Assembly (NCBI GenBank): GCA_947561715.1 | Contig: OX387197.1 | Span: 4,159,001-4,223,000, forward strand | Source: Ascidia mentula | Lineage: Eukaryota; Chordata; Ascidiacea; Phlebobranchia; Ascidiidae | Reading direction: 5' to 3' | DNA: 64,000 bases | In this document: positions 1-64,000 of the stretch, one piece after another | Numbering within the stretch: position 1 is the stretch's first letter | Layout: the number at the start of each line of letters is the position of its first letter | Notes under the pieces: generated by a model | The model's input: the letters and a program-made list of their open reading frames with translations, nothing else | Databases searched by the model: none | What the model was told of the DNA's origin: nothing | Position numbers and translations under genes: made by a program

Positions 1-400
1 CGAAACGTTTTGCTTGCGGGAGGTTAATCAAGGACACATGTTCAGTTCTAGGTGGAAGCTCTATTTCTTCAAGTCCAGAGATGTCTTTTAGGTAAAGAGC
101 CCCAACCCATTTGAATTCCTGAAACGAAATTGACCTTTCCAAACACATCCTGGACACTTGGATGCTCAGAAAGTCTGCGTTTGGGATGGAGTTTTTTAAA
201 TCCAAACCGTTGTGACCGATACTTAGCTCAAGTTGCGATGTTAGCCCGAAGCCGTCCAAGTTAGCAAACAAGTTGTTATTCAATATCAGTTGTTTAAGAT
301 TTGGAACCATTTCGTTCAAATTAATTCCTTTCAGTGATGTAATCCGGTTGGAATCAAGTCGAAGGTTACGTAGATCTGTCAAGTTTTGTCCATTGAATCT
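1..400 (-). pseudogene. 5'-truncated LRR receptor paralogue, runs off window (L0)
   Basis: The minus strand is open for about 133 codons and reads as the middle of the LRR exon seen in the neighbouring genes: repeats with the LRLDSNRIT pattern, then KDISGLEEIELPP and NLPQAK, both hallmarks of this family. Similarity begins abruptly near position 400, at the residues corresponding to the third or fourth repeat. A stop codon lies just upstream in frame, and no signal exon is seen between 401 and 722. The start of the LRR exon is therefore missing. The 3' part lies beyond position 1, so whether the rest is intact cannot be judged. It is most likely a gene fragment; a gene with an unusual splice site near 405 is the alternative. 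Confidence 0.7.
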
Positions 401-722
401 GTTTTGGACTCACAACCAACCGACCTCATAAATTATCGGTAAGATTTCTTTCGTGTGTTCGTGTGCTTAGTATTGAGGTGGTTTGCATCCTAAACGTGCG
501 ATGCCTCATCATTTTGGCAGATTCCGCACCGTTGATGAATTGTTTATGCTGATATGGATCGAAACGACATTTTAATATTCAGACTTTCGAATATTGTGGG
601 TATTGATGCATTTTGAACACAGAAATATTTTTTAAAAATTATATTAATCTTTGAAAAAACGATAGGAAACAAACAATAAACCTGTTTAAAAACAACGCTT
701 ATTAACAAAAATTGCGAAATTA
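401..722. other. Spacer between L0 fragment and L1 stop
   Basis: About 320 bases of AT-rich sequence. I see no exon, repeat or RNA gene here. The part next to 722 is presumably the 3' untranslated region of L1. Confidence 0.5.
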
Positions 723-3063
723 TTACAAATCATTGACATAAGGTACATTGTCGGGACACAAACTGTTAACATACGACCCATCAGGACATGGTCGGTCTTT
801 CATTGTTAAATATTCATCGGGTGACGTATCACCAACTTCCCTTGTTGGTGTTGCATTCTTCTTCGTTACACCGGATGTTGATGGTACCTCCTCGTATACG
901 TTCGCAGGATTTTCGACAAAAACATTCTTGTGCAGTGAGAGGAATGAATTGCGGTATTCGGAAATTTCGGAAATTTTTTCTGGTATCGCTTGTCCTGCAG
1001 GTTTCACAATATACCCACCTTCATATTCCGAAACTTGCACATCTTGATTAGCTTTTGCAACAGGGATATCAACATATAAACGGGGTTCCAAAGTTTTCTG
1101 GTATGCTGGTGGTTTGCCTTTCGTTTCTTCTTTTATTTGTTGTTCCGCTTCTTGGGAGAGTATGCTGTTTTGTTTCTTTGTCTTATTTTGCACAACGCAA
1201 GTTAATATCACAGCCAGTACTATTGCCAAGATTAAGGCTGCCACAGTTATTAAGACATTTCTAACCAAGGCGTTGTGTGCTTTGCTGTTGTAAGTTGTTG
1301 CGTTGTTGGTCGCAATCGATCTAGAACATTCAACGTTGGAACCAAAATACCTTTCCGTGTTGTTGTAAGTTGCCCAGTCAGTGTATTGCTCACAAACACA
1401 CGAAGGAGTTTGCGAAATGTGTTTTTTGTCGCAGACGGTTGAAAGTCTGGGGAAGTACAAGATACCAATATTTGTTGGGCATTTCCACGGGTTGTTCGAT
1501 ACCACTGTTTGAATTTTGGTGTTAAATGAATTTATCCCAAGTGGCCTAAGCGTCGACAGATTGGAAAAATCGTTGCTTGAAATATCCAAGTATGCCAGGT
1601 TCGGGAAAAATCTTATGAAATCTGGATGTAATATTTTAATTCTGTTTCCATTTAATTTGAGCGATGCCAGAGTTGCGTTGACATAAAGTAAAGGCTCCAC
1701 TGTCTCTATTTCGTTGTACGACAAGTCTAGATTGTAAAGCACGGAGTTAGGTATATAAAATGCCAAACTTTGCACATAACGAATTCTGTTATGACTGAGG
1801 TTGATTATCTCAGCACTGACAAGATTCTGAAAGCCGTAATCTTTAATACCAGTGATATTTGTGTAGTGTAAGTTAAAATCACGAAGATATTTCAGAGCAT
1901 AATCAGTTGTGCTTATCAGTGACGAGACGTTGGGAAATATTTTAGTCACGTCAACTTCGCTAAAATATAAAAAAGATCTGCTTGATAGTGAATTAGTCCA
2001 CTGTGTGCTGTTGTGTTTCAAAACAAAGTTTTTGCATTTTGTGATGCTTAAGACATCTATCGTTGGGGGAAGTTTCCCATAACCTTTTGCTTGTGGGAGG
2101 TTTTCCAAAATAATCCTTGCAGCGTTAGGAGGTAAATTTACAGTTTCCAGTCCCGATATATCCTTCAGAGTAAACTCAACAACGCTGACAGCATCCTTGA
2201 ACGAAAACAATGTATCAAAACACATCCCGGAAACTTGGAGTATTGAAACATTTGCGATCGACGTAAGATTTGTTAGATCCAATCCAATATGTCCGACATG
2301 TAAGTTTCTAAGAGATGTTGACCTTAGTCCGTCCAAGCTTTTAAACGTATTGTTTGCAATTTCGAGCTGGTAGAGTTTTGGAATTACTCTGTTCCAATCG
2401 ATATCTTTTAGTGATGAAATCTTATTGGAATCAAGCCAAAGATAAGTTAAACTTGTTGAACTTTGTCTCCCGAATATGTTTGTCAGATTGGTTATCATGT
2501 TTTTGTGTAAGTTTAGGTACCCGATGCTCAATGGTAGCCTGTATATGGCTGTAAGCTTGTTGTAGCTAATATTTAACCTTCTGAGAGAGACAAATTCTTC
2601 CAGAGTAGTTCCTATGGTTTGTAGTTTGTTGAGTGAAAGATCGAGGTCGGTTAAGTTGGCCTTCGCCCATGCTGGGAATGTTGGGAGGATCGTCATTCTA
2701 ATACGGAAAAATATAACGTTAATTTACAACAAATGTTGACCGAACTTGAAAAATTACTTTGTTTTGAAGTTTCGGTATTGTTGGACTCAAGGATAGAAAT
2801 TTACTGTGCTTCTCCACCTAACTGACTTACCCGTTATTGTAGAGGAAAAGTGTGTTAATATGCAGACTATTGTTAATTAGAGGAATGTCAGATCTTGCTC
2901 TTCCACTGCAGTCCAATATGTCCGACCAGTACTTACAAGTCGACCAGTTTCTTGGGACTATATACGTCGGTAGAGATAAACGTGTTGGAAATCCAAAATT
3001 CGCAGCAGCGCGATGAGTCGCTGCCAGCAAAATCATTAACTGCACTAGGTTCCTCAACATCAT
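723..3063 (-). CDS. L1: transmembrane LRR receptor with tyrosine-rich signalling tail
   Basis: Two exons, 3063-2831 and 2697-723, are joined by a phase-2 GT-AG intron and give 735 residues. Exon 1 starts MMLRNLVQLMILLAATH, a signal peptide, followed by an LRRNT cap (CKYW...DCSGRARSDIP). Exon 2 begins MTILPTFPAWAKANLTDLDL and carries about 16 LRRs, some degenerate in the middle. An LRRCT cap (NNPWKC...CVCEQY) follows, then a helix (VAALILAIVLAVILTCVV) and a tail of about 150 residues. The tail holds a YxxM motif (DEYLTM, a PI3K p85-type SH2 site), several YxN motifs (YRNS, YVNS, YVNDL, Grb2-type) and the block GGYIVKPAGQAIPE. There is no TIR domain, death domain or strict ITIM. By architecture it is a cell-surface recognition receptor that could recruit SH2 adaptors; the ligand is unknown. 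It is a close paralogue of L4. Confidence 0.9.
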
Positions 3064-4080
3064 GTTGTTACTTATGTATGTTGAACAATATAAGTTCCAT
3101 CAACTATTGAAACATACAAATTAGCGGTATAGTACTTTTAATTCATTATCATAAATGATAGTCCCAAATTCAGACAGAAAAACCTGCACTGTCTGCCTTC
3201 GTGTATTTTCTCTCAAATTATTGCGTTGATTAACAAATTATTGCGCTCAGCTAAGTAAACCAAACCAAACTCAACTTAATTAGTTTTCTATGCCTGCTCT
3301 GTAATTCCTTGCTGTTTCGCAAGAGCCTTGAGACGCACAACCTCCAAACAAGAGCAACGAATTTTATGCCGTCTATAATCTTTTCACAGCTTTTTCGTGC
3401 TATGACTGGTCTTCCGCTCTCGTCAAGCAAATATTTTCGTTCAGCCGAAACCTTACACCCCTGCTAAGTAGTGGCTTTTACCGTATCGTGCTGTATCATC
3501 ACGTTTTAAACATCAATCAATCGTGGTAACTTTTGCGTGGGTTTAATCATAAACGGATTTTCCCTCCAAGTTGCAGACACATTCGTGAATATACATGTAT
3601 TCATTCGCTATAATATACATGTTTATTTGGCGATTAATACCTGCATAACCCTGCACAACATTCGTGTTTGTTTTCGCTTTCATTTACTTATTTCTGTGTT
3701 TGAATCCGTTCTTATTCTATTCTCATCATTGTAAGCCTATTTATGAAAGAAAGATGATGTTGTTGTTGACCTTCACCATATTTTATTTTGTTTATGGTAC
3801 ATCTATGTAGGCATATAAATATGTGTACAAACATACAGTAGAAAATTTAAATCGAACAACAAACAGTATATATTGATGTTGCGTGAAATAGAAAGATTAT
3901 ATAAGGTAGACGTTCCCAAAATCATTACATTGAACGAACAAAACACTACGAATATTTGCGTAACTCTACCTAGGTTCAAAACATCAATTTAAAAGTGCGC
4001 TAGGTAAAATTTTTGATGTGAAACAAACGAATCGTGGTAATCGGGACCTTTTGAATTATCTACAATTTTTGCCATGCAGA
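3064..4080. other. L1 upstream region and remnant 3' flank of a GPI-type gene
   Basis: The part from about 3120 to 3560 resembles the region upstream of L4 (about 15,840-16,200), including a CAGACAGAAAAA stretch and a TTCCGCTCTC block followed by AAGCAAATATTTT, a one-mismatch octamer near 3424. From about 3700 to 4080 the sequence instead resembles the 3' flank of L3 (about 8,880-9,350). The junction between L1's promoter side and a foreign 3' flank lies inside this interval. No gene seen. Confidence 0.5.
3949..3960 (-). promoter_or_regulatory. Shared 3'-flank element CGAATATTTGCG, copy 1
   Basis: The 12-base string CGAATATTTGCG, read on the plus strand, recurs downstream of each GPI-type stop codon: here, at 9198-9209 (L3), 18183-18194 (L5) and 22791-22802 (L6). 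This copy sits below the LRRCT fragment at 4081-4436 rather than directly below L2. It probably lies in the 3' untranslated region. It may be functional or simply part of the duplicated unit. Confidence 0.45.
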
Positions 4081-4436
4081 TTAAATTTGACACAAAGCAA
4101 ATATCAAACCCACCAGGGTCATCATAACCCTTCGAATCACAATTCTATGTTTTTTGAGTTTGTTGATTGATGCGTTATTTGAAGAACCTGCTGGGCATTC
4201 AATGGTGGGTCCAATATATCTCCACGTAACGTTGTAGCCAAACACAATATCCAACCTTGGCAGTTCCACTGGTTGTTCGTTACCACTATGTCAACGGGGG
4301 ATCGAACTCGTTCTAAAACTGTTAACTTTGTCGGGAGAACACTTGTGTCGTTTGGTTTATAAGATGTACAATGGCAGTCGTTTGGGTTGGGAAAGAAAGA
4401 AATGTGAAACTTGAAAGGTTTGTAAATCATATCCAA
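4081..4436 (-). pseudogene. LRRCT-plus-anchor fragment of an L3-like gene
   Basis: Two reading frames together resemble the last quarter of a GPI-type family member: NDTSVLPTKL, NNQWNCQGW, then RYIGPTIECP and the hydrophobic end VMMTLVGLIFALCQI. The end is closest to that of L3 (VLMTLAALILALCNI), and the sequence below 4081 also matches the L3 3' flank. The two parts are in different frames, and much of the second half of the LRRCT is absent. It starts four bases after the stop of L2, so L2 appears to have been placed beside, or recombined into, the remains of an older gene. It is not expected to make a protein. Confidence 0.75.
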
Positions 4437-4439
4437 GTT

Positions 4440-6406
4440 TCAAATGTCGTACAATAATAATGCTACCAGGGTCAACAAAAGGTTTTCAATCAGACCACCA
4501 TGTGCGTTAGCTTCATTCGTTGGAGTATATGTGTTAGGTGTTGGTGCGATCGTTGTTGTTGAACACTCAACGGTGGGTCCAATATACCTCTCTGATGCGC
4601 TATAACTTGATCCATAAAAGTATGTCTGACAAACGCAGGAATGATTTGACGATCTAAAGCTCACATGGCATTGGAGAGTTAGACCGCGGGTGTTCGTTTT
4701 TCCGACCCAACCTTGGCAGTTCCAAGGGTTGTTCGCTACGATGATATCGAGATGGCCAAACGTTTGTTCAGTGACCGCTAACTGTGTTGGAAGAACACTT
4801 GTGTCGGTTAAGTAGTTGCTTGAAATATCGATGATGGTATTCTTTGTGGGATATGCAGTAAAACCAGGATGTAATTTTTTGATTCTGTTTCCATTCAATT
4901 TCAAGAAAGTCAAACTTGCGTTGATGTAGACTAGAGGTTCAATGCTCTCTATTTCATTGTACGACAAATCAAGGGTGTGAAGGTTCGAGTTGGGAATAAA
5001 AAAAGCCAAGCTTTGCACTTGACGAATTTTGTTATTGCTGAGTTTAATTTCTCCAACAACGGCAAGATTCTGAAAACCGTAGTCTTTTATCCCAGTTATG
5101 TTTGCAAAGTGTAAACTAAAAATAAATAAGTTCTGCAGAGGATATTCAGTTGTACTTATCAGTGACGTGCTGTTGGGAAATATTTTTGCAACGTCAACTT
5201 CGTTAAAGTATAGCTTCCATCTGCTGGCCCATTCCATGCTGCTGTCGGATTTCATGGCAAAGTTTTTACATTTGGTGATGAATAACTCCCTTACCCGTGG
5301 TGCAGGCTGCGCAAAACCTATCCCTTGTGGAAGGTTCTTCAAGGAGACAGTGTGAGCATTTGGCGGCAAATCTATTGTTTCAAGTCCAGAGATATCTTTG
5401 AGGGTAAAATCAGTAACGTTTGCAGCATCCTTAAAAGAAAACGATTTTTCAAAACACATCCCGGAAACCTGGAGTTTCCAAACGTGTGTGGTTGACGTCA
5501 AATTTGTCAAATCCAATCCGTTTTGTCCGATATGCAAGCTGATTAGTGATTTGGGTCCCAATCCGTTCAAGTTTGCAAACTTGTTGTTTGTGATATCGAG
5601 ATGTACGAGATTTGGAGTAATTTTGCTCCAATCAATGTCTTCAAGTGAGGAAATCTTGTTGGAACCAAGCCAAAGATAATTTAATTTTGTCAATATTTGC
5701 CCACCAAAAATGTTGGTAAGATTGCTTATCATATTGTTTTGTAAATCTAGGGACCTGATGCTCAATGGTAACCTGTATATGGTTGTAAGCCTGTTGTAAC
5801 TGATATTTAAATATTGAAGAGAGTTACATTCTTCCAGAGTAGTTCCTATTGTTTGTAGTTTGTTGAATGATAGATCGAGGTCGGTTAAGTTGGCCTTCGC
5901 CCATGCTGGGAATTTTGGGAGGGTCGTCATTCTAAATTGGAAATAAATGAATAATATTTAAACAAAATATATTTCAGGATTGTCCTTGTTTAATCTTTTA
6001 TTAGTTTCCTATTGCCATCAGACTTGTTTACGTAAATAGATAGGAGAAGTCGCACCCTATGTTATGAACGTGATGACATTTTGCGTCAACAGTTTGATGT
6101 AATATATTTCGCTTCTATATTAAAACACTTTTTACGTCCCGTACTTACACCATATAAAAAGTATGGTACTTACTCGTTGTTGTTGAGAAAAAGATAGGTT
6201 ATATCCATGGTATTGCTTAGTAGAGGGATGTCAGATTTCCCTCTTCCACTGCAGTCCATGACTTTAAACGAGTACCAGCAAGTCGACCACTTTGTTAGGA
6301 AATCGACCGGCGGAATCAATCTGCGTTTGGGTAATTGAAACTTCGCATTAGCTTTTCGTGTCGCTGACAGCATTATTAACAACTGCACTAAGGTGCACAA
6401 CAACAT
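4440..6406 (-). CDS. L2: LRR receptor with GPI-anchor-like C-terminus
   Basis: Two exons, 6406-6174 and 5931-4440, join in phase 2 and encode 574 residues. The chosen start gives the signal peptide MLLCTLVQLLIMLSATRKA and then an LRRNT cap (CWYSFKVMDCSGRGKSDIP). Exon 2 starts MTTLPKFPAWAKANLTDLDL and holds about 16 LRRs and an LRRCT cap (NNPWNCQGW...SCVCQTY...VEC). A Thr/Pro-rich stalk (TTTIAPTPNTYTPT) precedes the C-terminus. The protein ends NAHGGLIENLLLTLVALLLYDI-like: a small-residue cluster followed by a short hydrophobic run and no basic tail, as in GPI signals. It would sit on the outer membrane face without its own signalling domain. A short, poorly anchored helix or splicing to an unseen exon are alternatives. 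Many NxS/T sites suggest heavy glycosylation. Confidence 0.85.
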
Positions 6407-6600
6407 GCTCTTACTGACTTGTGTTTCAAAAAGAACCTGCAACGAGAAAATCCAACACATTTGCGCTAAATAAGATATTGTTTAATGATATAAACTTGCT
6501 CTTCTGGACAGAAATGCTTTAATATATCTTTACTTCAACAATCTTTATAAATTGAACTTTTTGTCTTTACTCAAAACTCCTTCCCTTAGTGGTTTACAAC

Positions 6601-7032
6601 AATCTGTTGCGAAACACGCAGTCCTCAGCTTGTGCATTGCATTATATATGACTCCTGTCGTCCCACGTCATATCTATGTGCGTTTTTCCGCTTAGATACT
6701 TTGCAAATATGCTCGTTTAATTGTAACGTTACGTGACTGTGAGTTTCACGAGTGTAAATTTGTATTGTAGTTGGTTGCCCTGTTTTTGAAGTGTTTCATC
6801 AGCCTTACCACACCTTGATGTTAAATAATGAAATGTTGCATTTTTGTCGTTTGATTTCCTGGAATTTTTGCGTTGGTTTGTTCGAACAAATTTTTTCATG
6901 GTATAGTTTCATTGTCACTACATATAAATTTACAGACAATAACCCTGGGGTTTGCGCATGCTACTTTAACTTTGACGTCACAGCATTTTGCGATCTGTGT
7001 GCGATTTTCCGGTTTCTTATTATGCAAATATT
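6601..7032. repeat. Duplicated upstream block, copy A (L2)
   Basis: By-eye similarity to 12072-12510 runs the whole length. Both begin AATCTGTTGCGAAAC and share GACTCCTGTCGTCCCACGTC, AACCCTGGGGTTTGCGCATG and GCATTTTGCGATCT. Both lie just upstream of a first exon, so they may be distal promoter sequence copied with the gene. Confidence 0.75.
7022..7029. promoter_or_regulatory. Octamer ATGCAAAT upstream of L2
   Basis: A perfect ATGCAAAT, the POU/Oct-factor consensus, lies 616 bases upstream of the L2 start codon within the duplicated block. A degenerate copy (TTGCAAAT, within 6711-6720) lies nearer the gene. Perfect copies recur upstream of L3 and L4. Binding is inferred only. Confidence 0.35.
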
Positions 7033-9197
7033 GTTCGTTTGTTTAGTCCCTTACGCGAGTGTTTGTGGTGGTAATTTACCCATTTTGTGAACTGTTTTAC
7101 AAATCCCACCACACCACTTGTTGGGCAGTTGCGTTTTTGTTATTTGTTTTTAAAGTTGTTTGGATATGCGATCTTCTTTAAGTAACATTACAATTTATCA
7201 CTGACGGAGATAAATGTGAAAATTTTGCATCGTGTTTCAGTTCCGTTGCAAAGCTGCGCCAAAATTAAACAACAGGATATGTATGTACAGTTATTGTTTT
7301 CTAATTCCATGAATGAAAATTAACATACGGTTGACCTTGATTTGACGAGCACTGGCATAGTTTCTGCATATAAATATTCCTATGCCTTCTGCAAGGAAAC
7401 CGCCTGTTGTAATATGAGTCCATGTAGAATTATTAATTTGTTTCATGAAGATCTTTTTTGAAATGGTGTCCAATTGCATAAAATAGTTTATTCTTGTAAG
7501 AAAGCCAGGTATTGTTTGAAGACCGGGAACATTTAGAATGATAAGATTGCGATTGCGTGATGATAATTTAAATACAATTTCACTTTTACTGTCCCTTTTT
7601 TACATCGACATGACAGGAAAATTGAAAAGAATTTTTTAACGTATTTGCAAATTATAGTTTTGTTCATTCAATTTTAAATCCGATGCATGTACGTTGACCA
7701 ATGCTTTAATTTCCCCCGTTGCATATAGGTCACCCCGTATAGGTTACAGTATAATACAAACCGTCTCATCACTTCCTGTATCATGTAGGTTACATAGCAG
7801 ATTTATGGCTGGGTAACTTTGTGTCACTTCCTCAGGGTCCTTGATGCAAACCTACTTCACGCCGTCATGTGCATATTTAGAGAAATTGCCCAACTCCCGA
7901 AATTAATACGATTGTAAATCGTGTGGAACATGTGGGAGATAATTTGCAGCCTCGTCATGCGAACGAGTCTCATTGATTTTTATTGTATTGATATTGAAGA
8001 TCTTATCCGAATTTTTTATGGTAATATTCCACCTAAAAAAGTGTTTTATTCTCGGAAGAAAACGACAATTTAGCGCATTAAGGACTGATTTGTTCGTATT
8101 TGTGCTTGAGTTGTAGTTAGAATTTTATTATAACCAATAAACTTTTGATTTGGTCACGTATATTTTTCCACCTTGGTCTTTCCTTTTCCTAAACCTTAAT
8201 ATACTTCTATGGTTAACACTTTCGCGAAACACTCAACCCTAAATCGCATGCAACTTACTTTAATGTTGTCTTTAACGCAAATATTTTTTTGTTAATCCAA
8301 ATCCCTTCGTGCAAGTTTAAATAACCTCGTGGGCTAATGTTGGAAGGACGTGAAATAAGTTTTATTCTGTATTTGTCAAATCCTCTGGTAAAGTTTAACT
8401 GGTGACATTTCGTTAGCGACTGATGTTTTTATTTAGCAATTTTCAAGCTTTGTTATATTGGATCACCAAGTTCTTTTACCTTTTACTTTTCCTAAATAAG
8501 TAATGTCGCTCTTTCGTTTAACTTTGTTCACAACTTTTCTGGATTAGATTACCTAACCACCCCAAAGTAACCCTCTTAATACTTCACTGAAGTTTGAGAT
8601 GTTTTATGTTGCAACCCCATGCCTTTTAGGTTGAAAAGGCCTTTTAGGTAAAAGTATATGCGTAACGCTTTTTCTATATGCGTCCGAGTTAGTCCTTACG
8701 GTAAAGTAACTTTCGGGCATCATGCGGAATGTGTTTGTCGCGTGCATTCAGTGGACAACCTTTTGGGTACAGTTATTTATTTATATTAACTTTCAGAAAG
8801 ATTACAAAAAAAAAAATTAAACGCAGAATTCAATGCGATGTGCGTATATACGTAGCTATTTGGTTCACGTAAACTATTCTTTTATCATTGTAAGCCTAAT
8901 AAAGAGATTTTGCTGGGCCTTTCTATATCTGTGTTGCCGATTCCAGTGTAACTGTCATGTGTTGCATTTAGTTCCCAGGAAATATAATATTTTCTAATCA
9001 GGATACGAAACAGTTCTTAATATAAAACGTCTGATATTGCCGGATTGTTTCTTATTACACAAATATGTATACAAACGTGACAGATAACACAGAACATATG
9101 TACATGTAGCTTTTCATAATTTTAGACATGGTTGAAATAGAAAGGTTAAAAGCGGTGGACGTTCCCAAAATCTTTATATTGTACAAACAAAAAACAA

Positions 9198-9209
9198 CGA
9201 ATATTTGCG
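9198..9209 (-). promoter_or_regulatory. Shared 3'-flank element CGAATATTTGCG, copy 2 (L3)
   Basis: The same 12-base string lies about 145 bases below the L3 stop, within a longer stretch resembling 3880-3960. Confidence 0.45.
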
Positions 9210-9351
9210 CTTGGTATTGTAGTATTAAATATTGAACATGTTGGAATCCCGTGTCCATATGTACCTAATAGTATATTGGATGGAGAAAAACAAGGCAAAA
9301 TAATTCTTGAAACTAACGAATCGTGGTGAGAATGAAGAATCCCTATGCAGG

Positions 9352-11916
9352 TTAAATGTTGCACAAAGCCAATATCAAAGCTGCCAAGGTCATCAAAACA
9401 TTTCGAATCACAGAACTCTGTTTTTTAGCTTTGTTGGTTGATACTTTGTTTGGAGTACTGGATGGGCATTCAACGACGTGTCCAATATATCTTCCTGTAG
9501 CGACGTCGCTCGCCGCTCTGGAATATTGGTGACAAACGCAAGAATGATGATGCGACGTAAAACCAGGGTTACAGAGGAGTGACACACTAGCGGTAATCTG
9601 CGTTCCTACCGAACCTCGGCAGTCCCACGGGTTGTTCATTACCACTATGTTTACGGTGGATCGTTGTCGTCCAAAAACTGGTAACTGTGTCGGAAGAACA
9701 CTTGTGTCGGTTAAATTGTTGCTTGAAATATTCATATAGATGAGCTGTGTTGGAAATACAAAAATACCAGGATGCAACTTTTTTATTCTGTTGCCATTAA
9801 GTTTGAGTGCAGCGAGACTTGTGTTCAAGTAAACCAGAGGCTCAATGGTCTCTATTTCGTTGTATGACAAGTCCAGAATGGAAAGCCTCGGGTTGGGAAT
9901 AAAGAAAGCCAAACTTTGTACGTGTCGAATTTTGTTGTGACTTAGACTAATCTCGCTAACAGAAGCAAGATTCTGAAAACCGTAGTCTTTGATCCCGGTA
10001 ATATTTGCAAAATGTAAGAAAAAACTTCTATGATCTTTGAGGGGATAGTCATTTGTACTAAACAGTGACGTGCTGACAGTGGGAAAAATTTTTTTTGCGT
10101 CAACTTCGCTAAAATATATTTGCCAGCTGCCTGCCCACTCCAGGCTGTTGTCGGGTTTCATGGCAAAGTTTTTGCATTTGGTGATGACTAATTGGCTTAC
10201 AGTAGACGGAAGCTGCGCAAAACCTTTCGCCTGTGGGAGGTTCTTCAAGGAGACGATGTACACTTTTGGCGGCAAATCTATTGTTTCAAGTCCAGAGATA
10301 TCTTTCAGAGTGAAGTCTTCAACGTTTGTGGCATTCTTGAAAGAAAACGATTTTTCAAAACACATCCCGGAAACCTGGAGTTTCGACACATTTGCGATTG
10401 ACGTAAAATTTGTCAAATCCAAGCCGTCGTTTCCGACATGTAAGGTAATTAGTGATTTTAGTCCGTTCAAGTCCGCAAAAGTGTTGTTTGTGATTTCAAG
10501 GTGTTGTAGATTTGGAAACATTGTGTTCCAATCGATGTCTTTAAGTGAGGAAATCTTGTTGGAATCAAGCCAAAGATATTCCAAACCTGTAAAAATTTGT
10601 CCGGCAAAAATGTTGGTGAGGTTGCTAATCATGTTGTTCTGTAGATTTAAAGTTAAGATGGTCGTTGGAAACCTGGATACGGTTGTGAGATGATTATAAC
10701 CAATATTTAAATTGCGCAAAGAAACAAATTCTTCCAGAGTAGTTCCTATTGTTTGTAGTTTGTTGAATGAAAGATCGAGGTCGGTTAAGTTGGCCTTCGC
10801 CCATGCTGGGAATGTTGGGAGGGTCGTCATTCTATAGGTGGAATAAATTTAAAGTATTTTAAAGAAAAATAATTTTTTTATATGTACAAGTTTAGGCTTT
10901 CAGCAGTTTCAGATTGCCAGTGGACTTGTTTACGTAAATGAAAAGCTTTACACCCTTTGTGATCGCGTCGATCCTATAGTGTCTTGTAACTGTACGTACA
11001 ATTAAAGGAGTTTGACGTCATGGAGGGGAATATGTGTCATACTAAAATCGCCTTATGTTGAAAATACGGATTAGTTTGAAATATAGAAGAATCCACAAAT
11101 TACGTCACAAAGGTGCTGTGACACCACACAAAAATACATCACTGTGACTTCACTAATCAAAGGTTTATTAGTCTCTGATTATTGGCAAACATAAGTGCTT
11201 TCGTAGCAAAAATACCCTGTCCCAGTAGCAGTTTTATTACTACACAACTAAATAAGACCTAAAAGGTCTAAACAGCGATCATTTGTATGTCCGCAGTTGA
11301 AATAAACAATCGCAATATGTTTGTTTAACTTATTCATTGTTGTGTTCCTGTTCTTTGTAAAACTACCAAAGCAGTTTCACAATATACTCATAATATAAAA
11401 AATTCCTACGCATGAGGCTCGCTGCCTGCTCTCACACGACTGAATCGCCTTCTATGAATTTTTTGCGATTACGCTCGAAACTATTTTAAACGTAACTTTG
11501 ATCAGCTGTATCTCAGAAACCTGTGGCCGTATCAAGCTACGCCAAAAGTTAAAAGTTATGTTTGTTTTTGTATTTTAAATATTTAAGATTTTAATTTTCT
11601 ATGTCACATGCACATTAAACAGTATTTACAGTCGTATCTGGAATTCTTTTATCCATACCTCATGCAATAAACATAGTGCTTACTTGTTATTGTTAAGATA
11701 AAGATGGGTAATATGTAGAGTATTATTTAGTAGAGGGATGTCAGATATTCCTCTTCCACTGCAGTCAAGAAATTCCCACCAGTACTTACAAGTCGACCAC
11801 TTTGTTAGATGGGTACCGGTTGGAATTGCTCTGTGTGAGGGTACTGGAAACTCTGCATCAGCGTTTTGTGTCGCTCACAGCGTTATTAACAAATTTACTA
11901 TGGTGCACATCAACAT
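9352..11916 (-). pseudogene. L3: GPI-type LRR receptor with a stop in its signal peptide
   Basis: The LRR exon (10831-9352) is fully open for 492 codons: MTTLPTFPAWAKANLTDLDL, about 16 LRRs, an LRRCT cap (NNPWDCRGS...CVCHQYS...VEC) and a GPI-like end (SVIRNVLMTLAALILALCNI). Exon 1 (11916-11684) keeps its ATG, the LRRNT cap (CKYWWEFLDCSGRGISDIP) and a good donor, and its phase fits. Codon 14, at 11877-11875, is TGA. The aligned codon in L2 is TCA, so this looks like a single C-to-G change in the hydrophobic core of the signal peptide. Unless another start or allele exists, no secreted product forms. Loss looks recent because the rest is intact. Sequencing error is possible. Confidence 0.8.
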
Positions 11917-12171
11917 GTTCCCACTAAATTGTGTTTGGGATAAATAAGACATTATATATTGACATAAACTTGCCATTCTGCACAAATAATCTTTGTATAT
12001 CTACAAAGCCATTATCAATCTTTCTTTAACATATCTTTATTTCGTTTAACTTTATGTCTTCAATCAAAAGCAATCTGTTGCGAAACTCGCAGTCCTCAGC
12101 TTGTGCATTGTATTATATGTGACTCCTGTCGTCCCACGTCACATCTATGTGCGCTTTTCCGCTTACATCAT

Positions 12172-12179
12172 ATGCAAAT
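12172..12179. promoter_or_regulatory. Proximal octamer ATGCAAAT upstream of L3
   Basis: Perfect ATGCAAAT 256 bases upstream of the L3 start codon, preceded by CTTTTCCGCTTACATCAT. The same order, TTCCGCT then ATGCAAATAT, occurs upstream of L4 at a similar distance. Confidence 0.4.
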
Positions 12180-12498
12180 ATGCACGTTTAATTGAAACGT
12201 TACATGAGTGTAAGTATAACGTCTGGGAATTTGCATTGTGGTTGGTTGCCCTGTTTTTGAAGTTTTCATCAGCCTTACCTCACTTTAATGTTGAGCAACG
12301 AATTGCTGTATTTTTGTGGTTTGATTTCCAAGGAATATTTGTGGTGGTTGTTGCACCAATTTTTTTGTTGGTATGGTTTCTAGTTTCTTTGTTTCTATAT
12401 ATTAACCTACAGACAATAACCCTGGGGTTTGCGCATGCTACTTTAACTCTCACGTCACAGCATTTTGCGATCTATGTTGGCTTTTTCGATTTCGTTTT

Positions 12499-12506
12499 AT
12501 GCAAAT
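12499..12506. promoter_or_regulatory. Distal octamer ATGCAAAT upstream of L3
   Basis: Second perfect ATGCAAAT in the L3 upstream block, matching the octamer at 7022-7029 in the L2 copy. Confidence 0.35.
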
Positions 12507-13245
12507 ATTTTCCGTTTATTCAATCACTTATGTCCGGGTAACTTTTTGTCACCTCCCTTTCGTATCTGGTTCCTCTGAACCATTGATGCAAACCTATATT
12601 GCACGGTTATGTACCAAATATTTCTACCTTGCACTTTTCTTATTGAGGTAGTTTCTCTCTTTCGCTAACTTGATTTGTTTACAACCTTTCTGGGATTAGA
12701 TTTCCCTCCTTATATGTAAATAATTTCACCAAAGTTTGGGACGTTTTGTGTTGCAACTTCATGCCCTTTTGGTGAAAAGGGCATTTTAGGTAAACATATA
12801 TGCATAACGCTTTTTCCATTATGCAAAAGCATACGATTCCTTGCTGATGTGAAAATTAATGTTGAGCCGTTTACAATTCATTAGAGCATTATTTCAACAC
12901 AATGCGGACAGGGTTGATAAAATGTTTGTGACACGATACATCGCATTTAAAGCGTTAAAGACATGCCAAACGAATGGGTCGGAGATGTCTTTGTCCCTAC
13001 CTGAGGTTTATGCTTGCAGATGTTTGTATTACATTTGCATGTTTGCCAGGATATATGTGTTCAAGTTGGTCCTCCGATAAAATGACTTTCGGGCATCTAG
13101 CGGAATGTATTTGGCACGTGCATTTTGTGGACAACCTTTCGAGCACAGATATTTATTTACATTAACTTTTAGAAAGATTACAAAAAGAAACAAACCGTAA
13201 AATGCAGGTTTCAATGCAATGCACGTATACTAAACAAAATGGAAT

Positions 13246-15805
13246 TTACAAATCATTGACATAAGGTACATTGTCGGGACACAAACTGTTAACATACGAT
13301 CCATCAGGACATGGTCGGTCTTTCATTGTTAAATATTCATCATGTGACGTATCACCAACTTCCCTTGTTGGTGTCGCATTCTGCTTCGTTCCACCGGATG
13401 CTGATGATACCTCCTCGTATACGTTCGCAGGATTTTCAACTGCAACATTCTTGTGCTGTGAGAGGAATGAATTGCGGTATTCGGGGATTTCGGAAATCTT
13501 TTCTGGTATCGCTTGTCCTGCAGGTTTCACGATATACCCTCCTTCATATTCCGAAACTTGCAAATCTTGGTTAGCCTTTACAACAGGGATATCAACATAT
13601 AAACGGGGTTCTAAAGTTTTCTGGTGTGCTGGCGCTTTGTCTTTCGTTTCTTCTTTCATTTGATGTTCCGCTGTTTGTTGGTTTATGCTGTTTTCCGAAT
13701 ATGAGTTGGAGATTATGCTGTTTCGTTTCTTTTTCTTATTTTTCACAACGCAAGTTAATATCACAGCCAATACTATTGCCAGGATTAAAGCTGCCGCAGT
13801 AATCAAGACATTTCTAACCAGGGCATTGCGTGCTTTGCTGTTGTAAGTTGTTGCGTTGTCGGTCGTAAGCACTCTGGGACACTCAACGCTGCGGCCAATA
13901 TATCTTTCTGTGTTGTTGTAAGTTGCCCAGTCAGTGTATTGCTCACAAACACACGAAGGAGTTTGCGAAATATGTTTGTTGTCGCAGACGGTTGAAAGTC
14001 TGGGGAAGTAGAAGATGCCACTATTTGTTGGGCATTTCCACGGGTTGTTCGATACCACTGTTTGAATTTTGTTGATAAATGGATTGATCCCAAGTGGCCT
14101 AAGCGTCGACAGATTGGAAAAATCGTTGCTTGAAATATCGATGTACACTAGTTTCGGGAAAAATCTTATGAAATCAGGATGTAATAATTTAATTTTGTTT
14201 CCATTTAGTTTGAGCGATGTCAGAGTTGCGTCGACATACAGTAAAGGCTCCACTGTCTCTATTTCGTTGTACGACAAGTCTAGATTGTAAAGCACAGAGT
14301 TAGATATATAAAATGCCAAACTTTGCACTTGACGAAGTCTGTTATGACTGAGGTTGATTATCCCAGCACTGACAAGATTCTGAAAACCGTAGTCTTTAAT
14401 ACCAGTAATATTTGTGAAATGTAAGTTAAAGTTACGAAGATATTTCAGAGGATATTCAGTTGTACTTATCAGTGACGTTACGTTGGGAAATATTTTTGTC
14501 ACGTCAACTTCGCTAAAATATAATGCAGATCTGCTTGATTGTGAATTAGTCCACTGTGTGCTGCTGTGTTTCGCAACAAAGTTTTTGCATTTGGAGATGC
14601 TCAAGACATCTACGGTTGACGGAAGTTTCTCGAAACCTTTTGCTTGTGGAAGGTTTTTCAAGAAAATTCCTGTTGCGTTAGGAGGTAAATTTACAGTTTT
14701 AAGTCCCGAAATGTCTTTCAGAGTGAAGTCCATAACGCTTGTAGCATCCTTGAACGAAAACGATTTTTTAAAACACATCCCGGAAACCTGAAGTACCCTT
14801 ACATTTTCGATTGACGTGAGATTTGCCAGATCCAAACCATTGTGTCCAACGTGTAAGTTTCGAAGAGATTTTGACATCAATCCACCTAAGCTCGCAAATG
14901 TGTTGTTTGTGATCTCGAGCTGATACAGATTTGGAAGTACTTCGTTCCAATCGATGTCTTTCAGTGAGGAAATCTTGTTGGAACCAAGCCAGAGATAACT
15001 TAAACTTGATAATCTTTGTTTGTGAACTATGCTGCTAAGACTGGTTATCATATTATTCTGTAAATTTAGGTACCCGATGCTCAATGGTAGCCTGTATATG
15101 GTTGTAAGCAGATTGTAACTAATATTCAAACTTGTGAGAGCGACGAATTCTTCCAGAGTAGTTCCTATTGTTCGTAGTTTGTTGAATGAAAGATCGAGTT
15201 CGGTTAAGTTGGCCTTCGCCCATTCTGGGAATGTTGGGAGGGTTGTCATTCTGAACAAAATAAATGACAATTATTTAATGAAGAGATTGACACAGCTTGA
15301 GAGAACGCTTTATTTTGACTACAGGATGGCGTCATTATACCGTTCCCGATTTTTTGTTATATGTAAATGAACTGATATATCATGTCCTATGAGCCACCTA
15401 TATTCCATATATCGTTTTTAAACACCTGTATTTGTGTAACAAAACCTTTGATTTCTTACAGATATAGTTTGTGACAAGTGTAGGTAGCCTGACATACATA
15501 GCCAAACATTTTTCACTGTTGAAATCGGAATTTCTCATGGAAGACTGCTGTAACTTTGCAACATATACTGACCCGTTGTTGTAGAGGTAAAGTGTGGTAA
15601 TATGGAGACTGTTGTTAAGCAGAGGGATGTCAGGCCTTCCTCTTCCACCGCAGTCCATGACATATTTCCAGTACATGCAATTCGACCATCTTGTTAGGGC
15701 GGCATTGGCCGGTATAGAATAACGTGGCCAAAATCCGAACTGCGCACGAGCGTAATGAGTCGCTAACAGCAATATCGTAAACTGCACTAAGGTGAACAAC
15801 ACCAT
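13246..15805 (-). CDS. L4: transmembrane LRR receptor with tyrosine-rich signalling tail
   Basis: Exons 15805-15573 and 15250-13246 join in phase 2 to encode 745 residues. The donor is GTCAGT and the acceptor is TTTTGTTCAG. The signal peptide MVLFTLVQFTILLLATHYARA is followed by an LRRNT cap (CMYWKYVMDCGGRGRPDIP), about 16 LRRs, an LRRCT cap (NNPWKC...CVCEQY), a helix (ALILAIVLAVILTCVV) and a tail. The tail repeats the L1 motifs: LYVDIP, EYEGGYIVKPAGQ, EYRNS, VYEEV, DEYLTM (YxxM), SYVNS and PYVNDL. Relative to L1 it has an insert around NSYSENSINQQ that adds one tyrosine. The nearest start fitting the family is the ATG at 15249-15247, preceded by a spliced A. It is closest to L1 over the whole length, including the 3' half, consistent with recent duplication or gene conversion. 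Confidence 0.9.
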
Positions 15806-16073
15806 GCTCTTACTTTTATATGTTATACAACTAATGGTCCTGTTAAATAGCGGTTAATTTTATTGCATTATTACAATTCCAGACAGAAAAAACTGCACAT
15901 ATCGAGAAAGAGTTGTGGCTTAATTATCCTCTCGTCGTTAATGTGTCTTCGGTTAACTTATCTTCACACCTAACCCAGCCATGCAAACTTTGACTCCTAA
16001 CTTATTAACTGAGCTTCGAAGCTTGTATGGTCTGTAACCGCCCTGGCGTGATGCATGGTCTTCCGCTCTCATT

Positions 16074-16081
16074 ATGCAAAT
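16074..16081. promoter_or_regulatory. Octamer ATGCAAAT upstream of L4
   Basis: Perfect ATGCAAAT 269 bases upstream of the L4 start, inside TTCCGCTCTCATTATGCAAA. Its position and context match those of the proximal L3 octamer. Confidence 0.4.
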
Positions 16082-16325
16082 ATTTTAGCTTGAACCACGA
16101 CCTTGTACGCATTAAGTGTGCTGGTGGCTTGCACCTTATCGTGCAACGTGTCATCACATATCAATCTTGCCAGCTCTGGTGTTTGTTGGATCAAAAATGT
16201 TGTCAAGCTATGCATATGGCAAAGTATCGTGGGCCGCTGTGAAAAGCATTTGTTGTCACGTGACATGTTAAATTGTTTATTGCGAACTAGGACGCTTTTA
16301 TTATACGCAAATGTTTTTGCTTGCA

Positions 16326-16446
16326 AGTTTTTGAACACGGCAGAAATCGGTATGGAATTACGTGTCCAAAATCCGAACTGCTCATTTCCTGCATTTTGGG
16401 CAGCTAACAGCATTAGCATAAACTTCACCAAGGTGCGCAACATCAT
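16326..16446 (-). pseudogene. Orphan half first exon (signal peptide) upstream of L4
   Basis: The minus strand encodes MMLRTLVKFMLMLLAAQ, then EQFGFWTRNSIP, clearly the 5' half of a family first exon. After about 40 codons the similarity stops and upstream-block-like sequence takes over (TTATACGCAAATG on the plus strand), so the LRRNT cysteines and the splice donor are missing. The flank above it (about 16,510-16,570) resembles the one above L4. It is best read as a broken tandem copy of an exon-1 segment. Use as an alternative first exon is unlikely without a donor. Confidence 0.7.
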
Positions 16447-17603
16447 GCTCCAACTTGTTAATGCTGTGCAATTAATTCACAAGAAACTATGTAAGTGTAG
16501 GTATTAGTCCGATTTATTTCATTTCATTATTACATATAAGTAGCAATATCAGTGACAAAAAACTGCTCATTTCGATAAAAGTTGCTGTGGTTTATTTTTT
16601 TTCTTTAAGATATCTCTGTTCTCGGTTCCCTTTTATACATGGGTAAACGTGCCTTTGTGCAAAACTCAGTCGTGTCAGCTTTAAAACCAAAACCTGAACT
16701 TGAGCTTTTTTTTTCTCCCTTGTTTGCAATACCAATAGTTTCAGGTCCGAAACATAAAACATCCAACCAAAAGCAATGAATTTTGTGTAGAACCAAACTT
16801 TTATTTTACCGATTTTGCGAACGATGCGCTGTCTTCCGCTATCGTATTGCAACTAGATTTGTTTTTATCGGTATGTGTTGGCTGGATACAACAATATCGT
16901 GAGCTGTGTCATTACTTCATCAGTCTAGACAGCACACCATAATTTATGCTGAGTCGGAAACTGTTGGGTTTCGTTTATGTCGGTTCATATTCAGAATGTG
17001 ATGAGTTTGTTGTAATGTTTGCATCATATTAATCGTCGTGCTGCAATCCATGTTGGGAACGCCCACCTTATATTTAACATGTGTTACCTATTTTATGAAA
17101 ACTTGCGAACTAAATTGATCGTATTTTAGTTAGCACTTTTGTCCTTAAACCGTTTTAACTTGTACGAGTCGGATTCGCAAACGGATGATTAAAACTGCCG
17201 GTCATTTTAGTTGCATTTTTCCAGGAGAAACAACATTAAATTTTTCCAAATAACGCTTTTAAAATTGGCTGGGAAAGTTGTAAATAATTGCTTTGTAATG
17301 GTGAGTGGGGTGGGTTGGGATTTAACTAACTGAAGAAAGGAAGCTTTACAAAAATAACAACAATCACAAACTTGACTTTGCTTTATATTGATGGAGTAGA
17401 CTGCATAGACATATACATACAAACACATTTCAGTACATTTGCTTAAGACAATATTAAAAGTTGTTGATAAAGGAAAAAAGCTTTCTAAAAACATATATTT
17501 GGTTTTGCAACAGCAAGTACCAAGTCATTCGACAACGCTTGCTGCACACATTTGCCCTTTCCTGTTACTTTACAAAAAGTTACAAATGTTCCTATTTCTG
17601 TAA

Positions 17604-17640
17604 TGATTATTAGTAACATGCAAAATGTTACTAATAATCA
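17604..17640. repeat. Perfect 16-bp inverted repeat with 5-base loop
   Basis: TGATTATTAGTAACAT at 17604-17619, loop GCAAA, then its exact reverse complement at 17625-17640. It lies in non-coding DNA between L4 and L5. It could be a hairpin or cruciform, or the remains of a small palindromic element. I saw no matching copy elsewhere in the window. Confidence 0.9.
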
Positions 17641-18182
17641 ACCTACGCAATAGCACAGGATATCTGCGGAAGATTCTCTTTTATGTGCTTGATTGTCTTG
17701 GAAATCTGTGTTATTGCCTGTCCGTCTTATTTGGTTTGCAGAATGTTATTAATTACAACGCCAATCGTCCGTAGTTAAGGAATTTGACTTTTTATAGATG
17801 TAACTATACTGAGTGAGAATTTACCAAGCTTTATCAAATATCCTTTTTGAGATCAAGTTCGGTTATTATGGTATCCATTTTTCTGTTTTCGGTCGTCATT
17901 GTTTAAATTTGACTTTTGTTCTTTCTCATGTTAAATATCTGGGCAAGCCACAAACCATTAGTTGTAGTGACAAAAAACGGTTGAAAGAGGATTCTGTTGT
18001 TAACCTCGACTACATTGATTTGTGCGTATTGTACATCCTTTGTATACAATAACAGGTAAAAGTTTTAAACCTTTGTCAAAACATTAGTCAATGGCAATAG
18101 GAAACATTCAGTGAGAGATGTAAGTTTCCATATTTTCTACTTGTGTTAAATAGCAAGCCCATAGCGATTAAACAAAAATCAA

Positions 18183-18194
18183 CGAATATTTGCG
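18183..18194 (-). promoter_or_regulatory. Shared 3'-flank element CGAATATTTGCG, copy 3 (L5)
   Basis: Copy of the 12-base string about 195 bases below the L5 stop, in the context AAATCAACGAATATTTGCGT, which is also seen below L6. Confidence 0.45.
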
Positions 18195-18389
18195 TAACAG
18201 CGAGGTGTGAAATTATCAAAAACAACTCTAAGGTGCGATTAAGTGTTTATCTGTCAAATGTTCAACATGTTGGCATCGCTGTTTCCTTACGTTGTTCCGG
18301 ATGGTGTATAACATGTACAATGGCACTAGTTGTGCCTGTGAAACGAAGGAATGATGAAACTTGGAGGGTTTCTAATCCAAAACCAGATT

Positions 18390-20270
18390 TCAAATGTCGT
18401 ACAATAATAATGCTGCCATGGTCAACAGAAGGTTTTTAATCAAACCACTATGTGCGTCAGCTTCATTAGTTGGTGTATATGTGTTATGTGTTGGTACGTT
18501 CGTTGTTGTGGAACACTCAACGGTGGGTCCAATATACCTCCACGATGCGCTGCGACTTGATCCGACAGAGTATTGCTGACAAACGCAGGAATGATTTGAC
18601 GATTTAAAGCTCGTATCGCAGTAAAGAGTTACTCTGTGGGTTTTCGGTTTTCCGACCCAACCTTGGCAGTTCCACGGGTTATTCGTTACGAAGATATCAC
18701 CGGTAACAAACGTCTGTCCAGTGACCGCTAACTGTGTCGGAAGAACACTTGTGTCGGTTAAGTAGTTGCTTGAAATATCGATGTACCTAAGCTTTGTTGG
18801 AGATGCAAGAAAACCAGGATACAATGTTTTGATTCTGTTTCCATGTAGTTTTAAGTTATACAAACCCGTGTTGAAACAATCCAGAGGTTCAACGGTCTCT
18901 ATTTCGTTGTAAGATAAGTCGAGGGTTTGAAGTCTTGAGTTGGGAATGTAAAAAGCCAAGTTTTGTACGTGACGAATACGGTTATTACTGAGTCCAATTG
19001 ATCGAGCATTGACAAGGTTCTGAAAACCGTAGTCTTTAATACCAGTGATGTTTGTAAAATGTAGGTTAAACTCACGAAGATATTTCAGAGGAAATTCAGT
19101 TGTGCTTATCAGTGACGTGACGTTTGGAAACACTTTGGTCGGGTCAACCTCGGAAAACAACAGCGAGGATTGAAAAGATTCTGAATGAGCCCAGAAAATA
19201 GTGGTGTCGTATTTCATGACAAAGTTTTTGCATTTGCTGATGGCTAAGTAGTGTACAGTTGACGGCAACTTCGCGAAACCTTTTGCTTGTGGAAGATTCT
19301 TCAAAGAGACAACTTGAGGTTTGGGGGGCAGCTCTATTGCTTCAAGTCCCGATATATCTTTGAGAATGAAATTTGTAACGCTGACAGCATGATTAAATGA
19401 AAACGATTTTTCAAAACACATCCCGGAAACCTGAAGATTCGACAAATTTGCGATTGACGTCAAATTCGTAAAATCCAATCCATTGTGCCCAACATGCAAT
19501 TCTTCAAGTGATTTTGGTCCCAGTCCGTCCAAGCTTTCAAACGTGTTGTTTTCAATTTCAAGATGAATCAGATTTGGAAACATTCCATTCCAATCGATGT
19601 CTTTAAGTGAGGAAATATTGTTGGAACCAAGCCAAAGATAACTTAATTTTGACAATGTAATATTGCTTAGATGGCTTATTATGTTTTTCTGTAGATTTAG
19701 GTATTCGATGCCTAATGGCAACCTGTATATGGTTGTAAGCTGGTTGTAACTGATATTTAAATGGCGGAGAGCGACTAATTCTTCCAGAGTAGTTCCAATT
19801 GTTTGTAGTTTGTTGAATGAAAGATCGAGTTCGGTTAAGTTGGCTTTCGCCCATGCTGGGAATGTTGGGATAGTCGTCATTCTAAATTGGAATAAATAAA
19901 ATTTAAATTAAATAAAAGTTACAAGTAACCGCTTAGTGAATCCCCTTGTTTTCTGTGATACTAATGAAAAATCGTATTTAAACTGTTGGAACAAAATTTA
20001 AAATTGCATATTTACTGCAATTACTGCAAGCAGAGCTTACCCGTTGTCATACATGTAGAGGGTGGTAATATGCAGATTGTCGTTTAGTAGAGGAACGTCA
20101 GACCTTCCTCTTCCACTGCAGTCCATAAAATAAAACCAGTACTTGCAGGTCGACAATTTTTTTGTCACGATCTCGTCCGGTCTGGGAAGGCGTGACCAAA
20201 TTCCATAATGTGTTGGTGTTAAGGAGGCCGCCGCTCTTACTGCTATAAACAACACTAGTGTGCACAACAT
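18390..20270 (-). CDS. L5: LRR receptor with GPI-anchor-like C-terminus
   Basis: Exons 20270-20041 and 19881-18390 join in phase 2 and encode 573 residues. The signal peptide MLCTLVLFIAVRAAASLTP precedes an LRRNT cap (CKYWFYFMDCSGRGRSDVP). The LRR exon begins MTTIPTFPAWAKANLTELDL and has about 16 repeats. The LRRCT cap (NNPWNCQGW...SCVCQQYS...VEC) leads to a Thr/Pro stalk and the end NLLLTMAALLLYDI. There is no basic residue after the hydrophobic run, so a GPI signal is the simplest reading. The C-terminal third and 3' flank are very close to L6, pointing to a recent local duplication. No signalling tail is encoded. Confidence 0.85.
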
Positions 20271-21613
20271 ACTCCACAGAAGTTAGCCTGATACCAAACA
20301 GTAAAGATGACGATCAGACGCTAAACTTTTGGTTGCAATGTCACACCTCTTTTCTTTATTTTTTATTCGTTTTCGATCTTTATTCAAATGTATGTGAGCA
20401 TGAATCTTCCATAGCTTTATGACTAGAATAAATTCAGAAAGTTTCCAATCCTTATGGTTTATTACAGTGGTTATCAAACTTCTTTCCCTCGTGCTAACGG
20501 TTGTTAATAAGATTCACGACTCTTTGTAGCCACAACTATTCGTTAATTTGGACGATGAGTCGCTTTGTATGCAATTCTTATTTGAAGAAGGCTGGCTTAA
20601 TTTGCTTATTGCCTGCATTTTCCGTCAAAATATATAACCTTTCTTGTTTAGTTTCTTACTCGAAACTTCACGACGGACAGTTTAAGACCTTCTCGTTTAT
20701 GCAGTCAGACATGTAGCACACAAACGCTTGCAACTTATTTTGTTTGTCGTCTCCAATTTCACCATCATCACATCGTTGTAGGCTGGCTAAGTGCGGTCTC
20801 ACACTCTTAGTGTTGTATTGGGCAAGTTGTGTCGTGCGTTAAATCCGTGTGTAGGACTTGGATATCCTTTTCCCTGACTTGCAAAACACCATTAGAAGAC
20901 TCACGACTAGAAAACGTTCCACGAAAAATGTTCCGCAATTAACCTGATACTAGTAAACAAAACGAAACAATGCCGAATATTTGATTGCAATGTCATATTA
21001 AAGAGCAATTATTGACAAATACCCTGCTAATTAAAAATGTTGGTGAATATTTTGTCTCATTTCTTTTCTGTATCTGCTTTTTCATTCCTTTTTAAATGGT
21101 ATTTACACTCAACTTACTTATATAGGCTTTATAACCAAACTAAACGGAAACATTTTGCAACGTTTGTTGCTGATAAAATCAGGCACGTAGCAAACAAACC
21201 CGTGCATTTTTCTTTGCCTCTTATACTACATCATTACGTGTGGTGTTCCGCTGTCACTACGCGCACATTTTGTTCATGTGTTTGGCGATTTGCGCCGAAC
21301 GTGCTCGAAGCTTGCGTATATTTTTTTCTCCATTTGTCATAAAATGTAACAGACCTCATGAGCAGAAATCGTTAAATTTCGGTTGCTGATTGACTTGTGT
21401 GGTTTGTCCGCCATTTACTTTTCGTGAGTTTTACTTTGTGTCTTCCCCGACACAATTCACACCAAGTATAGAAATGGTGAAAGTTTCGTTTACAATTGAT
21501 TGCCTTAAGAATATTATCTTTGTAGAGGCGCACAACGGTCATTTGTATCGTTAAATGTGGAATTTATCCATGATCTATACATATTTAAAAGCCAGTCGCT
21601 TCATCGTACATAC
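20271..21613. other. L5 upstream region
   Basis: Non-coding. A block near 21,235-21,260 (GTTCCGCTGTCACTACGC) resembles one upstream of L6 near 24,722-24,750 (CTTCCACTGTCACTACGC). These are the counterparts of the octamer-bearing block of the other genes, but here no intact octamer remains. No gene seen. Confidence 0.45.
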
Positions 21614-21820
21614 TCGTTGTTGTAGAGTAAAAGTTGGGTGGAAGGCAGACTGTTGTTAAGCAGAGGAGTGTCGGATCCGTCTCTTCCACTGCGGTATATT
21701 TCCAATACTTGAAAGTCGACCAGCTTGCTGGCGTATAACGAGGTGGAAGGCTCGTCTAGTAAACTCACACAGGCCTCTGAATACAACCACGAAAATCTGT
21801 ACTAAGTTGTACAGCACCAT
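21614..21820 (-). pseudogene. Orphan degraded first exon
   Basis: It begins MVLYNLVQIFVVVFRG, a signal-peptide-like start matching L4 and L1. Its end reads SDTPLLNNSLPSTQLLLYNNE with a GTATGT donor in the family position. The two ends are in different frames, and the LRRNT cysteine of DCSGRG is replaced (YRSGRD). No LRR exon follows before the L5 first exon. It is a dead first exon left by duplication. Confidence 0.75.
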
Positions 21821-22880
21821 ACCTTGTGTTCTGCTATTGGCCTAAAATACAAAATCGTGATGCGTGATGTTAAATTGGATTGTGACAAAACGTAGTAATT
21901 TCTGACAGCAAAAACCTGCACAAATTGTTACAAATCTCTATTTCGTTTCTCTTGCTTTCTTTTTAACTTTTTGTTATTGCACTACGCTCAGCAATATGAG
22001 CTTTTCAATCAGAGTTATGTCTGAGAGTTTGTTAAACTTTTACATAACTATTATAGTTCCTGAAGTCAGGCACGAAACACGTGCAACGTACTTTATGTTG
22101 AAAATCTCTAGTCAGAGCACTTTTCGAGGTATGCGCGGCTGTCGACTCACAAAGTGCTCATATTTTCCTCATGCCAAAACGTCACACACATGTATTGCGG
22201 TGGGTGGCACCGTATCGTGGCCTGGGAATCTCATTACTAAACCCACACTCGCTCTTGATGTTGGTTGAGACAGAAGTTTTATTTTTATCGCTTGTTATTC
22301 AGGATGTGTTCAGTTGGTTTCAATGATAAACATGCTTAGATTGTGATAACTTCGATCCCCAATGACATGTTAACGGCGAATGGAGATCTTGGTTCTGTTC
22401 TTGTGCTTTCATTTCTTTAACTATTTCCATTTATATTTAAAGCCTTGTGCCTTATTTTTAATGTTCCTAGCGACTGGGTATCTACTTTTCCATATTTCGG
22501 TTGTCATTGTTAAAAAAAAAATTTTCTTTCTTATGTTCAACATCTGGGCCATTAGTGGTTGTGACAAAAAAACGATTGAAAGAGGATTCTGTTGTTAACC
22601 TCGACTACATTTATTTGTGCGTATTGTACATCTTCTGTATACAATGACAGTAAAAAGTTTAATACGTTTGTCAACACATAAGTCAATGATAGTAGTAAAC
22701 ATGCAATGATGTCACTTCCTTTGTTTCTACTTGTGTCAAATAGCAAGCTTATGACGAGTAAACAAAATCCTTTTCACAAACAAAAATCAACGAATATTTG
22801 CGTGACAGCGAAGGCAGAAGTTGTGACTGTAGAACGAAGAAACGATGAAACTTGGAGGGTTTGTGAATCATATCCACGTT
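21821..22880. other. Spacer between orphan exon and L6
   Basis: Non-coding. The upper half is upstream flank of the orphan exon. From about 22,490 it becomes 3' flank of L6, matching that of L5. Confidence 0.5.
22791..22802 (-). promoter_or_regulatory. Shared 3'-flank element CGAATATTTGCG, copy 4 (L6)
   Basis: Fourth copy of the 12-base string, about 80 bases below the L6 stop. Confidence 0.45.
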
Positions 22881-24415
22881 TTAAATGTCGTACAATATTA
22901 ATGCTGCCAGGGTCAACAAAAGGTTTTCAACCAGACCACCATGTGCGTTAGCTTCATTAGTTGGGGTATACGTGTTAGGTGTTGGTGCGATCGTTGTTGT
23001 TGTTGAACACTCAACGGTGGGTCCAATATACCTCCGCGAATTGCTGCGAATTATTCTATCAGAGTATTGCTGACAAACGCAGGAATGATTTGACGATTTA
23101 AAGCTCGTATCGCAGTTGAGAGTTACACTGTGGGTTTTCGGTTCTCCGACCCAACCCTGGCAGTTCCACGGGTTGTTCGTTACGAAGATATTAACGGTAC
23201 CAAACGTCTGTCCAAAGACCGCTAACTGTGTCGGAAGAACACTTGTGTCGGTTAAGTAGTTGCTTGAAATATCGATGGACCTAAGCTGTGTAGGAGATGC
23301 AATAATACCCGGATGCAATGTTTTGATTCTGTTTCCATGTAATTTTATGTAAAGCAAACTTGTGTTCAAATAAACTAGAGGTTCAACGGTCTCTATTTCC
23401 AACAAATGTGCGACTGACGTCAAATTTGTCAAATCCAATCCATTGTGCCCGACATACAATTCTTGAAGTGGTTTCGACCCCAGTCCGTCCAAGCTTTTAA
23501 AGGTGTTGTTTTCAATTTCGAGATGAATCAGATTTGGAAACATTTTGTTCCAATCACGATCTGTAAGTGAGGATATCTTGTTGGAACCAAGCCAAAGATA
23601 ACTTAAATTTGATAACTTCTGCCCACCAAAAAATGTGCTCAGATGACTTATCATATTATTCTGTAAATGAAGAGAATCAATGCTGGGGGGAAACTTGTGT
23701 ATAGCTGTAAGCTGGTTGTAGCTAATATTCAATCTTGTGAGAGCGACTAATTCTTCCAGAGTAGTTCCTTGTTTGTAGTTTGTTGAATGAAAGATCGATG
23801 TCGGTTAAGTTGGCCTTCGCCCATGCTGCGAATTTTGGGAGGGTCGTCATTCTAAGTGAAAATTAAAGGCGATTATTATTAGATCGACGGAACGATAAAG
23901 TTACCAATGGACAATTGAACTGCATATTTTTTACCATTATTTTCAACATTTTGAATGTGTCATTGTACTCATTTACTATGCAGAAGCGTTCTGCATCGAA
24001 TAACATTTTGGGAGACAATCCCTCCCCCCCTTTAAATTCCAACAATTATATTTTAATTTTTGTGCACGACTGTAACAAAGTTCTTTTGGCAAATAAGGAC
24101 AAGCCCAACACTTTGCAAGATATAAGAAGCATCTTTGAACGATTGCAAACGGAATAATCTTATATAAACTTCATATAGTACTTACCCATTGCCGTGCAGG
24201 AAGTGAATTTTGATCTCCATACTACTGTTTAGTAGAGGGATGTCGGATCTCCCCCTTCCACCGCAGTCCATGGTGTGGATCCAATACTTGCATGTCGACC
24301 ATTGTTTTATCGTGGTTTTCTCCGGTATAGGATAAAACCGCGAATTTCCAAAATATTCTTGTCCGACATTTGGGGTCGGTGCCAGCGCCAGAAACAGCAT
24401 TAATTTACACAACAT
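22881..24415 (-). pseudogene. L6: frameshifted, internally deleted GPI-type LRR gene
   Basis: Exon 1 (24415-24186) is intact: signal peptide MLCKLMLFLALAPTPNVG, LRRNT cap (CKYWIHTMDCGGRGRSDIP) and a good donor. Exon 2 (23851-22881) begins MTTLPKFAAWAKANLTDIDL. After about 30 codons it has a 2-base deletion relative to its paralogues (near 23,768) and goes out of frame. The family frame is open again from about 23,732 to the stop. Inside it, roughly 200 residues, about half the repeats, are missing in frame: LTSVAHL is joined directly to EIETVEPL. The LRRCT cap, stalk and GPI-like end are preserved and nearly identical to L5. It is a pseudogene as written. Confidence 0.8.
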
Positions 24416-25302
24416 GGTCCACAATTAACCTGATACTATTTAACAAAACGAAAGAACGCGAAATGTTTGATTGCAATGTCACATCAAAGAACAATTCTAA
24501 ACAAATACCCTGCAATTTGAAAAGTTCCCTTTTTAATATATCTTTGTTGTCATTCGTTTTTCTATGGTCTTTACACGAAACTTACCCACACCCCACCCCC
24601 ACACTGTAAACCGAACTAAAGCGAGACGTTTCAAAACGCTTGCAATGTATACAGTGAGGTACGTAGCACTCAGACCCATGCATTTTTTCTTTGCCTCGTA
24701 CCGCATCATTATAGGCGAGCTATGCGTGGTCTTCCACTGTCACTACGCACATATTTCCGTCGTGTATTTTGAAAGTCGTGTCGTTGTTTACGCACGTGCA
24801 CGAAACTTGCATATCTTTTTTCTTTAGTTGCCGAATAACATTACAGACCTCGCGACCTGAAATTGTTCAGTTTCGGTTGCTGTTGGGCTTTTGTGGTTTG
24901 TTTACTTTTTGTAAGCTTTACTTTGTGTCTTCCCTGGCACAAATCCATACCAAGTACAAATGGGAAAAGTTTCGCTACCGCATTTTTACTTTATGACGCA
25001 ACTTTAGGGTGCGTTTGGTTTAATTTCAAATTTTCAGCAAGTTGGCATCACTGCGTCCATGCGTTATTCCGGATGCTTTGCAGAATGAACAACTTCAGTA
25101 GTTTTTGCTGTGAAACAAACGAAAAATATAGTTTTATTTATAATTGTTATACAACAAGCCTGTCATGCTTGGTTACCAAAAAACTTTCGAATTGGATCTG
25201 TTTTTTTGTGTAGGTTTGTGCGTTCTTTGTTCTAGTAAATTCAACAGAGGTGTCGTTATGCCTCTCCAAAGTGTTTAACTCGACCCGTCGCTAAATTGCC
25301 GA
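24416..25302. other. L6 upstream region
   Basis: Non-coding. It holds a diverged upstream block near 24,720-24,750 and otherwise nothing I can identify. From about 24,900 the sequence may be old 3' flank of the fragment at 25,303. Confidence 0.45.
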
Positions 25303-25962
25303 CTAACGCAACTGCGTGTAGCAGTCAATTAATGCATCGGGAATATTCTGTTTTCCGACCCAACCTTGACAGCCCCCCGGGATTTTCGATACCAATATTT
25401 TGAACAGGATTCTTCCAATACCTGATGACACATGTTCTGAGAATTTTTTGAGTTGGGGTTTGCCAAAGGGCTTTTGATAAAAACCAAAGGGTTGGTTATC
25501 ACAGTAGTCGACAAGACGTTGCCAATAGGGATACATTGGTGTCGTGTTGACCACATAATAGTCTACCGACATCCCACGTTGTTGAATCCAGATGGATTAT
25601 ACTTGAGTTGGGGTTCTACACAGAAAGTAGCGTTGCCTGGACAACTAGGAAAGTGCTTGCCATTACACCACATGCCTTGCATGGCACATGTACTGGCTAC
25701 ACTGCGGTATCACGCCCTGCTGGTTTACAGTATAGCCACCTTTATATACAGTAGCTATGATATTAGCTTCCACGAACGGGATTTCAATACACACGAGATT
25801 TCGGTGTTCATTGCCAAATATTCGTGATGAGTCTTCATGTCCGAAAACGTCCAATTTCCGGGGTTGACAACGACTTATCTCAGGCTCGCCCTGGTTTTCG
25901 TCAGTGCTGTTACGTTGTGTGTATTCACAGGTCAAACAAAGAGGCGTAGCGTGACGTGGCAC
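25303..25962 (-). pseudogene. Scrambled remnants of an LRR receptor: LRRCT piece and signalling-tail piece
   Basis: The stretch 25303-25572 ends with KIPGGCQGWVGKQNIPDALI, a decayed LRRCT (family NNPWNCQGWVGKPKT). The stretch 25663-25962 contains CIEIPFVEANIIATVYKGGY and TVNQQGVIP, a decayed copy of the L1/L4 tail block (YVDIPVAKANQ...EYEGGYIVKPAGQAIP). On the minus strand the tail piece comes before the LRRCT piece, the reverse of gene order, so the locus was rearranged. Both are old fragments without intact ends. Confidence 0.65.
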
Positions 25963-26418
25963 GCTTCATGACGTTTCCTCTCCCTCTAGTAAAATTATCC
26001 ATGCATGAATAATCAGCGGTGGGCTCAAACCTGTGTACATTTAAATGGGGGTGTGAGTAATACTTGAACGTACTTTGCGATGCCATGACGATTAATACGT
26101 CTACCTTTCACACAATGTGGAGATTATCAACTGCATAGCGTAGTGTTCAGAGGTAGCCGAGAACCTCCGTCAACGCACTACGGGCCCCCTAGGATCCACG
26201 AAACGCCCGTTGTGATACCCGCTAAAAAGTTACTGTTTTTGTTGTCTTTTTTTTATTTCGGAAAAACTACACATGACTTACGGTGTGACAACGTTATGTC
26301 ATGCAAATCATAAAGTAAAGTTGGGGGAAAAGTTCTCTTTGTGCTGTGGTACATTTGAAACGCGAACAAAGAAACAAGAACAAGGTTTTGCTTCGGCGCC
26401 ACGGTCTATGTGACGACT
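25963..26418. other. Spacer below L7, with a compact hairpin
   Basis: No gene is supported. A nested inverted repeat lies at 26139-26182: CGTAGTG pairs with CACTACG outside, and GAGGT pairs with ACCTC inside. The rest probably includes the L7 3' untranslated region. Confidence 0.45.
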
Positions 26419-29124
26419 TTACTGAGCTTCCATGTAAACCTCTTCACTTTCTCGTCTTCTGTCGTTCTCGTATTCGTGGGTGGCTTGGTTTTCTCCGCTG
26501 GCGTACAACCTCGTAATCAGAGCACCCAAATTCCCGAAGCTCCGTCGATCGGCGAGATCCTCCACAGACAATCGGTTCACTGGCGTGTTGGTCGATGGGT
26601 AGTTGACGTACCCGTGCTCCACACGTGGTTGCGTCACGGGCTGAAAGGACTCCGGAACCGTCTGGCCCGCGGGCGTCACCATATAACCATCCTCGTAAAG
26701 TGATTTATCATTTTCTTCATTTAACTGTGGTCCTTTTTCTTTCATCTTCTCGAGGAATGTGGTCGGTCTGTTTGTGGGTTTGGGTGCATCTTTGTTTGGT
26801 CTCAAGCGCACTCTGTCATCGTCGGGCTCATCGTAAACGGATTTCGGATCTTCAGTCGAGGCGACCTGTTTGTCATCTTCCAGATAAACTGTCTCCGCAG
26901 TTGGGCTTGCCTCCGAGGGCGGTTTCTCCAGACTTGTGGGAATAGCGACGGTCGGACCCAAGTCCACGGGCCTGTGTTCTCGCAACGGCTTGCTACGTCG
27001 CTTTCTTATTACTAAACACACTGCGACAACTATTAGAACTATGAGAAGAAATCCACCTCCAGCACTTGCTCCTATGATAATGAACATAAGGTTTGAAGTT
27101 GAAGGAACGGTTGTTGAATATCCGCTCACTGAAGTCTCCGAATAAGGTTGGGTGATGGTTGGATAAAATGTGGTGCTGTTTCCAGTCTCTGTGCCGTTTC
27201 CAGCACTGCCACATGACACACTGCTAATGTACTTGCCTTTTTCGCTTACTGGCGTGTGGCAGATAACACATGGCACCGATGTTACGCTGCTCGTCTGTTC
27301 GCACACGAAGGAAACCAAGCTCGTTACTTTTGTGAAGGCGGTCACGTTTTCACAATCGCATGCCCACGGGTTGCCAATAGAAACGACCTTCAAAGCGTCA
27401 TGGGACAGATTTGCAAACGTGGAGAACTCAGTCAACAGGTTGTATGAGAGATCGAACACTCTCAATGCCTGCAAACCTCGCAGAAAACTTGCGTCAATCT
27501 TAATAATCCTGTTGCCCGCCAGGTTGAGGGAGGTGGGGCGGTTTATCGGGAGATCCGCATTGTATATTACGTCTATCAGGTTGTACGACAAGTCGATGTA
27601 GATCAGCCTGGAGTTGATTCGGAACGTGCTGAAACCGAAGCTTGTGAGTTTATTGTAACTCACAGTTAGGTTGGTGAGCTGGGTAAGGTATTGAACCCTT
27701 GCTGTTTCAATCTTCGTTATCGAGTTGTGTCTCATATTAAGCGTTGTAATGCTGTTTCCCGTGTTGCTGAACAATAATTCAGGTGCTTCCATGGCTGTGT
27801 AACTGCAGTTTTCCAGAATTAAATCTGTAAGTTTCCCCTGCAGAAATTCGAGTCTTGCTTGCAAACGATCGTTTATGTTAATATTCCTGAGGTGAAGGTA
27901 GGTCAAATTTGTCAAGGAATTGAGTAAAGGCACAAAGGAGATATACAGGAATGGGCAATCAGTGATGGTCAATCTTTTTATGGCAAGGGGAATAGTGCTG
28001 ATGGTTGTTATAGCCGTTAAGCTGCTGATTTCTAATTCAGTGATGTTGTTTGGAAGTGATATCACGATTTTCACAGCGTTGTTTCGCAGAAACAGTTGAG
28101 TTATCGTGGTGGTGAAATACTGCTTAGGGTAACTGCCTTGAATGCCGTCAAGTTCCAGAGTACTAAGATTTGCCAATCCGATCAAATCTTGTCCAGATGA
28201 TACGAATGTTGGATGGCCGAGTCGCAAAGTTTTGAGAAGGACGAGTGACGTTAGCTTGGTAAGACTTGTAAAATTATTTTGTCGAATATCGAGGTACAAT
28301 AAAGTGGAAGGCAAGGGGCCAAATGCCGTTAAATTGTTTGAGTTCAGCGTGAGAGTTTGTAAACCTGGCAGTTTGCTCTGCAAGTTGCCGATTCTCGTCA
28401 ATCGGTTTTGATCCAAAAACAGTATTTTCAACTGTATGGGGTCAGAAAGTTCTGGAAAGGCAAGAAGACCATTCTTACGAAATGAAAGGCCTCGGAGATT
28501 AGTCGCGCTATTCAAAAGTTTCGCATCCACGCTACTGAGTAGATTAGAGCTAAGATCCAAATATTGCAAGGATTTAAACCGCGTGAAAGCGTAACTGTCC
28601 ACAGATGCAATTCGATTTCCCGACAAGTCGATGTTAAGTAAGGTGACCGGCCAGGTTGTCAAGGAGTTTGCCTGGATCTTTGGAATTCTGCAAAAATCGG
28701 ATAAACAGTTGAATTTGTGGCGACTCGTGATTGTTCAAAGGAGAATTTTTTTGGTTTGTGACGAAAGTTAAGAAATAATCTTTTCTCATAAAAACAAATT
28801 TTGTTGTTAATCTAGTGAATGAGAGATATGCTATCCACGTTTTTAACTCAACCTTTAAAGAAACCGAATAAAGGAACAGCTTCCCACAACTTACCGATTG
28901 TTGTTCAGCAGCAGGGAAGTTACATTGTAATTCACATTTGGAAGTGGGATTGTCGTCCAATTTGCCCAAGCGCAATCTGCGATATTGTTGGAATACCAAC
29001 AGTTGATCGGTCTCGGTTGCGCAGGAGCGGCGACTCTTGTGAATGGGAGTTCTGGATCGCTAATTCCTCCCATTGCAAAACCAACGTTGATAATTAGAAC
29101 CAGAAAGAATCTTAAGTGTTTCAT
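26419..29124 (-). CDS. L7: divergent transmembrane LRR receptor with multi-tyrosine tail
   Basis: Exons 29124-28895 and 28687-26419 join with the same phase-2 intron as the array genes and encode 832 residues. The signal peptide MKHLRFFLVLIINVGFAMGG is followed by an LRRNT-like cap (CWYSNNIADCAWANWTTIP), then many LRRs (LLNIDLSGNRIASVDSYAF and following), an LRRCT cap (NPWACDCENV...C...CVIC), a Ser/Thr-rich stalk and a helix (GGGFLLIVLIVVAVCLVI). The tail of about 200 residues opens with RKRRSK. It has VYDEP (Nck-type SH2 motif), GYVNY (YxN), LYEDGYMVTPAGQTVPE, LYASG, EYEND and VYMEA. The YMVTPAGQTVPE block matches the L1/L4 tail, which together with the shared intron phase shows common descent despite a very different ectodomain. 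It may be the conserved founder or co-receptor. Confidence 0.9.
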
Positions 29125-29665
29125 TGTTATGTAACTTCTCTCCCACAACCTAAAATAGCATTTGTAAAAAGGGGAGAGTGAAATTACATTATCACATAGA
29201 AATGCTAGTTTAAAGCAGCTCGTCAGATGCCTTTTATAGGGCTCTGTACACTTGAATAAAAAACACAGCTCTAGTTTTATCAGGATTTGGAAGGCCAGAA
29301 ATTTATTTTTGTCACAACAATGTAAACGTTTATTTTACAGAAGCCACCGTGATGATAAATTACGACAATATGTATTTCTAAACACATTTGCCTAGATTAA
29401 AAAATAAAAATTCAGGCGATTAATCATCGCTGCTTATTTAGTTACTATTTTCTAACCAACCACAAGGTAATTTGTTTAAACATTTCAATAAATCGGAAAA
29501 GTCCCAACATATTCTTTTGAACAAACGCATACATAGGAAAAACACTCGCGACACAGCAACAACAACAACTGCTTATCCCGACTGGGCGGTCACATTACTC
29601 TCCCATTCTTATGTCGTTAGCATGATGAGTAATCTAAATGAAGCAAACACCTGATGACGTTACAG
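29125..29665. other. Spacer between L7 and the ASH-domain gene
   Basis: Probable L7 promoter on the minus side. A short stretch near 29,556-29,587 (CAACAACAACAAC, then a GC-rich patch) could hold a further small upstream exon of the plus-strand gene in a compatible phase, but it is too short to claim. Confidence 0.35.
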
Positions 29666-29743
29666 AACCACCATAGTTCCGTGTCCATTGGGCGATAGCT
29701 TGTTTATGGAGTCAATAGGAAACGCGGAACAAAGGAAGGCTGA
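29666..29743 (+). CDS. Possible upstream exon of the ASH-domain gene
   Basis: Flanked by TTACAG and GAGTAATC, this 78-base stretch is open in the frame needed to join the exon at 29876. It reads TTIVPCPLGDSLFMESIGN followed by AEQRKAE. The phases match on the 3' side (phase 2). The donor is not optimal and the protein similarity is weak, so this is a tentative call. Confidence 0.35.
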
Positions 29744-29875
29744 GTAATCACACTAGCTGTGTTGATTGCTCTCACGTTATGTTGATGATGTATTAAAAAC
29801 CGGTTTTGTATTCCCAATGGTGAGATGGGTACATGTACAGTCAAAATCTAACATCACTCAACTTTTTTTTCAAAG

Positions 29876-32119
29876 GAATCCTATTATAATATTTTCACAA
29901 GAATACAAACTCTCGCCAACGTCTAAAAGTTACAAAAGTCATGCAGTGAGTATGACGTAACAAACAACCAAAGAACCACAAAACACGGACATTTGCAAAT
30001 CAATAATTCGTAACTTTTCGCTTTACATGCAATAAACATGCGACACAAAAAAAACTTTAGTGAACTCAATTTTGTGTCAGGACACACAAAAGTGATCTAA
30101 CTAACTAGGTCACTCGGAACATGGAATTGCATCACACAAATCACGCATGTTGTCGTTTTGCGCGTCCCTGGGTTATTGTGTTGGTGTTGCAACCTGTCCA
30201 CTCATTAAACACGCTGTTCTTACCAGAACTTTGTGCAAACGGTTAATCTCGTTTGAAATCGGAGATTATTCCAATGTTTAGTACACTTTTGTACGAGTTT
30301 TTCAAAGGATTTAACAAATTTAACATTTTGTAGTTTGTTATTTCACCACAGAAAAAAATGTTTAGTGCCTTTTATTTAATGGAGTTTCGCTTGTTTAGTT
30401 CTTGGTTTTGTAATGAGTCAAAACTTCTACAACAATTATCCCTAAACCATACGCATATTTTGTTCAGGTTCACATCGGGTTTGTGATAAACAAGGACACG
30501 GTGAACTCGACTGAGAAACTCCGTAACTCCGATGAACCTGGAAAAGAAGTCGCTTTGCACAGGGAAGGACCACACGGTAAAAGTCGTTCGTTAAAACTTC
30601 TTTCCGCCATTTTTGTTGATAAGCTTTTGAGCACTGTATTGTTAAGTTTTATATATTTATGGCAATAAGCGATCGCTTCGACAAAGACACGCCTATACGC
30701 AAAATATACATGTAAGATTAAAGTATTGGAATGTATTTTTCAATACATTATTTGTTATGTCTGCGTCCGGTCTTTGGACTAAGTCATTTCCCTAAAGCGA
30801 GCTCCATTACCAATCTTTGTAGACTCAACCTGATCAGATTATCTCATTTTTTGCTAATTTACGTTTAGAAGAGTTTTACTGAACATAAATTCAATCGCAG
30901 AAATTGAAAAACTCGTCTACGACTCCAAGCTTGTGATCCGTTACAGCAACAGCATAACTCAAGATCATCTCCTGCATGCCACTGTACCCTGTCCAACCAT
31001 TCTTGTTTCGCAAGTAAGTAGCCTACATTCGCCTACGTTCTGCAGTAAATGAACCTTGAAACTATTGTCCAAAAAACACACAATTTTTGTAATTTAACCA
31101 AACCGATTAATTTTGACTTTTAGGGCCCTTGCCAATGTTAAGTTTGTTATATTTTATATGTAACCTTTTATATTTCCTTATTTGATTTAATATTCCTCTT
31201 CATTACAATTTAATGCCAATAACAATCACTAACAATTATTTCAGAACTTCATCGACTTTGGAACTTGTTTTGTCGGCCAGGAACAATCTCGTCAAATTTC
31301 CATTTCCAACCCGAGCTCTTCCGACACCTGGTGGCAGGTTTTGTGCACTGGTAGGAAACAAAAGTTTGTTTCAAAGGCGCTCTGTCATTTACAAAACCTG
31401 TTTTTTAATACATGTGCGAGCCATCGTGGTTTCGAATCCCCGCAGGGTTACAACAGCCTCGGGTTCAAATACGAGGACACTTGTCACTTGTAGTCTCCTT
31501 ATCACAGATTCTTCGCAACTGCACGGAGCTGAATTCCGCATAGAACCGGACTCTGGTTTTCTTGAAGCATTCGTGACACACAAAGCGAAGAACAAGATCA
31601 CGGTCAGCATTTTCTTCACCCCAAGGTGTGTGGCTTTTGCAGTGATGACAATTTTAAATTTTTTTATTAATTTTGTGGCTTTTGCAGTAACGACAATATT
31701 GACATAATTTCACCACTGGGGGAAATAAATTCCCCGATTGTAAACCAAAAAATTGCTTGTTTTGAATCACTTCACCATTAGAGAAATACAAAAATTATTT
31801 TCCACACCTTTATTTATTGCTGATGCACATTTAGGACAAAGTGACAGGTTAAAAACTTTATTTGCACAAACTTTCGCGAGCTTAATCTCGCTTCATCAGG
31901 TGGTGCAAATTATTTCCTCACGCGTCATTCTGTCCGCAGACCTCCAGTGGGCAAGAAAAATAATGTCGGTACATGTTTTTCTATCTACTATTTATTTATT
32001 TCAGGAGCGAATCCACGAGCATCGCCACGTTCACTTTCCAAGGACGACTTGGCGAAAGAAACCACGTGATGAAGGTCACCGGGTCAGGGTCATACGACGG
32101 ACAGTTTGAACTAAAGTAA
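29876..32119 (+). CDS. 3' exons of an ASH/MSP-domain (ciliary-type) protein gene
   Basis: Six exons, 29876-29945, 30468-30576, 30901-31013, 31245-31350, 31508-31625 and 32005-32119, join with matching phases to 210 codons ending in TAA. The product reads EIEKLVYDSKLVIRYSNS, then PTILVSQNFIDFGTCFVGQ and NPSSSDTWWQVLC. It goes on to FRIEPDSGFLEAF and ITVSIFFTPR, and ends VTGSGSYDGQFELK. An FxxFGxxxVG strand, a GFLE hairpin and a closing G-x-G-S-Y are typical of ASH/MSP-fold domains in axonemal and basal-body proteins; DLEC1, CFAP47 and HYDIN are candidates, and DLEC1 seems most similar from memory. The first part of the gene is not recognisable in the window. The gene runs towards the RhoGAP gene, tail to tail. 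Confidence 0.75.
31630..31697. repeat. Short direct duplication in the last intron of the ASH gene
   Basis: GTGGCTTTTGCAGTGATGAC at 31630 recurs with two changes at 31675-31697 (GTGGCTTTTGCAGTAACGAC, followed by AAT in both). It lies immediately after the donor of the exon ending at 31625. It is probably a small tandem duplication. Confidence 0.8.
31861..31910 (-). ncRNA. Hammerhead-ribozyme-like motif (Penelope-like minimal type I)
   Basis: On the minus strand the order is: stem I strand ATTTGCAC (31910-31903); a CAC spacer and one C; the core CTGATGA (31899-31893); a single A; stem II GCGAG (31891-31887); loop ATTAAG; CTCGC (31880-31876); the core GAAA (31875-31872); a very short AGTT stem III; and the stem I partner GTGCAAA (31867-31861). 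CUGANGA and GAAA separated by a perfect stem are the two conserved hammerhead cores. The minimal stem III is known from hammerheads of Penelope-like retroelements. A following AATAAAG is also typical of such repeats. It sits antisense in the last intron of the ASH gene. Cleavage activity is inferred only. Confidence 0.6.
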
Positions 32120-32697
32120 CCCCACCGAATGTCATTGATCGATGACTTCAACCATATTTACTTCACTGTGACAAAATGTTAACTTTTATAAACGATTTGT
32201 AAACAGGTTAATAAAAAGTTTTATTTGGCAATTCGTTTACTTTGTTGAAGCAATCGTGTTTCCTTGCAAACCAAACAGAACAGACCGCGTTAGCATAGCG
32301 GTAAGTTTATTTTATGAACCAACGAATGTCTTTGTGAGTGAAACGTGAATGAAAAAAGCGACGGAAAAACGAAACTTGGCGCTCTACTGCCCTCTTGCAA
32401 CGAGTTTTTGAAAGAAATCGCCAATAAATAGGGAAGAGCCCGAAACTTGTTCTCGGCAAGAGGCAAGCCGAACAAACATCAACTAATTTTGATCACTATT
32501 GTATAAATGTGAAATACGTCATCAAAAAGTGACATCATCGCTGCGTAATATGAACATGGGCAAGGGGAACGACGCGAAACAACTGATTAGGAGAACAGGT
32601 TAATTTAAGAAAAACGAACGAAGGTAAAAGAATGAAAAAAATGAGCTGTCGCGTAGGCGCGCGATATCAAACTATAAAATTTAAAGACGGGGAATTA
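32120..32697. other. Convergent 3' regions of the ASH gene and the RhoGAP gene
   Basis: The two genes end facing each other, 578 bases apart. A plus-strand AATAAA at 32210-32215 lies 91 bases after the ASH stop. A possible minus-strand signal (TTTATT at 32306-32311) serves the RhoGAP gene, giving it a 3' untranslated region of about 400 bases. No other gene is seen. Confidence 0.5.
32210..32215 (+). terminator. AATAAA polyadenylation signal of the ASH gene
   Basis: Canonical hexamer 91 bases after the TAA at 32117-32119, the first good match downstream. Confidence 0.5.
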
Positions 32698-34158
32698 TCA
32701 AATGTACGACTCCGATTTTTTGGCGTTCTGGCGGTGTTTGCTTCGCAAGGAAGTCAAGTCCACGCGCCAGTGACCTATAGGTCGCTCCCCGGTGTGTTTG
32801 GGAGGCTGAACACGTGGTTTTAAACGACTTGTGGCCGAGACGTTTTGCAGGGAACCGTAAATCTGGTCTTGCTGCTTCTGCGTATCTGACTCTTCCCAAA
32901 AATCCTGCCCAGGAAAATCATTGCCACCTAAAGTGTGTCGACGTCTGACGCGGTCCGTGTGCGGCCTTTGACGCTGTTTCTCCTCAATGGCAACGGGCGA
33001 ACGAATGTGCTGTCGCTTTGGGTCGCACCGCTGAAAGACGTTTTCGTCGGAGGCACATCGAGTCATGGCACCGTTCGTTTGCCGCCGCGTGCCCTTCCCC
33101 GTCCCGCGGGAAGCCTTTACTTGCTCTCGTTGTTGTTGCCTCATGGCGCGACGCTCTTGGTATAGTTCACGTGTCGATTTCTTGCCACCAGGTTCGCTGT
33201 TGATATTAGGTTGATTGGCGAGTTGTTTCCCTTTGGCAGAAGCGTCCCTGGTCGTCTCGTTTGTTCCAGGACGCGCGTAACGCCTCGAAGGCCTCCGTTC
33301 AAGCTTTTTGTCAAGGTTGGTGAGGTTTTTCAGTTTCTCTTCAAGGGTCTCGCCCACGAAAATCGACGTATCGGAGTCGGATTCGTCCGAGCGAACATCT
33401 TCTTTTGATATCGAGCTCAGTTCGGAAAGGTTGCCACGCTTTGCAGGCGCCGATTTCCCCGCGGTTTCACCGTGCATCGGAGTGCTGGTGGCAAGAGCGC
33501 CCTGAAGTTCCGTCGATGGAGGGTTCCTGTTGTACCTGCGGTTAAGTGGGGAATCCCCGTATAAAACAGGGCCGGTGTGCGGGGGAGGGAGGTGGCGCAA
33601 GTTGCGGGGGGGAGAGGAAGGTGGGGAACTCCACTGCCGCTTGGGGGGCTCTTTGGGGGTGAGGGAATCTTTACTGTCAGAGCTCCTCCGCAGAGGACGT
33701 TGGATTTGGGGAGCGGGTGCGTAGATGTTGCTGTGACGCGGAGTGATCTGCGGCGATGTCTCGGAGGAGGAGGTAAACTGTGGCGGGAGGCGGGAGACTT
33801 CGGTGCGAGCCAAGCGCTCCAAATGTTCCACGTAGAAATCGTAGAGGCGACTCTGAATATCATGAGGTAGGTGTTGGTCTTGCGAGGCCCGAGCTGCTCT
33901 TAACTCGGATGCTGCAGCCTTTGCAACTTGGTAACTGCCTGTTTGAGGAATTTCGTTTTCTTCCGCCAAATCGTCGGACTTGAATTTTTGTTCCAACACG
34001 GCTCGGGTTTGTTTGCGTTCGGCTTCTTTGAATCCGTACTCATCGTCACTCTCGCTCGCTCCGTCTTTCCTGGTCTGCTGGTTGTTTAGCCACCGTTTTC
34101 CCATTCCAAAGATCATGTCCATCACATCACGCGAAAATGATTCCTTTTCCAGGGAGTT
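32698..34158 (-). CDS. ARHGAP21/23: Terminal exon of the RhoGAP gene: basic C-terminal tail
   Basis: Single 487-codon exon including the stop, starting [20 protein letters not shown]. It is low-complexity, Ser/Arg/Pro-rich and more GC-rich than the other exons. It includes a proline-rich stretch near 33,560-33,720 ([18 protein letters not shown]) that could bind SH3 domains. Near the end, [10 protein letters not shown]...FWEESD and SRLKPR match the conserved RRRHTLGGH...NFWKVHE and NRLKPK of vertebrate ARHGAP21. This supports orthology beyond the catalytic domain. Confidence 0.85.
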   Translation of the reverse strand, partial: NSLEKESFSRDVMDMIFGMGKRWLNNQQTRKDGASESDDEYGFKEAERKQTRAVLEQKFKSDDLAEENEIPQTGSYQVAKAAASELRAARASQDQHLPHDIQSRLYDFYVEHLERLARTEVSRLPPQFTSSSETSPQITPRHSNIYAPAPQIQRPLRRSSDSKDSLTPKEPPKRQWSSPPSSPPRNLRHLPPPHTGPVLYGDSPLNRRYNRNPPSTELQGALATSTPMHGETAGKSAPAKRGNLSELSSISKEDVRSDESDSDTSIFVGETLEEKLKNLTNLDKKLERRPSRRYARPGTNETTRDASAKGKQLANQPNINSEPGGKKSTRELYQERRAMRQQQREQVKASRGTGKGTRRQTNGAMTRCASDENVFQRCDPKRQHIRSPVAIEEKQRQRPHTDRVRRRHTLGGNDFPGQDFWEESDTQKQQDQIYGSLQNVSATSRLKPRVQPPKHTGERPIGHWRVDLTSLRSKHRQNAKKSESYI

Positions 34159-37100
34159 CTGTCAATGTGAGGTAAATAATCATTGGAAGATGATGCATGT
34201 GATGTTTTGTACAAAGATATGGTGACAGACGTAAAACACAACTACTGGCCGAGATTTAGTTGGTTTACACAAGTAACGCTGGGATTTAGTATTTTTCGAT
34301 AGTGAATATGATTCCATCTCAGAGGTTTCTAAAACGCTAGTTACGATCACTAAATTCAAAACATTTAGAAGAGGGACAAATAAATTGGGAATATCGAATC
34401 CAAATTGGGAGTGAACTTTTCAGTTAATGTTGAAAGTACTTTTAGGCTAAAATGTTACATTCTGTTTTATAAAAAAAAAGGCTTAACCCGAAAGAATCTA
34501 CACAACAATAAACAATTTGAAACTTACCTTTGATTTTGATGACTCTGTGCTATCTGCAATAGAAAAGGAAACATGTTAAAATAACAATAACACAATAACA
34601 CAAAAACTCAGAACACCACACAAAGATGTTTACACCGAGCAACATCGAAATTGCGCAACAATAATACACACATTATGACCGGTTGAAACCGACTTCAGTG
34701 CTTAACCAAGCTGATGATGTCACACATGGTTTATAGGTTTAATATTGGTGAGAAAAACTGCGACAAACGACAGGTGAAGGGGTATGTGGTATGGACAGGG
34801 ATGCTTACTCATATGGTACGACAAAGTCACCACACACAACTTACAGGCTAGCCACACACGAAGATCTTCGGCACAAGTAAAAGGTCGCTTGTAAGTAAAA
34901 AAGAGTCATTTGGTTTACAGAGTTGTTAATGCAGCTACAATTTTGGGGTTTAGTTTCATTTCACAAAATTAACTATGACAGCTTTTACTCAGGAATGAAA
35001 CCCTTGCAATATTTGTCTAGCCTTGCTCTAAACCTGCGATAGCATAGCCTTGTGAAATTACTGATATAACTTCACATTCAGCATAGGTCTTACTATCCCA
35101 CAGACCACCTTCATCCACAACCAGTTTATACATTGATTTATTATAAACTTGCTAAAAGCAAAGCTAACTATGAATTTTAAATACACAAAGCCTACTTTGC
35201 ACCAACCTCATTTAAGCAAGAAGCACATCATCAAAAAATTCTGCAAAATTTTCTCCAACTGTCTTGTGCTAAATGGAAGCAAAATTGAAAGTAAAAAAAA
35301 AATTCTGGGTCTCAAAAAGATGGAGAACTTAACCTGACTAGTCCTACCCTATGTGTCAATACTCAAGCTGAAACTCAGCATTAACCTTTGTAACTGTTCA
35401 TAATCTTACTGACAAAAATCTGCATCAATAATAGTTGTTGAACCTTTCAGAAACAGATCTTGCTGATCAAGGCATGATTTTGTAAACATAATAAATCAGT
35501 AGACAACATTTTTTTAGTTATAAAATTCAGATCTTAAGTAAAAACCAATCTTCTACCACAACTTAAATGCGTCAAAATAAATGTGGCCGTCATACTTGTT
35601 ATTTTAATCAACTAGTTTGTTTAAGGGCATTTAGTGAAATAGTTTTGAAAGCATTTATTGAATGAAATTTAGTACATATTAGAGTAAAACAAAAAAAAAT
35701 TGTACCTGATTCATCGCCAGGAGTTCGACCCACATTGGCAAGCAAGTGGTTGATGTTTGGGACTGGTTCATGATGTTCTTCAGAAGGTGGAGGAGGTAAG
35801 GGAACCAAGTTTGCCTCTTTCTCATCATTGCCTTCAGCAAAAAACCAGACAGCCTAAAATACACAAAAAGTCATGACAATAAAGAAGATTTTTTTGTACT
35901 AATTGATGACAAACAAGTAAAAGACAAAGACCCTGCTATCAGAAACTAAAAAAAATCAAGTGGATTTCAGCATAGTTTCATAAACTATCAGTTGCAGGCC
36001 TAAAATTGCCTTGTGTTCACACTGGTTGAACCAATGGCGACAGAAAGGAAATGAGAAAGATGGCAAACAATCAGAAAACAAATGATTCGTTTGAGAAACA
36101 ATTGAACCAGCAGCTACCCTAAAAACAGATATCCAACTAACATAACAAAAAAGAACAATCCAACAAAACAGCAAGGTGAAGAAAAGTGTGCAGCAAAATA
36201 AAGGAAATCATCATTCGATTGAAAGTGAAACAAAGTCAAAAAAATCAGAGCAAATATCATCGAATGGTATTTTAAAAGCAAAGTGGAAGCAATTTTTGTT
36301 CCTTTTTACCTCAAGTTGTAGAAGAATCACATGATCACTCGGAACACAGAATTTTTAATGTGCCGCACACACTGCCATCCAGTGGGACAGGAAGTGACTG
36401 AACCTTATTTCAAGCGGTTGCATTCATGCAGCGAAACAGGATGTGGCCAATTATGACATCACTATGCATGCCGGCATGACTGCGGCGCCAAATGTACTCA
36501 CGGGACTGAATCTTTCACACAAGAAGACTTTGAAACAGAGTTTTTGCCGAACCGGGTGAGATTTTATTACATGTTTGGCAAAACAATAGGTGGTAGTGTA
36601 ACACAAGTGAAGCACTTGCTACAAAGAAGTAACACAAAAAGTACCACTGCTGAAGTTTTCACAGTCGGAAAGGTACTGCAAATGTTGAAAGGGACACAGG
36701 AACGCCAAGTGTGCGTACGGCAAATAAAAATACATACAAAGCTCCAAACCATGACCCTCTTTTTATTTAGATAAGATTTGTCCCTTGAAACAGGTTGAAT
36801 ATAAACTGCATTGGTTTTATAAACTATGCAGTGCAGAAATTAAGGAACTTGCAACAAAATACTGGCAAAGTATAGCCAAGCGCGGTTAACTGAATAAATA
36901 GGCTACAAAAGTAAAATAAGTTAACCATTTCCACCCAAAAATTGGCAAGAATAGTGCATTTAAACCCATTCATTTTGCACTTGTAGATAAAAAAGTACAC
37001 TCAGGCTCTGTACACTGAACTGGTGAAAGTTTTGCTTGGTCCAAAATTTTGACTTGAAAAATTAGTGGAATGTAATGGACTTGAAACGCAAAAGTTAGAA

Positions 37101-40100
37101 AAGTTTATGGAGCACGAAACTCAAACATGAAAGCTCCTAACAAAGGTGGGAATTTCCTCATGGTCGCCAGTAAAGATGGAGTCGCTCTGTCCCAGAAAAG
37201 AAACAATTAAAAGCAAATGAAAAAGCGCACATCCAGCAAAGCACTAAGCTTGCTGCCAAACTCCACTTGAGCCATGTAAACCAAAGTTAATAAGTGGAAG
37301 GTGATATTTTTATGTACTGGCATTGTGTTAAGAGTTAAGGCTCCAAGGGGAAACTTGTTTTTTTAACATTGTTTTCGCAATCTCTTGTTTTTTGTTTTGA
37401 AACGTACTCGAAACTTAAAAAAAATTATTTCAAAGAACAGGCTTCAATCGTTCACAAGAACACAACATTACTCATAAAATTTATTAGTCAAGTGATGACA
37501 ACAGCATACTTAATCGTCAACAAAAATACTTACATGTTGCAATACACTTTCAACTATTCTGCACTGGTCGGACATGTCGGTTACCATGGTAGCCATGTTG
37601 TCACTGATCGTGCTGCGAACCAGTGTGGGACCAAACACAATGGCAAGATTACGAACTTCCATCTACAAAAATTTTCTCATTTAAAAAAAAAATAATTAAC
37701 TTTATTTTAACTTAATTTTTTTGTAATGCAACAGATTTTTAATGGATAAGACACAGAATTTTATTGCCGCAAAACCGTTAAAAAAATAAAAACTTTTTAT
37801 GGATAAGAAACAAAACAAAAAACTGGTATATTCATACCTTATTGACGTCCGCATTGTCGGCAACTCTCTTCAGGTGGGCAACAAGAAACTTGAGTGTTTC
37901 ATAATGTGGAGCAGGCAACATGTGAATTAACCTCCTCAAACCGTTCAAGCGCTCCTCGCTGTCTTTCTTACGATTCATCGTAATGAAGTCATCGTACAAT
38001 TCTACAAAGGGTGTAAAACAAATTAAATTACTTTCACAAAACACGAAATAGCTGCACTGGTGAGACCTGATAGGGGTTAAATATAGTGCACTGATCATTA
38101 TGGATCAGTGCTTGTACTTGTACATAAGAACCTCAGCTTGTGATATTACTGCGAAGGTAATTTGTTATTTTGATGCAACATCTGTTTGGTAAACGCCACA
38201 ATATTGCCGATGAGTTTCTATTTCAAAAAGGGTTTCAGACAGTTATATCTGGCAGGACAAACAACTTAAATTACAAAATCAGCCATGAATTTAGTTTTAT
38301 TCCTAATGCACAGACAAAACTTTTCCTAATGCAGTTCATGATAAAAAAAAAAAAAAAATAATAATTTGTTAGCATTTGGTGAATCCAAATCCCTTACCAT
38401 TGGTAAACAAAGGATCTGGTAGTTTACGGAAAAACGACTTCAACAGGGATGAAATCACATTTAGCTCGAGGAATCGTTCGTCAGAGTCAAGGTCGATGTT
38501 GTCGGGACCTTTACAGTTCAATTCATCCTGTAGAGCGACCAGGGTTCCGCTGTTTCCGGGGACACGATATATTCCGGTAAAGGTAAGACCTCTTTCCTCC
38601 ACAACACGACAACAAAGTTCCACCACATAGGGAACGCACTGCCAAGAATGTATTGCATTTAGTTTAGGATATTGGTAAAATTAAAAGTAAGTTCCAATGA
38701 AATCAATTCAAAAAAACTTTTTTACAGTAGTCATCGATTTTTAAATTAAAAAATGCGATATATGCACATTACATATGTACACAGCCTTGGACAGTATTTT
38801 TTAAAATCATGTGCAGTTTTTTCAGGAAAAATATACATTAATTAAATCTTGAATATATGTACTAAAAATATAATAATTAATTTGTGAAAGTATATACCTC
38901 ATTATTAGGGGACGGTGGGCAGTCTTCCAGGTGAACATCAAATGTCTGGCCCTGCATGAGAGTTTGACCTTGCCCAAATTTGCGCACGATGCGGTTTACG
39001 CTCCCGCGCCACTTAAATCTCCTCGAACCATCAACTGCATGCAAAACACATTTGACAATGACACGCCGACAAATTTGAGGAAGTGGTTGGCTTGTGTGAC
39101 ACCAAGAAGGTGCAGGGTACCCTCAATCAAACTTTGTACTTATGGAACAGTGTCTGAAACCAACCATAATTGACCTGTATGGTGGCTTGGACAAGACTTT
39201 GTAATTGCTCAGCTTCAAAATGATTTGCATAAGTTCAGAATGATATATAATGACAAATATATTCTTAAACAAACCAATTTTTCAACAAAAACAATTATTT
39301 TGATTCCCAATTGCAAAATTAGTACAGGTGTCACTGTTAGCCATTGCTGAAAAGGGGAAAATTTTATTGTACAAAAGTCTGTGTTAATTTAGTCACTGTG
39401 AATTTAATGCAAGAAAACTTCTGCTTACCGTCCTTAATAGGCACTTGAGCCCTTCTAATTGTTTTCGGAGAGCGGCTTTTTCTTCCAGTTCGCTTATCTG
39501 TCTTTGGGCTAAAAAAAAGTTATGAGATTAGTAAAAAAGTTATGAGATGCCAGTAGGTATTGTCAGCCACACACACACAGTTTTGAACAAGCACAAATGC
39601 TTCTGTCACACAACATATGCTTTGGGCCACAAATGGATTCATAACAGTAAAATGTGAACAGCTAAAGCCAACATTGACAGATGCAAAGCGTGATGTGGAA
39701 AATATCTTGAAGCTGTGTCATGAAAGTGGGATATGGGGTTGAAAGCGACAAAGCTGTACCTTGAATGAAACTTTTTGTAGATTCTGGGTGAAGGGATAGT
39801 TAGGAAAGAGAACCTTAGTATATTGAAACCTAATTATTAAGAAGAATATTCTGGTGACAGGTTAATTAAGAAGTCACAAAATTTCGATATTCTGGTGACA
39901 GGTTTTAATATCTTCTGGGTTTTAATTTAGGGATGGTTGATGTATTGTTTGAAAACAGTTGGCTTGCCCTGTGTTTTTAGAACCAGCAAACCTACTACAG
40001 AGGCAAACTGGTTCATGGAAGTTATCAAGATGTGCTGTACCTTTTCAAGACCAAAGGCTGGTGGTATTTTCACAATGGAAATTACCAAAGACTGCTAAAT

Positions 40101-43100
40101 TTGGCTTATCAGCAGACAGAGAAAATAGTTTCATTGTTTGTAACAATCTATTTAGGGTTTTAGTGAATATAAATGTTTGGTGCATATTATTTTGTATAGA
40201 CCTTGAATCTTTCTGCATCTCTTTATCTTCAATAAGACTTTCTCCATCAGCGAGTTTGTCCAAAGATACTCTTCTTGGCAAATTTCCATCATACAATGCC
40301 TTAATGGTCCTTTGAATTTTGTCAGCCATTCTGCCTGTGCTGCCCGTTTTCCCACTGGATTCTGAATCTTTTAATAACTGAATTGCTTTGGGTTTGGGCT
40401 TTTTAATCTTTTCCTGTTTCGACTTTTGCTTAGGTTTGCTGTTGGTCTCAATGTTATGCAAGTCTGTCAAAGAGTTTGCCGGTGAAATAGAAGTAAGATT
40501 TTCATTGGAGGAAAACTTTTTGGACACAACGTCTTGTTCCTCACGACTGCGCAGTTTTAACTGTGTCAAATCGATTTTGTTATCTTCTATTGCCTCTTTG
40601 GAGTCATGAGATATAAGGACAGGTTCCGATATTTCTATGGAAATAGAGTTTGTCGACTCGACACTGTCCTGTTCTAGAATAACTCCGCGGCGACGATTAC
40701 GTTTTGTTTTCTCATCAGAAGACACTGGAGACTGATGCTTTTGTCTTCTTAGTAATATTGGCTGGTCTGCAGTGGGGGCGGCATCAATGTCCAGCAATCC
40801 GTTTGGGATTCCGTACAGGTCCAAAGGCTGAGGGCTGGAAATAGTAGCCAGCGTGTTTTTGCTTAAAGCCTTTACGCGTTTTGATTTGTTTGGTGGTTTG
40901 GGCTTGATGGGGTGGCGAGAAGGTGGGACAGTGTAATATGGAACAGGTGAAAATTTTAAACCAGAAAAGCTGTCACCATTTTCAGCAACACTCAGGAGTT
41001 GATTGTTTGTGATTTTCGCTTTCGACGGGTCTGATTTGCTTCTGGGCAGAGCTATTTTATTTACACCTCGGTATAGCCTGGGTGATTCAGGAAGCTTTTT
41101 GTAGCTCGACAAAACGCAAGAGTCATCGGTTTCTGTGTCTTTGTACTTTGGTTCCTGGAAGGAGACCGAGCGGTGACTACGAAGAGGCATTCAGTGCCGA
41201 CGTCAGGTGATAGTTCAGGTACTTTTTCAGATTTCACAATTTTTGTTTTACCCAAATGACAGTCATTAAATTTTCACTGATAAACGAAATACATATTTTT
41301 AAATCTAAATTAGCACTGATTCCCCAAATTTTTTGACATCCTAGTTCATTTACTCAGATTTATAAACTGAAGCAACTGTCTCTTTGAATTTGTTTAAAAC
41401 TTTAATATCTGACCACATTTACCATGGAACATGTTGTTTATCACAGAGAATATAAAATGTTGATACTAATTACTTCACAAAATCAAACTTTCACTACAAT
41501 AATTTTAAAACAATAAGATTTTCAATCATTCTTAACTGTTCTTGGAAATAATATTATTCATCAATAAATTTTATATGTATTAACTTGTTTCTGGTAGATA
41601 GATCATCAACATACTCCTTTATTTCAATTAATCTGTCAAGTATCCCCTGTATATTGGTATTGTTAAAACACCACACAAATTAAATAAAAAAATGTATCTA
41701 CAAAAAAAAGCAACACAGAGCCTGAAAGTGTTCTAACATCTGATTAATCCGTTAAACAGAAGCCCAAATGTTGTCACTTCCTTGTTGCGTTTCCTATGCA
41801 AACTCACACAACCCTGAACAGTGGCATGCAACCTGTGCACGATGGCCAGACGAAAAACCTGTATGTACCTGTTCTACTCTGTAACTGTAAATAAAACAAA
41901 CTAAATAAAAACTCAAACAAAATTCACCCTTTGTTGTTCATGACAGTACTGATCACTTAACTGGCCACAAAAAATGGTACAGGAAGTGGTGACGCAGTGA
42001 TGGCGTGTGTGCGTGCACGATACCACACTTAGGGCCCAATTCAGGGAAAGGAAATAGCAAGCTGCACACAATTAGGCCCAAGCTGAAGCAAAGCTGGTCT
42101 AGGGTGTACACGAAAGGCTTATGCTGTCCTGGGCAGTTACGTCATCGTTGCCGAAAGGCATGATTCACAACTTTTTGAGTATGATGTTTCCTGATGCAAT
42201 TACTGTTTTATTGAAGTAGCGTATACTGGTCATGAATTGCCTAAAATTGATGTCATTTACAAGTCATTCAGTGGGTGTTTTGTTTGGTGTTAGATGTACC
42301 TTGCAAAAAATCATTACAACATTTTAAGAAACATTATCAACAGAAACACTTATCTTTAAACAGCTGTTCCATTTCACTAGTTTTAGCGTTATCACAGACT
42401 GAAACATGCGTTTCAATTCCACAACACAACATGTCAAACCTGTCTGCATCTAGATAATGGCATTGGAAACTGAAAACTGAACTGACAGAGCCCGAAGACA
42501 AGATTTCATCACAGAACTGGCAGCATTTGAAATATTTCTACATGTCATTACAGAAAGATGATGCAGACAGTCACGAACAACTATCTGCAGATTCTTGGCA
42601 CCGGGAAAGTGTGGCAATCCACGATGATTAAGTATTACTTGAAGGAAGGATAACGTCACTTGATGATTGAGTTTCGTCATAGGCACATGAAACTTTTAGT
42701 TTTTTAAACAAATTGGTTTTGAATGTGTTTTGTTTGTGATGTTAATTGCTCGTTTCAGTTGTCATGTAATAATGTACCACAAGTTTATGTAACACAAGTT
42801 CATGTAAAAGATCTTAAGTCTCTTATGTTTACAAAAATAATTGTTTTGCTGTGAAAGCAAATTGCAAGTGCTTGGTTCATCACTCTTTATACCTTGTTGG
42901 ATTGTAATTATAAAAATTCTCCAAACATAAATTGTTTTTTTTTGTGGGAAATATACAACAAGTGCAAATCTGTGTTATGAAAACTTACCCAGATTCAATT
43001 TGGTTTGTTTTGCGAAGGATCAAGTCTTCATTGATGACGACCTCACCGTCCTCGTTGTCATGGTTACCGCTCACTTGAATGGAATTGATCCAAGCAAGCA

Positions 43101-46100
43101 TGTCGTCACGATCATCAGCCTGTGGAGAACCAAGTGTCAATGAAAGGCACAATAGTTTGATAATTTCACAAATGAACAACAAACGGGCATTTATTTCTCA
43201 ACAAACTACGACAAAAATATTTATATTCAGTTTGACTGCATTGATTTTAACAATAAGATGACGAAGATTTATTCAAAAACTATGGTTGTGTTGAATCAAT
43301 TTGTAAATAAAAAACTACTACCTTGAAAATACTATTTTGTTTTGAAGCAATTGCAAAATAAACAATGCACAAAAAATACATAAAATTTAGAAGAAGAACA
43401 TACTCACGATGACAAAGAAATAAAATAAAAGTAAGCATTAACTAAAAATGCAAACTTGTGTCAGTACCTGGAACAAATATTCTGATCCGATGGATGTCGT
43501 GACCTTGAAAACATTCTTCTTTTTCAAGTAGTTGTAGGCGATGGAAACCAATGATCCCCGGATGTTGAGAGGTTCCTCCTCTTCCAGAACAAGTTGATTG
43601 GGAGGTTGGGAGGAGCTGGTGTTATGAGGAGATCCATTCATCACAGCTGACGATGTTTCCTGGAGAGGCATTGGATGATAAACTACATGTTTACAAAACA
43701 TTATGTGTGGAAAATATTGGGGTATTGAAGTTTCAGTCACTTGAAATACCATGATTTCTTAACTTACTGCTGTATTTGCGGTCAAGGATTTAACGTCAGA
43801 TTGGTAGAAGTTTTAAAAGAAATTATTTTAACCAGTAGTACACAAAACATCATGTATGAAAAATCCCAGGGTTGTGGATTCAAGTTACTCAAAATACCAT
43901 TCTCTAACTAACTGCTGTTAGTGTGGTTAGTTACAAACGTCAGATTGAGAGGGAATGTTGCAAAAGGAATTACACGGATATGAATATGTTTAATGGCACT
44001 GAGGTATAAGCTCAAATTCAAATATTTGTAAAACATTTGTGATGGTTATATGAATGCAACAACAAAAAATATTTTGCAAAAGCTACAACTTCATTTGTCA
44101 GAAGGTTATTGGGTGGTAAGCAAATACAGTATGTAAGAAGCCAAACAATTGTCCTCAAAGAACATACAAGCCAGTGCAATCAAACAGGAATTCCCCTTTT
44201 TCCATTATGGAAACCTCTCTAAGTCACCATCTAGTGACAGGAATCTTACCTGTTTTGCTCTGCTCCAGTCTTTGCATAGATACAACATCTGTTCCTTCAA
44301 CACAACCCAGATTGTCTTCCAAAGTCTCTGGGAACTCGTTCTCTTTCCTTTTTCTATAGTTGCAACCTGCAAATACAATAATAATTTTCATTTCAGTTGA
44401 AATCCTATAGCAAAACAGTGAGTTAGGCCAAGTCATTTTTACACCACTTTAATGGTTCATTCGCTTTGTTGTTTGTTTTTGCCTTATCGATGTGCAGCAA
44501 TTGATTCATAGATTAAACAGTTACCTCTCAGAAACAAAAAAATAAACAGGTTATCAAATGAAATAATAAAAATCCAAAGGAAGAAAGAAAAAACTACATC
44601 AGCATTTTAAATTAAACAAAAAAGAAAACTTCTCACAGCTTTCTCTCAAACTAACCTTAAAAAACAGGAAGCCTTCGCGGACGACCGTGTCATCGTACTC
44701 GTTGAGGTCAAGGGTCGGGACAGGTTGAATGAAACGGGCCCGAGAGCCACGGCGGCCCTCGTCGACTTGGGCCTCCACAATCTGCGGTGTCTGGAGATGA
44801 ACAATGTGTTGGTGGCATTAAGTGTGGGTTCTGACATTTCTAAAGGCAACACTGACTACTTTTAAACAACACATAGAAAGAGTGAAGAGAATATGATGTG
44901 ATTTACATTGTGGACTGCACACGAACATGAATATCCTTGCACATTTAATATTATGTTTAGACTGTACAACAATGAGTGTGATAAAAAAGTATTTTATTTT
45001 GGAAATCTAAACTTCAATTAGATTTTCGTAGTACAAATCATAAACTGGTTATTCTACTTCCAATGCTTTACTTATTGCCAGAATCACAAAAAGCAGTCTT
45101 GACACTACTTATTTACAACTGATAACCATTAATCAAACATACATTGAGAACATACAAACACTACTTTCAAGCACATGAATGGTTACATGCTACTGTTGTG
45201 TATTTGATATATGTAACACTAAACTATTGTAAGTTAGACTTCATACAGTGTAATTTTCACTTAAAAAGGCATTTACTGATAATGAAGCAACTAGTTTAAC
45301 AACCCACACACACTACACTGTAAGGAACAACATCAAACCCATCACTTACTTTTTCCCCCTGCAGGAGTCAATCAAAAACAAAAAAGAGATATGTCAGAAA
45401 AAGTGACCAAATTAATTATAATTTTTGTTAAATTATGTTTCAAAACACAACTTACTGATTCCCCGAAGAAGTTCTTCAACTTTCGAATGCTCGGCTGACG
45501 TTTGTGTGCAGGAGTTCTGCAAAAATAAAAAGTTGATGTTAGGCTTTTAAGTAAATTTGTGGTAACAGCTGTTTCTGCCAGAAACTTCATCATGTGGTAA
45601 TCTCGTGGTTAATTTTGGCGTTGTCGGAACGTTAGTTTTAAAATTTGCATAACAAGCCACAAAAGCAAAGCAATATTAAATAGTTGACTACAAAAAAAAC
45701 CTTTGATCAATCAGGAAGATAAGTTGGACATTTTCCACATGTTCTTTTCAAAATAATTTGTAAATAACAGACAGACAAGTTTAAACTTTAAATTTAGCAA
45801 CCAAATTAAAATTGCACTTTCAAATTGTTGTGATCTTAAAAGGAACATGATTTGCATTCCTTGAGGGGATAAATTTAAGCACACAATGGACAGGAAAGTA
45901 TTTAAATTAACAATATTTTACCTCAAGTGATCGTCTTCTGTATGAAGTGCAACAGTGGGGTTTGTGGCAATTTGATAAGAGCGCCGATGGATGGCCTTCA
46001 CAGAGTTACGATCTACGAATAATAAAGCTACATAACAACCAAGCCCTGATTAATTTGAATAAAGCAGAAAAATTATGCACAATAGCAAGTTCCAAAAGAT

Positions 46101-49100
46101 AAAACACATGGTTGCACACAGAAAAAATTCTGACCAAACTGACGAAGCTCAACATGATATCATTCTTGCAAAATTTTCTGTACACACTTCCACAGGTTGT
46201 CTTACTACATACACCCCTACAACCCTTACTTTTCAACTCCTTAGCATAACTACTACATTAAGCAAGGTAAGTCTTTTGTGGGGCAGTGTTCGCGCTACAA
46301 TCTGTTGAACACAAGCATCATGTGGTCACAACTACTAAAACTGAAACTAAGAAAGATAAATCAGTTTCTTTGCCATTGTGATGACATCTGAGTGAGTGAA
46401 ACTGACGTCACATGTTTTGAACTCTCAAGTAGGTTGAGACAAATCATTGAGAGCATCGGCAGGAAACAATGACAACATTCAAACGTAAACAGAACTCCTT
46501 AAATATGTTAATTTCTGTGCTGCACTCTATTTGGCACAACAGGTAGTACCTTGACTGCTGTACAATGTTGCTTGTACTGTGCTGTTTGATAATAGATTTC
46601 TTGCACACCAAATTAGGATGTAAACTGCAAGATCTCATTAACCAAATGCAACTAGTAAGAAGTTTAACTAGACCAAACTGGACAGACCCAAACTACAAAC
46701 CTTTGCATTTATTCACTTAAAGCTGCAATTGTTGGCAAACAACTTGATGCAAACTCTCGTTAACTCCAGATATGTCCTCAAGTGACATTATGCGGTGTCA
46801 GTAATCAGTTTCTCATGGTGCTTTAATCTCCCCAAGCATTAGTACCAGCACAACGTCACACATACCACTGCCTCGTAAATCTCATACCACCATGATGAAT
46901 CCACTTCCTGTCTAAGTATTTCCTGTCGCTGCTATGGCAACTTGCGCTATCCGGCACACGCGCGCATGTGTGGGATGGTTTATTTTGGCCGTGCGAGTGT
47001 GGGATGATGGATGGTTGGCTTGTATCTTTAAACTGACAACAGGTAAGCCTCACTTTAGCAACACATAAAAAACTAACCTACAGCTAACAATTTACAAAAG
47101 GGGTGGAAAATGAATAAAGAAACAACCAAACATCTAACACAATTGTACTTTGGCAAGCTGATGGTTCTTCCTAGTTAGTCTTACAACAACTGACAATATT
47201 TTAGTGTTAACTACTGTTTTAACCATTTCTCATTCATAGAATTTATCAATCAAATCGTAAAACAACATTGTTTCGGTGTTAATCTAGTTATACCAGATAT
47301 ACAGTCTCACTATAAATTACCTTTGCTCAAGTCTTTTCCCAACATTGTGAACAACTTAAACACAATTTACCGTTTCTCAAAGCTCTACACCCAGAAAATC
47401 GATTATAAAGTTCACAATGACTCTACCTAAATACCATGAAAGTCATGGCCCTTTCCACTCACAGAACTTGGTCATCGGACTAACTCCAGCTAAGACAAAG
47501 CCCCGAGCTATACAGCTTACCACAGGGTGTTCAGTGTGGTTTATCACACATAAGCAACTTATGGTAGATTTCAAAATAAACAAGGCTGATGGTGTAAGCA
47601 CACCGAACACATGTTGCAATTTACCATGCCCTGCCTACATTTGACCACTCAAACATAAGTTGACAAACTGAGGTTTTTTATACATGAAAAAAATGAAAGT
47701 AAGAAATATTGTGCTGAGCTCATACCTGCACTGTTGGATCTCTTAACCCTTCGTGTGACAACTTTTTGCAAAGGTTCCACTGTGGATAGGATGCTGTCAG
47801 CAGAATTACTGCGACCAAATTTACCTGAAAAAAAACAAGAGATTTATTTTTGATACAATTTATGTGGAAGCATATAAGTTAATAATATTCAGTGACCTGC
47901 AGACACTGCACACTGTTTTAACCATTTATGTTACAAGTTGGAATAGTCTCTGCCTGACTAGTTAACCGGTAAGAGCATAATCCTGATCAGTTAAAACTCA
48001 GTGCACTGTCCGCAGCTATTTGTAATAATTTTTCCACATAATGCCCGACACAGAAAGCTGGTACATGGAGAATAAGGCATTAGCAGACAATATCACGATT
48101 GAACAAGTTTGGGGTAAAAATAGAGGCAGTAGTCTGGGCATCCTGTCATCAGTTTATACAAGCAATCATTATACACTTACTGAGTCTGTAATCCTTTCCA
48201 GAGGTTGTTCTCAAAATACTATATGTAGATCCATCAGTGTCTGGGTCAGGCTGCAACAACAATTTTCATTGTAAGTAATAAAAAAAAAAGTTGCACGATC
48301 TACCATGCAACCCCCAGAAAATCAAAGATTTTCTTTCTGTGTTGTTACGGACAAAAAAAACTACAACATACAGAATGATTTTTGGATTCGTAATTCGTAA
48401 ACAGTTCTTGACCTTTTACTCTATAGTTTTGAGTTGAAGACCTCAAAAAAATGTTTTGTTACTGAAGCTGTCAAGAAAGGTTTAAAAATACTGGTCTTAC
48501 TGTCAGGTCTTCACTTGATTCCATGGCTTCCATGTAGCTGGTCCTCCTCGATGGACTTCTACTTTTCCGCCTTCGCATCCTCCCTCTTTTACTTCCTCGT
48601 GATAGAGGAAGGGCTCTTCGTATCACCTCTGGATCAGCACTTTCTGCAGCATGAGCGCGATGGTTGCCAGTTGCCTGAAAAAAGCAAGTTGGGTAAACTG
48701 TACTTATTATTATATTTTGGAAGTTAAAAAATTGAAGCTGCTAACAAAAGAAGGCATAGAATGTCCACCCCCCCAAAAAAAATACATATGCACATTGTAA
48801 AAAAGATAAACTAATGTAAGCATAAGAAAATACGTCAAAACATTTAACTGACAAGGTTAAGTTTGTGAGAAAGAAAGGCAAACTTTAAACAGCCACCTGT
48901 GGTTCGTCTGGATTGATAGCATCATCTATGTAAGGAATGACTCCATCATTTACTGGGAAACCAAACTTCACAGCGTGTGCCACTGCTTGTTGCCGTGGTG
49001 ATGGCAAGTTGGTCTGACCCTGGAACTTACGCATGCTTCGAGGTGTTGTTCTGAGAAAAACAATGAACACAGGATTGGAACTAATAAACAGGTGTTATTT

Positions 49101-52100
49101 TATTCACATTCTATAACTTTGAATGTTTGATTTATTTGTATTTTTTCTATATCTTAAGTTACTCCCCACCATTTGTGGTATTTTTCTAACCATCCCCTAA
49201 CAGTGCTAAGTGTATACTGTTGTTTTAAAAATATTCTGATTTATTAGTATGTTGTGTTATGTATGGTTTAGTTAGTTTTTTGTAAGGTTGAAAAGCACTG
49301 ATCTGATCTAATCTAAGTTGTCCACATGTCTTGATCCTGTGAAATTTGTAACTCACCTCCTCGTGTTGGTTAATTCAATGTAATCATCATTGTATTTGCT
49401 CTTCGTACGAGGGGAACTCGGCTGTCGCGCTTCAATTTGTTTAGTATTTGAACTAAAACAAAAATATTCACACTTTTTAAAAACTAACTTTGTTGCAAAT
49501 TATTTGTGCAAAACATTCTTCTAATATTGAAACATTAACACTTTTTAAATACACATTATAGGCTGATTATTACATTTTCATGTACAGTCAAACACTTCAG
49601 AATTATCCCTTTGGTCCATGTTTACCCTTATAAACAGATTATTAAATGTGTTGTATCAGTCTTTATATGTCTACTGAATACTGAATTCTCTTGATTTGGC
49701 AATTTTTTAAGAAGACTGACTTTTGTATTTAAAAATTTACACTTGCTGAAGCGATAGGCGAAAGCTAGTGTACATTCTTTTAACAGAAAAGCCACAATAA
49801 TCTCAAATGTGTTTTCAAAGATATATTGCCTTTGCATATACAAACAAGCTATAGTTTTGCTGCTAATATCCACTTCAAAACCTGAACATGCCTCTTTGCA
49901 CGTAACACACTCACTGTGATTTTGAGTTTGAGGAATACTTGTGTTCTCGCTTTTTTTCACTCGTGCTTGATGGTTGACTGTCACTCGATGGGTGGCGAGC
50001 ATGTTTATGAGAATTAGGTGGTGCTTGATCGTGTGCAGACCGTGATCTGCTGCTAGAATGGGGTTTGCCTGATGATCTTTTGGGTGATCTGCTGCTTTTC
50101 CTTCTGCGCATGAAGTAGAAAACAGTCATAAACGTGATCAGTATCAGAAAAATTTTTGTTTGAAGTAGTGGTGGTTATATAAATTTTAACATGAAGTTGT
50201 AAGATTTTTAACATATAGTTGTGCCTTCGGCAAAAAATATGCTTACATTTTCTCTAAATCTGTGTGACTTTCGTCAAACATGCCATCTAAAATTGTGTTA
50301 AATTCTAAATGCCAATTAACAACAATTTAAAAACAGAAACAAAAAACAGTTGCTATGTAAACCATGTCAGTGCACTGACCGCTAGTAATACTATGCAAAC
50401 ACGGCGAGTTAATCTTTCATGAGGAAATTCTTCACCTTTAGGCAAAACCAGCTTTTCTCAGAAATCAACACGACTGTGGTTTACAGTTACATACTAAAGA
50501 GCGATGCATAATTCATAACTGGGTGAAAATTGTGGAGGATACCTTGTTTCTCTGTGGTCGGGCGATGGAACGTCTGCTGGTGTGTCAGTCACATCTCTTC
50601 CACTTGATGCCTAAAAACAATTCATTATAGTCGGGAATTTGGATCAGAAATAATGATATAGGACCTTGACCTTGTTAATGACATGGAACTCTTTGAGAAG
50701 TACAACAAATATTGCAGAACCAAAACTTTGACAAAAAACTATGAAAAATTATGACACAGAAAAAAAACATTCATTTTCGAACAACACATTCTCCATCCAT
50801 TTATGCATTGTAGTTTAACAGAAATATTCTCGGTTAACGCAGTAGTATTTTTTGTTGTTAATTCACCATGTTCTAACGACTCGCGTGGAATTCTCAGCGC
50901 TAACGGAACCCCTGGGAGTGTTTCCCAGAACACTAAGGTTTAGCAGAACCCAGGTTAAAGAGCTCTGATATAAGATGCCATTTCATACTAAAACAACATG
51001 TTATTACGTCCTACCACATCATTGATGGAGGATGAGGCAGAGGAAGAGGCATCTTCTTTGCTTCCGTCTTTGTTACGACGACGAAGAACCGAAGGAACGA
51101 ACTTAACTGGAGCCACGTGGATGAGTCTACACAAAAACATTTAAGATTCACTTGATACGTTTAACATAACAACAATTTCCCTGTCAGGTTAAATCCCTCA
51201 CGTAGTTTGATATGAGCGAGTTTAGGCCACGTTGTCGAAAATAAAACAGTCTAGACCTAACAGCGGCTTCTTTAATTTGGTTGTTTGTCTGCCTATGTCT
51301 GAAGTCGCCGAACCTAAATGAAGACAGTAGAACCATGACGATGCCCTGTACTTCACTACAACATGACTGTGTACCAACAGAACGTTGGTTTGCGTTTTAA
51401 TCGAAAATGTTTTTAGACGAACGCCAAACTTCTTAACACGGATTAACAAATCGGTTGTACGACAGAAACGGGTGGAGTTAATCCTCTTTCTTTTTATTAC
51501 CCCAAGAGCCTGCGCATTATGTCAGACACGACATTTCGCTACGACTATGCTTACTTTGGCTCGACGTTGGATTTCAGGTTGGATAAGATGTTGTCGGCCT
51601 CGCTGTCGTCGGATGAGGGCAGCACAAAGACACGTGCGTTGCGTTTACCGCGCATATTAGGCCGTGGAAATGCCCCGCCTTCACCACGGGGTGAGCGGAG
51701 TTCAACTGGGACGACGGCGTTGTCGGTGGTAACGTCCAGTATCAACGGCGGGGGAGCCCCTGATCTCTGCAGTGGCGCATTTCCTTAAATGCGGCAAAAA
51801 TATTGCGTTAAATTTATTTAAAATTACGTTGCATTTGTGAAATGCACAAAAACTGTTTTTATCTTTCAATTTCTTGAATTTGCGGTGTCCGTCTGTGGTC
51901 TATGCCTATAAAAAGTTGCTTGTGCACTGCTTTTGTAAGAGACTGGCTATAGTAAACTACTTTATTAACACGAGCTTGATCTCGCTTCGTCAGGTGCCGC
52001 AAAATCTTACGAGCCATACATTCTAATAGTGCATATACATCAATTAGACTTTAATGCCTTTGGGTCTTACAATGATATAGTGGTCTAATTAAAGCTGCCT

Positions 52101-55100
52101 TTGCGATTCTCTGAAGAAAATGGAGAGAGTTACAATATTCTTTAATGGATAATGTCACTGTATTTTTAAAAAAGAACTCACTTCCTGGACTTCTAAGTTG
52201 AACTTTTGGAACTTCTGTCACCACTGGAGTGTCAACTTCCGTAGTTGCCACGGTAACCTCAACATGAGGTTCTTCTATTACAGTTGTGGGCTGCAAACAT
52301 AATAATACAACTTTAGGAATTTCTTGTTAATAGGTACATAACGCAATCTATTCATACAACAGACAGATTAACATCAACAAATAGATGTATTGACAGGCAC
52401 AGTAAAACAAACACAAGAAAAATGTCACTCAGACTTGTATAAGACAGAAACTGATAATGCTAATTGGCAAAACTTATATATACTTCTGTTTCAATAAGAG
52501 ACACTTTGACACTAATCATTTTGCAAGTCTTGTTTGAGTTACCTGTGTTTTTTTTCTTGTCAGACCAACATCAGGGTACATCAATGTTTAATGTCTCAGG
52601 TAAATTCAAATGTTACATTACCTCAATTATCTCTTCCTCTTTTTGATCCTTCAATCTGTTCATTGCTTCTGCCGACGGCGCTTTCCATCCAAATTTTCTA
52701 GTTGCTTGTGGTTCAGGTGAGGTTTCCAAATTTACAGAGTTTTCAGTCACTTCACTTTCCTCCAATTTGTCCACCGCTGAATCTGGTGCTTCGTCCATCT
52801 TAAGACTGCCTTTCCTTCGTGTAGGGGGAGAGGCAATATTCCATTTGATGCAGATTGGTTCGAGGTTTTTGTTTTTGGCAGGTGCCTCAATCATGGGGTT
52901 TATCTGAGCATCAGTAGATTGTGATGGTGGAGAATATGGTCTTTGTGGTTTGGCGGCATTTGGGGTTTGCACATTCACTTCCTTGATACTGGAATCAGCC
53001 TGTTTAAAAGAAAGAACATATTGTAATGTATATCCCCCTATTTGAGGCTGCAATTTGTTTCTCATCATAACTTGATCACAAAGAAATAAAAAGATTACAA
53101 CCCATCTCAAATGGTTGAAAAAAAAACATGAATACATTTCATTTAAAATACAACATTATAGCAGTTGACAAACACAATTATATAATAATTTGTAAACTAA
53201 ATTAACCTGGTCTGTGGAAATGACTCTTGGCTGGTGAGATTCAATAATATCAGGTTGTGGAGCTTTCCTCGAGGCTGGCTCAAACTGTAAATCCTGAAAA
53301 AGAGTTAAATAATAATTCATTTGTTAACTGTATTTTATTTCATTTAACATTTATGAAAATAACTTGTTATTAATCCATAATACAATAAAAAATACAATGA
53401 AAAACATTACAAAATACCTTATAGGAGTGCTAACCACTGGCTTACATTTACTTTTGTGTGAAAGATTTTTGTTCTGTCTTCTTTTCAACAGTGTTTTGCT
53501 GTTGCACAAACAACACCTGATAACTAGTGTGAAACTTGAAACATAACAATCTTGTTGCACGTTACTGCACTACTGCCTTTACAACTTACAACGGAATGCA
53601 CCTTTGTCAGAGGATAGCAATGCTGAAGTAGGCGGTGGACTTCCACTATTTAAAACTCACTTGCTACTGGCAGTATATTTAAACAAGAGGAGAGCAAATA
53701 TTAGTTTAGACTGTGGTTTACAACTATACCGAGTACAGCCTTTTGTTGGCTAAATGTCAATGACGCTACTGCAAATTTGAACATAATCTCTATGATGTTA
53801 TCTATGATAGCACAGATGATAACATTGTGGCCAAATGTACAAGCACTCATCAGACACAAAACAAATTTACAAACAAGAAACCAAACTATTGTTATACTAC
53901 GCTCTAAAAGAAATTCATGTGAAACAGTCTAGAGAACACTATGATATGATAACCACAGAAGTGGCATCCGATCCTGCCACTTTCTAATCTCAAAACCTTC
54001 TAACCACTGAACATCTTCTACCACTTTAATAAATCTTGTAATAAACTTGATTAACTCCCTGGGCATATTTTGCACTGTAAAGAACAATAACAAACCAGTG
54101 CACAGAAGCTGTGAACTTACTCTCTTTACAGATTTCTCTGAGCTATTGTTAGTTGACCTTCCCATCACACTAAACGGAGAGTTTTCCGGTGGATTTGTTG
54201 GTGTGACATCACTGCTGCTTGTTGGGCCTCCCCTTCTCCTACGTTTTTGTGATCCTTTGCTCACCTGCAAACAATAGCGATGGTGGGATTAAAACAATAA
54301 GATTTCTACTCTATGTACTTATTTTATTGTGTGCTTATTGCGCTGCATTTAGGGTCACTATTTCCGCCTATTGGGTATCATCAGTGCAGATATGGTGACC
54401 ATACAATGATCTTGCCTGTCAAATGACTTGCTGAGTTGTTGACTGTATAGTCTTTACAAACCAACACACATATATCATTGGCTTCATTACTTATTATAAT
54501 TATTGTGTATATTTAAATTTAGTGGTAGGCAGGAAACATATTGTAAAGTAAAACTTTTCATTAATATTTAGTGGTTCAGAACATTTAGCCCAAATCAAGC
54601 AAACTTTAACAAATAAAGTTCGCATTGTTGAATAAAAAATATCACACCTTTTGGCAGGAATTAGAGTTATACAGTTTATATAGGCATATTAACAAATCTA
54701 AAAAGATTGACAAATCCCGTTTTCAAGGCTTCAGGGTATTATTTATCCTTGAAGTAAAATCCAATATATATATATATACCTGAAGTTTTACTGCTGCACC
54801 TGACTCTAAACTTTTCACTCTTTCTTCCAAAGATTTTCTTCCACAAAGAACATCCTTCTGTTTTCGGACATAATCCTCCCTAGAGTCATGAATTCAGTTA
54901 AATTAAAAATGTAACACCACAGTAAATTAAACACCTCACCATGAAAATCTACAATCCATGTGGCTCATACCCATTTTTACAAAAAAAATCACAAATACAT
55001 ATTATGAAACAATAAGAAACATTTTTATAAATTATTTTAAATTGATCTTCATTTGAAATAAACCTATTTATTCGGCTACTGGTCCTCTACACTGCTCAAG

Positions 55101-56611
55101 CTCTTTGCAGGAACATAAGCATGGGGTCAATTTGATTGTATTAGTATTCAGTAACCTGTACAACTCCTTTAAATTTATATATCAAAGGTACTCATGAATC
55201 AGCTGACCTGTAGCCAGCATACGATGTGTTGCGGGTGTTTCGTTTGTACAGAGAGTTGCCTCGAGGCGACAAAACTTCTTCATTAGCACTCCCATCTGTA
55301 GAGAAAGGAACAGGAAAAACTGCTTAATTTTCTTAAACCAAGGTGTTGCACCACCACATGGAGACATGACATGAAGTGTTTGTAAATAAATGGTTGTCAC
55401 GCTGCTTTCAGTAACGGCAAGTTATCGCTTGTATAATCAAGAACCTAAACAAAATCTAGAAAATACTATTTTTACACAATGAACATTAGGAGTCGACAAA
55501 TGCTGGGAAAAATTTCAAAACAGAGACCAACTGTTAATTGACCACTTTATGGAGGGCGGTCATTATATCATCTTGTAATAATGAGCTTGTTTATAACAAC
55601 CACCTTAGGCCAACACAACTATGCCATGAATCTGCACACACTCTAATTAAATCTGAAGTGATAAAGATGACAAATTGCAATTAAATACCTTTCAGAAAAA
55701 TATGTTCAACAATAATTTTTTATGTATATATAGATTAACTTTTTTGTAATATAAACATAAACGTGGCAATAATACCTTACGGTATATATAACCAAAGACA
55801 TTTATCTCATTATAATGTTCTTAAATTCAAATACATCAAAACAAATCAGTGGCAAGGCCTTGTTTTAAAAAAGTAATGATAGTGTATCTTATAGGAACAG
55901 CTCACAGCACATACCTTTGATGGAGGTAGTAGGTGAGGTAAAGTTTGAAGATGTAACTGATGTTGAAGGTGAAGTCAGGGTTGATGTTTGCACTGGCCTA
56001 CTGGTGGAGTATGACATGGTGGGCGATGTTACTGTAGATACCGATACTGGCGACCCCAGCACGGGCCTCACATAGTCAGGCACGTAACTCATGTCTTCCT
56101 CCGTATATCCGCGGTGACTTTGCGGTGCTTCGGTGTCTGTCTCGGTCTCTGTCGCAGTGTCGCTACCGCTTGTATTTAAGTCGTCCGCATACTGTAATTT
56201 ATCCGAATGAGGGACAACAACCTCAAATGCACTGCCCGGGTGGCGAAGGCGCTGAATATCAGGCGGTTCTTGCTTGATTGTCGGCTCTTTCCATCGACTG
56301 CCTATAGATCCATAATCCGATGTTGTGTGTTGGGTATACGAAGAATCAACAGTGTTGTACGACGATTCTCCTGTGCTATAGGCAGAGTCCAAGGTGTCGT
56401 AATAGTTGCGCTGAAATTGGGCAAATTCTATCCGGTTGCTGTTGTTTTTGTTGGCACTTCGTTTTTGCTGGTGTTTTTGTTCTTGCTGTGGTTCTGTTCG
56501 TAGGTTGTAATATCCAGGTGGATCCCGGTAAGGCCTTTGTTTTCTAACAGCAGGATCCAAGGTTGGCCTGGTTTTGTCAACTTTACTCGGTAAAACAGAA
56601 GCCGGGTACGC
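32698..56611 (-). CDS. ARHGAP21/23: ARHGAP21/23-type Rho GTPase-activating protein (5' end outside window)
   Basis: I traced 31 exons (3'-to-5' on the plus strand): 32698-34158, 34528-34553, 35706-35853, 37534-37662, 37838-38001, 38398-38638, 38898-39034, 39429-39508, 40202-41176, 42989-43119, 43468-43659, 44250-44366, 44656-44790, 45456-45516, 45922-46012, 47726-47824, 48181-48250, 48501-48674, 48897-49050, 49357-49452, 49915-50103, 50543-50610, 51015-51126, 51555-51783, 52182-52290, 52622-52999, 53207-53293, 54121-54264, 54780-54879, 55208-55295 and 55915-56611. Every junction keeps phase, giving 2,293 residues. Order: Ser/Arg-rich linker, PH domain (about 1020-1145 of the visible part), RhoGAP domain (about 1572-1749, arginine finger near 1596) and C-terminal tail. 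The family stimulates GTP hydrolysis on Cdc42/RhoA at Golgi and cell junctions. The family's N-terminal PDZ domain is absent here and must lie beyond 64,000 or be missing. The donor of exon 40202-41176 (GTCTAT) is weak. Confidence 0.9.
35854..37533. other. 1.7-kb intron of the RhoGAP gene with a GC-richer island
   Basis: It splits the end of the RhoGAP domain from the following exon. A denser stretch at about 36,340-36,500 contains an ETS-like ACAGGAAGTG and a CRE-like TGACATCA. Otherwise it is AT-rich. No nested gene. Confidence 0.4.
37534..39034 (-). CDS. ARHGAP21/23: RhoGAP catalytic-domain exons
   Basis: Exons 38898-39034, 38398-38638, 37838-38001 and 37534-37662. The lead-in [18 protein letters not shown] corresponds to the basic stretch before the vertebrate domain. 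The core reads [20 protein letters not shown] with the catalytic arginine in [45 protein letters not shown] and [14 protein letters not shown] follow. All expected RhoGAP blocks, including the conserved Lys and Asn positions, are present, so the domain should be active. Confidence 0.95.
39509..40201. other. 0.7-kb intron of the RhoGAP gene
   Basis: Ordinary AT-rich intron with a short CACACACACAC run near 39,570. Nothing else seen. Confidence 0.5.
41177..42988. other. 1.8-kb intron of the RhoGAP gene
   Basis: It contains two GC-richer patches (about 41,760-41,850 and 41,960-42,150) with ETS-like CACTTCCTT and ACAGGAAGTGG and a CRE-like TTACGTCATCG. They may be cis-regulatory. No exon is supported. 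Confidence 0.4.
42989..44790 (-). CDS. ARHGAP21/23: PH-domain exons of the RhoGAP gene
   Basis: Exons 44656-44790, 44250-44366, 43468-43659 and 42989-43119. The domain opens with [10 protein letters not shown] and continues with [20 protein letters not shown]. An acidic, serine-rich insert of about 30 residues follows, then [19 protein letters not shown] and [20 protein letters not shown], which closely matches vertebrate ARHGAP21/23 ([14 protein letters not shown]). In the vertebrate protein this region binds phosphoinositides and Arf1-GTP at the Golgi. Confidence 0.92.
46013..47725. other. 1.7-kb intron of the RhoGAP gene
   Basis: A GC-richer patch at about 46,850-47,010 carries two ETS-like cores (CACTTCCTGT and ATTTCCTGTC) and an alternating CACACGCGCGCATGTGTG stretch. 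The remainder is AT-rich, with no gene seen. Confidence 0.4.
47726..56611 (-). CDS. ARHGAP21/23: N-terminal linker exons of the RhoGAP gene
   Basis: Sixteen small to medium exons encode an unstructured Ser/Thr/Arg-rich region. Recognisable landmarks are [20 protein letters not shown] at 54780-54879 (a likely helical segment), [12 protein letters not shown] at 48501-48674 (like RRSSYLLAI of ARHGAP23) and, further on, [13 protein letters not shown] at 45456-45516 (like PSLRMLRSFF just before the PH domain). The first exon starts in phase 0 after a TTATTCAG acceptor with [10 protein letters not shown], so at least one more coding exon must lie upstream. Confidence 0.8.
51961..52003 (-). repeat. 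Decayed second copy of the hammerhead-like repeat, in a RhoGAP intron
   Basis: On the minus strand it reads CACCTGACGAAGCGAG, then ATCAAGCTCG, then TGTTAATAAAG, parallel to the motif at 31861-31910. The first core (CTGACGA) and stem II (CGAG/CTCG) persist, but GAAA is replaced and stem I no longer pairs well. It lies in the sense orientation in the intron between exons 52182-52290 and 51555-51783. It is probably inactive. Confidence 0.6.
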
Positions 56612-59600
56612 CTGAATAAAAAACAAAGTTATAATAGATTCTTCGTGGTGAAACACTTTCCTTTAAAAACACAGGCAATGTAACACGTGCTTAATGGTCC
56701 TGCAGAATAATAGGTCAACAAACTAAAGTTGCGAACACCATTGTAACTAATGATCACTTGTTTCCTTGTCCCTCACCATTGGCCTTTAACCCGCACTAAA
56801 AACCAACGAATTCATAAGCAATTGATGTGCCACTGCTTGTGTAAGCTTGCGTGATGGTACTAAAACCTAAAACCTGTCCAAGTTCAGAATGCTTTGCTGT
56901 GGAAAAACACTGCTGCTCTCATTGCCACTGGGACCAGAAACAGCTGGGGATTGAAGGTTAACCGTTACACAAAGCACGCTTTGATTAACAACAATCGACA
57001 ACAATGTAACGAATTCTCAGCGGAGACAAAAACCATTGTGAGGTAATAGATACAAAAGAGGAGCAAAGATCCTAGCTTACTGAGTGGTTGCATTCCTACA
57101 AACGTACAACAAACTAGAATCTATCGAAACCCGTTCACCTGTCACATACACCGAAAGCCTATCTAAATCAAGTTGATTTGACGACACGACAAAGACAAAA
57201 CGCATCTGTTGCGCACAGCAATGGGCGCACGTCTATTCTCAAGGGCCGCATTTCGCTCCAAATCGATAATTTAGTTTCGAGGCCGCATCATCGATCAAGG
57301 CATGCATCAAAATGTGCAAGAGCTACGATAAAACAACGCACTGCTCCGGAAAGGGATCGACAGAAAGCAAATGGACGCAGTCAGATTAATATCCGTGTAC
57401 CATTAGAAATAGAACAAAAATTCCGACCAACTTATTTCTGTAGACGAGGAATTGCTTTTCAACGGACAAACAACAAAAATGCTGGCACTAAAAAATAATC
57501 TGCTGCAAACCAAAACAATAAAACGTATGACAACTTGCTCAACCAGATAGAGGCTTCAAGACATAGTAGTAAAAACACAACACGCGGGGTGTTAATCCCT
57601 TCTCAAAACGTAATGACTTGGTTGACACATAGTTATACCACGCTGAGAGCCGACTCACGCAGTTTTACTAATCGTTCACACCCCTACCAAATCCCTTTTC
57701 GTGTTGTTGTAAATCAGCTGTCCACAGCATATCAGCATGACGTAATACAGGTCAGAACGGGTCAAGCTTATAATATGTGATTCGTGGAAGAGATTAAAAA
57801 AAAAACAGCTTTATTGCACGTATTTGGCAACACAACAAAACCCAATTGAAAAACACAAGTGTAATTAAATTCTGTGCAGTATTTAACTCGTAACACTTGT
57901 TCACCTTGCAATGGGTAGTGATAGACGTTTTCAGATGCGCCAGCGTGGCTCAAGCAAAACATATCTCTTTTTGCAATTATCAATAGCCCCAAAGTTTCAT
58001 CCAATTTCGCTGCTTATTTTTTGATCCAGCCAATGGCAAACATGTGCATAATGCTGCTTGTCCCAGTACCAGTGACTAACATGTTTAACGAGCTATCTGC
58101 TTCATGTTACACGAAAACACTAACCTCGGCAAATTAAAACAAGACCACGAACAAAAGCTATAAGGTTGCCACGCAGCATCCTACTATCAGAAACAACCCT
58201 TTTTTGTGATGTAACCAACGCCTAGAAAAAAAAAACATATCCATTTGAGCTTTAACAACTGTCCCTTCATATATAGAAGGATTTGGCGCGTTTTCATTAC
58301 AGTGACGTCATCAAATACTTCTCGTACAGAAACATCAAAATCGCGTTGAACAGCCCTCAACAATCCAAACCTCAGAAACCAACCCAAAAGGAAAGTCTTA
58401 AATTGCAAAGGTGCCGCGCCGAAGTAAGCACCGTACGACCCGTTTTTCCGTTCCCAAGTGGGGCAGTCCAGTTTACTCTTTACACACCATCGCATTCCCC
58501 AGTGTACATAGAGACCTTCGAAGGCATTCCAGCAATGCGTCTGGGCGCTTTGAGTCAGCATAAACAGCTAGTGCGGGTGCCCAACGACAGCTGTGGAGAT
58601 CCATTCGCGTGGCCATGATTTCTTTTCGGTTAAGTGGCCGCGTTAAAGCAATTCGTCGCGGTAACTGTGGGTAATTACGTATAGTTTTATTACATTTATC
58701 AATGCCTTGGTTTAACGACTAGGCGCGGGCAGATTAATTAAATCATACCGAAGCTCTGATATGCCAATAATCTTAAATATGTGACTTTAGAAGGAAGCGT
58801 TACAGGCAGATTCAACTAACAGCAAGACATTTTTTACTTCCTAATTGACAAAAATTCGCCATAACACGAGAAAGTTATACACTTGACACACGCCGCCAAC
58901 AAAATTAGCCGCAAACCATTGCTCAGTAGAATTGTCTTCGCTTTCACTAATGGCGTGCACATTATGTTCGTGCTTCCTACATTCGTTAATAATGTTGCAA
59001 ATATCTGCCACACCTCAAAGGTCGGTATACCACTTGTGTTAAACCATTTCGGGGTGCAAAAAAGGTGTGAGACCTCTGCTTTATAACATACCGTACATAC
59101 AAAAATAAGACCACGCCAAGGCACACATATCCAATTTCAATGTTATTCTGAGCAATATTGAAGTACTGCGGCAACAAGATAAAGAAGGAACGACTTGATC
59201 GCCCTAGAGGATGGTGCATGCAGGTAATCAATTATGCATGCCAAAGAATGACTTGTTTGCGTACTTCAACTAGAAAAGTACGACAAAAACATCACCAAAA
59301 TGTTTGGATAACAAATAAATTGAAAAAAATAACTCGGTTGGTTGTGAATACAAAAATAACCAACTCTGAATGATTAAGTGGCAATTAATTTTCTTTTCAA
59401 AATTACAATTAATGCCATTCTGCGCATTGAAGACGACACAAACATGAAAACGGGGGGCTTGCCTTTTTCCTTTTTCTCTCCCTCCGCAGCGGTTTACAAC
59501 CACAAGACGTTACGTCACCACGTACAACGGGCGAACAACATTAAAAATTCAAACCCTCCAACATCTGTGCAACGCCTTGCACAAAAACCCTCACAAGTTC

Positions 59601-62600
59601 AAAACAGTACTTGGAAACGAATAGGGTCCACGAGGGTTTAGATAACCCACTCAGCCATCTCAAAACGCCCTTGAAACTGTTGTGTGGTCACAACGCCTTT
59701 GTTGAATAATACACAGTAAAGGTTTTTTGAACAACAACATGGCACGCGTCGGTGCTCATTTGGAAACCGGAAAGTTGTTCGATAAACCGTGAAGTTCAGT
59801 GAAGCACAAGAATATTGAATTTTGTCGGGTTATTGACATTTGCGTTGAGGTCGTATGTTAACTTAAACCTTGAATGTTTCAAATCTGTGTTAAAACGATT
59901 CAAATCCCATAAATATTCCGAAATTATACATACAACCGTTTTGGTCATAAGTATGTAGAACTGCCCGTTTTTGGTTTTGTCAGATGATTGTTAAACGTAT
60001 GCCACCAATTCTTATAGTAATATAATTTATTCAAGCAGTAAAAACAAAAAAGTGCATCCAATGAAACATGAAGCATAATGAAAACACCGGTTACAGCTCA
60101 CAGGGCTGCGTTTTCAGTTTTCATTACAGCATACATCGCAATCCAACGAAAGTCAACAAAGATCTTTTTTTGTAGGCTCGACAACACGAACCGCAATCAC
60201 TTTCTCCCGTCGAGAAAGGGTGTCCCGTTCGCCTGATTCACTACTGGCTTTTATTAAGCGACAGCGACGTCAGCCTTGTGACTAACAATTACCAATTTTT
60301 GAGTTCATTTTCTCACTGGTGCGAACGCCCAAACTTGGTTAAATCTACTTGAATTGAAAGACCTTGGACCTAAACCTATTCAATTAAACGAAAATACTTC
60401 TACATTAACGGAAGTGAACAGGAAATTGTCACTGACCTGTTATTTAAACGCCTGATTTCCAGATTTCAAAGCGGAAACAGATTACCCGACCATTATTTTC
60501 GCAAGTGAAATTCTATGACAATTGATTTTCGGAATCAAATAACTTGTCACGTCTAATTTAAATATCTGAGACTAAACGTTAAGTTCCATGGGCAAGATTT
60601 CCTTTAGATTGCAAGCCACAAAATGGTTGTTTGAAAAAAACTATTTGTTTGAGAAAATGATTGTCCAAAGAAATTTCATTTAGTTAAATACATTCCATAT
60701 CTTGCTATCAAGTTAGCGAACGTTTTAAATCAACAAAAAGCCCAATGACCATCAGTATGCCAAAACATGTGCAACACACATGTAATGGAAATTACCATGA
60801 CACAAGTCAAATCACAAAACGTTTTCCTTTGTTGTTAACCGCAACAAGTACTATTTCTAGTATTGCACTAAAATTTAAAGAACCCTGTTTAATTATCTCA
60901 CACAATATCTTCATCCCATCCCAAAAAACGATAAATCAAATCAGTTTGAAACGTGCTGCAAACCCAGTCACTCCTCAAGCCGATCAATATTGTTCTACCC
61001 TTCATCATCTCAACAACAGAGTCGTTTGATGTTACCACCACCTACGAGTTGGGTTTGCAGCACACGACATTGGCATTTGCCCCAGGGGATTTGAGGCCAA
61101 AAACGTCAATACAGCTTACATAGTAATGGAAGCATTAAACGCTTGGACTTGCTGTCTTGGCCGTTGTTGCTTGCCACAAAACGAGGTTAAAATAGTTCAA
61201 GTTCGGTAAATGTGATACGAAAAATAAAAAGTGGCAAAGCAATTTTTCGCTGTTCGTCACTGCAAAACGCCTTTAAAACATGAAAATTATCTTTAATTCC
61301 TTATAGATTATAGACTGTTGGTGCTTTCTAAAAAAGCAAACATAAAGTAAATACAGTGATACCATTCCACGTGACCAACCACCGTTGTATTGACGTTTAA
61401 AGGGCCCAGAACACCGGTAAGGGATATGTTACATTGTTAGTTGCATTCGACAAGCGTGACCACGCGCCGCCAATACCTCCACATCACCGAACAAGAGTGG
61501 TCGTGGAACGCTGTAAACCGACTTGTGTTACGTTAGATGCGGAGTCACCTGTCTTAAAACATTTCAAGCTTCCACAGTAATGGCGACAAGTAAAGTCAAT
61601 ACTTCAAAATTCATATCGTTTCATTCGTAAAATCTCTACACGCTCCACATATTTACAAAACTGCTCTGTTCTTTACAGCAAATGCACTTGAAACAAAAAC
61701 AGGATTATATCGCGTCATTTTGCACAAAAAGCTATGGCAAGCTTGTATAGGCCTTTAGCTATACAACAATTTGAACTGAACAAACTACGTCAGGACCGAT
61801 TGGATGCGCGCAAACTATAGGACTTTTTGCTTTTTTTGAGTTAGTTGAAGCTGTACATTTCTCTGTTACTGCTGCAAAAAAAACATATGAAAGCTTTGAC
61901 CAAGTCGCCATTAAAATTCGTAGCTCACTGGGATAGCGCGTTAAAGTGAACGAAATCACGCTCTCTTGTTCGGTGGACGCCCGATTGGTGCCCAGGCATG
62001 CGGATGGGGTGGATGAGGGTCTATCTCAATTTACGGCGGATGGAGCCAGCGGGAAGCTGACAAAATGTAACTAAATCGTTTTTCCCCTTCCTTATGGGGA
62101 AAGAATATGGAGCACTGCGGTTCGGACAATGGGAAAGATTATGGTGCAAATTATTGCCTTATTGAACAAACCTACATTGGGATCGTTTTTATTTCCCTAA
62201 ACACAAGCTTACACTGTGCTTGTGTTTAATCAAAATAAATTAAATGTGCGACATTGCAGAACTGTGATTAAAACGTTCAAACACGAATCAGCGATTGGGG
62301 GTCACAGCCAAGGGTTGTGTCACAAACTTAACTTAATGAGAGTTGGGATGCCAAAGGGTTCAGACAGGAGTTGAGCTTGGGGAATACTTTACCGGTTACT
62401 CACGTCCGTTGTCTGAAACATTAGCCATCCTCTGAACTTTTGAAACATTTTTTGCGTGCTGTTTGTTTTTCATAACTCGTTTTTTTCCTTTTATATCAAC
62501 AAACAATAGTCGCTGAAAAGTATCCTGACTGACACAGGTGGCCAAGGCATGCACATATAGCACAAAAACGTATCAAATACGGACGCAAGGTCAGCACAAG

Positions 62601-64000
62601 CATACATAGCAGAATACCCCAAGGAATGCCGAATTAGAGATCAGCAGGTGACAGAACAATGGTGGCGAATCAGCTGGTTCTAAATCCAGGTTCTAAATTA
62701 AAACAAACCCGAACTACATTCTACATTCTATCTTCACAAAATAACGCAGTCTCCATTCTCACCTGCAGCTAGCGTCTATCAAGTGAGAGTTTCAATGTAT
62801 GAATATTTCATGAGGGATGTAACTCAACGGGTTGACGCCCATCACAAAAAGCCGATGCACCCACATGAGTAATCGTCCTTGCATTTCATTTGTCCCCGTG
62901 ACTTTTTCTTAAACTCCACTGGGAGGCGTAAATTCACACATTTGTTTGGAGCCCCGTAGGGGACTGCTGTGTTCATTATTTCATTAAATAGTAATGGGTA
63001 ACGACTGGGCGTAGGATGAATTCGACACATTTTTAGAACGGCCGTCGCATCACTCTTCATTGGCCTCTGGAAATGCTTTCACTCACCTATCCTAGTGATA
63101 GGCAGTTTTTATATATATATTGCACTAGCAAATAACCACTATATAACTTTCAACCTTGCCAAACAACAGCGGAAACTGTTATCACTAATTAGCTATTTGT
63201 GTTTACCAAGTAACAGGAATTTCGCGCATCGCACACAGAAAAAAATCCTTCTGAAGCGCACGTAGTTACGTCCGCATACAAACGAACACTCAACCAGACT
63301 AAATAGACGAATCAAACTTTTGGAACGTTAAAAACTTCTCGCCAACCCGACAGAGTCAGGTTCGCTAGGCTGTGAGCCCTGTGGGCACGAAACGACAGAC
63401 GAATTTTGGTTTGGCCGGCTCGCAAACTACCAATTACGGTCAAGCCGCGACGCGAGCCGTGAAAAGTATACTGGCGCTCGGCCACATCGCTTCCATCACC
63501 TACTGATGCCCTTGTCAAAAATACTAACGCTTGCAAAATAATACACAACCCAATACAAACAAGACACCCATATCGCAACATATATTTGTTTCATTTAAGC
63601 AACAGTACAAACTGACCTTTACAAAACAGTTTACCGGTATCAATTTAACGCAGAACTTCGCATTTTTTGGCCTCAAAACCATCGTTCGTTTACAATTGAG
63701 AGCAAGTTTACAATTGAAGCAACAACAAATAACCCACTGTCCGCTTGGCTGCCCTCGTCAATTGTGACATCATAAGGGCCATTGTGCGCAAATGCCGACG
63801 CGATTTTTTCCACACAGCTACGATGTAGCGCGACGGCTAGCCAAGCGTGACGATGATAAAAGCCTGAAGGCACGGATGTGGAAAACGTACATCCGGAGAA
63901 TAAAGTAAATGCGACGATTTTTACAGATACTGATCTGACCAAATTAAATGGAAAACATCTTCATTTATAACACACAAAAACCGTTCGGCTATATTCAACA
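56612..64000. other. 7.4 kb without supported genes, upstream of the RhoGAP exons
   Basis: It should be the 5' intron(s) or promoter side of the RhoGAP gene. I looked on the minus strand for a PDZ domain (GFGFTL, GDRIxKVNGE patterns) and found none. Open stretches at 58187-58618, 62842-63060 and 63312-63581 lack family resemblance. An imperfect inverted repeat, AATGAAAAC...GTTTTCATT, spans about 60,077-60,125. No RNA gene is recognised. Confidence 0.5.
63312..63581 (-). CDS. Unrecognised 89-residue open frame with signal-like start
   Basis: It starts at a real ATG with MLRYGCLVCIGLCIILQALV, strongly hydrophobic, and is followed by a basic, GC-richer part. I recognise no domain. It might be a small secreted-protein exon or chance; there are no neighbours to support it. 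Confidence 0.12.
   Translation of the reverse strand: MLRYGCLVCIGLCIILQALVFLTRASVGDGSDVAERQYTFHGSRRGLTVIGSLRAGQTKIRLSFRAHRAHSLANLTLSGWREVFNVPKV

Follow-up and report, generated by a model that had tools for sequence, protein, structure and literature searches.

The window, a stretch of 64,000 nucleotides of Ascidia mentula DNA, holds a tandem family of LRR genes in which members with a transmembrane (TM) helix and a tyrosine-rich tail lie together with members that end in a short hydrophobic run. The best explanation, held tentatively and with somewhat less than even confidence, is a co-regulated germline receptor family in which the TM forms would signal and the GPI-like forms would serve as tailless co-receptors or decoys, an organization like that of the mammalian CEACAM family.

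The gene models bear out the sequence-only reading of seven LRR genes on the minus strand, running from the ATG of L7 (position 29124) to the stop codon of L1 (position 723), with a common plan of a signal/cap exon and a single large exon and a phase-2 intron in L1 to L7. This intron has GT/AG ends in all 10 modelled genes (seven in the window and three to its left); the gene-model script took phase-2 donors only, and the identical donors are also read when that condition is lifted, the frame then stopping at a conserved NN(G/K/E/R). Identity to L1 is 57-84% for L2 to L5, L6 matches in pieces, and on sequence comparison the likeness among L1 to L6 is far beyond chance; the earlier view of one family of seven holds for these close members, with L7 (22-27% identity to L1) as a distant relative. 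The cluster extends 18 kb past the window with three further genes, La, Lb and Lc, all of the TM type and 2-18 kb to its left; about half of the Lc tail is lost, and part of its tail region is unrelated sequence. Six genes (La, Lb, L1, L2, L4 and L5) are whole in the germline as complete two-exon open frames. L3 has an in-frame TGA inside the signal-peptide exon and L6 a frameshift early in exon 2 with much of the repeat middle gone; the four genes earlier called GPI-like (L2, L3, L5 and L6) all have the short hydrophobic end, and only L2 and L5 are intact. Relics of the family are listed with the other features in the table. Polyadenylation signals are scattered, and the L5 stop has no such signal within 1.5 kb.

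Table. Features of the LRR cluster in window coordinates (upstream element, the shared 38-nt element; distances as given for each gene).
Feature	Position	Strand
Family relic, right-hand part, continuing left of the window; probably TM type (tail-end fragment follows)	1..403	-
L1 exon 2: LRRs, LRRCT-like cap, TM helix, Tyr-rich tail, stop TAA	723..2697	-
L1 exon 1: signal peptide and two-Cys N cap, phase-2 donor	2831..3063	-
L1 38-nt upstream element, at -374	3400..3437	-
Relic of short-type 3' end, resembles L3 end	4093..4403	-
L2 exon 2: LRRs, LRRCT-like cap, Thr/Pro stalk, GPI-like short end, stop TGA; intact	4440..5931	-
L2 exon 1	6174..6406	-
L2 upstream element, at -305; weakest copy among genes	6674..6711	-
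L3 exon 2: short form, frame open	9352..10831	-
L3 exon 1: signal peptide with in-frame TGA	11684..11916	-
L3 upstream element, at -266	12145..12182	-
L4 exon 2: TM and Tyr-rich tail	13246..15250	-
L4 exon 1, donor GTCAGT	15573..15805	-
L4 upstream element, at -281	16049..16086	-
Relic exon 1	16327..16446	-
Upstream element preceding relic exon 1 at 16446	16822..16859	-
L5 exon 2: short form, intact	18390..19881	-
L5 exon 1	20041..20270	-
L5 upstream element, at -1001	21234..21271	-
Relic exon 1	21616..21752	-
Weaker element preceding relic exon 1 at 21752	22129..22166	-
L6 exon 2: short-type end; frameshifted, internal deletion	22881..23851	-
L6 exon 1	24186..24415	-
L6 upstream element, at -342	24720..24757	-
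L7 exon 2: distant relative, TM and Tyr-rich tail	26419..28687	-
L7 exon 1	28895..29124	-

The two kinds of protein end are clearly separated. As had been read, L1, L4 and L7 have a helix followed by a tyrosine-rich tail of 157-199 amino acids, and in all five close TM members a TM run of 22-24 amino acids is followed by 155-180 further residues. Each of the four intact close TM tails contains three YxN motifs (Grb2-type). No ITIM or ITAM, as the motifs are defined here, is present in the tails of La, Lb, L1, L4 and L7, and ITSM (as defined here) is likewise absent from the intact tails; the altered Lc tail has one ITIM-like match, and EYSTV of La and Lb would count as an ITIM under the looser amphioxus usage (Y..V) in the available text of PMC8211107. 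The L7 tail weakly shares a GYxVxPAGQ-like motif (tblastn 1.9e-4 in 104 kb; E 0.245 genome-wide). Tail tyrosine columns are not enriched for invariance (7 of 12 compared with 59 of 136 other tail columns, Fisher p 0.37), and special conservation of the tail tyrosines was dropped at this level of significance.

The short ends examined, five of five including one relic and the broken L6 (compared over its last stretch only), consist of a hydrophobic run of 11-13 amino acids plus 2 residues. The run terminates the protein, small residues are placed 5-12 residues ahead of it, and in L2, L5 and L6 it is preceded by a Thr/Pro-rich stalk. Such an arrangement, a hydrophobic C-terminal run preceded by small residues and a Thr/Pro stalk, is typical of GPI signals, for which a run of 11 amino acids is near the low end. 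The ends of the short forms are compatible with a predicted GPI anchor, by which these proteins probably sit on the membrane. Splicing of the short genes to tail exons had been set in advance as the outcome that would speak against two distinct forms, and was looked at in the DNA: no tail-like sequence is found behind L2, L3, L5 or L6 (tblastn E 0.01, blastn E 1, a search that a very diverged remnant could escape), and the short genes therefore seem to be without a tail exon of their own.

With L7 as root, the first branches of the protein tree are La followed by Lc, both of the TM type, and only then do the TM trio and the short genes part. The short genes L2, L3 and L5 form one group with UFBoot 94 (backbone supports 76 and 80). 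The DNA tree also gives this group 94, and no third of the ectodomain rejects it (p-AU 0.53, 0.42 and 0.49). On these trees the tailless forms are nested within, and derived from, the TM forms. As to gene conversion that might keep the ectodomains alike, the middle third of the ectodomain rejects the whole-ectodomain tree (p-AU 0.0002), but with the conflict among the short genes, and dS between La and Lb is 0.46 in the tail and 1.75 in the ectodomain. A frameshift origin of the short end, in which a deletion of 28 nt from the TM codons, as suggested by L3 against L1, moves the reading frame onto an immediate stop, was set aside as a weakly supported hypothesis. Empirical p values in 15 pairwise comparisons span 0.002-0.68 (uncorrected), the best by type being 0.002 (L3-L1), 0.009 (L2-La and L2-Lb) and 0.0175 (the relic with L1 and with L4), also uncorrected, and in a profile test L3 comes to about 0.04, L2 and L5 come to 0.04-0.10, and both L6 and the relic exceed 0.095. 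The gap position at the putative deletion differs between aligners, and 9 of 12 letters are identical there between L2 and La.

A 38-nt element, composed of an octamer and a GGAA core, is located upstream of both TM and short genes. It precedes eight of the nine close members, most weakly at L2, and is not found before La or L7. The ten copies (eight genes and two relic exons) have a pairwise identity of 0.60 in the core, against 0.27 and 0.29 for the two flanks. With each copy left out in turn, all ten outscore every opposite-strand site in 104 kb. When the profile is built without the four short-gene copies, three of these (L3, L5 and L6) still top all opposite-strand sites and L2 falls below two; in the first profile the L2 copy scores 6.4, below the best opposite-strand site at 7.9. 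A 23-nt pattern has two exact matches genome-wide (Lb and L4), an element-like site scoring 17.3 at -18230 is followed by no known gene, and the L5 copy lies 1 kb upstream. The element is new in this analysis and, judged on its sequence, is control-like and common to TM and short genes, which suggests that the two kinds are used together. Since they share it, the same cells probably make both, and co-expression is the prediction. The paired use proposed earlier is partly supported, in that TM and tailless forms are real and the shared element fits; the division into activating and decoy forms stays a guess.

Both kinds of ectodomain evolve under purifying selection, with dN/dS of 0.23-0.45 in all 28 pairs of eight genes. 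Positive selection on exposed LRR residues, raised in the sequence-only reading, is not seen between paralogues: dN/dS of the concave face is 0.29 in the TM trio, 0.48 in the short trio and 0.74 for L2-L5 with 0.06-0.10 in the scaffold, and these repeat-face values, all below 1, give no sign of an arms race between paralogues. Stalk dN/dS exceeds 1 in the TM genes, with 38 codon comparisons giving 1.71 in the trio and 14 codons giving 2.06 in L1-L4, samples too small for use.

The N cap has two cysteines (further ones are in the signal peptide), and the C cap has five without NPWxCxC in all eight close genes read, NPWxCxC being present in L7 alone. The canonical LRRNT and LRRCT models (PF01462/PF01463) have no match in the whole of L1 at E up to 1. 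A VLR germline gene is incomplete and is completed from flanking cassettes. The link to VLRs made at the outset fails, L1 being without the canonical cap models and six genes being whole in the germline. No TIR domain, the criterion for a Toll-like receptor, is present in Pfam scans of L1, L2, L4 and L7 (La, Lb, Lc, L3 and L5 lie outside the scan), and on this basis the four scanned proteins would not be placed among Toll-like receptors. GARP/LRRC32 and LRRTM2 are the best sequence matches in the PDB, TLR-type chains and VLRs coming lower in the list, and a fold search with a model of mean pLDDT 62.5 returns general LRR solenoids in its best 50 rows (SHOC2, TLR2, TLR8, internalin and others); fold matches of such a model are not informative for function.

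The mammalian CEACAM family (PMC2832619) is likewise one clustered family with signalling TM and GPI-anchored members, and in the available part of that source the primate GPI forms arose by mutation of the TM exon, the ectodomains are kept alike by gene conversion and decoy functions are proposed. CEACAM proteins differ in having Ig domains and ITIM/ITAM tails, whereas here the ectodomain is LRR and the intact tails are without ITIM, ITSM or ITAM. Judged by sequence, the cluster has the CEACAM-like arrangement of tandem paralogues, matching ectodomains, a signalling-type tail in some members and none in others; the likeness is one of organization only, and homology is not claimed. Amphioxus FrLRR (PMC10199209) resembles the short forms in joining an LRR ectodomain to an end predicted to carry GPI, and acts in phagocytosis with Grb2, for which its authors raise the possibility of a further mediator such as a co-receptor; it differs as a fusion gene with a folate-receptor domain, and a clustered TM sister is not mentioned in the text available. 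Amphioxus BbLcLRR (PMC8211107) is an LRR-TM receptor of similar size (699 amino acids) with signalling tyrosines in the tail, its HDYSEV site resembling HHEYSTV of La and Lb, but it carries a WSC domain and, by SMART, LRRNT/LRRCT, is inhibitory in Jurkat cells and, in the accessible text, has no tailless form mentioned. Agnathan VLRs and amphioxus Bf66946 (PMC4731796), as far as that source is open, likewise have a secreted-type LRR ectodomain with a terminal hydrophobic region, whereas here there are other cap cysteines, about 16 repeats, complete germline genes and tailed TM sisters. Ciona TIR-less TLR-like genes (PMC12816324) also encode ascidian LRR proteins without a complete TIR, for which the authors think of a recognition role; the words GPI, LRR-only and tandem are absent from its text, and the comparison is by description only. 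No tunicate family of LRR proteins with both TM and GPI members was found described in the open-licence PMC literature (titles, abstract openings and partial texts).

In the favoured co-receptor or decoy explanation each protein comprises a signal peptide, the two-cysteine N cap, about 16 repeats and the cysteine-rich C cap. Tyrosine phosphorylation of the TM tails would let their three conserved YxN sites dock Grb2-type SH2 adaptors. Short members would descend from a TM form whose tail was lost entirely and whose membrane helix was lost in part; the 11-13 hydrophobic residues left at the very C terminus would act as a GPI-attachment signal. The short forms would then hold ligand at the surface without signalling, and the TM forms, co-expressed with them, would signal, most likely for microbe uptake, an immune role that we infer from sequence features.

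Damage to two of the four short genes, the several relics and the Transposase_21 ORF adjoining the TM gene with about half of its tail lost (Lc) would fit ordinary birth-and-death of the cluster, in which the TM genes are working receptors and the short genes are functionless truncated copies heading to loss. However, L2 and L5 have kept 496-codon frames at dS 0.44 with dN/dS 0.45, the three short-short pairs give 0.31-0.45, and in a neutral simulation (substitutions only, equal rates) an L2-sized frame stayed open in 0 of 2000 cases and gathered about 11 stops. The upstream element is also kept at L3, L5 and L6 and more weakly at L2, and loss without function is regarded as rather unlikely. 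The shortness of the hydrophobic end could instead mean that the short forms are not GPI-anchored but soluble receptors, through secretion or cleavage, or are tailless TM proteins dependent on a partner for reaching the surface, a doubtful reading given the terminal position of the run, the small residues before it and the stalk in L2, L5 and L6.

Adhesion or gamete/tissue recognition molecules, paired for graded adhesion, would agree with the GARP/LRRC32 and LRRTM2 matches and the purifying dN/dS, but expansion at a single locus, together with relics and recombination, would be more usual for defence genes, and a non-immune role of this kind is considered improbable. The tunicate source supposed at the outset is right: COX1 (contig C79) carries AGR codons at universally conserved glycine positions and hence calls for the ascidian mitochondrial code. 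The allorecognition role suggested with it is without support, and PMC11109543 calls the species solitary in its title. A more specific form of the favoured explanation, in which lipid-anchored recognition chains and Grb2-coupled signalling chains from one ancestral gene, under one shared promoter element, are partners on the same phagocytes of an invertebrate chordate, is an unlikely proposal.

If true, such a two-part LRR system would be the type of tailed partner called for by the amphioxus FrLRR work. Pairs of signalling and tailless receptors are well known among mammalian Ig-type receptors, and the same arrangement made independently with tunicate LRR receptors would show a repeated origin of such pairing. 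The cluster would also offer a compact single-locus system for testing how a tailless LRR receptor passes a signal into the cell.

The window spans C1:4159001-4223000. The genome (195.8 Mb, 79 contigs) gave at least 20 matches to L1, a member of the LRR-receptor family with a transmembrane helix and Tyr-rich tail (TM form), and 15 of the 20 listed fall within C1:4141-4188 kb. The other five listed, with 28-37% identity over 87-153 residues, look from their sequences like general LRR similarity. A query consisting of the tail only returned eight matches genome-wide at E <=10, all eight in the cluster, and the gene cluster is real and well delimited. Exon 1, which holds the signal peptide and the N cap, is 230-239 nt long with a phase-2 end in all ten modelled genes, the modelling script having accepted phase-2 donors only and the same donors having also been read without that condition. 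The intron ends are GT and AG, with GTCAGT as the donor of L4.

Features of the LRR-receptor cluster and its surroundings (window positions, negative to the left of the window; short, tailless and putatively GPI-anchored)
Feature	Position	Strand	Remark
Long open frame	55889-56662	-	right of cluster
Long open frame	52613-53155	-	right of cluster
Long open frame	40045-41190	-	right of cluster
Long open frame	32698-34161	-	right of cluster
L7	29124-26419	-	TM, distant relative
L6	24415-22881	-	short, broken
Element	22129-22166	-	before relic exon 1; profile
Relic exon 1	21752	-	
L5	20270-18390	-	short
Element	16822-16859	-	before relic exon 1; profile
Relic exon 1	16446	-	
L4	15805-13246	-	TM
L3	11916-9352	-	short; stop within exon 1
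L2	6406-4440	-	short
3' relic	4403-4093	-	short-type
L1	3063-723	-	TM
Family relic	403 leftwards	-	
Lc	-2341 to -4848	-	TM, outside window
Lb	-10551 to -13190	-	TM, outside window
La	-15364 to -17756	-	TM, outside window

None of the four long open frames to the right of the cluster has a Pfam match (E 0.001). Some 19-28 kb to the left of the window lie two LRR-TM genes with Tyr-rich tails on the opposite strand, at L022:1766-3985 (+) and from about 9001 of L022 or earlier into L023 (+), one of them with a canonical LRRNT; this architecture is abundant in the region. Elsewhere in the genome, C71:10014-10030 kb and C67:8854-8875 kb carry tandem LRR open frames (~1000 amino acids) that are perhaps TLR-like. 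The COX1 frame on contig C79 contains 18 AGR codons, several at what we take to be universal glycines, so that the ascidian mitochondrial code is needed to read it.

The proteins end in two ways. In TM genes a hydrophobic run of 22-24 residues is followed by 155-180 further residues; in short genes (L2, L3, L5, the end of L6 and one relic) a run of 11-13 residues is followed by two residues and a stop. Tail-like DNA was not found behind any short gene, so the short genes seem, as judged from the DNA, to have no tail exon of their own. In the interval from L2 to L1 the sole family DNA found belongs to a relic, whose end is of the short type. A long read-through transcript may join exon 1 of a short gene to exon 2 of a downstream TM gene, which is conceivable because phase 2 is common to all the introns. 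The Lc tail is L1-like for about half its length and then continues in unrelated codons; a Transposase_21 (tnp2) ORF of 685 amino acids (L024:3123-5180, minus strand) adjoins the Lc open frame with a 29-base overlap, and its insertion may have caused the loss.

Three YxN motifs occupy the same places in all four intact close TM tails (La, Lb, L1 and L4), with two in the L7 tail and none in the altered Lc tail. YxN docks Grb2, and YxxM docks PI3K. No ITIM, ITSM or ITAM motif is present in the La, Lb, L1, L4 and L7 tails; a single ITIM-like match lies in the altered tail of Lc. Invariance is not significantly commoner in the tyrosine columns than in other tail columns, which counts against the tail-docking reading. 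At one place the tails read HHEYSTV in La/Lb compared with DEYLTM in L1/L4. The former resembles HDYSEV, the inhibitory site of amphioxus BbLcLRR, an LRR-TM receptor whose tail tyrosines can signal, there as an inhibitor (PMC8211107, partial text). Because the La/Lb site has this likeness and that of L1/L4 differs, the TM members may, by analogy, differ among themselves in signal.

Among eight genes (L6 and L7 excluded), each of the 28 pairs has an ectodomain dN/dS of 0.23-0.45, and in a neutral simulation with 0.22 substitutions per site an L2-sized frame was still open in 0 of 2000 cases; on both counts L2 and L5 are unlikely to be dead copies. At repeat-face positions, assigned from the strands of a structural model with exon 1 omitted and a mean pLDDT of 62.5, dN/dS is 0.29 for the TM trio, 0.48 for the short trio and 0.74 for L2-L5, never exceeding 1.

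The unrooted DNA tree of eight ectodomains separates (Lb,(L1,L4)) (100) from ((L2,L5),L3) (94), with Lc uncertain (48). Rooting the protein tree on L7 makes La the first branch and Lc the next (76), followed by the TM trio (99) and the short group (94), whose union has a value of 80. The tailless end is derived from a TM form, a line of descent that this rooted tree strengthens, and the sequences hint weakly at a frameshifting deletion in TM codons as its cause. No third of the ectodomain rejects monophyly of the short forms. Among these, L2 pairs with L3 in the protein tree (84) and with L5 in the DNA tree (89); the middle third, where L2 joins L3, rejects the whole-ectodomain topology (p-AU 0.0002). 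The tails are far closer than the ectodomains in La-Lb (dS 0.46 compared with 1.75), and those of L1-L4 are closer too (0.14 compared with 0.30), which points to exchange or homogenization of parts of the cluster genes.

When the 800 nt preceding nine start codons (La, Lb and L1-L7; Lc was scanned later) were compared, TM and short genes resembled each other over a short stretch. The core of this 38-nt element is approximately ATATTTGCATA-5 nt-AGCGGAAGACC, with ATTTGCAT presumably a POU octamer and GGAA an ETS core. A first profile built from four seeds (L1, L4, L6 and Lb), with the best opposite-strand score of 7.9 as the null, places the element above the null before Lc, L3, L5 and two relic exons; the L2 copy scores 6.4, below the null, and nothing upstream of La or L7 rises above it. 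A further element-like site (score 17.3) lies at -18230 with no known gene behind it. Ten copies have a mean pairwise identity of 0.60 over the 38-nt core, compared with 0.27 and 0.29 for the 50-nt flanks. Left out one at a time, all ten copies outscore every opposite-strand site of 104 kb, although they were preselected with the first profile, which leaves this comparison not fully independent. The L2 and L3 elements are not independent since the upstream DNA of these genes is alike over ~600 nt (78%); with sister pairs left out together (L2, L3; L5, L6; L1, L4) six of six copies beat all opposite-strand sites, and with the four short copies all left out three of four do so, two sites beating L2. 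A 26-nt pattern from the copies, allowing up to two mismatches, has four genome matches, all in the cluster (Lb, L4, L1 and L6), compared with none for the reversed control. A 23-nt pattern has 14 matches compared with 10 in the control; three of the 14 are in the cluster, the two exact ones being Lb and L4, and those outside look like background.

The element travels with gene copies, as it precedes two relic first exons. It could be part of an untranslated exon; the simplest reading of the sequences is a promoter or enhancer kept by TM and short genes while the flanks diverged. A common promoter or enhancer would predict expression of TM and short genes in the same cells.

Membership of the VLR family was rejected because the caps and the completeness of the genes do not fit. 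No prior description of the cluster was found in open-licence papers, those on tunicate receptors included. The sequence-only reading had proposed that the two forms work as a pair, for example in allorecognition; the common element, together with selection acting on both forms, lends support to pairing, and nothing found supports allorecognition. A family with both TM and tailless receptors, as in the cluster, is known in CEACAM (PMC2832619, partial text). By analogy, the cluster would supply both kinds of chain, tailed and tailless, from one gene family, and these may work in pairs.
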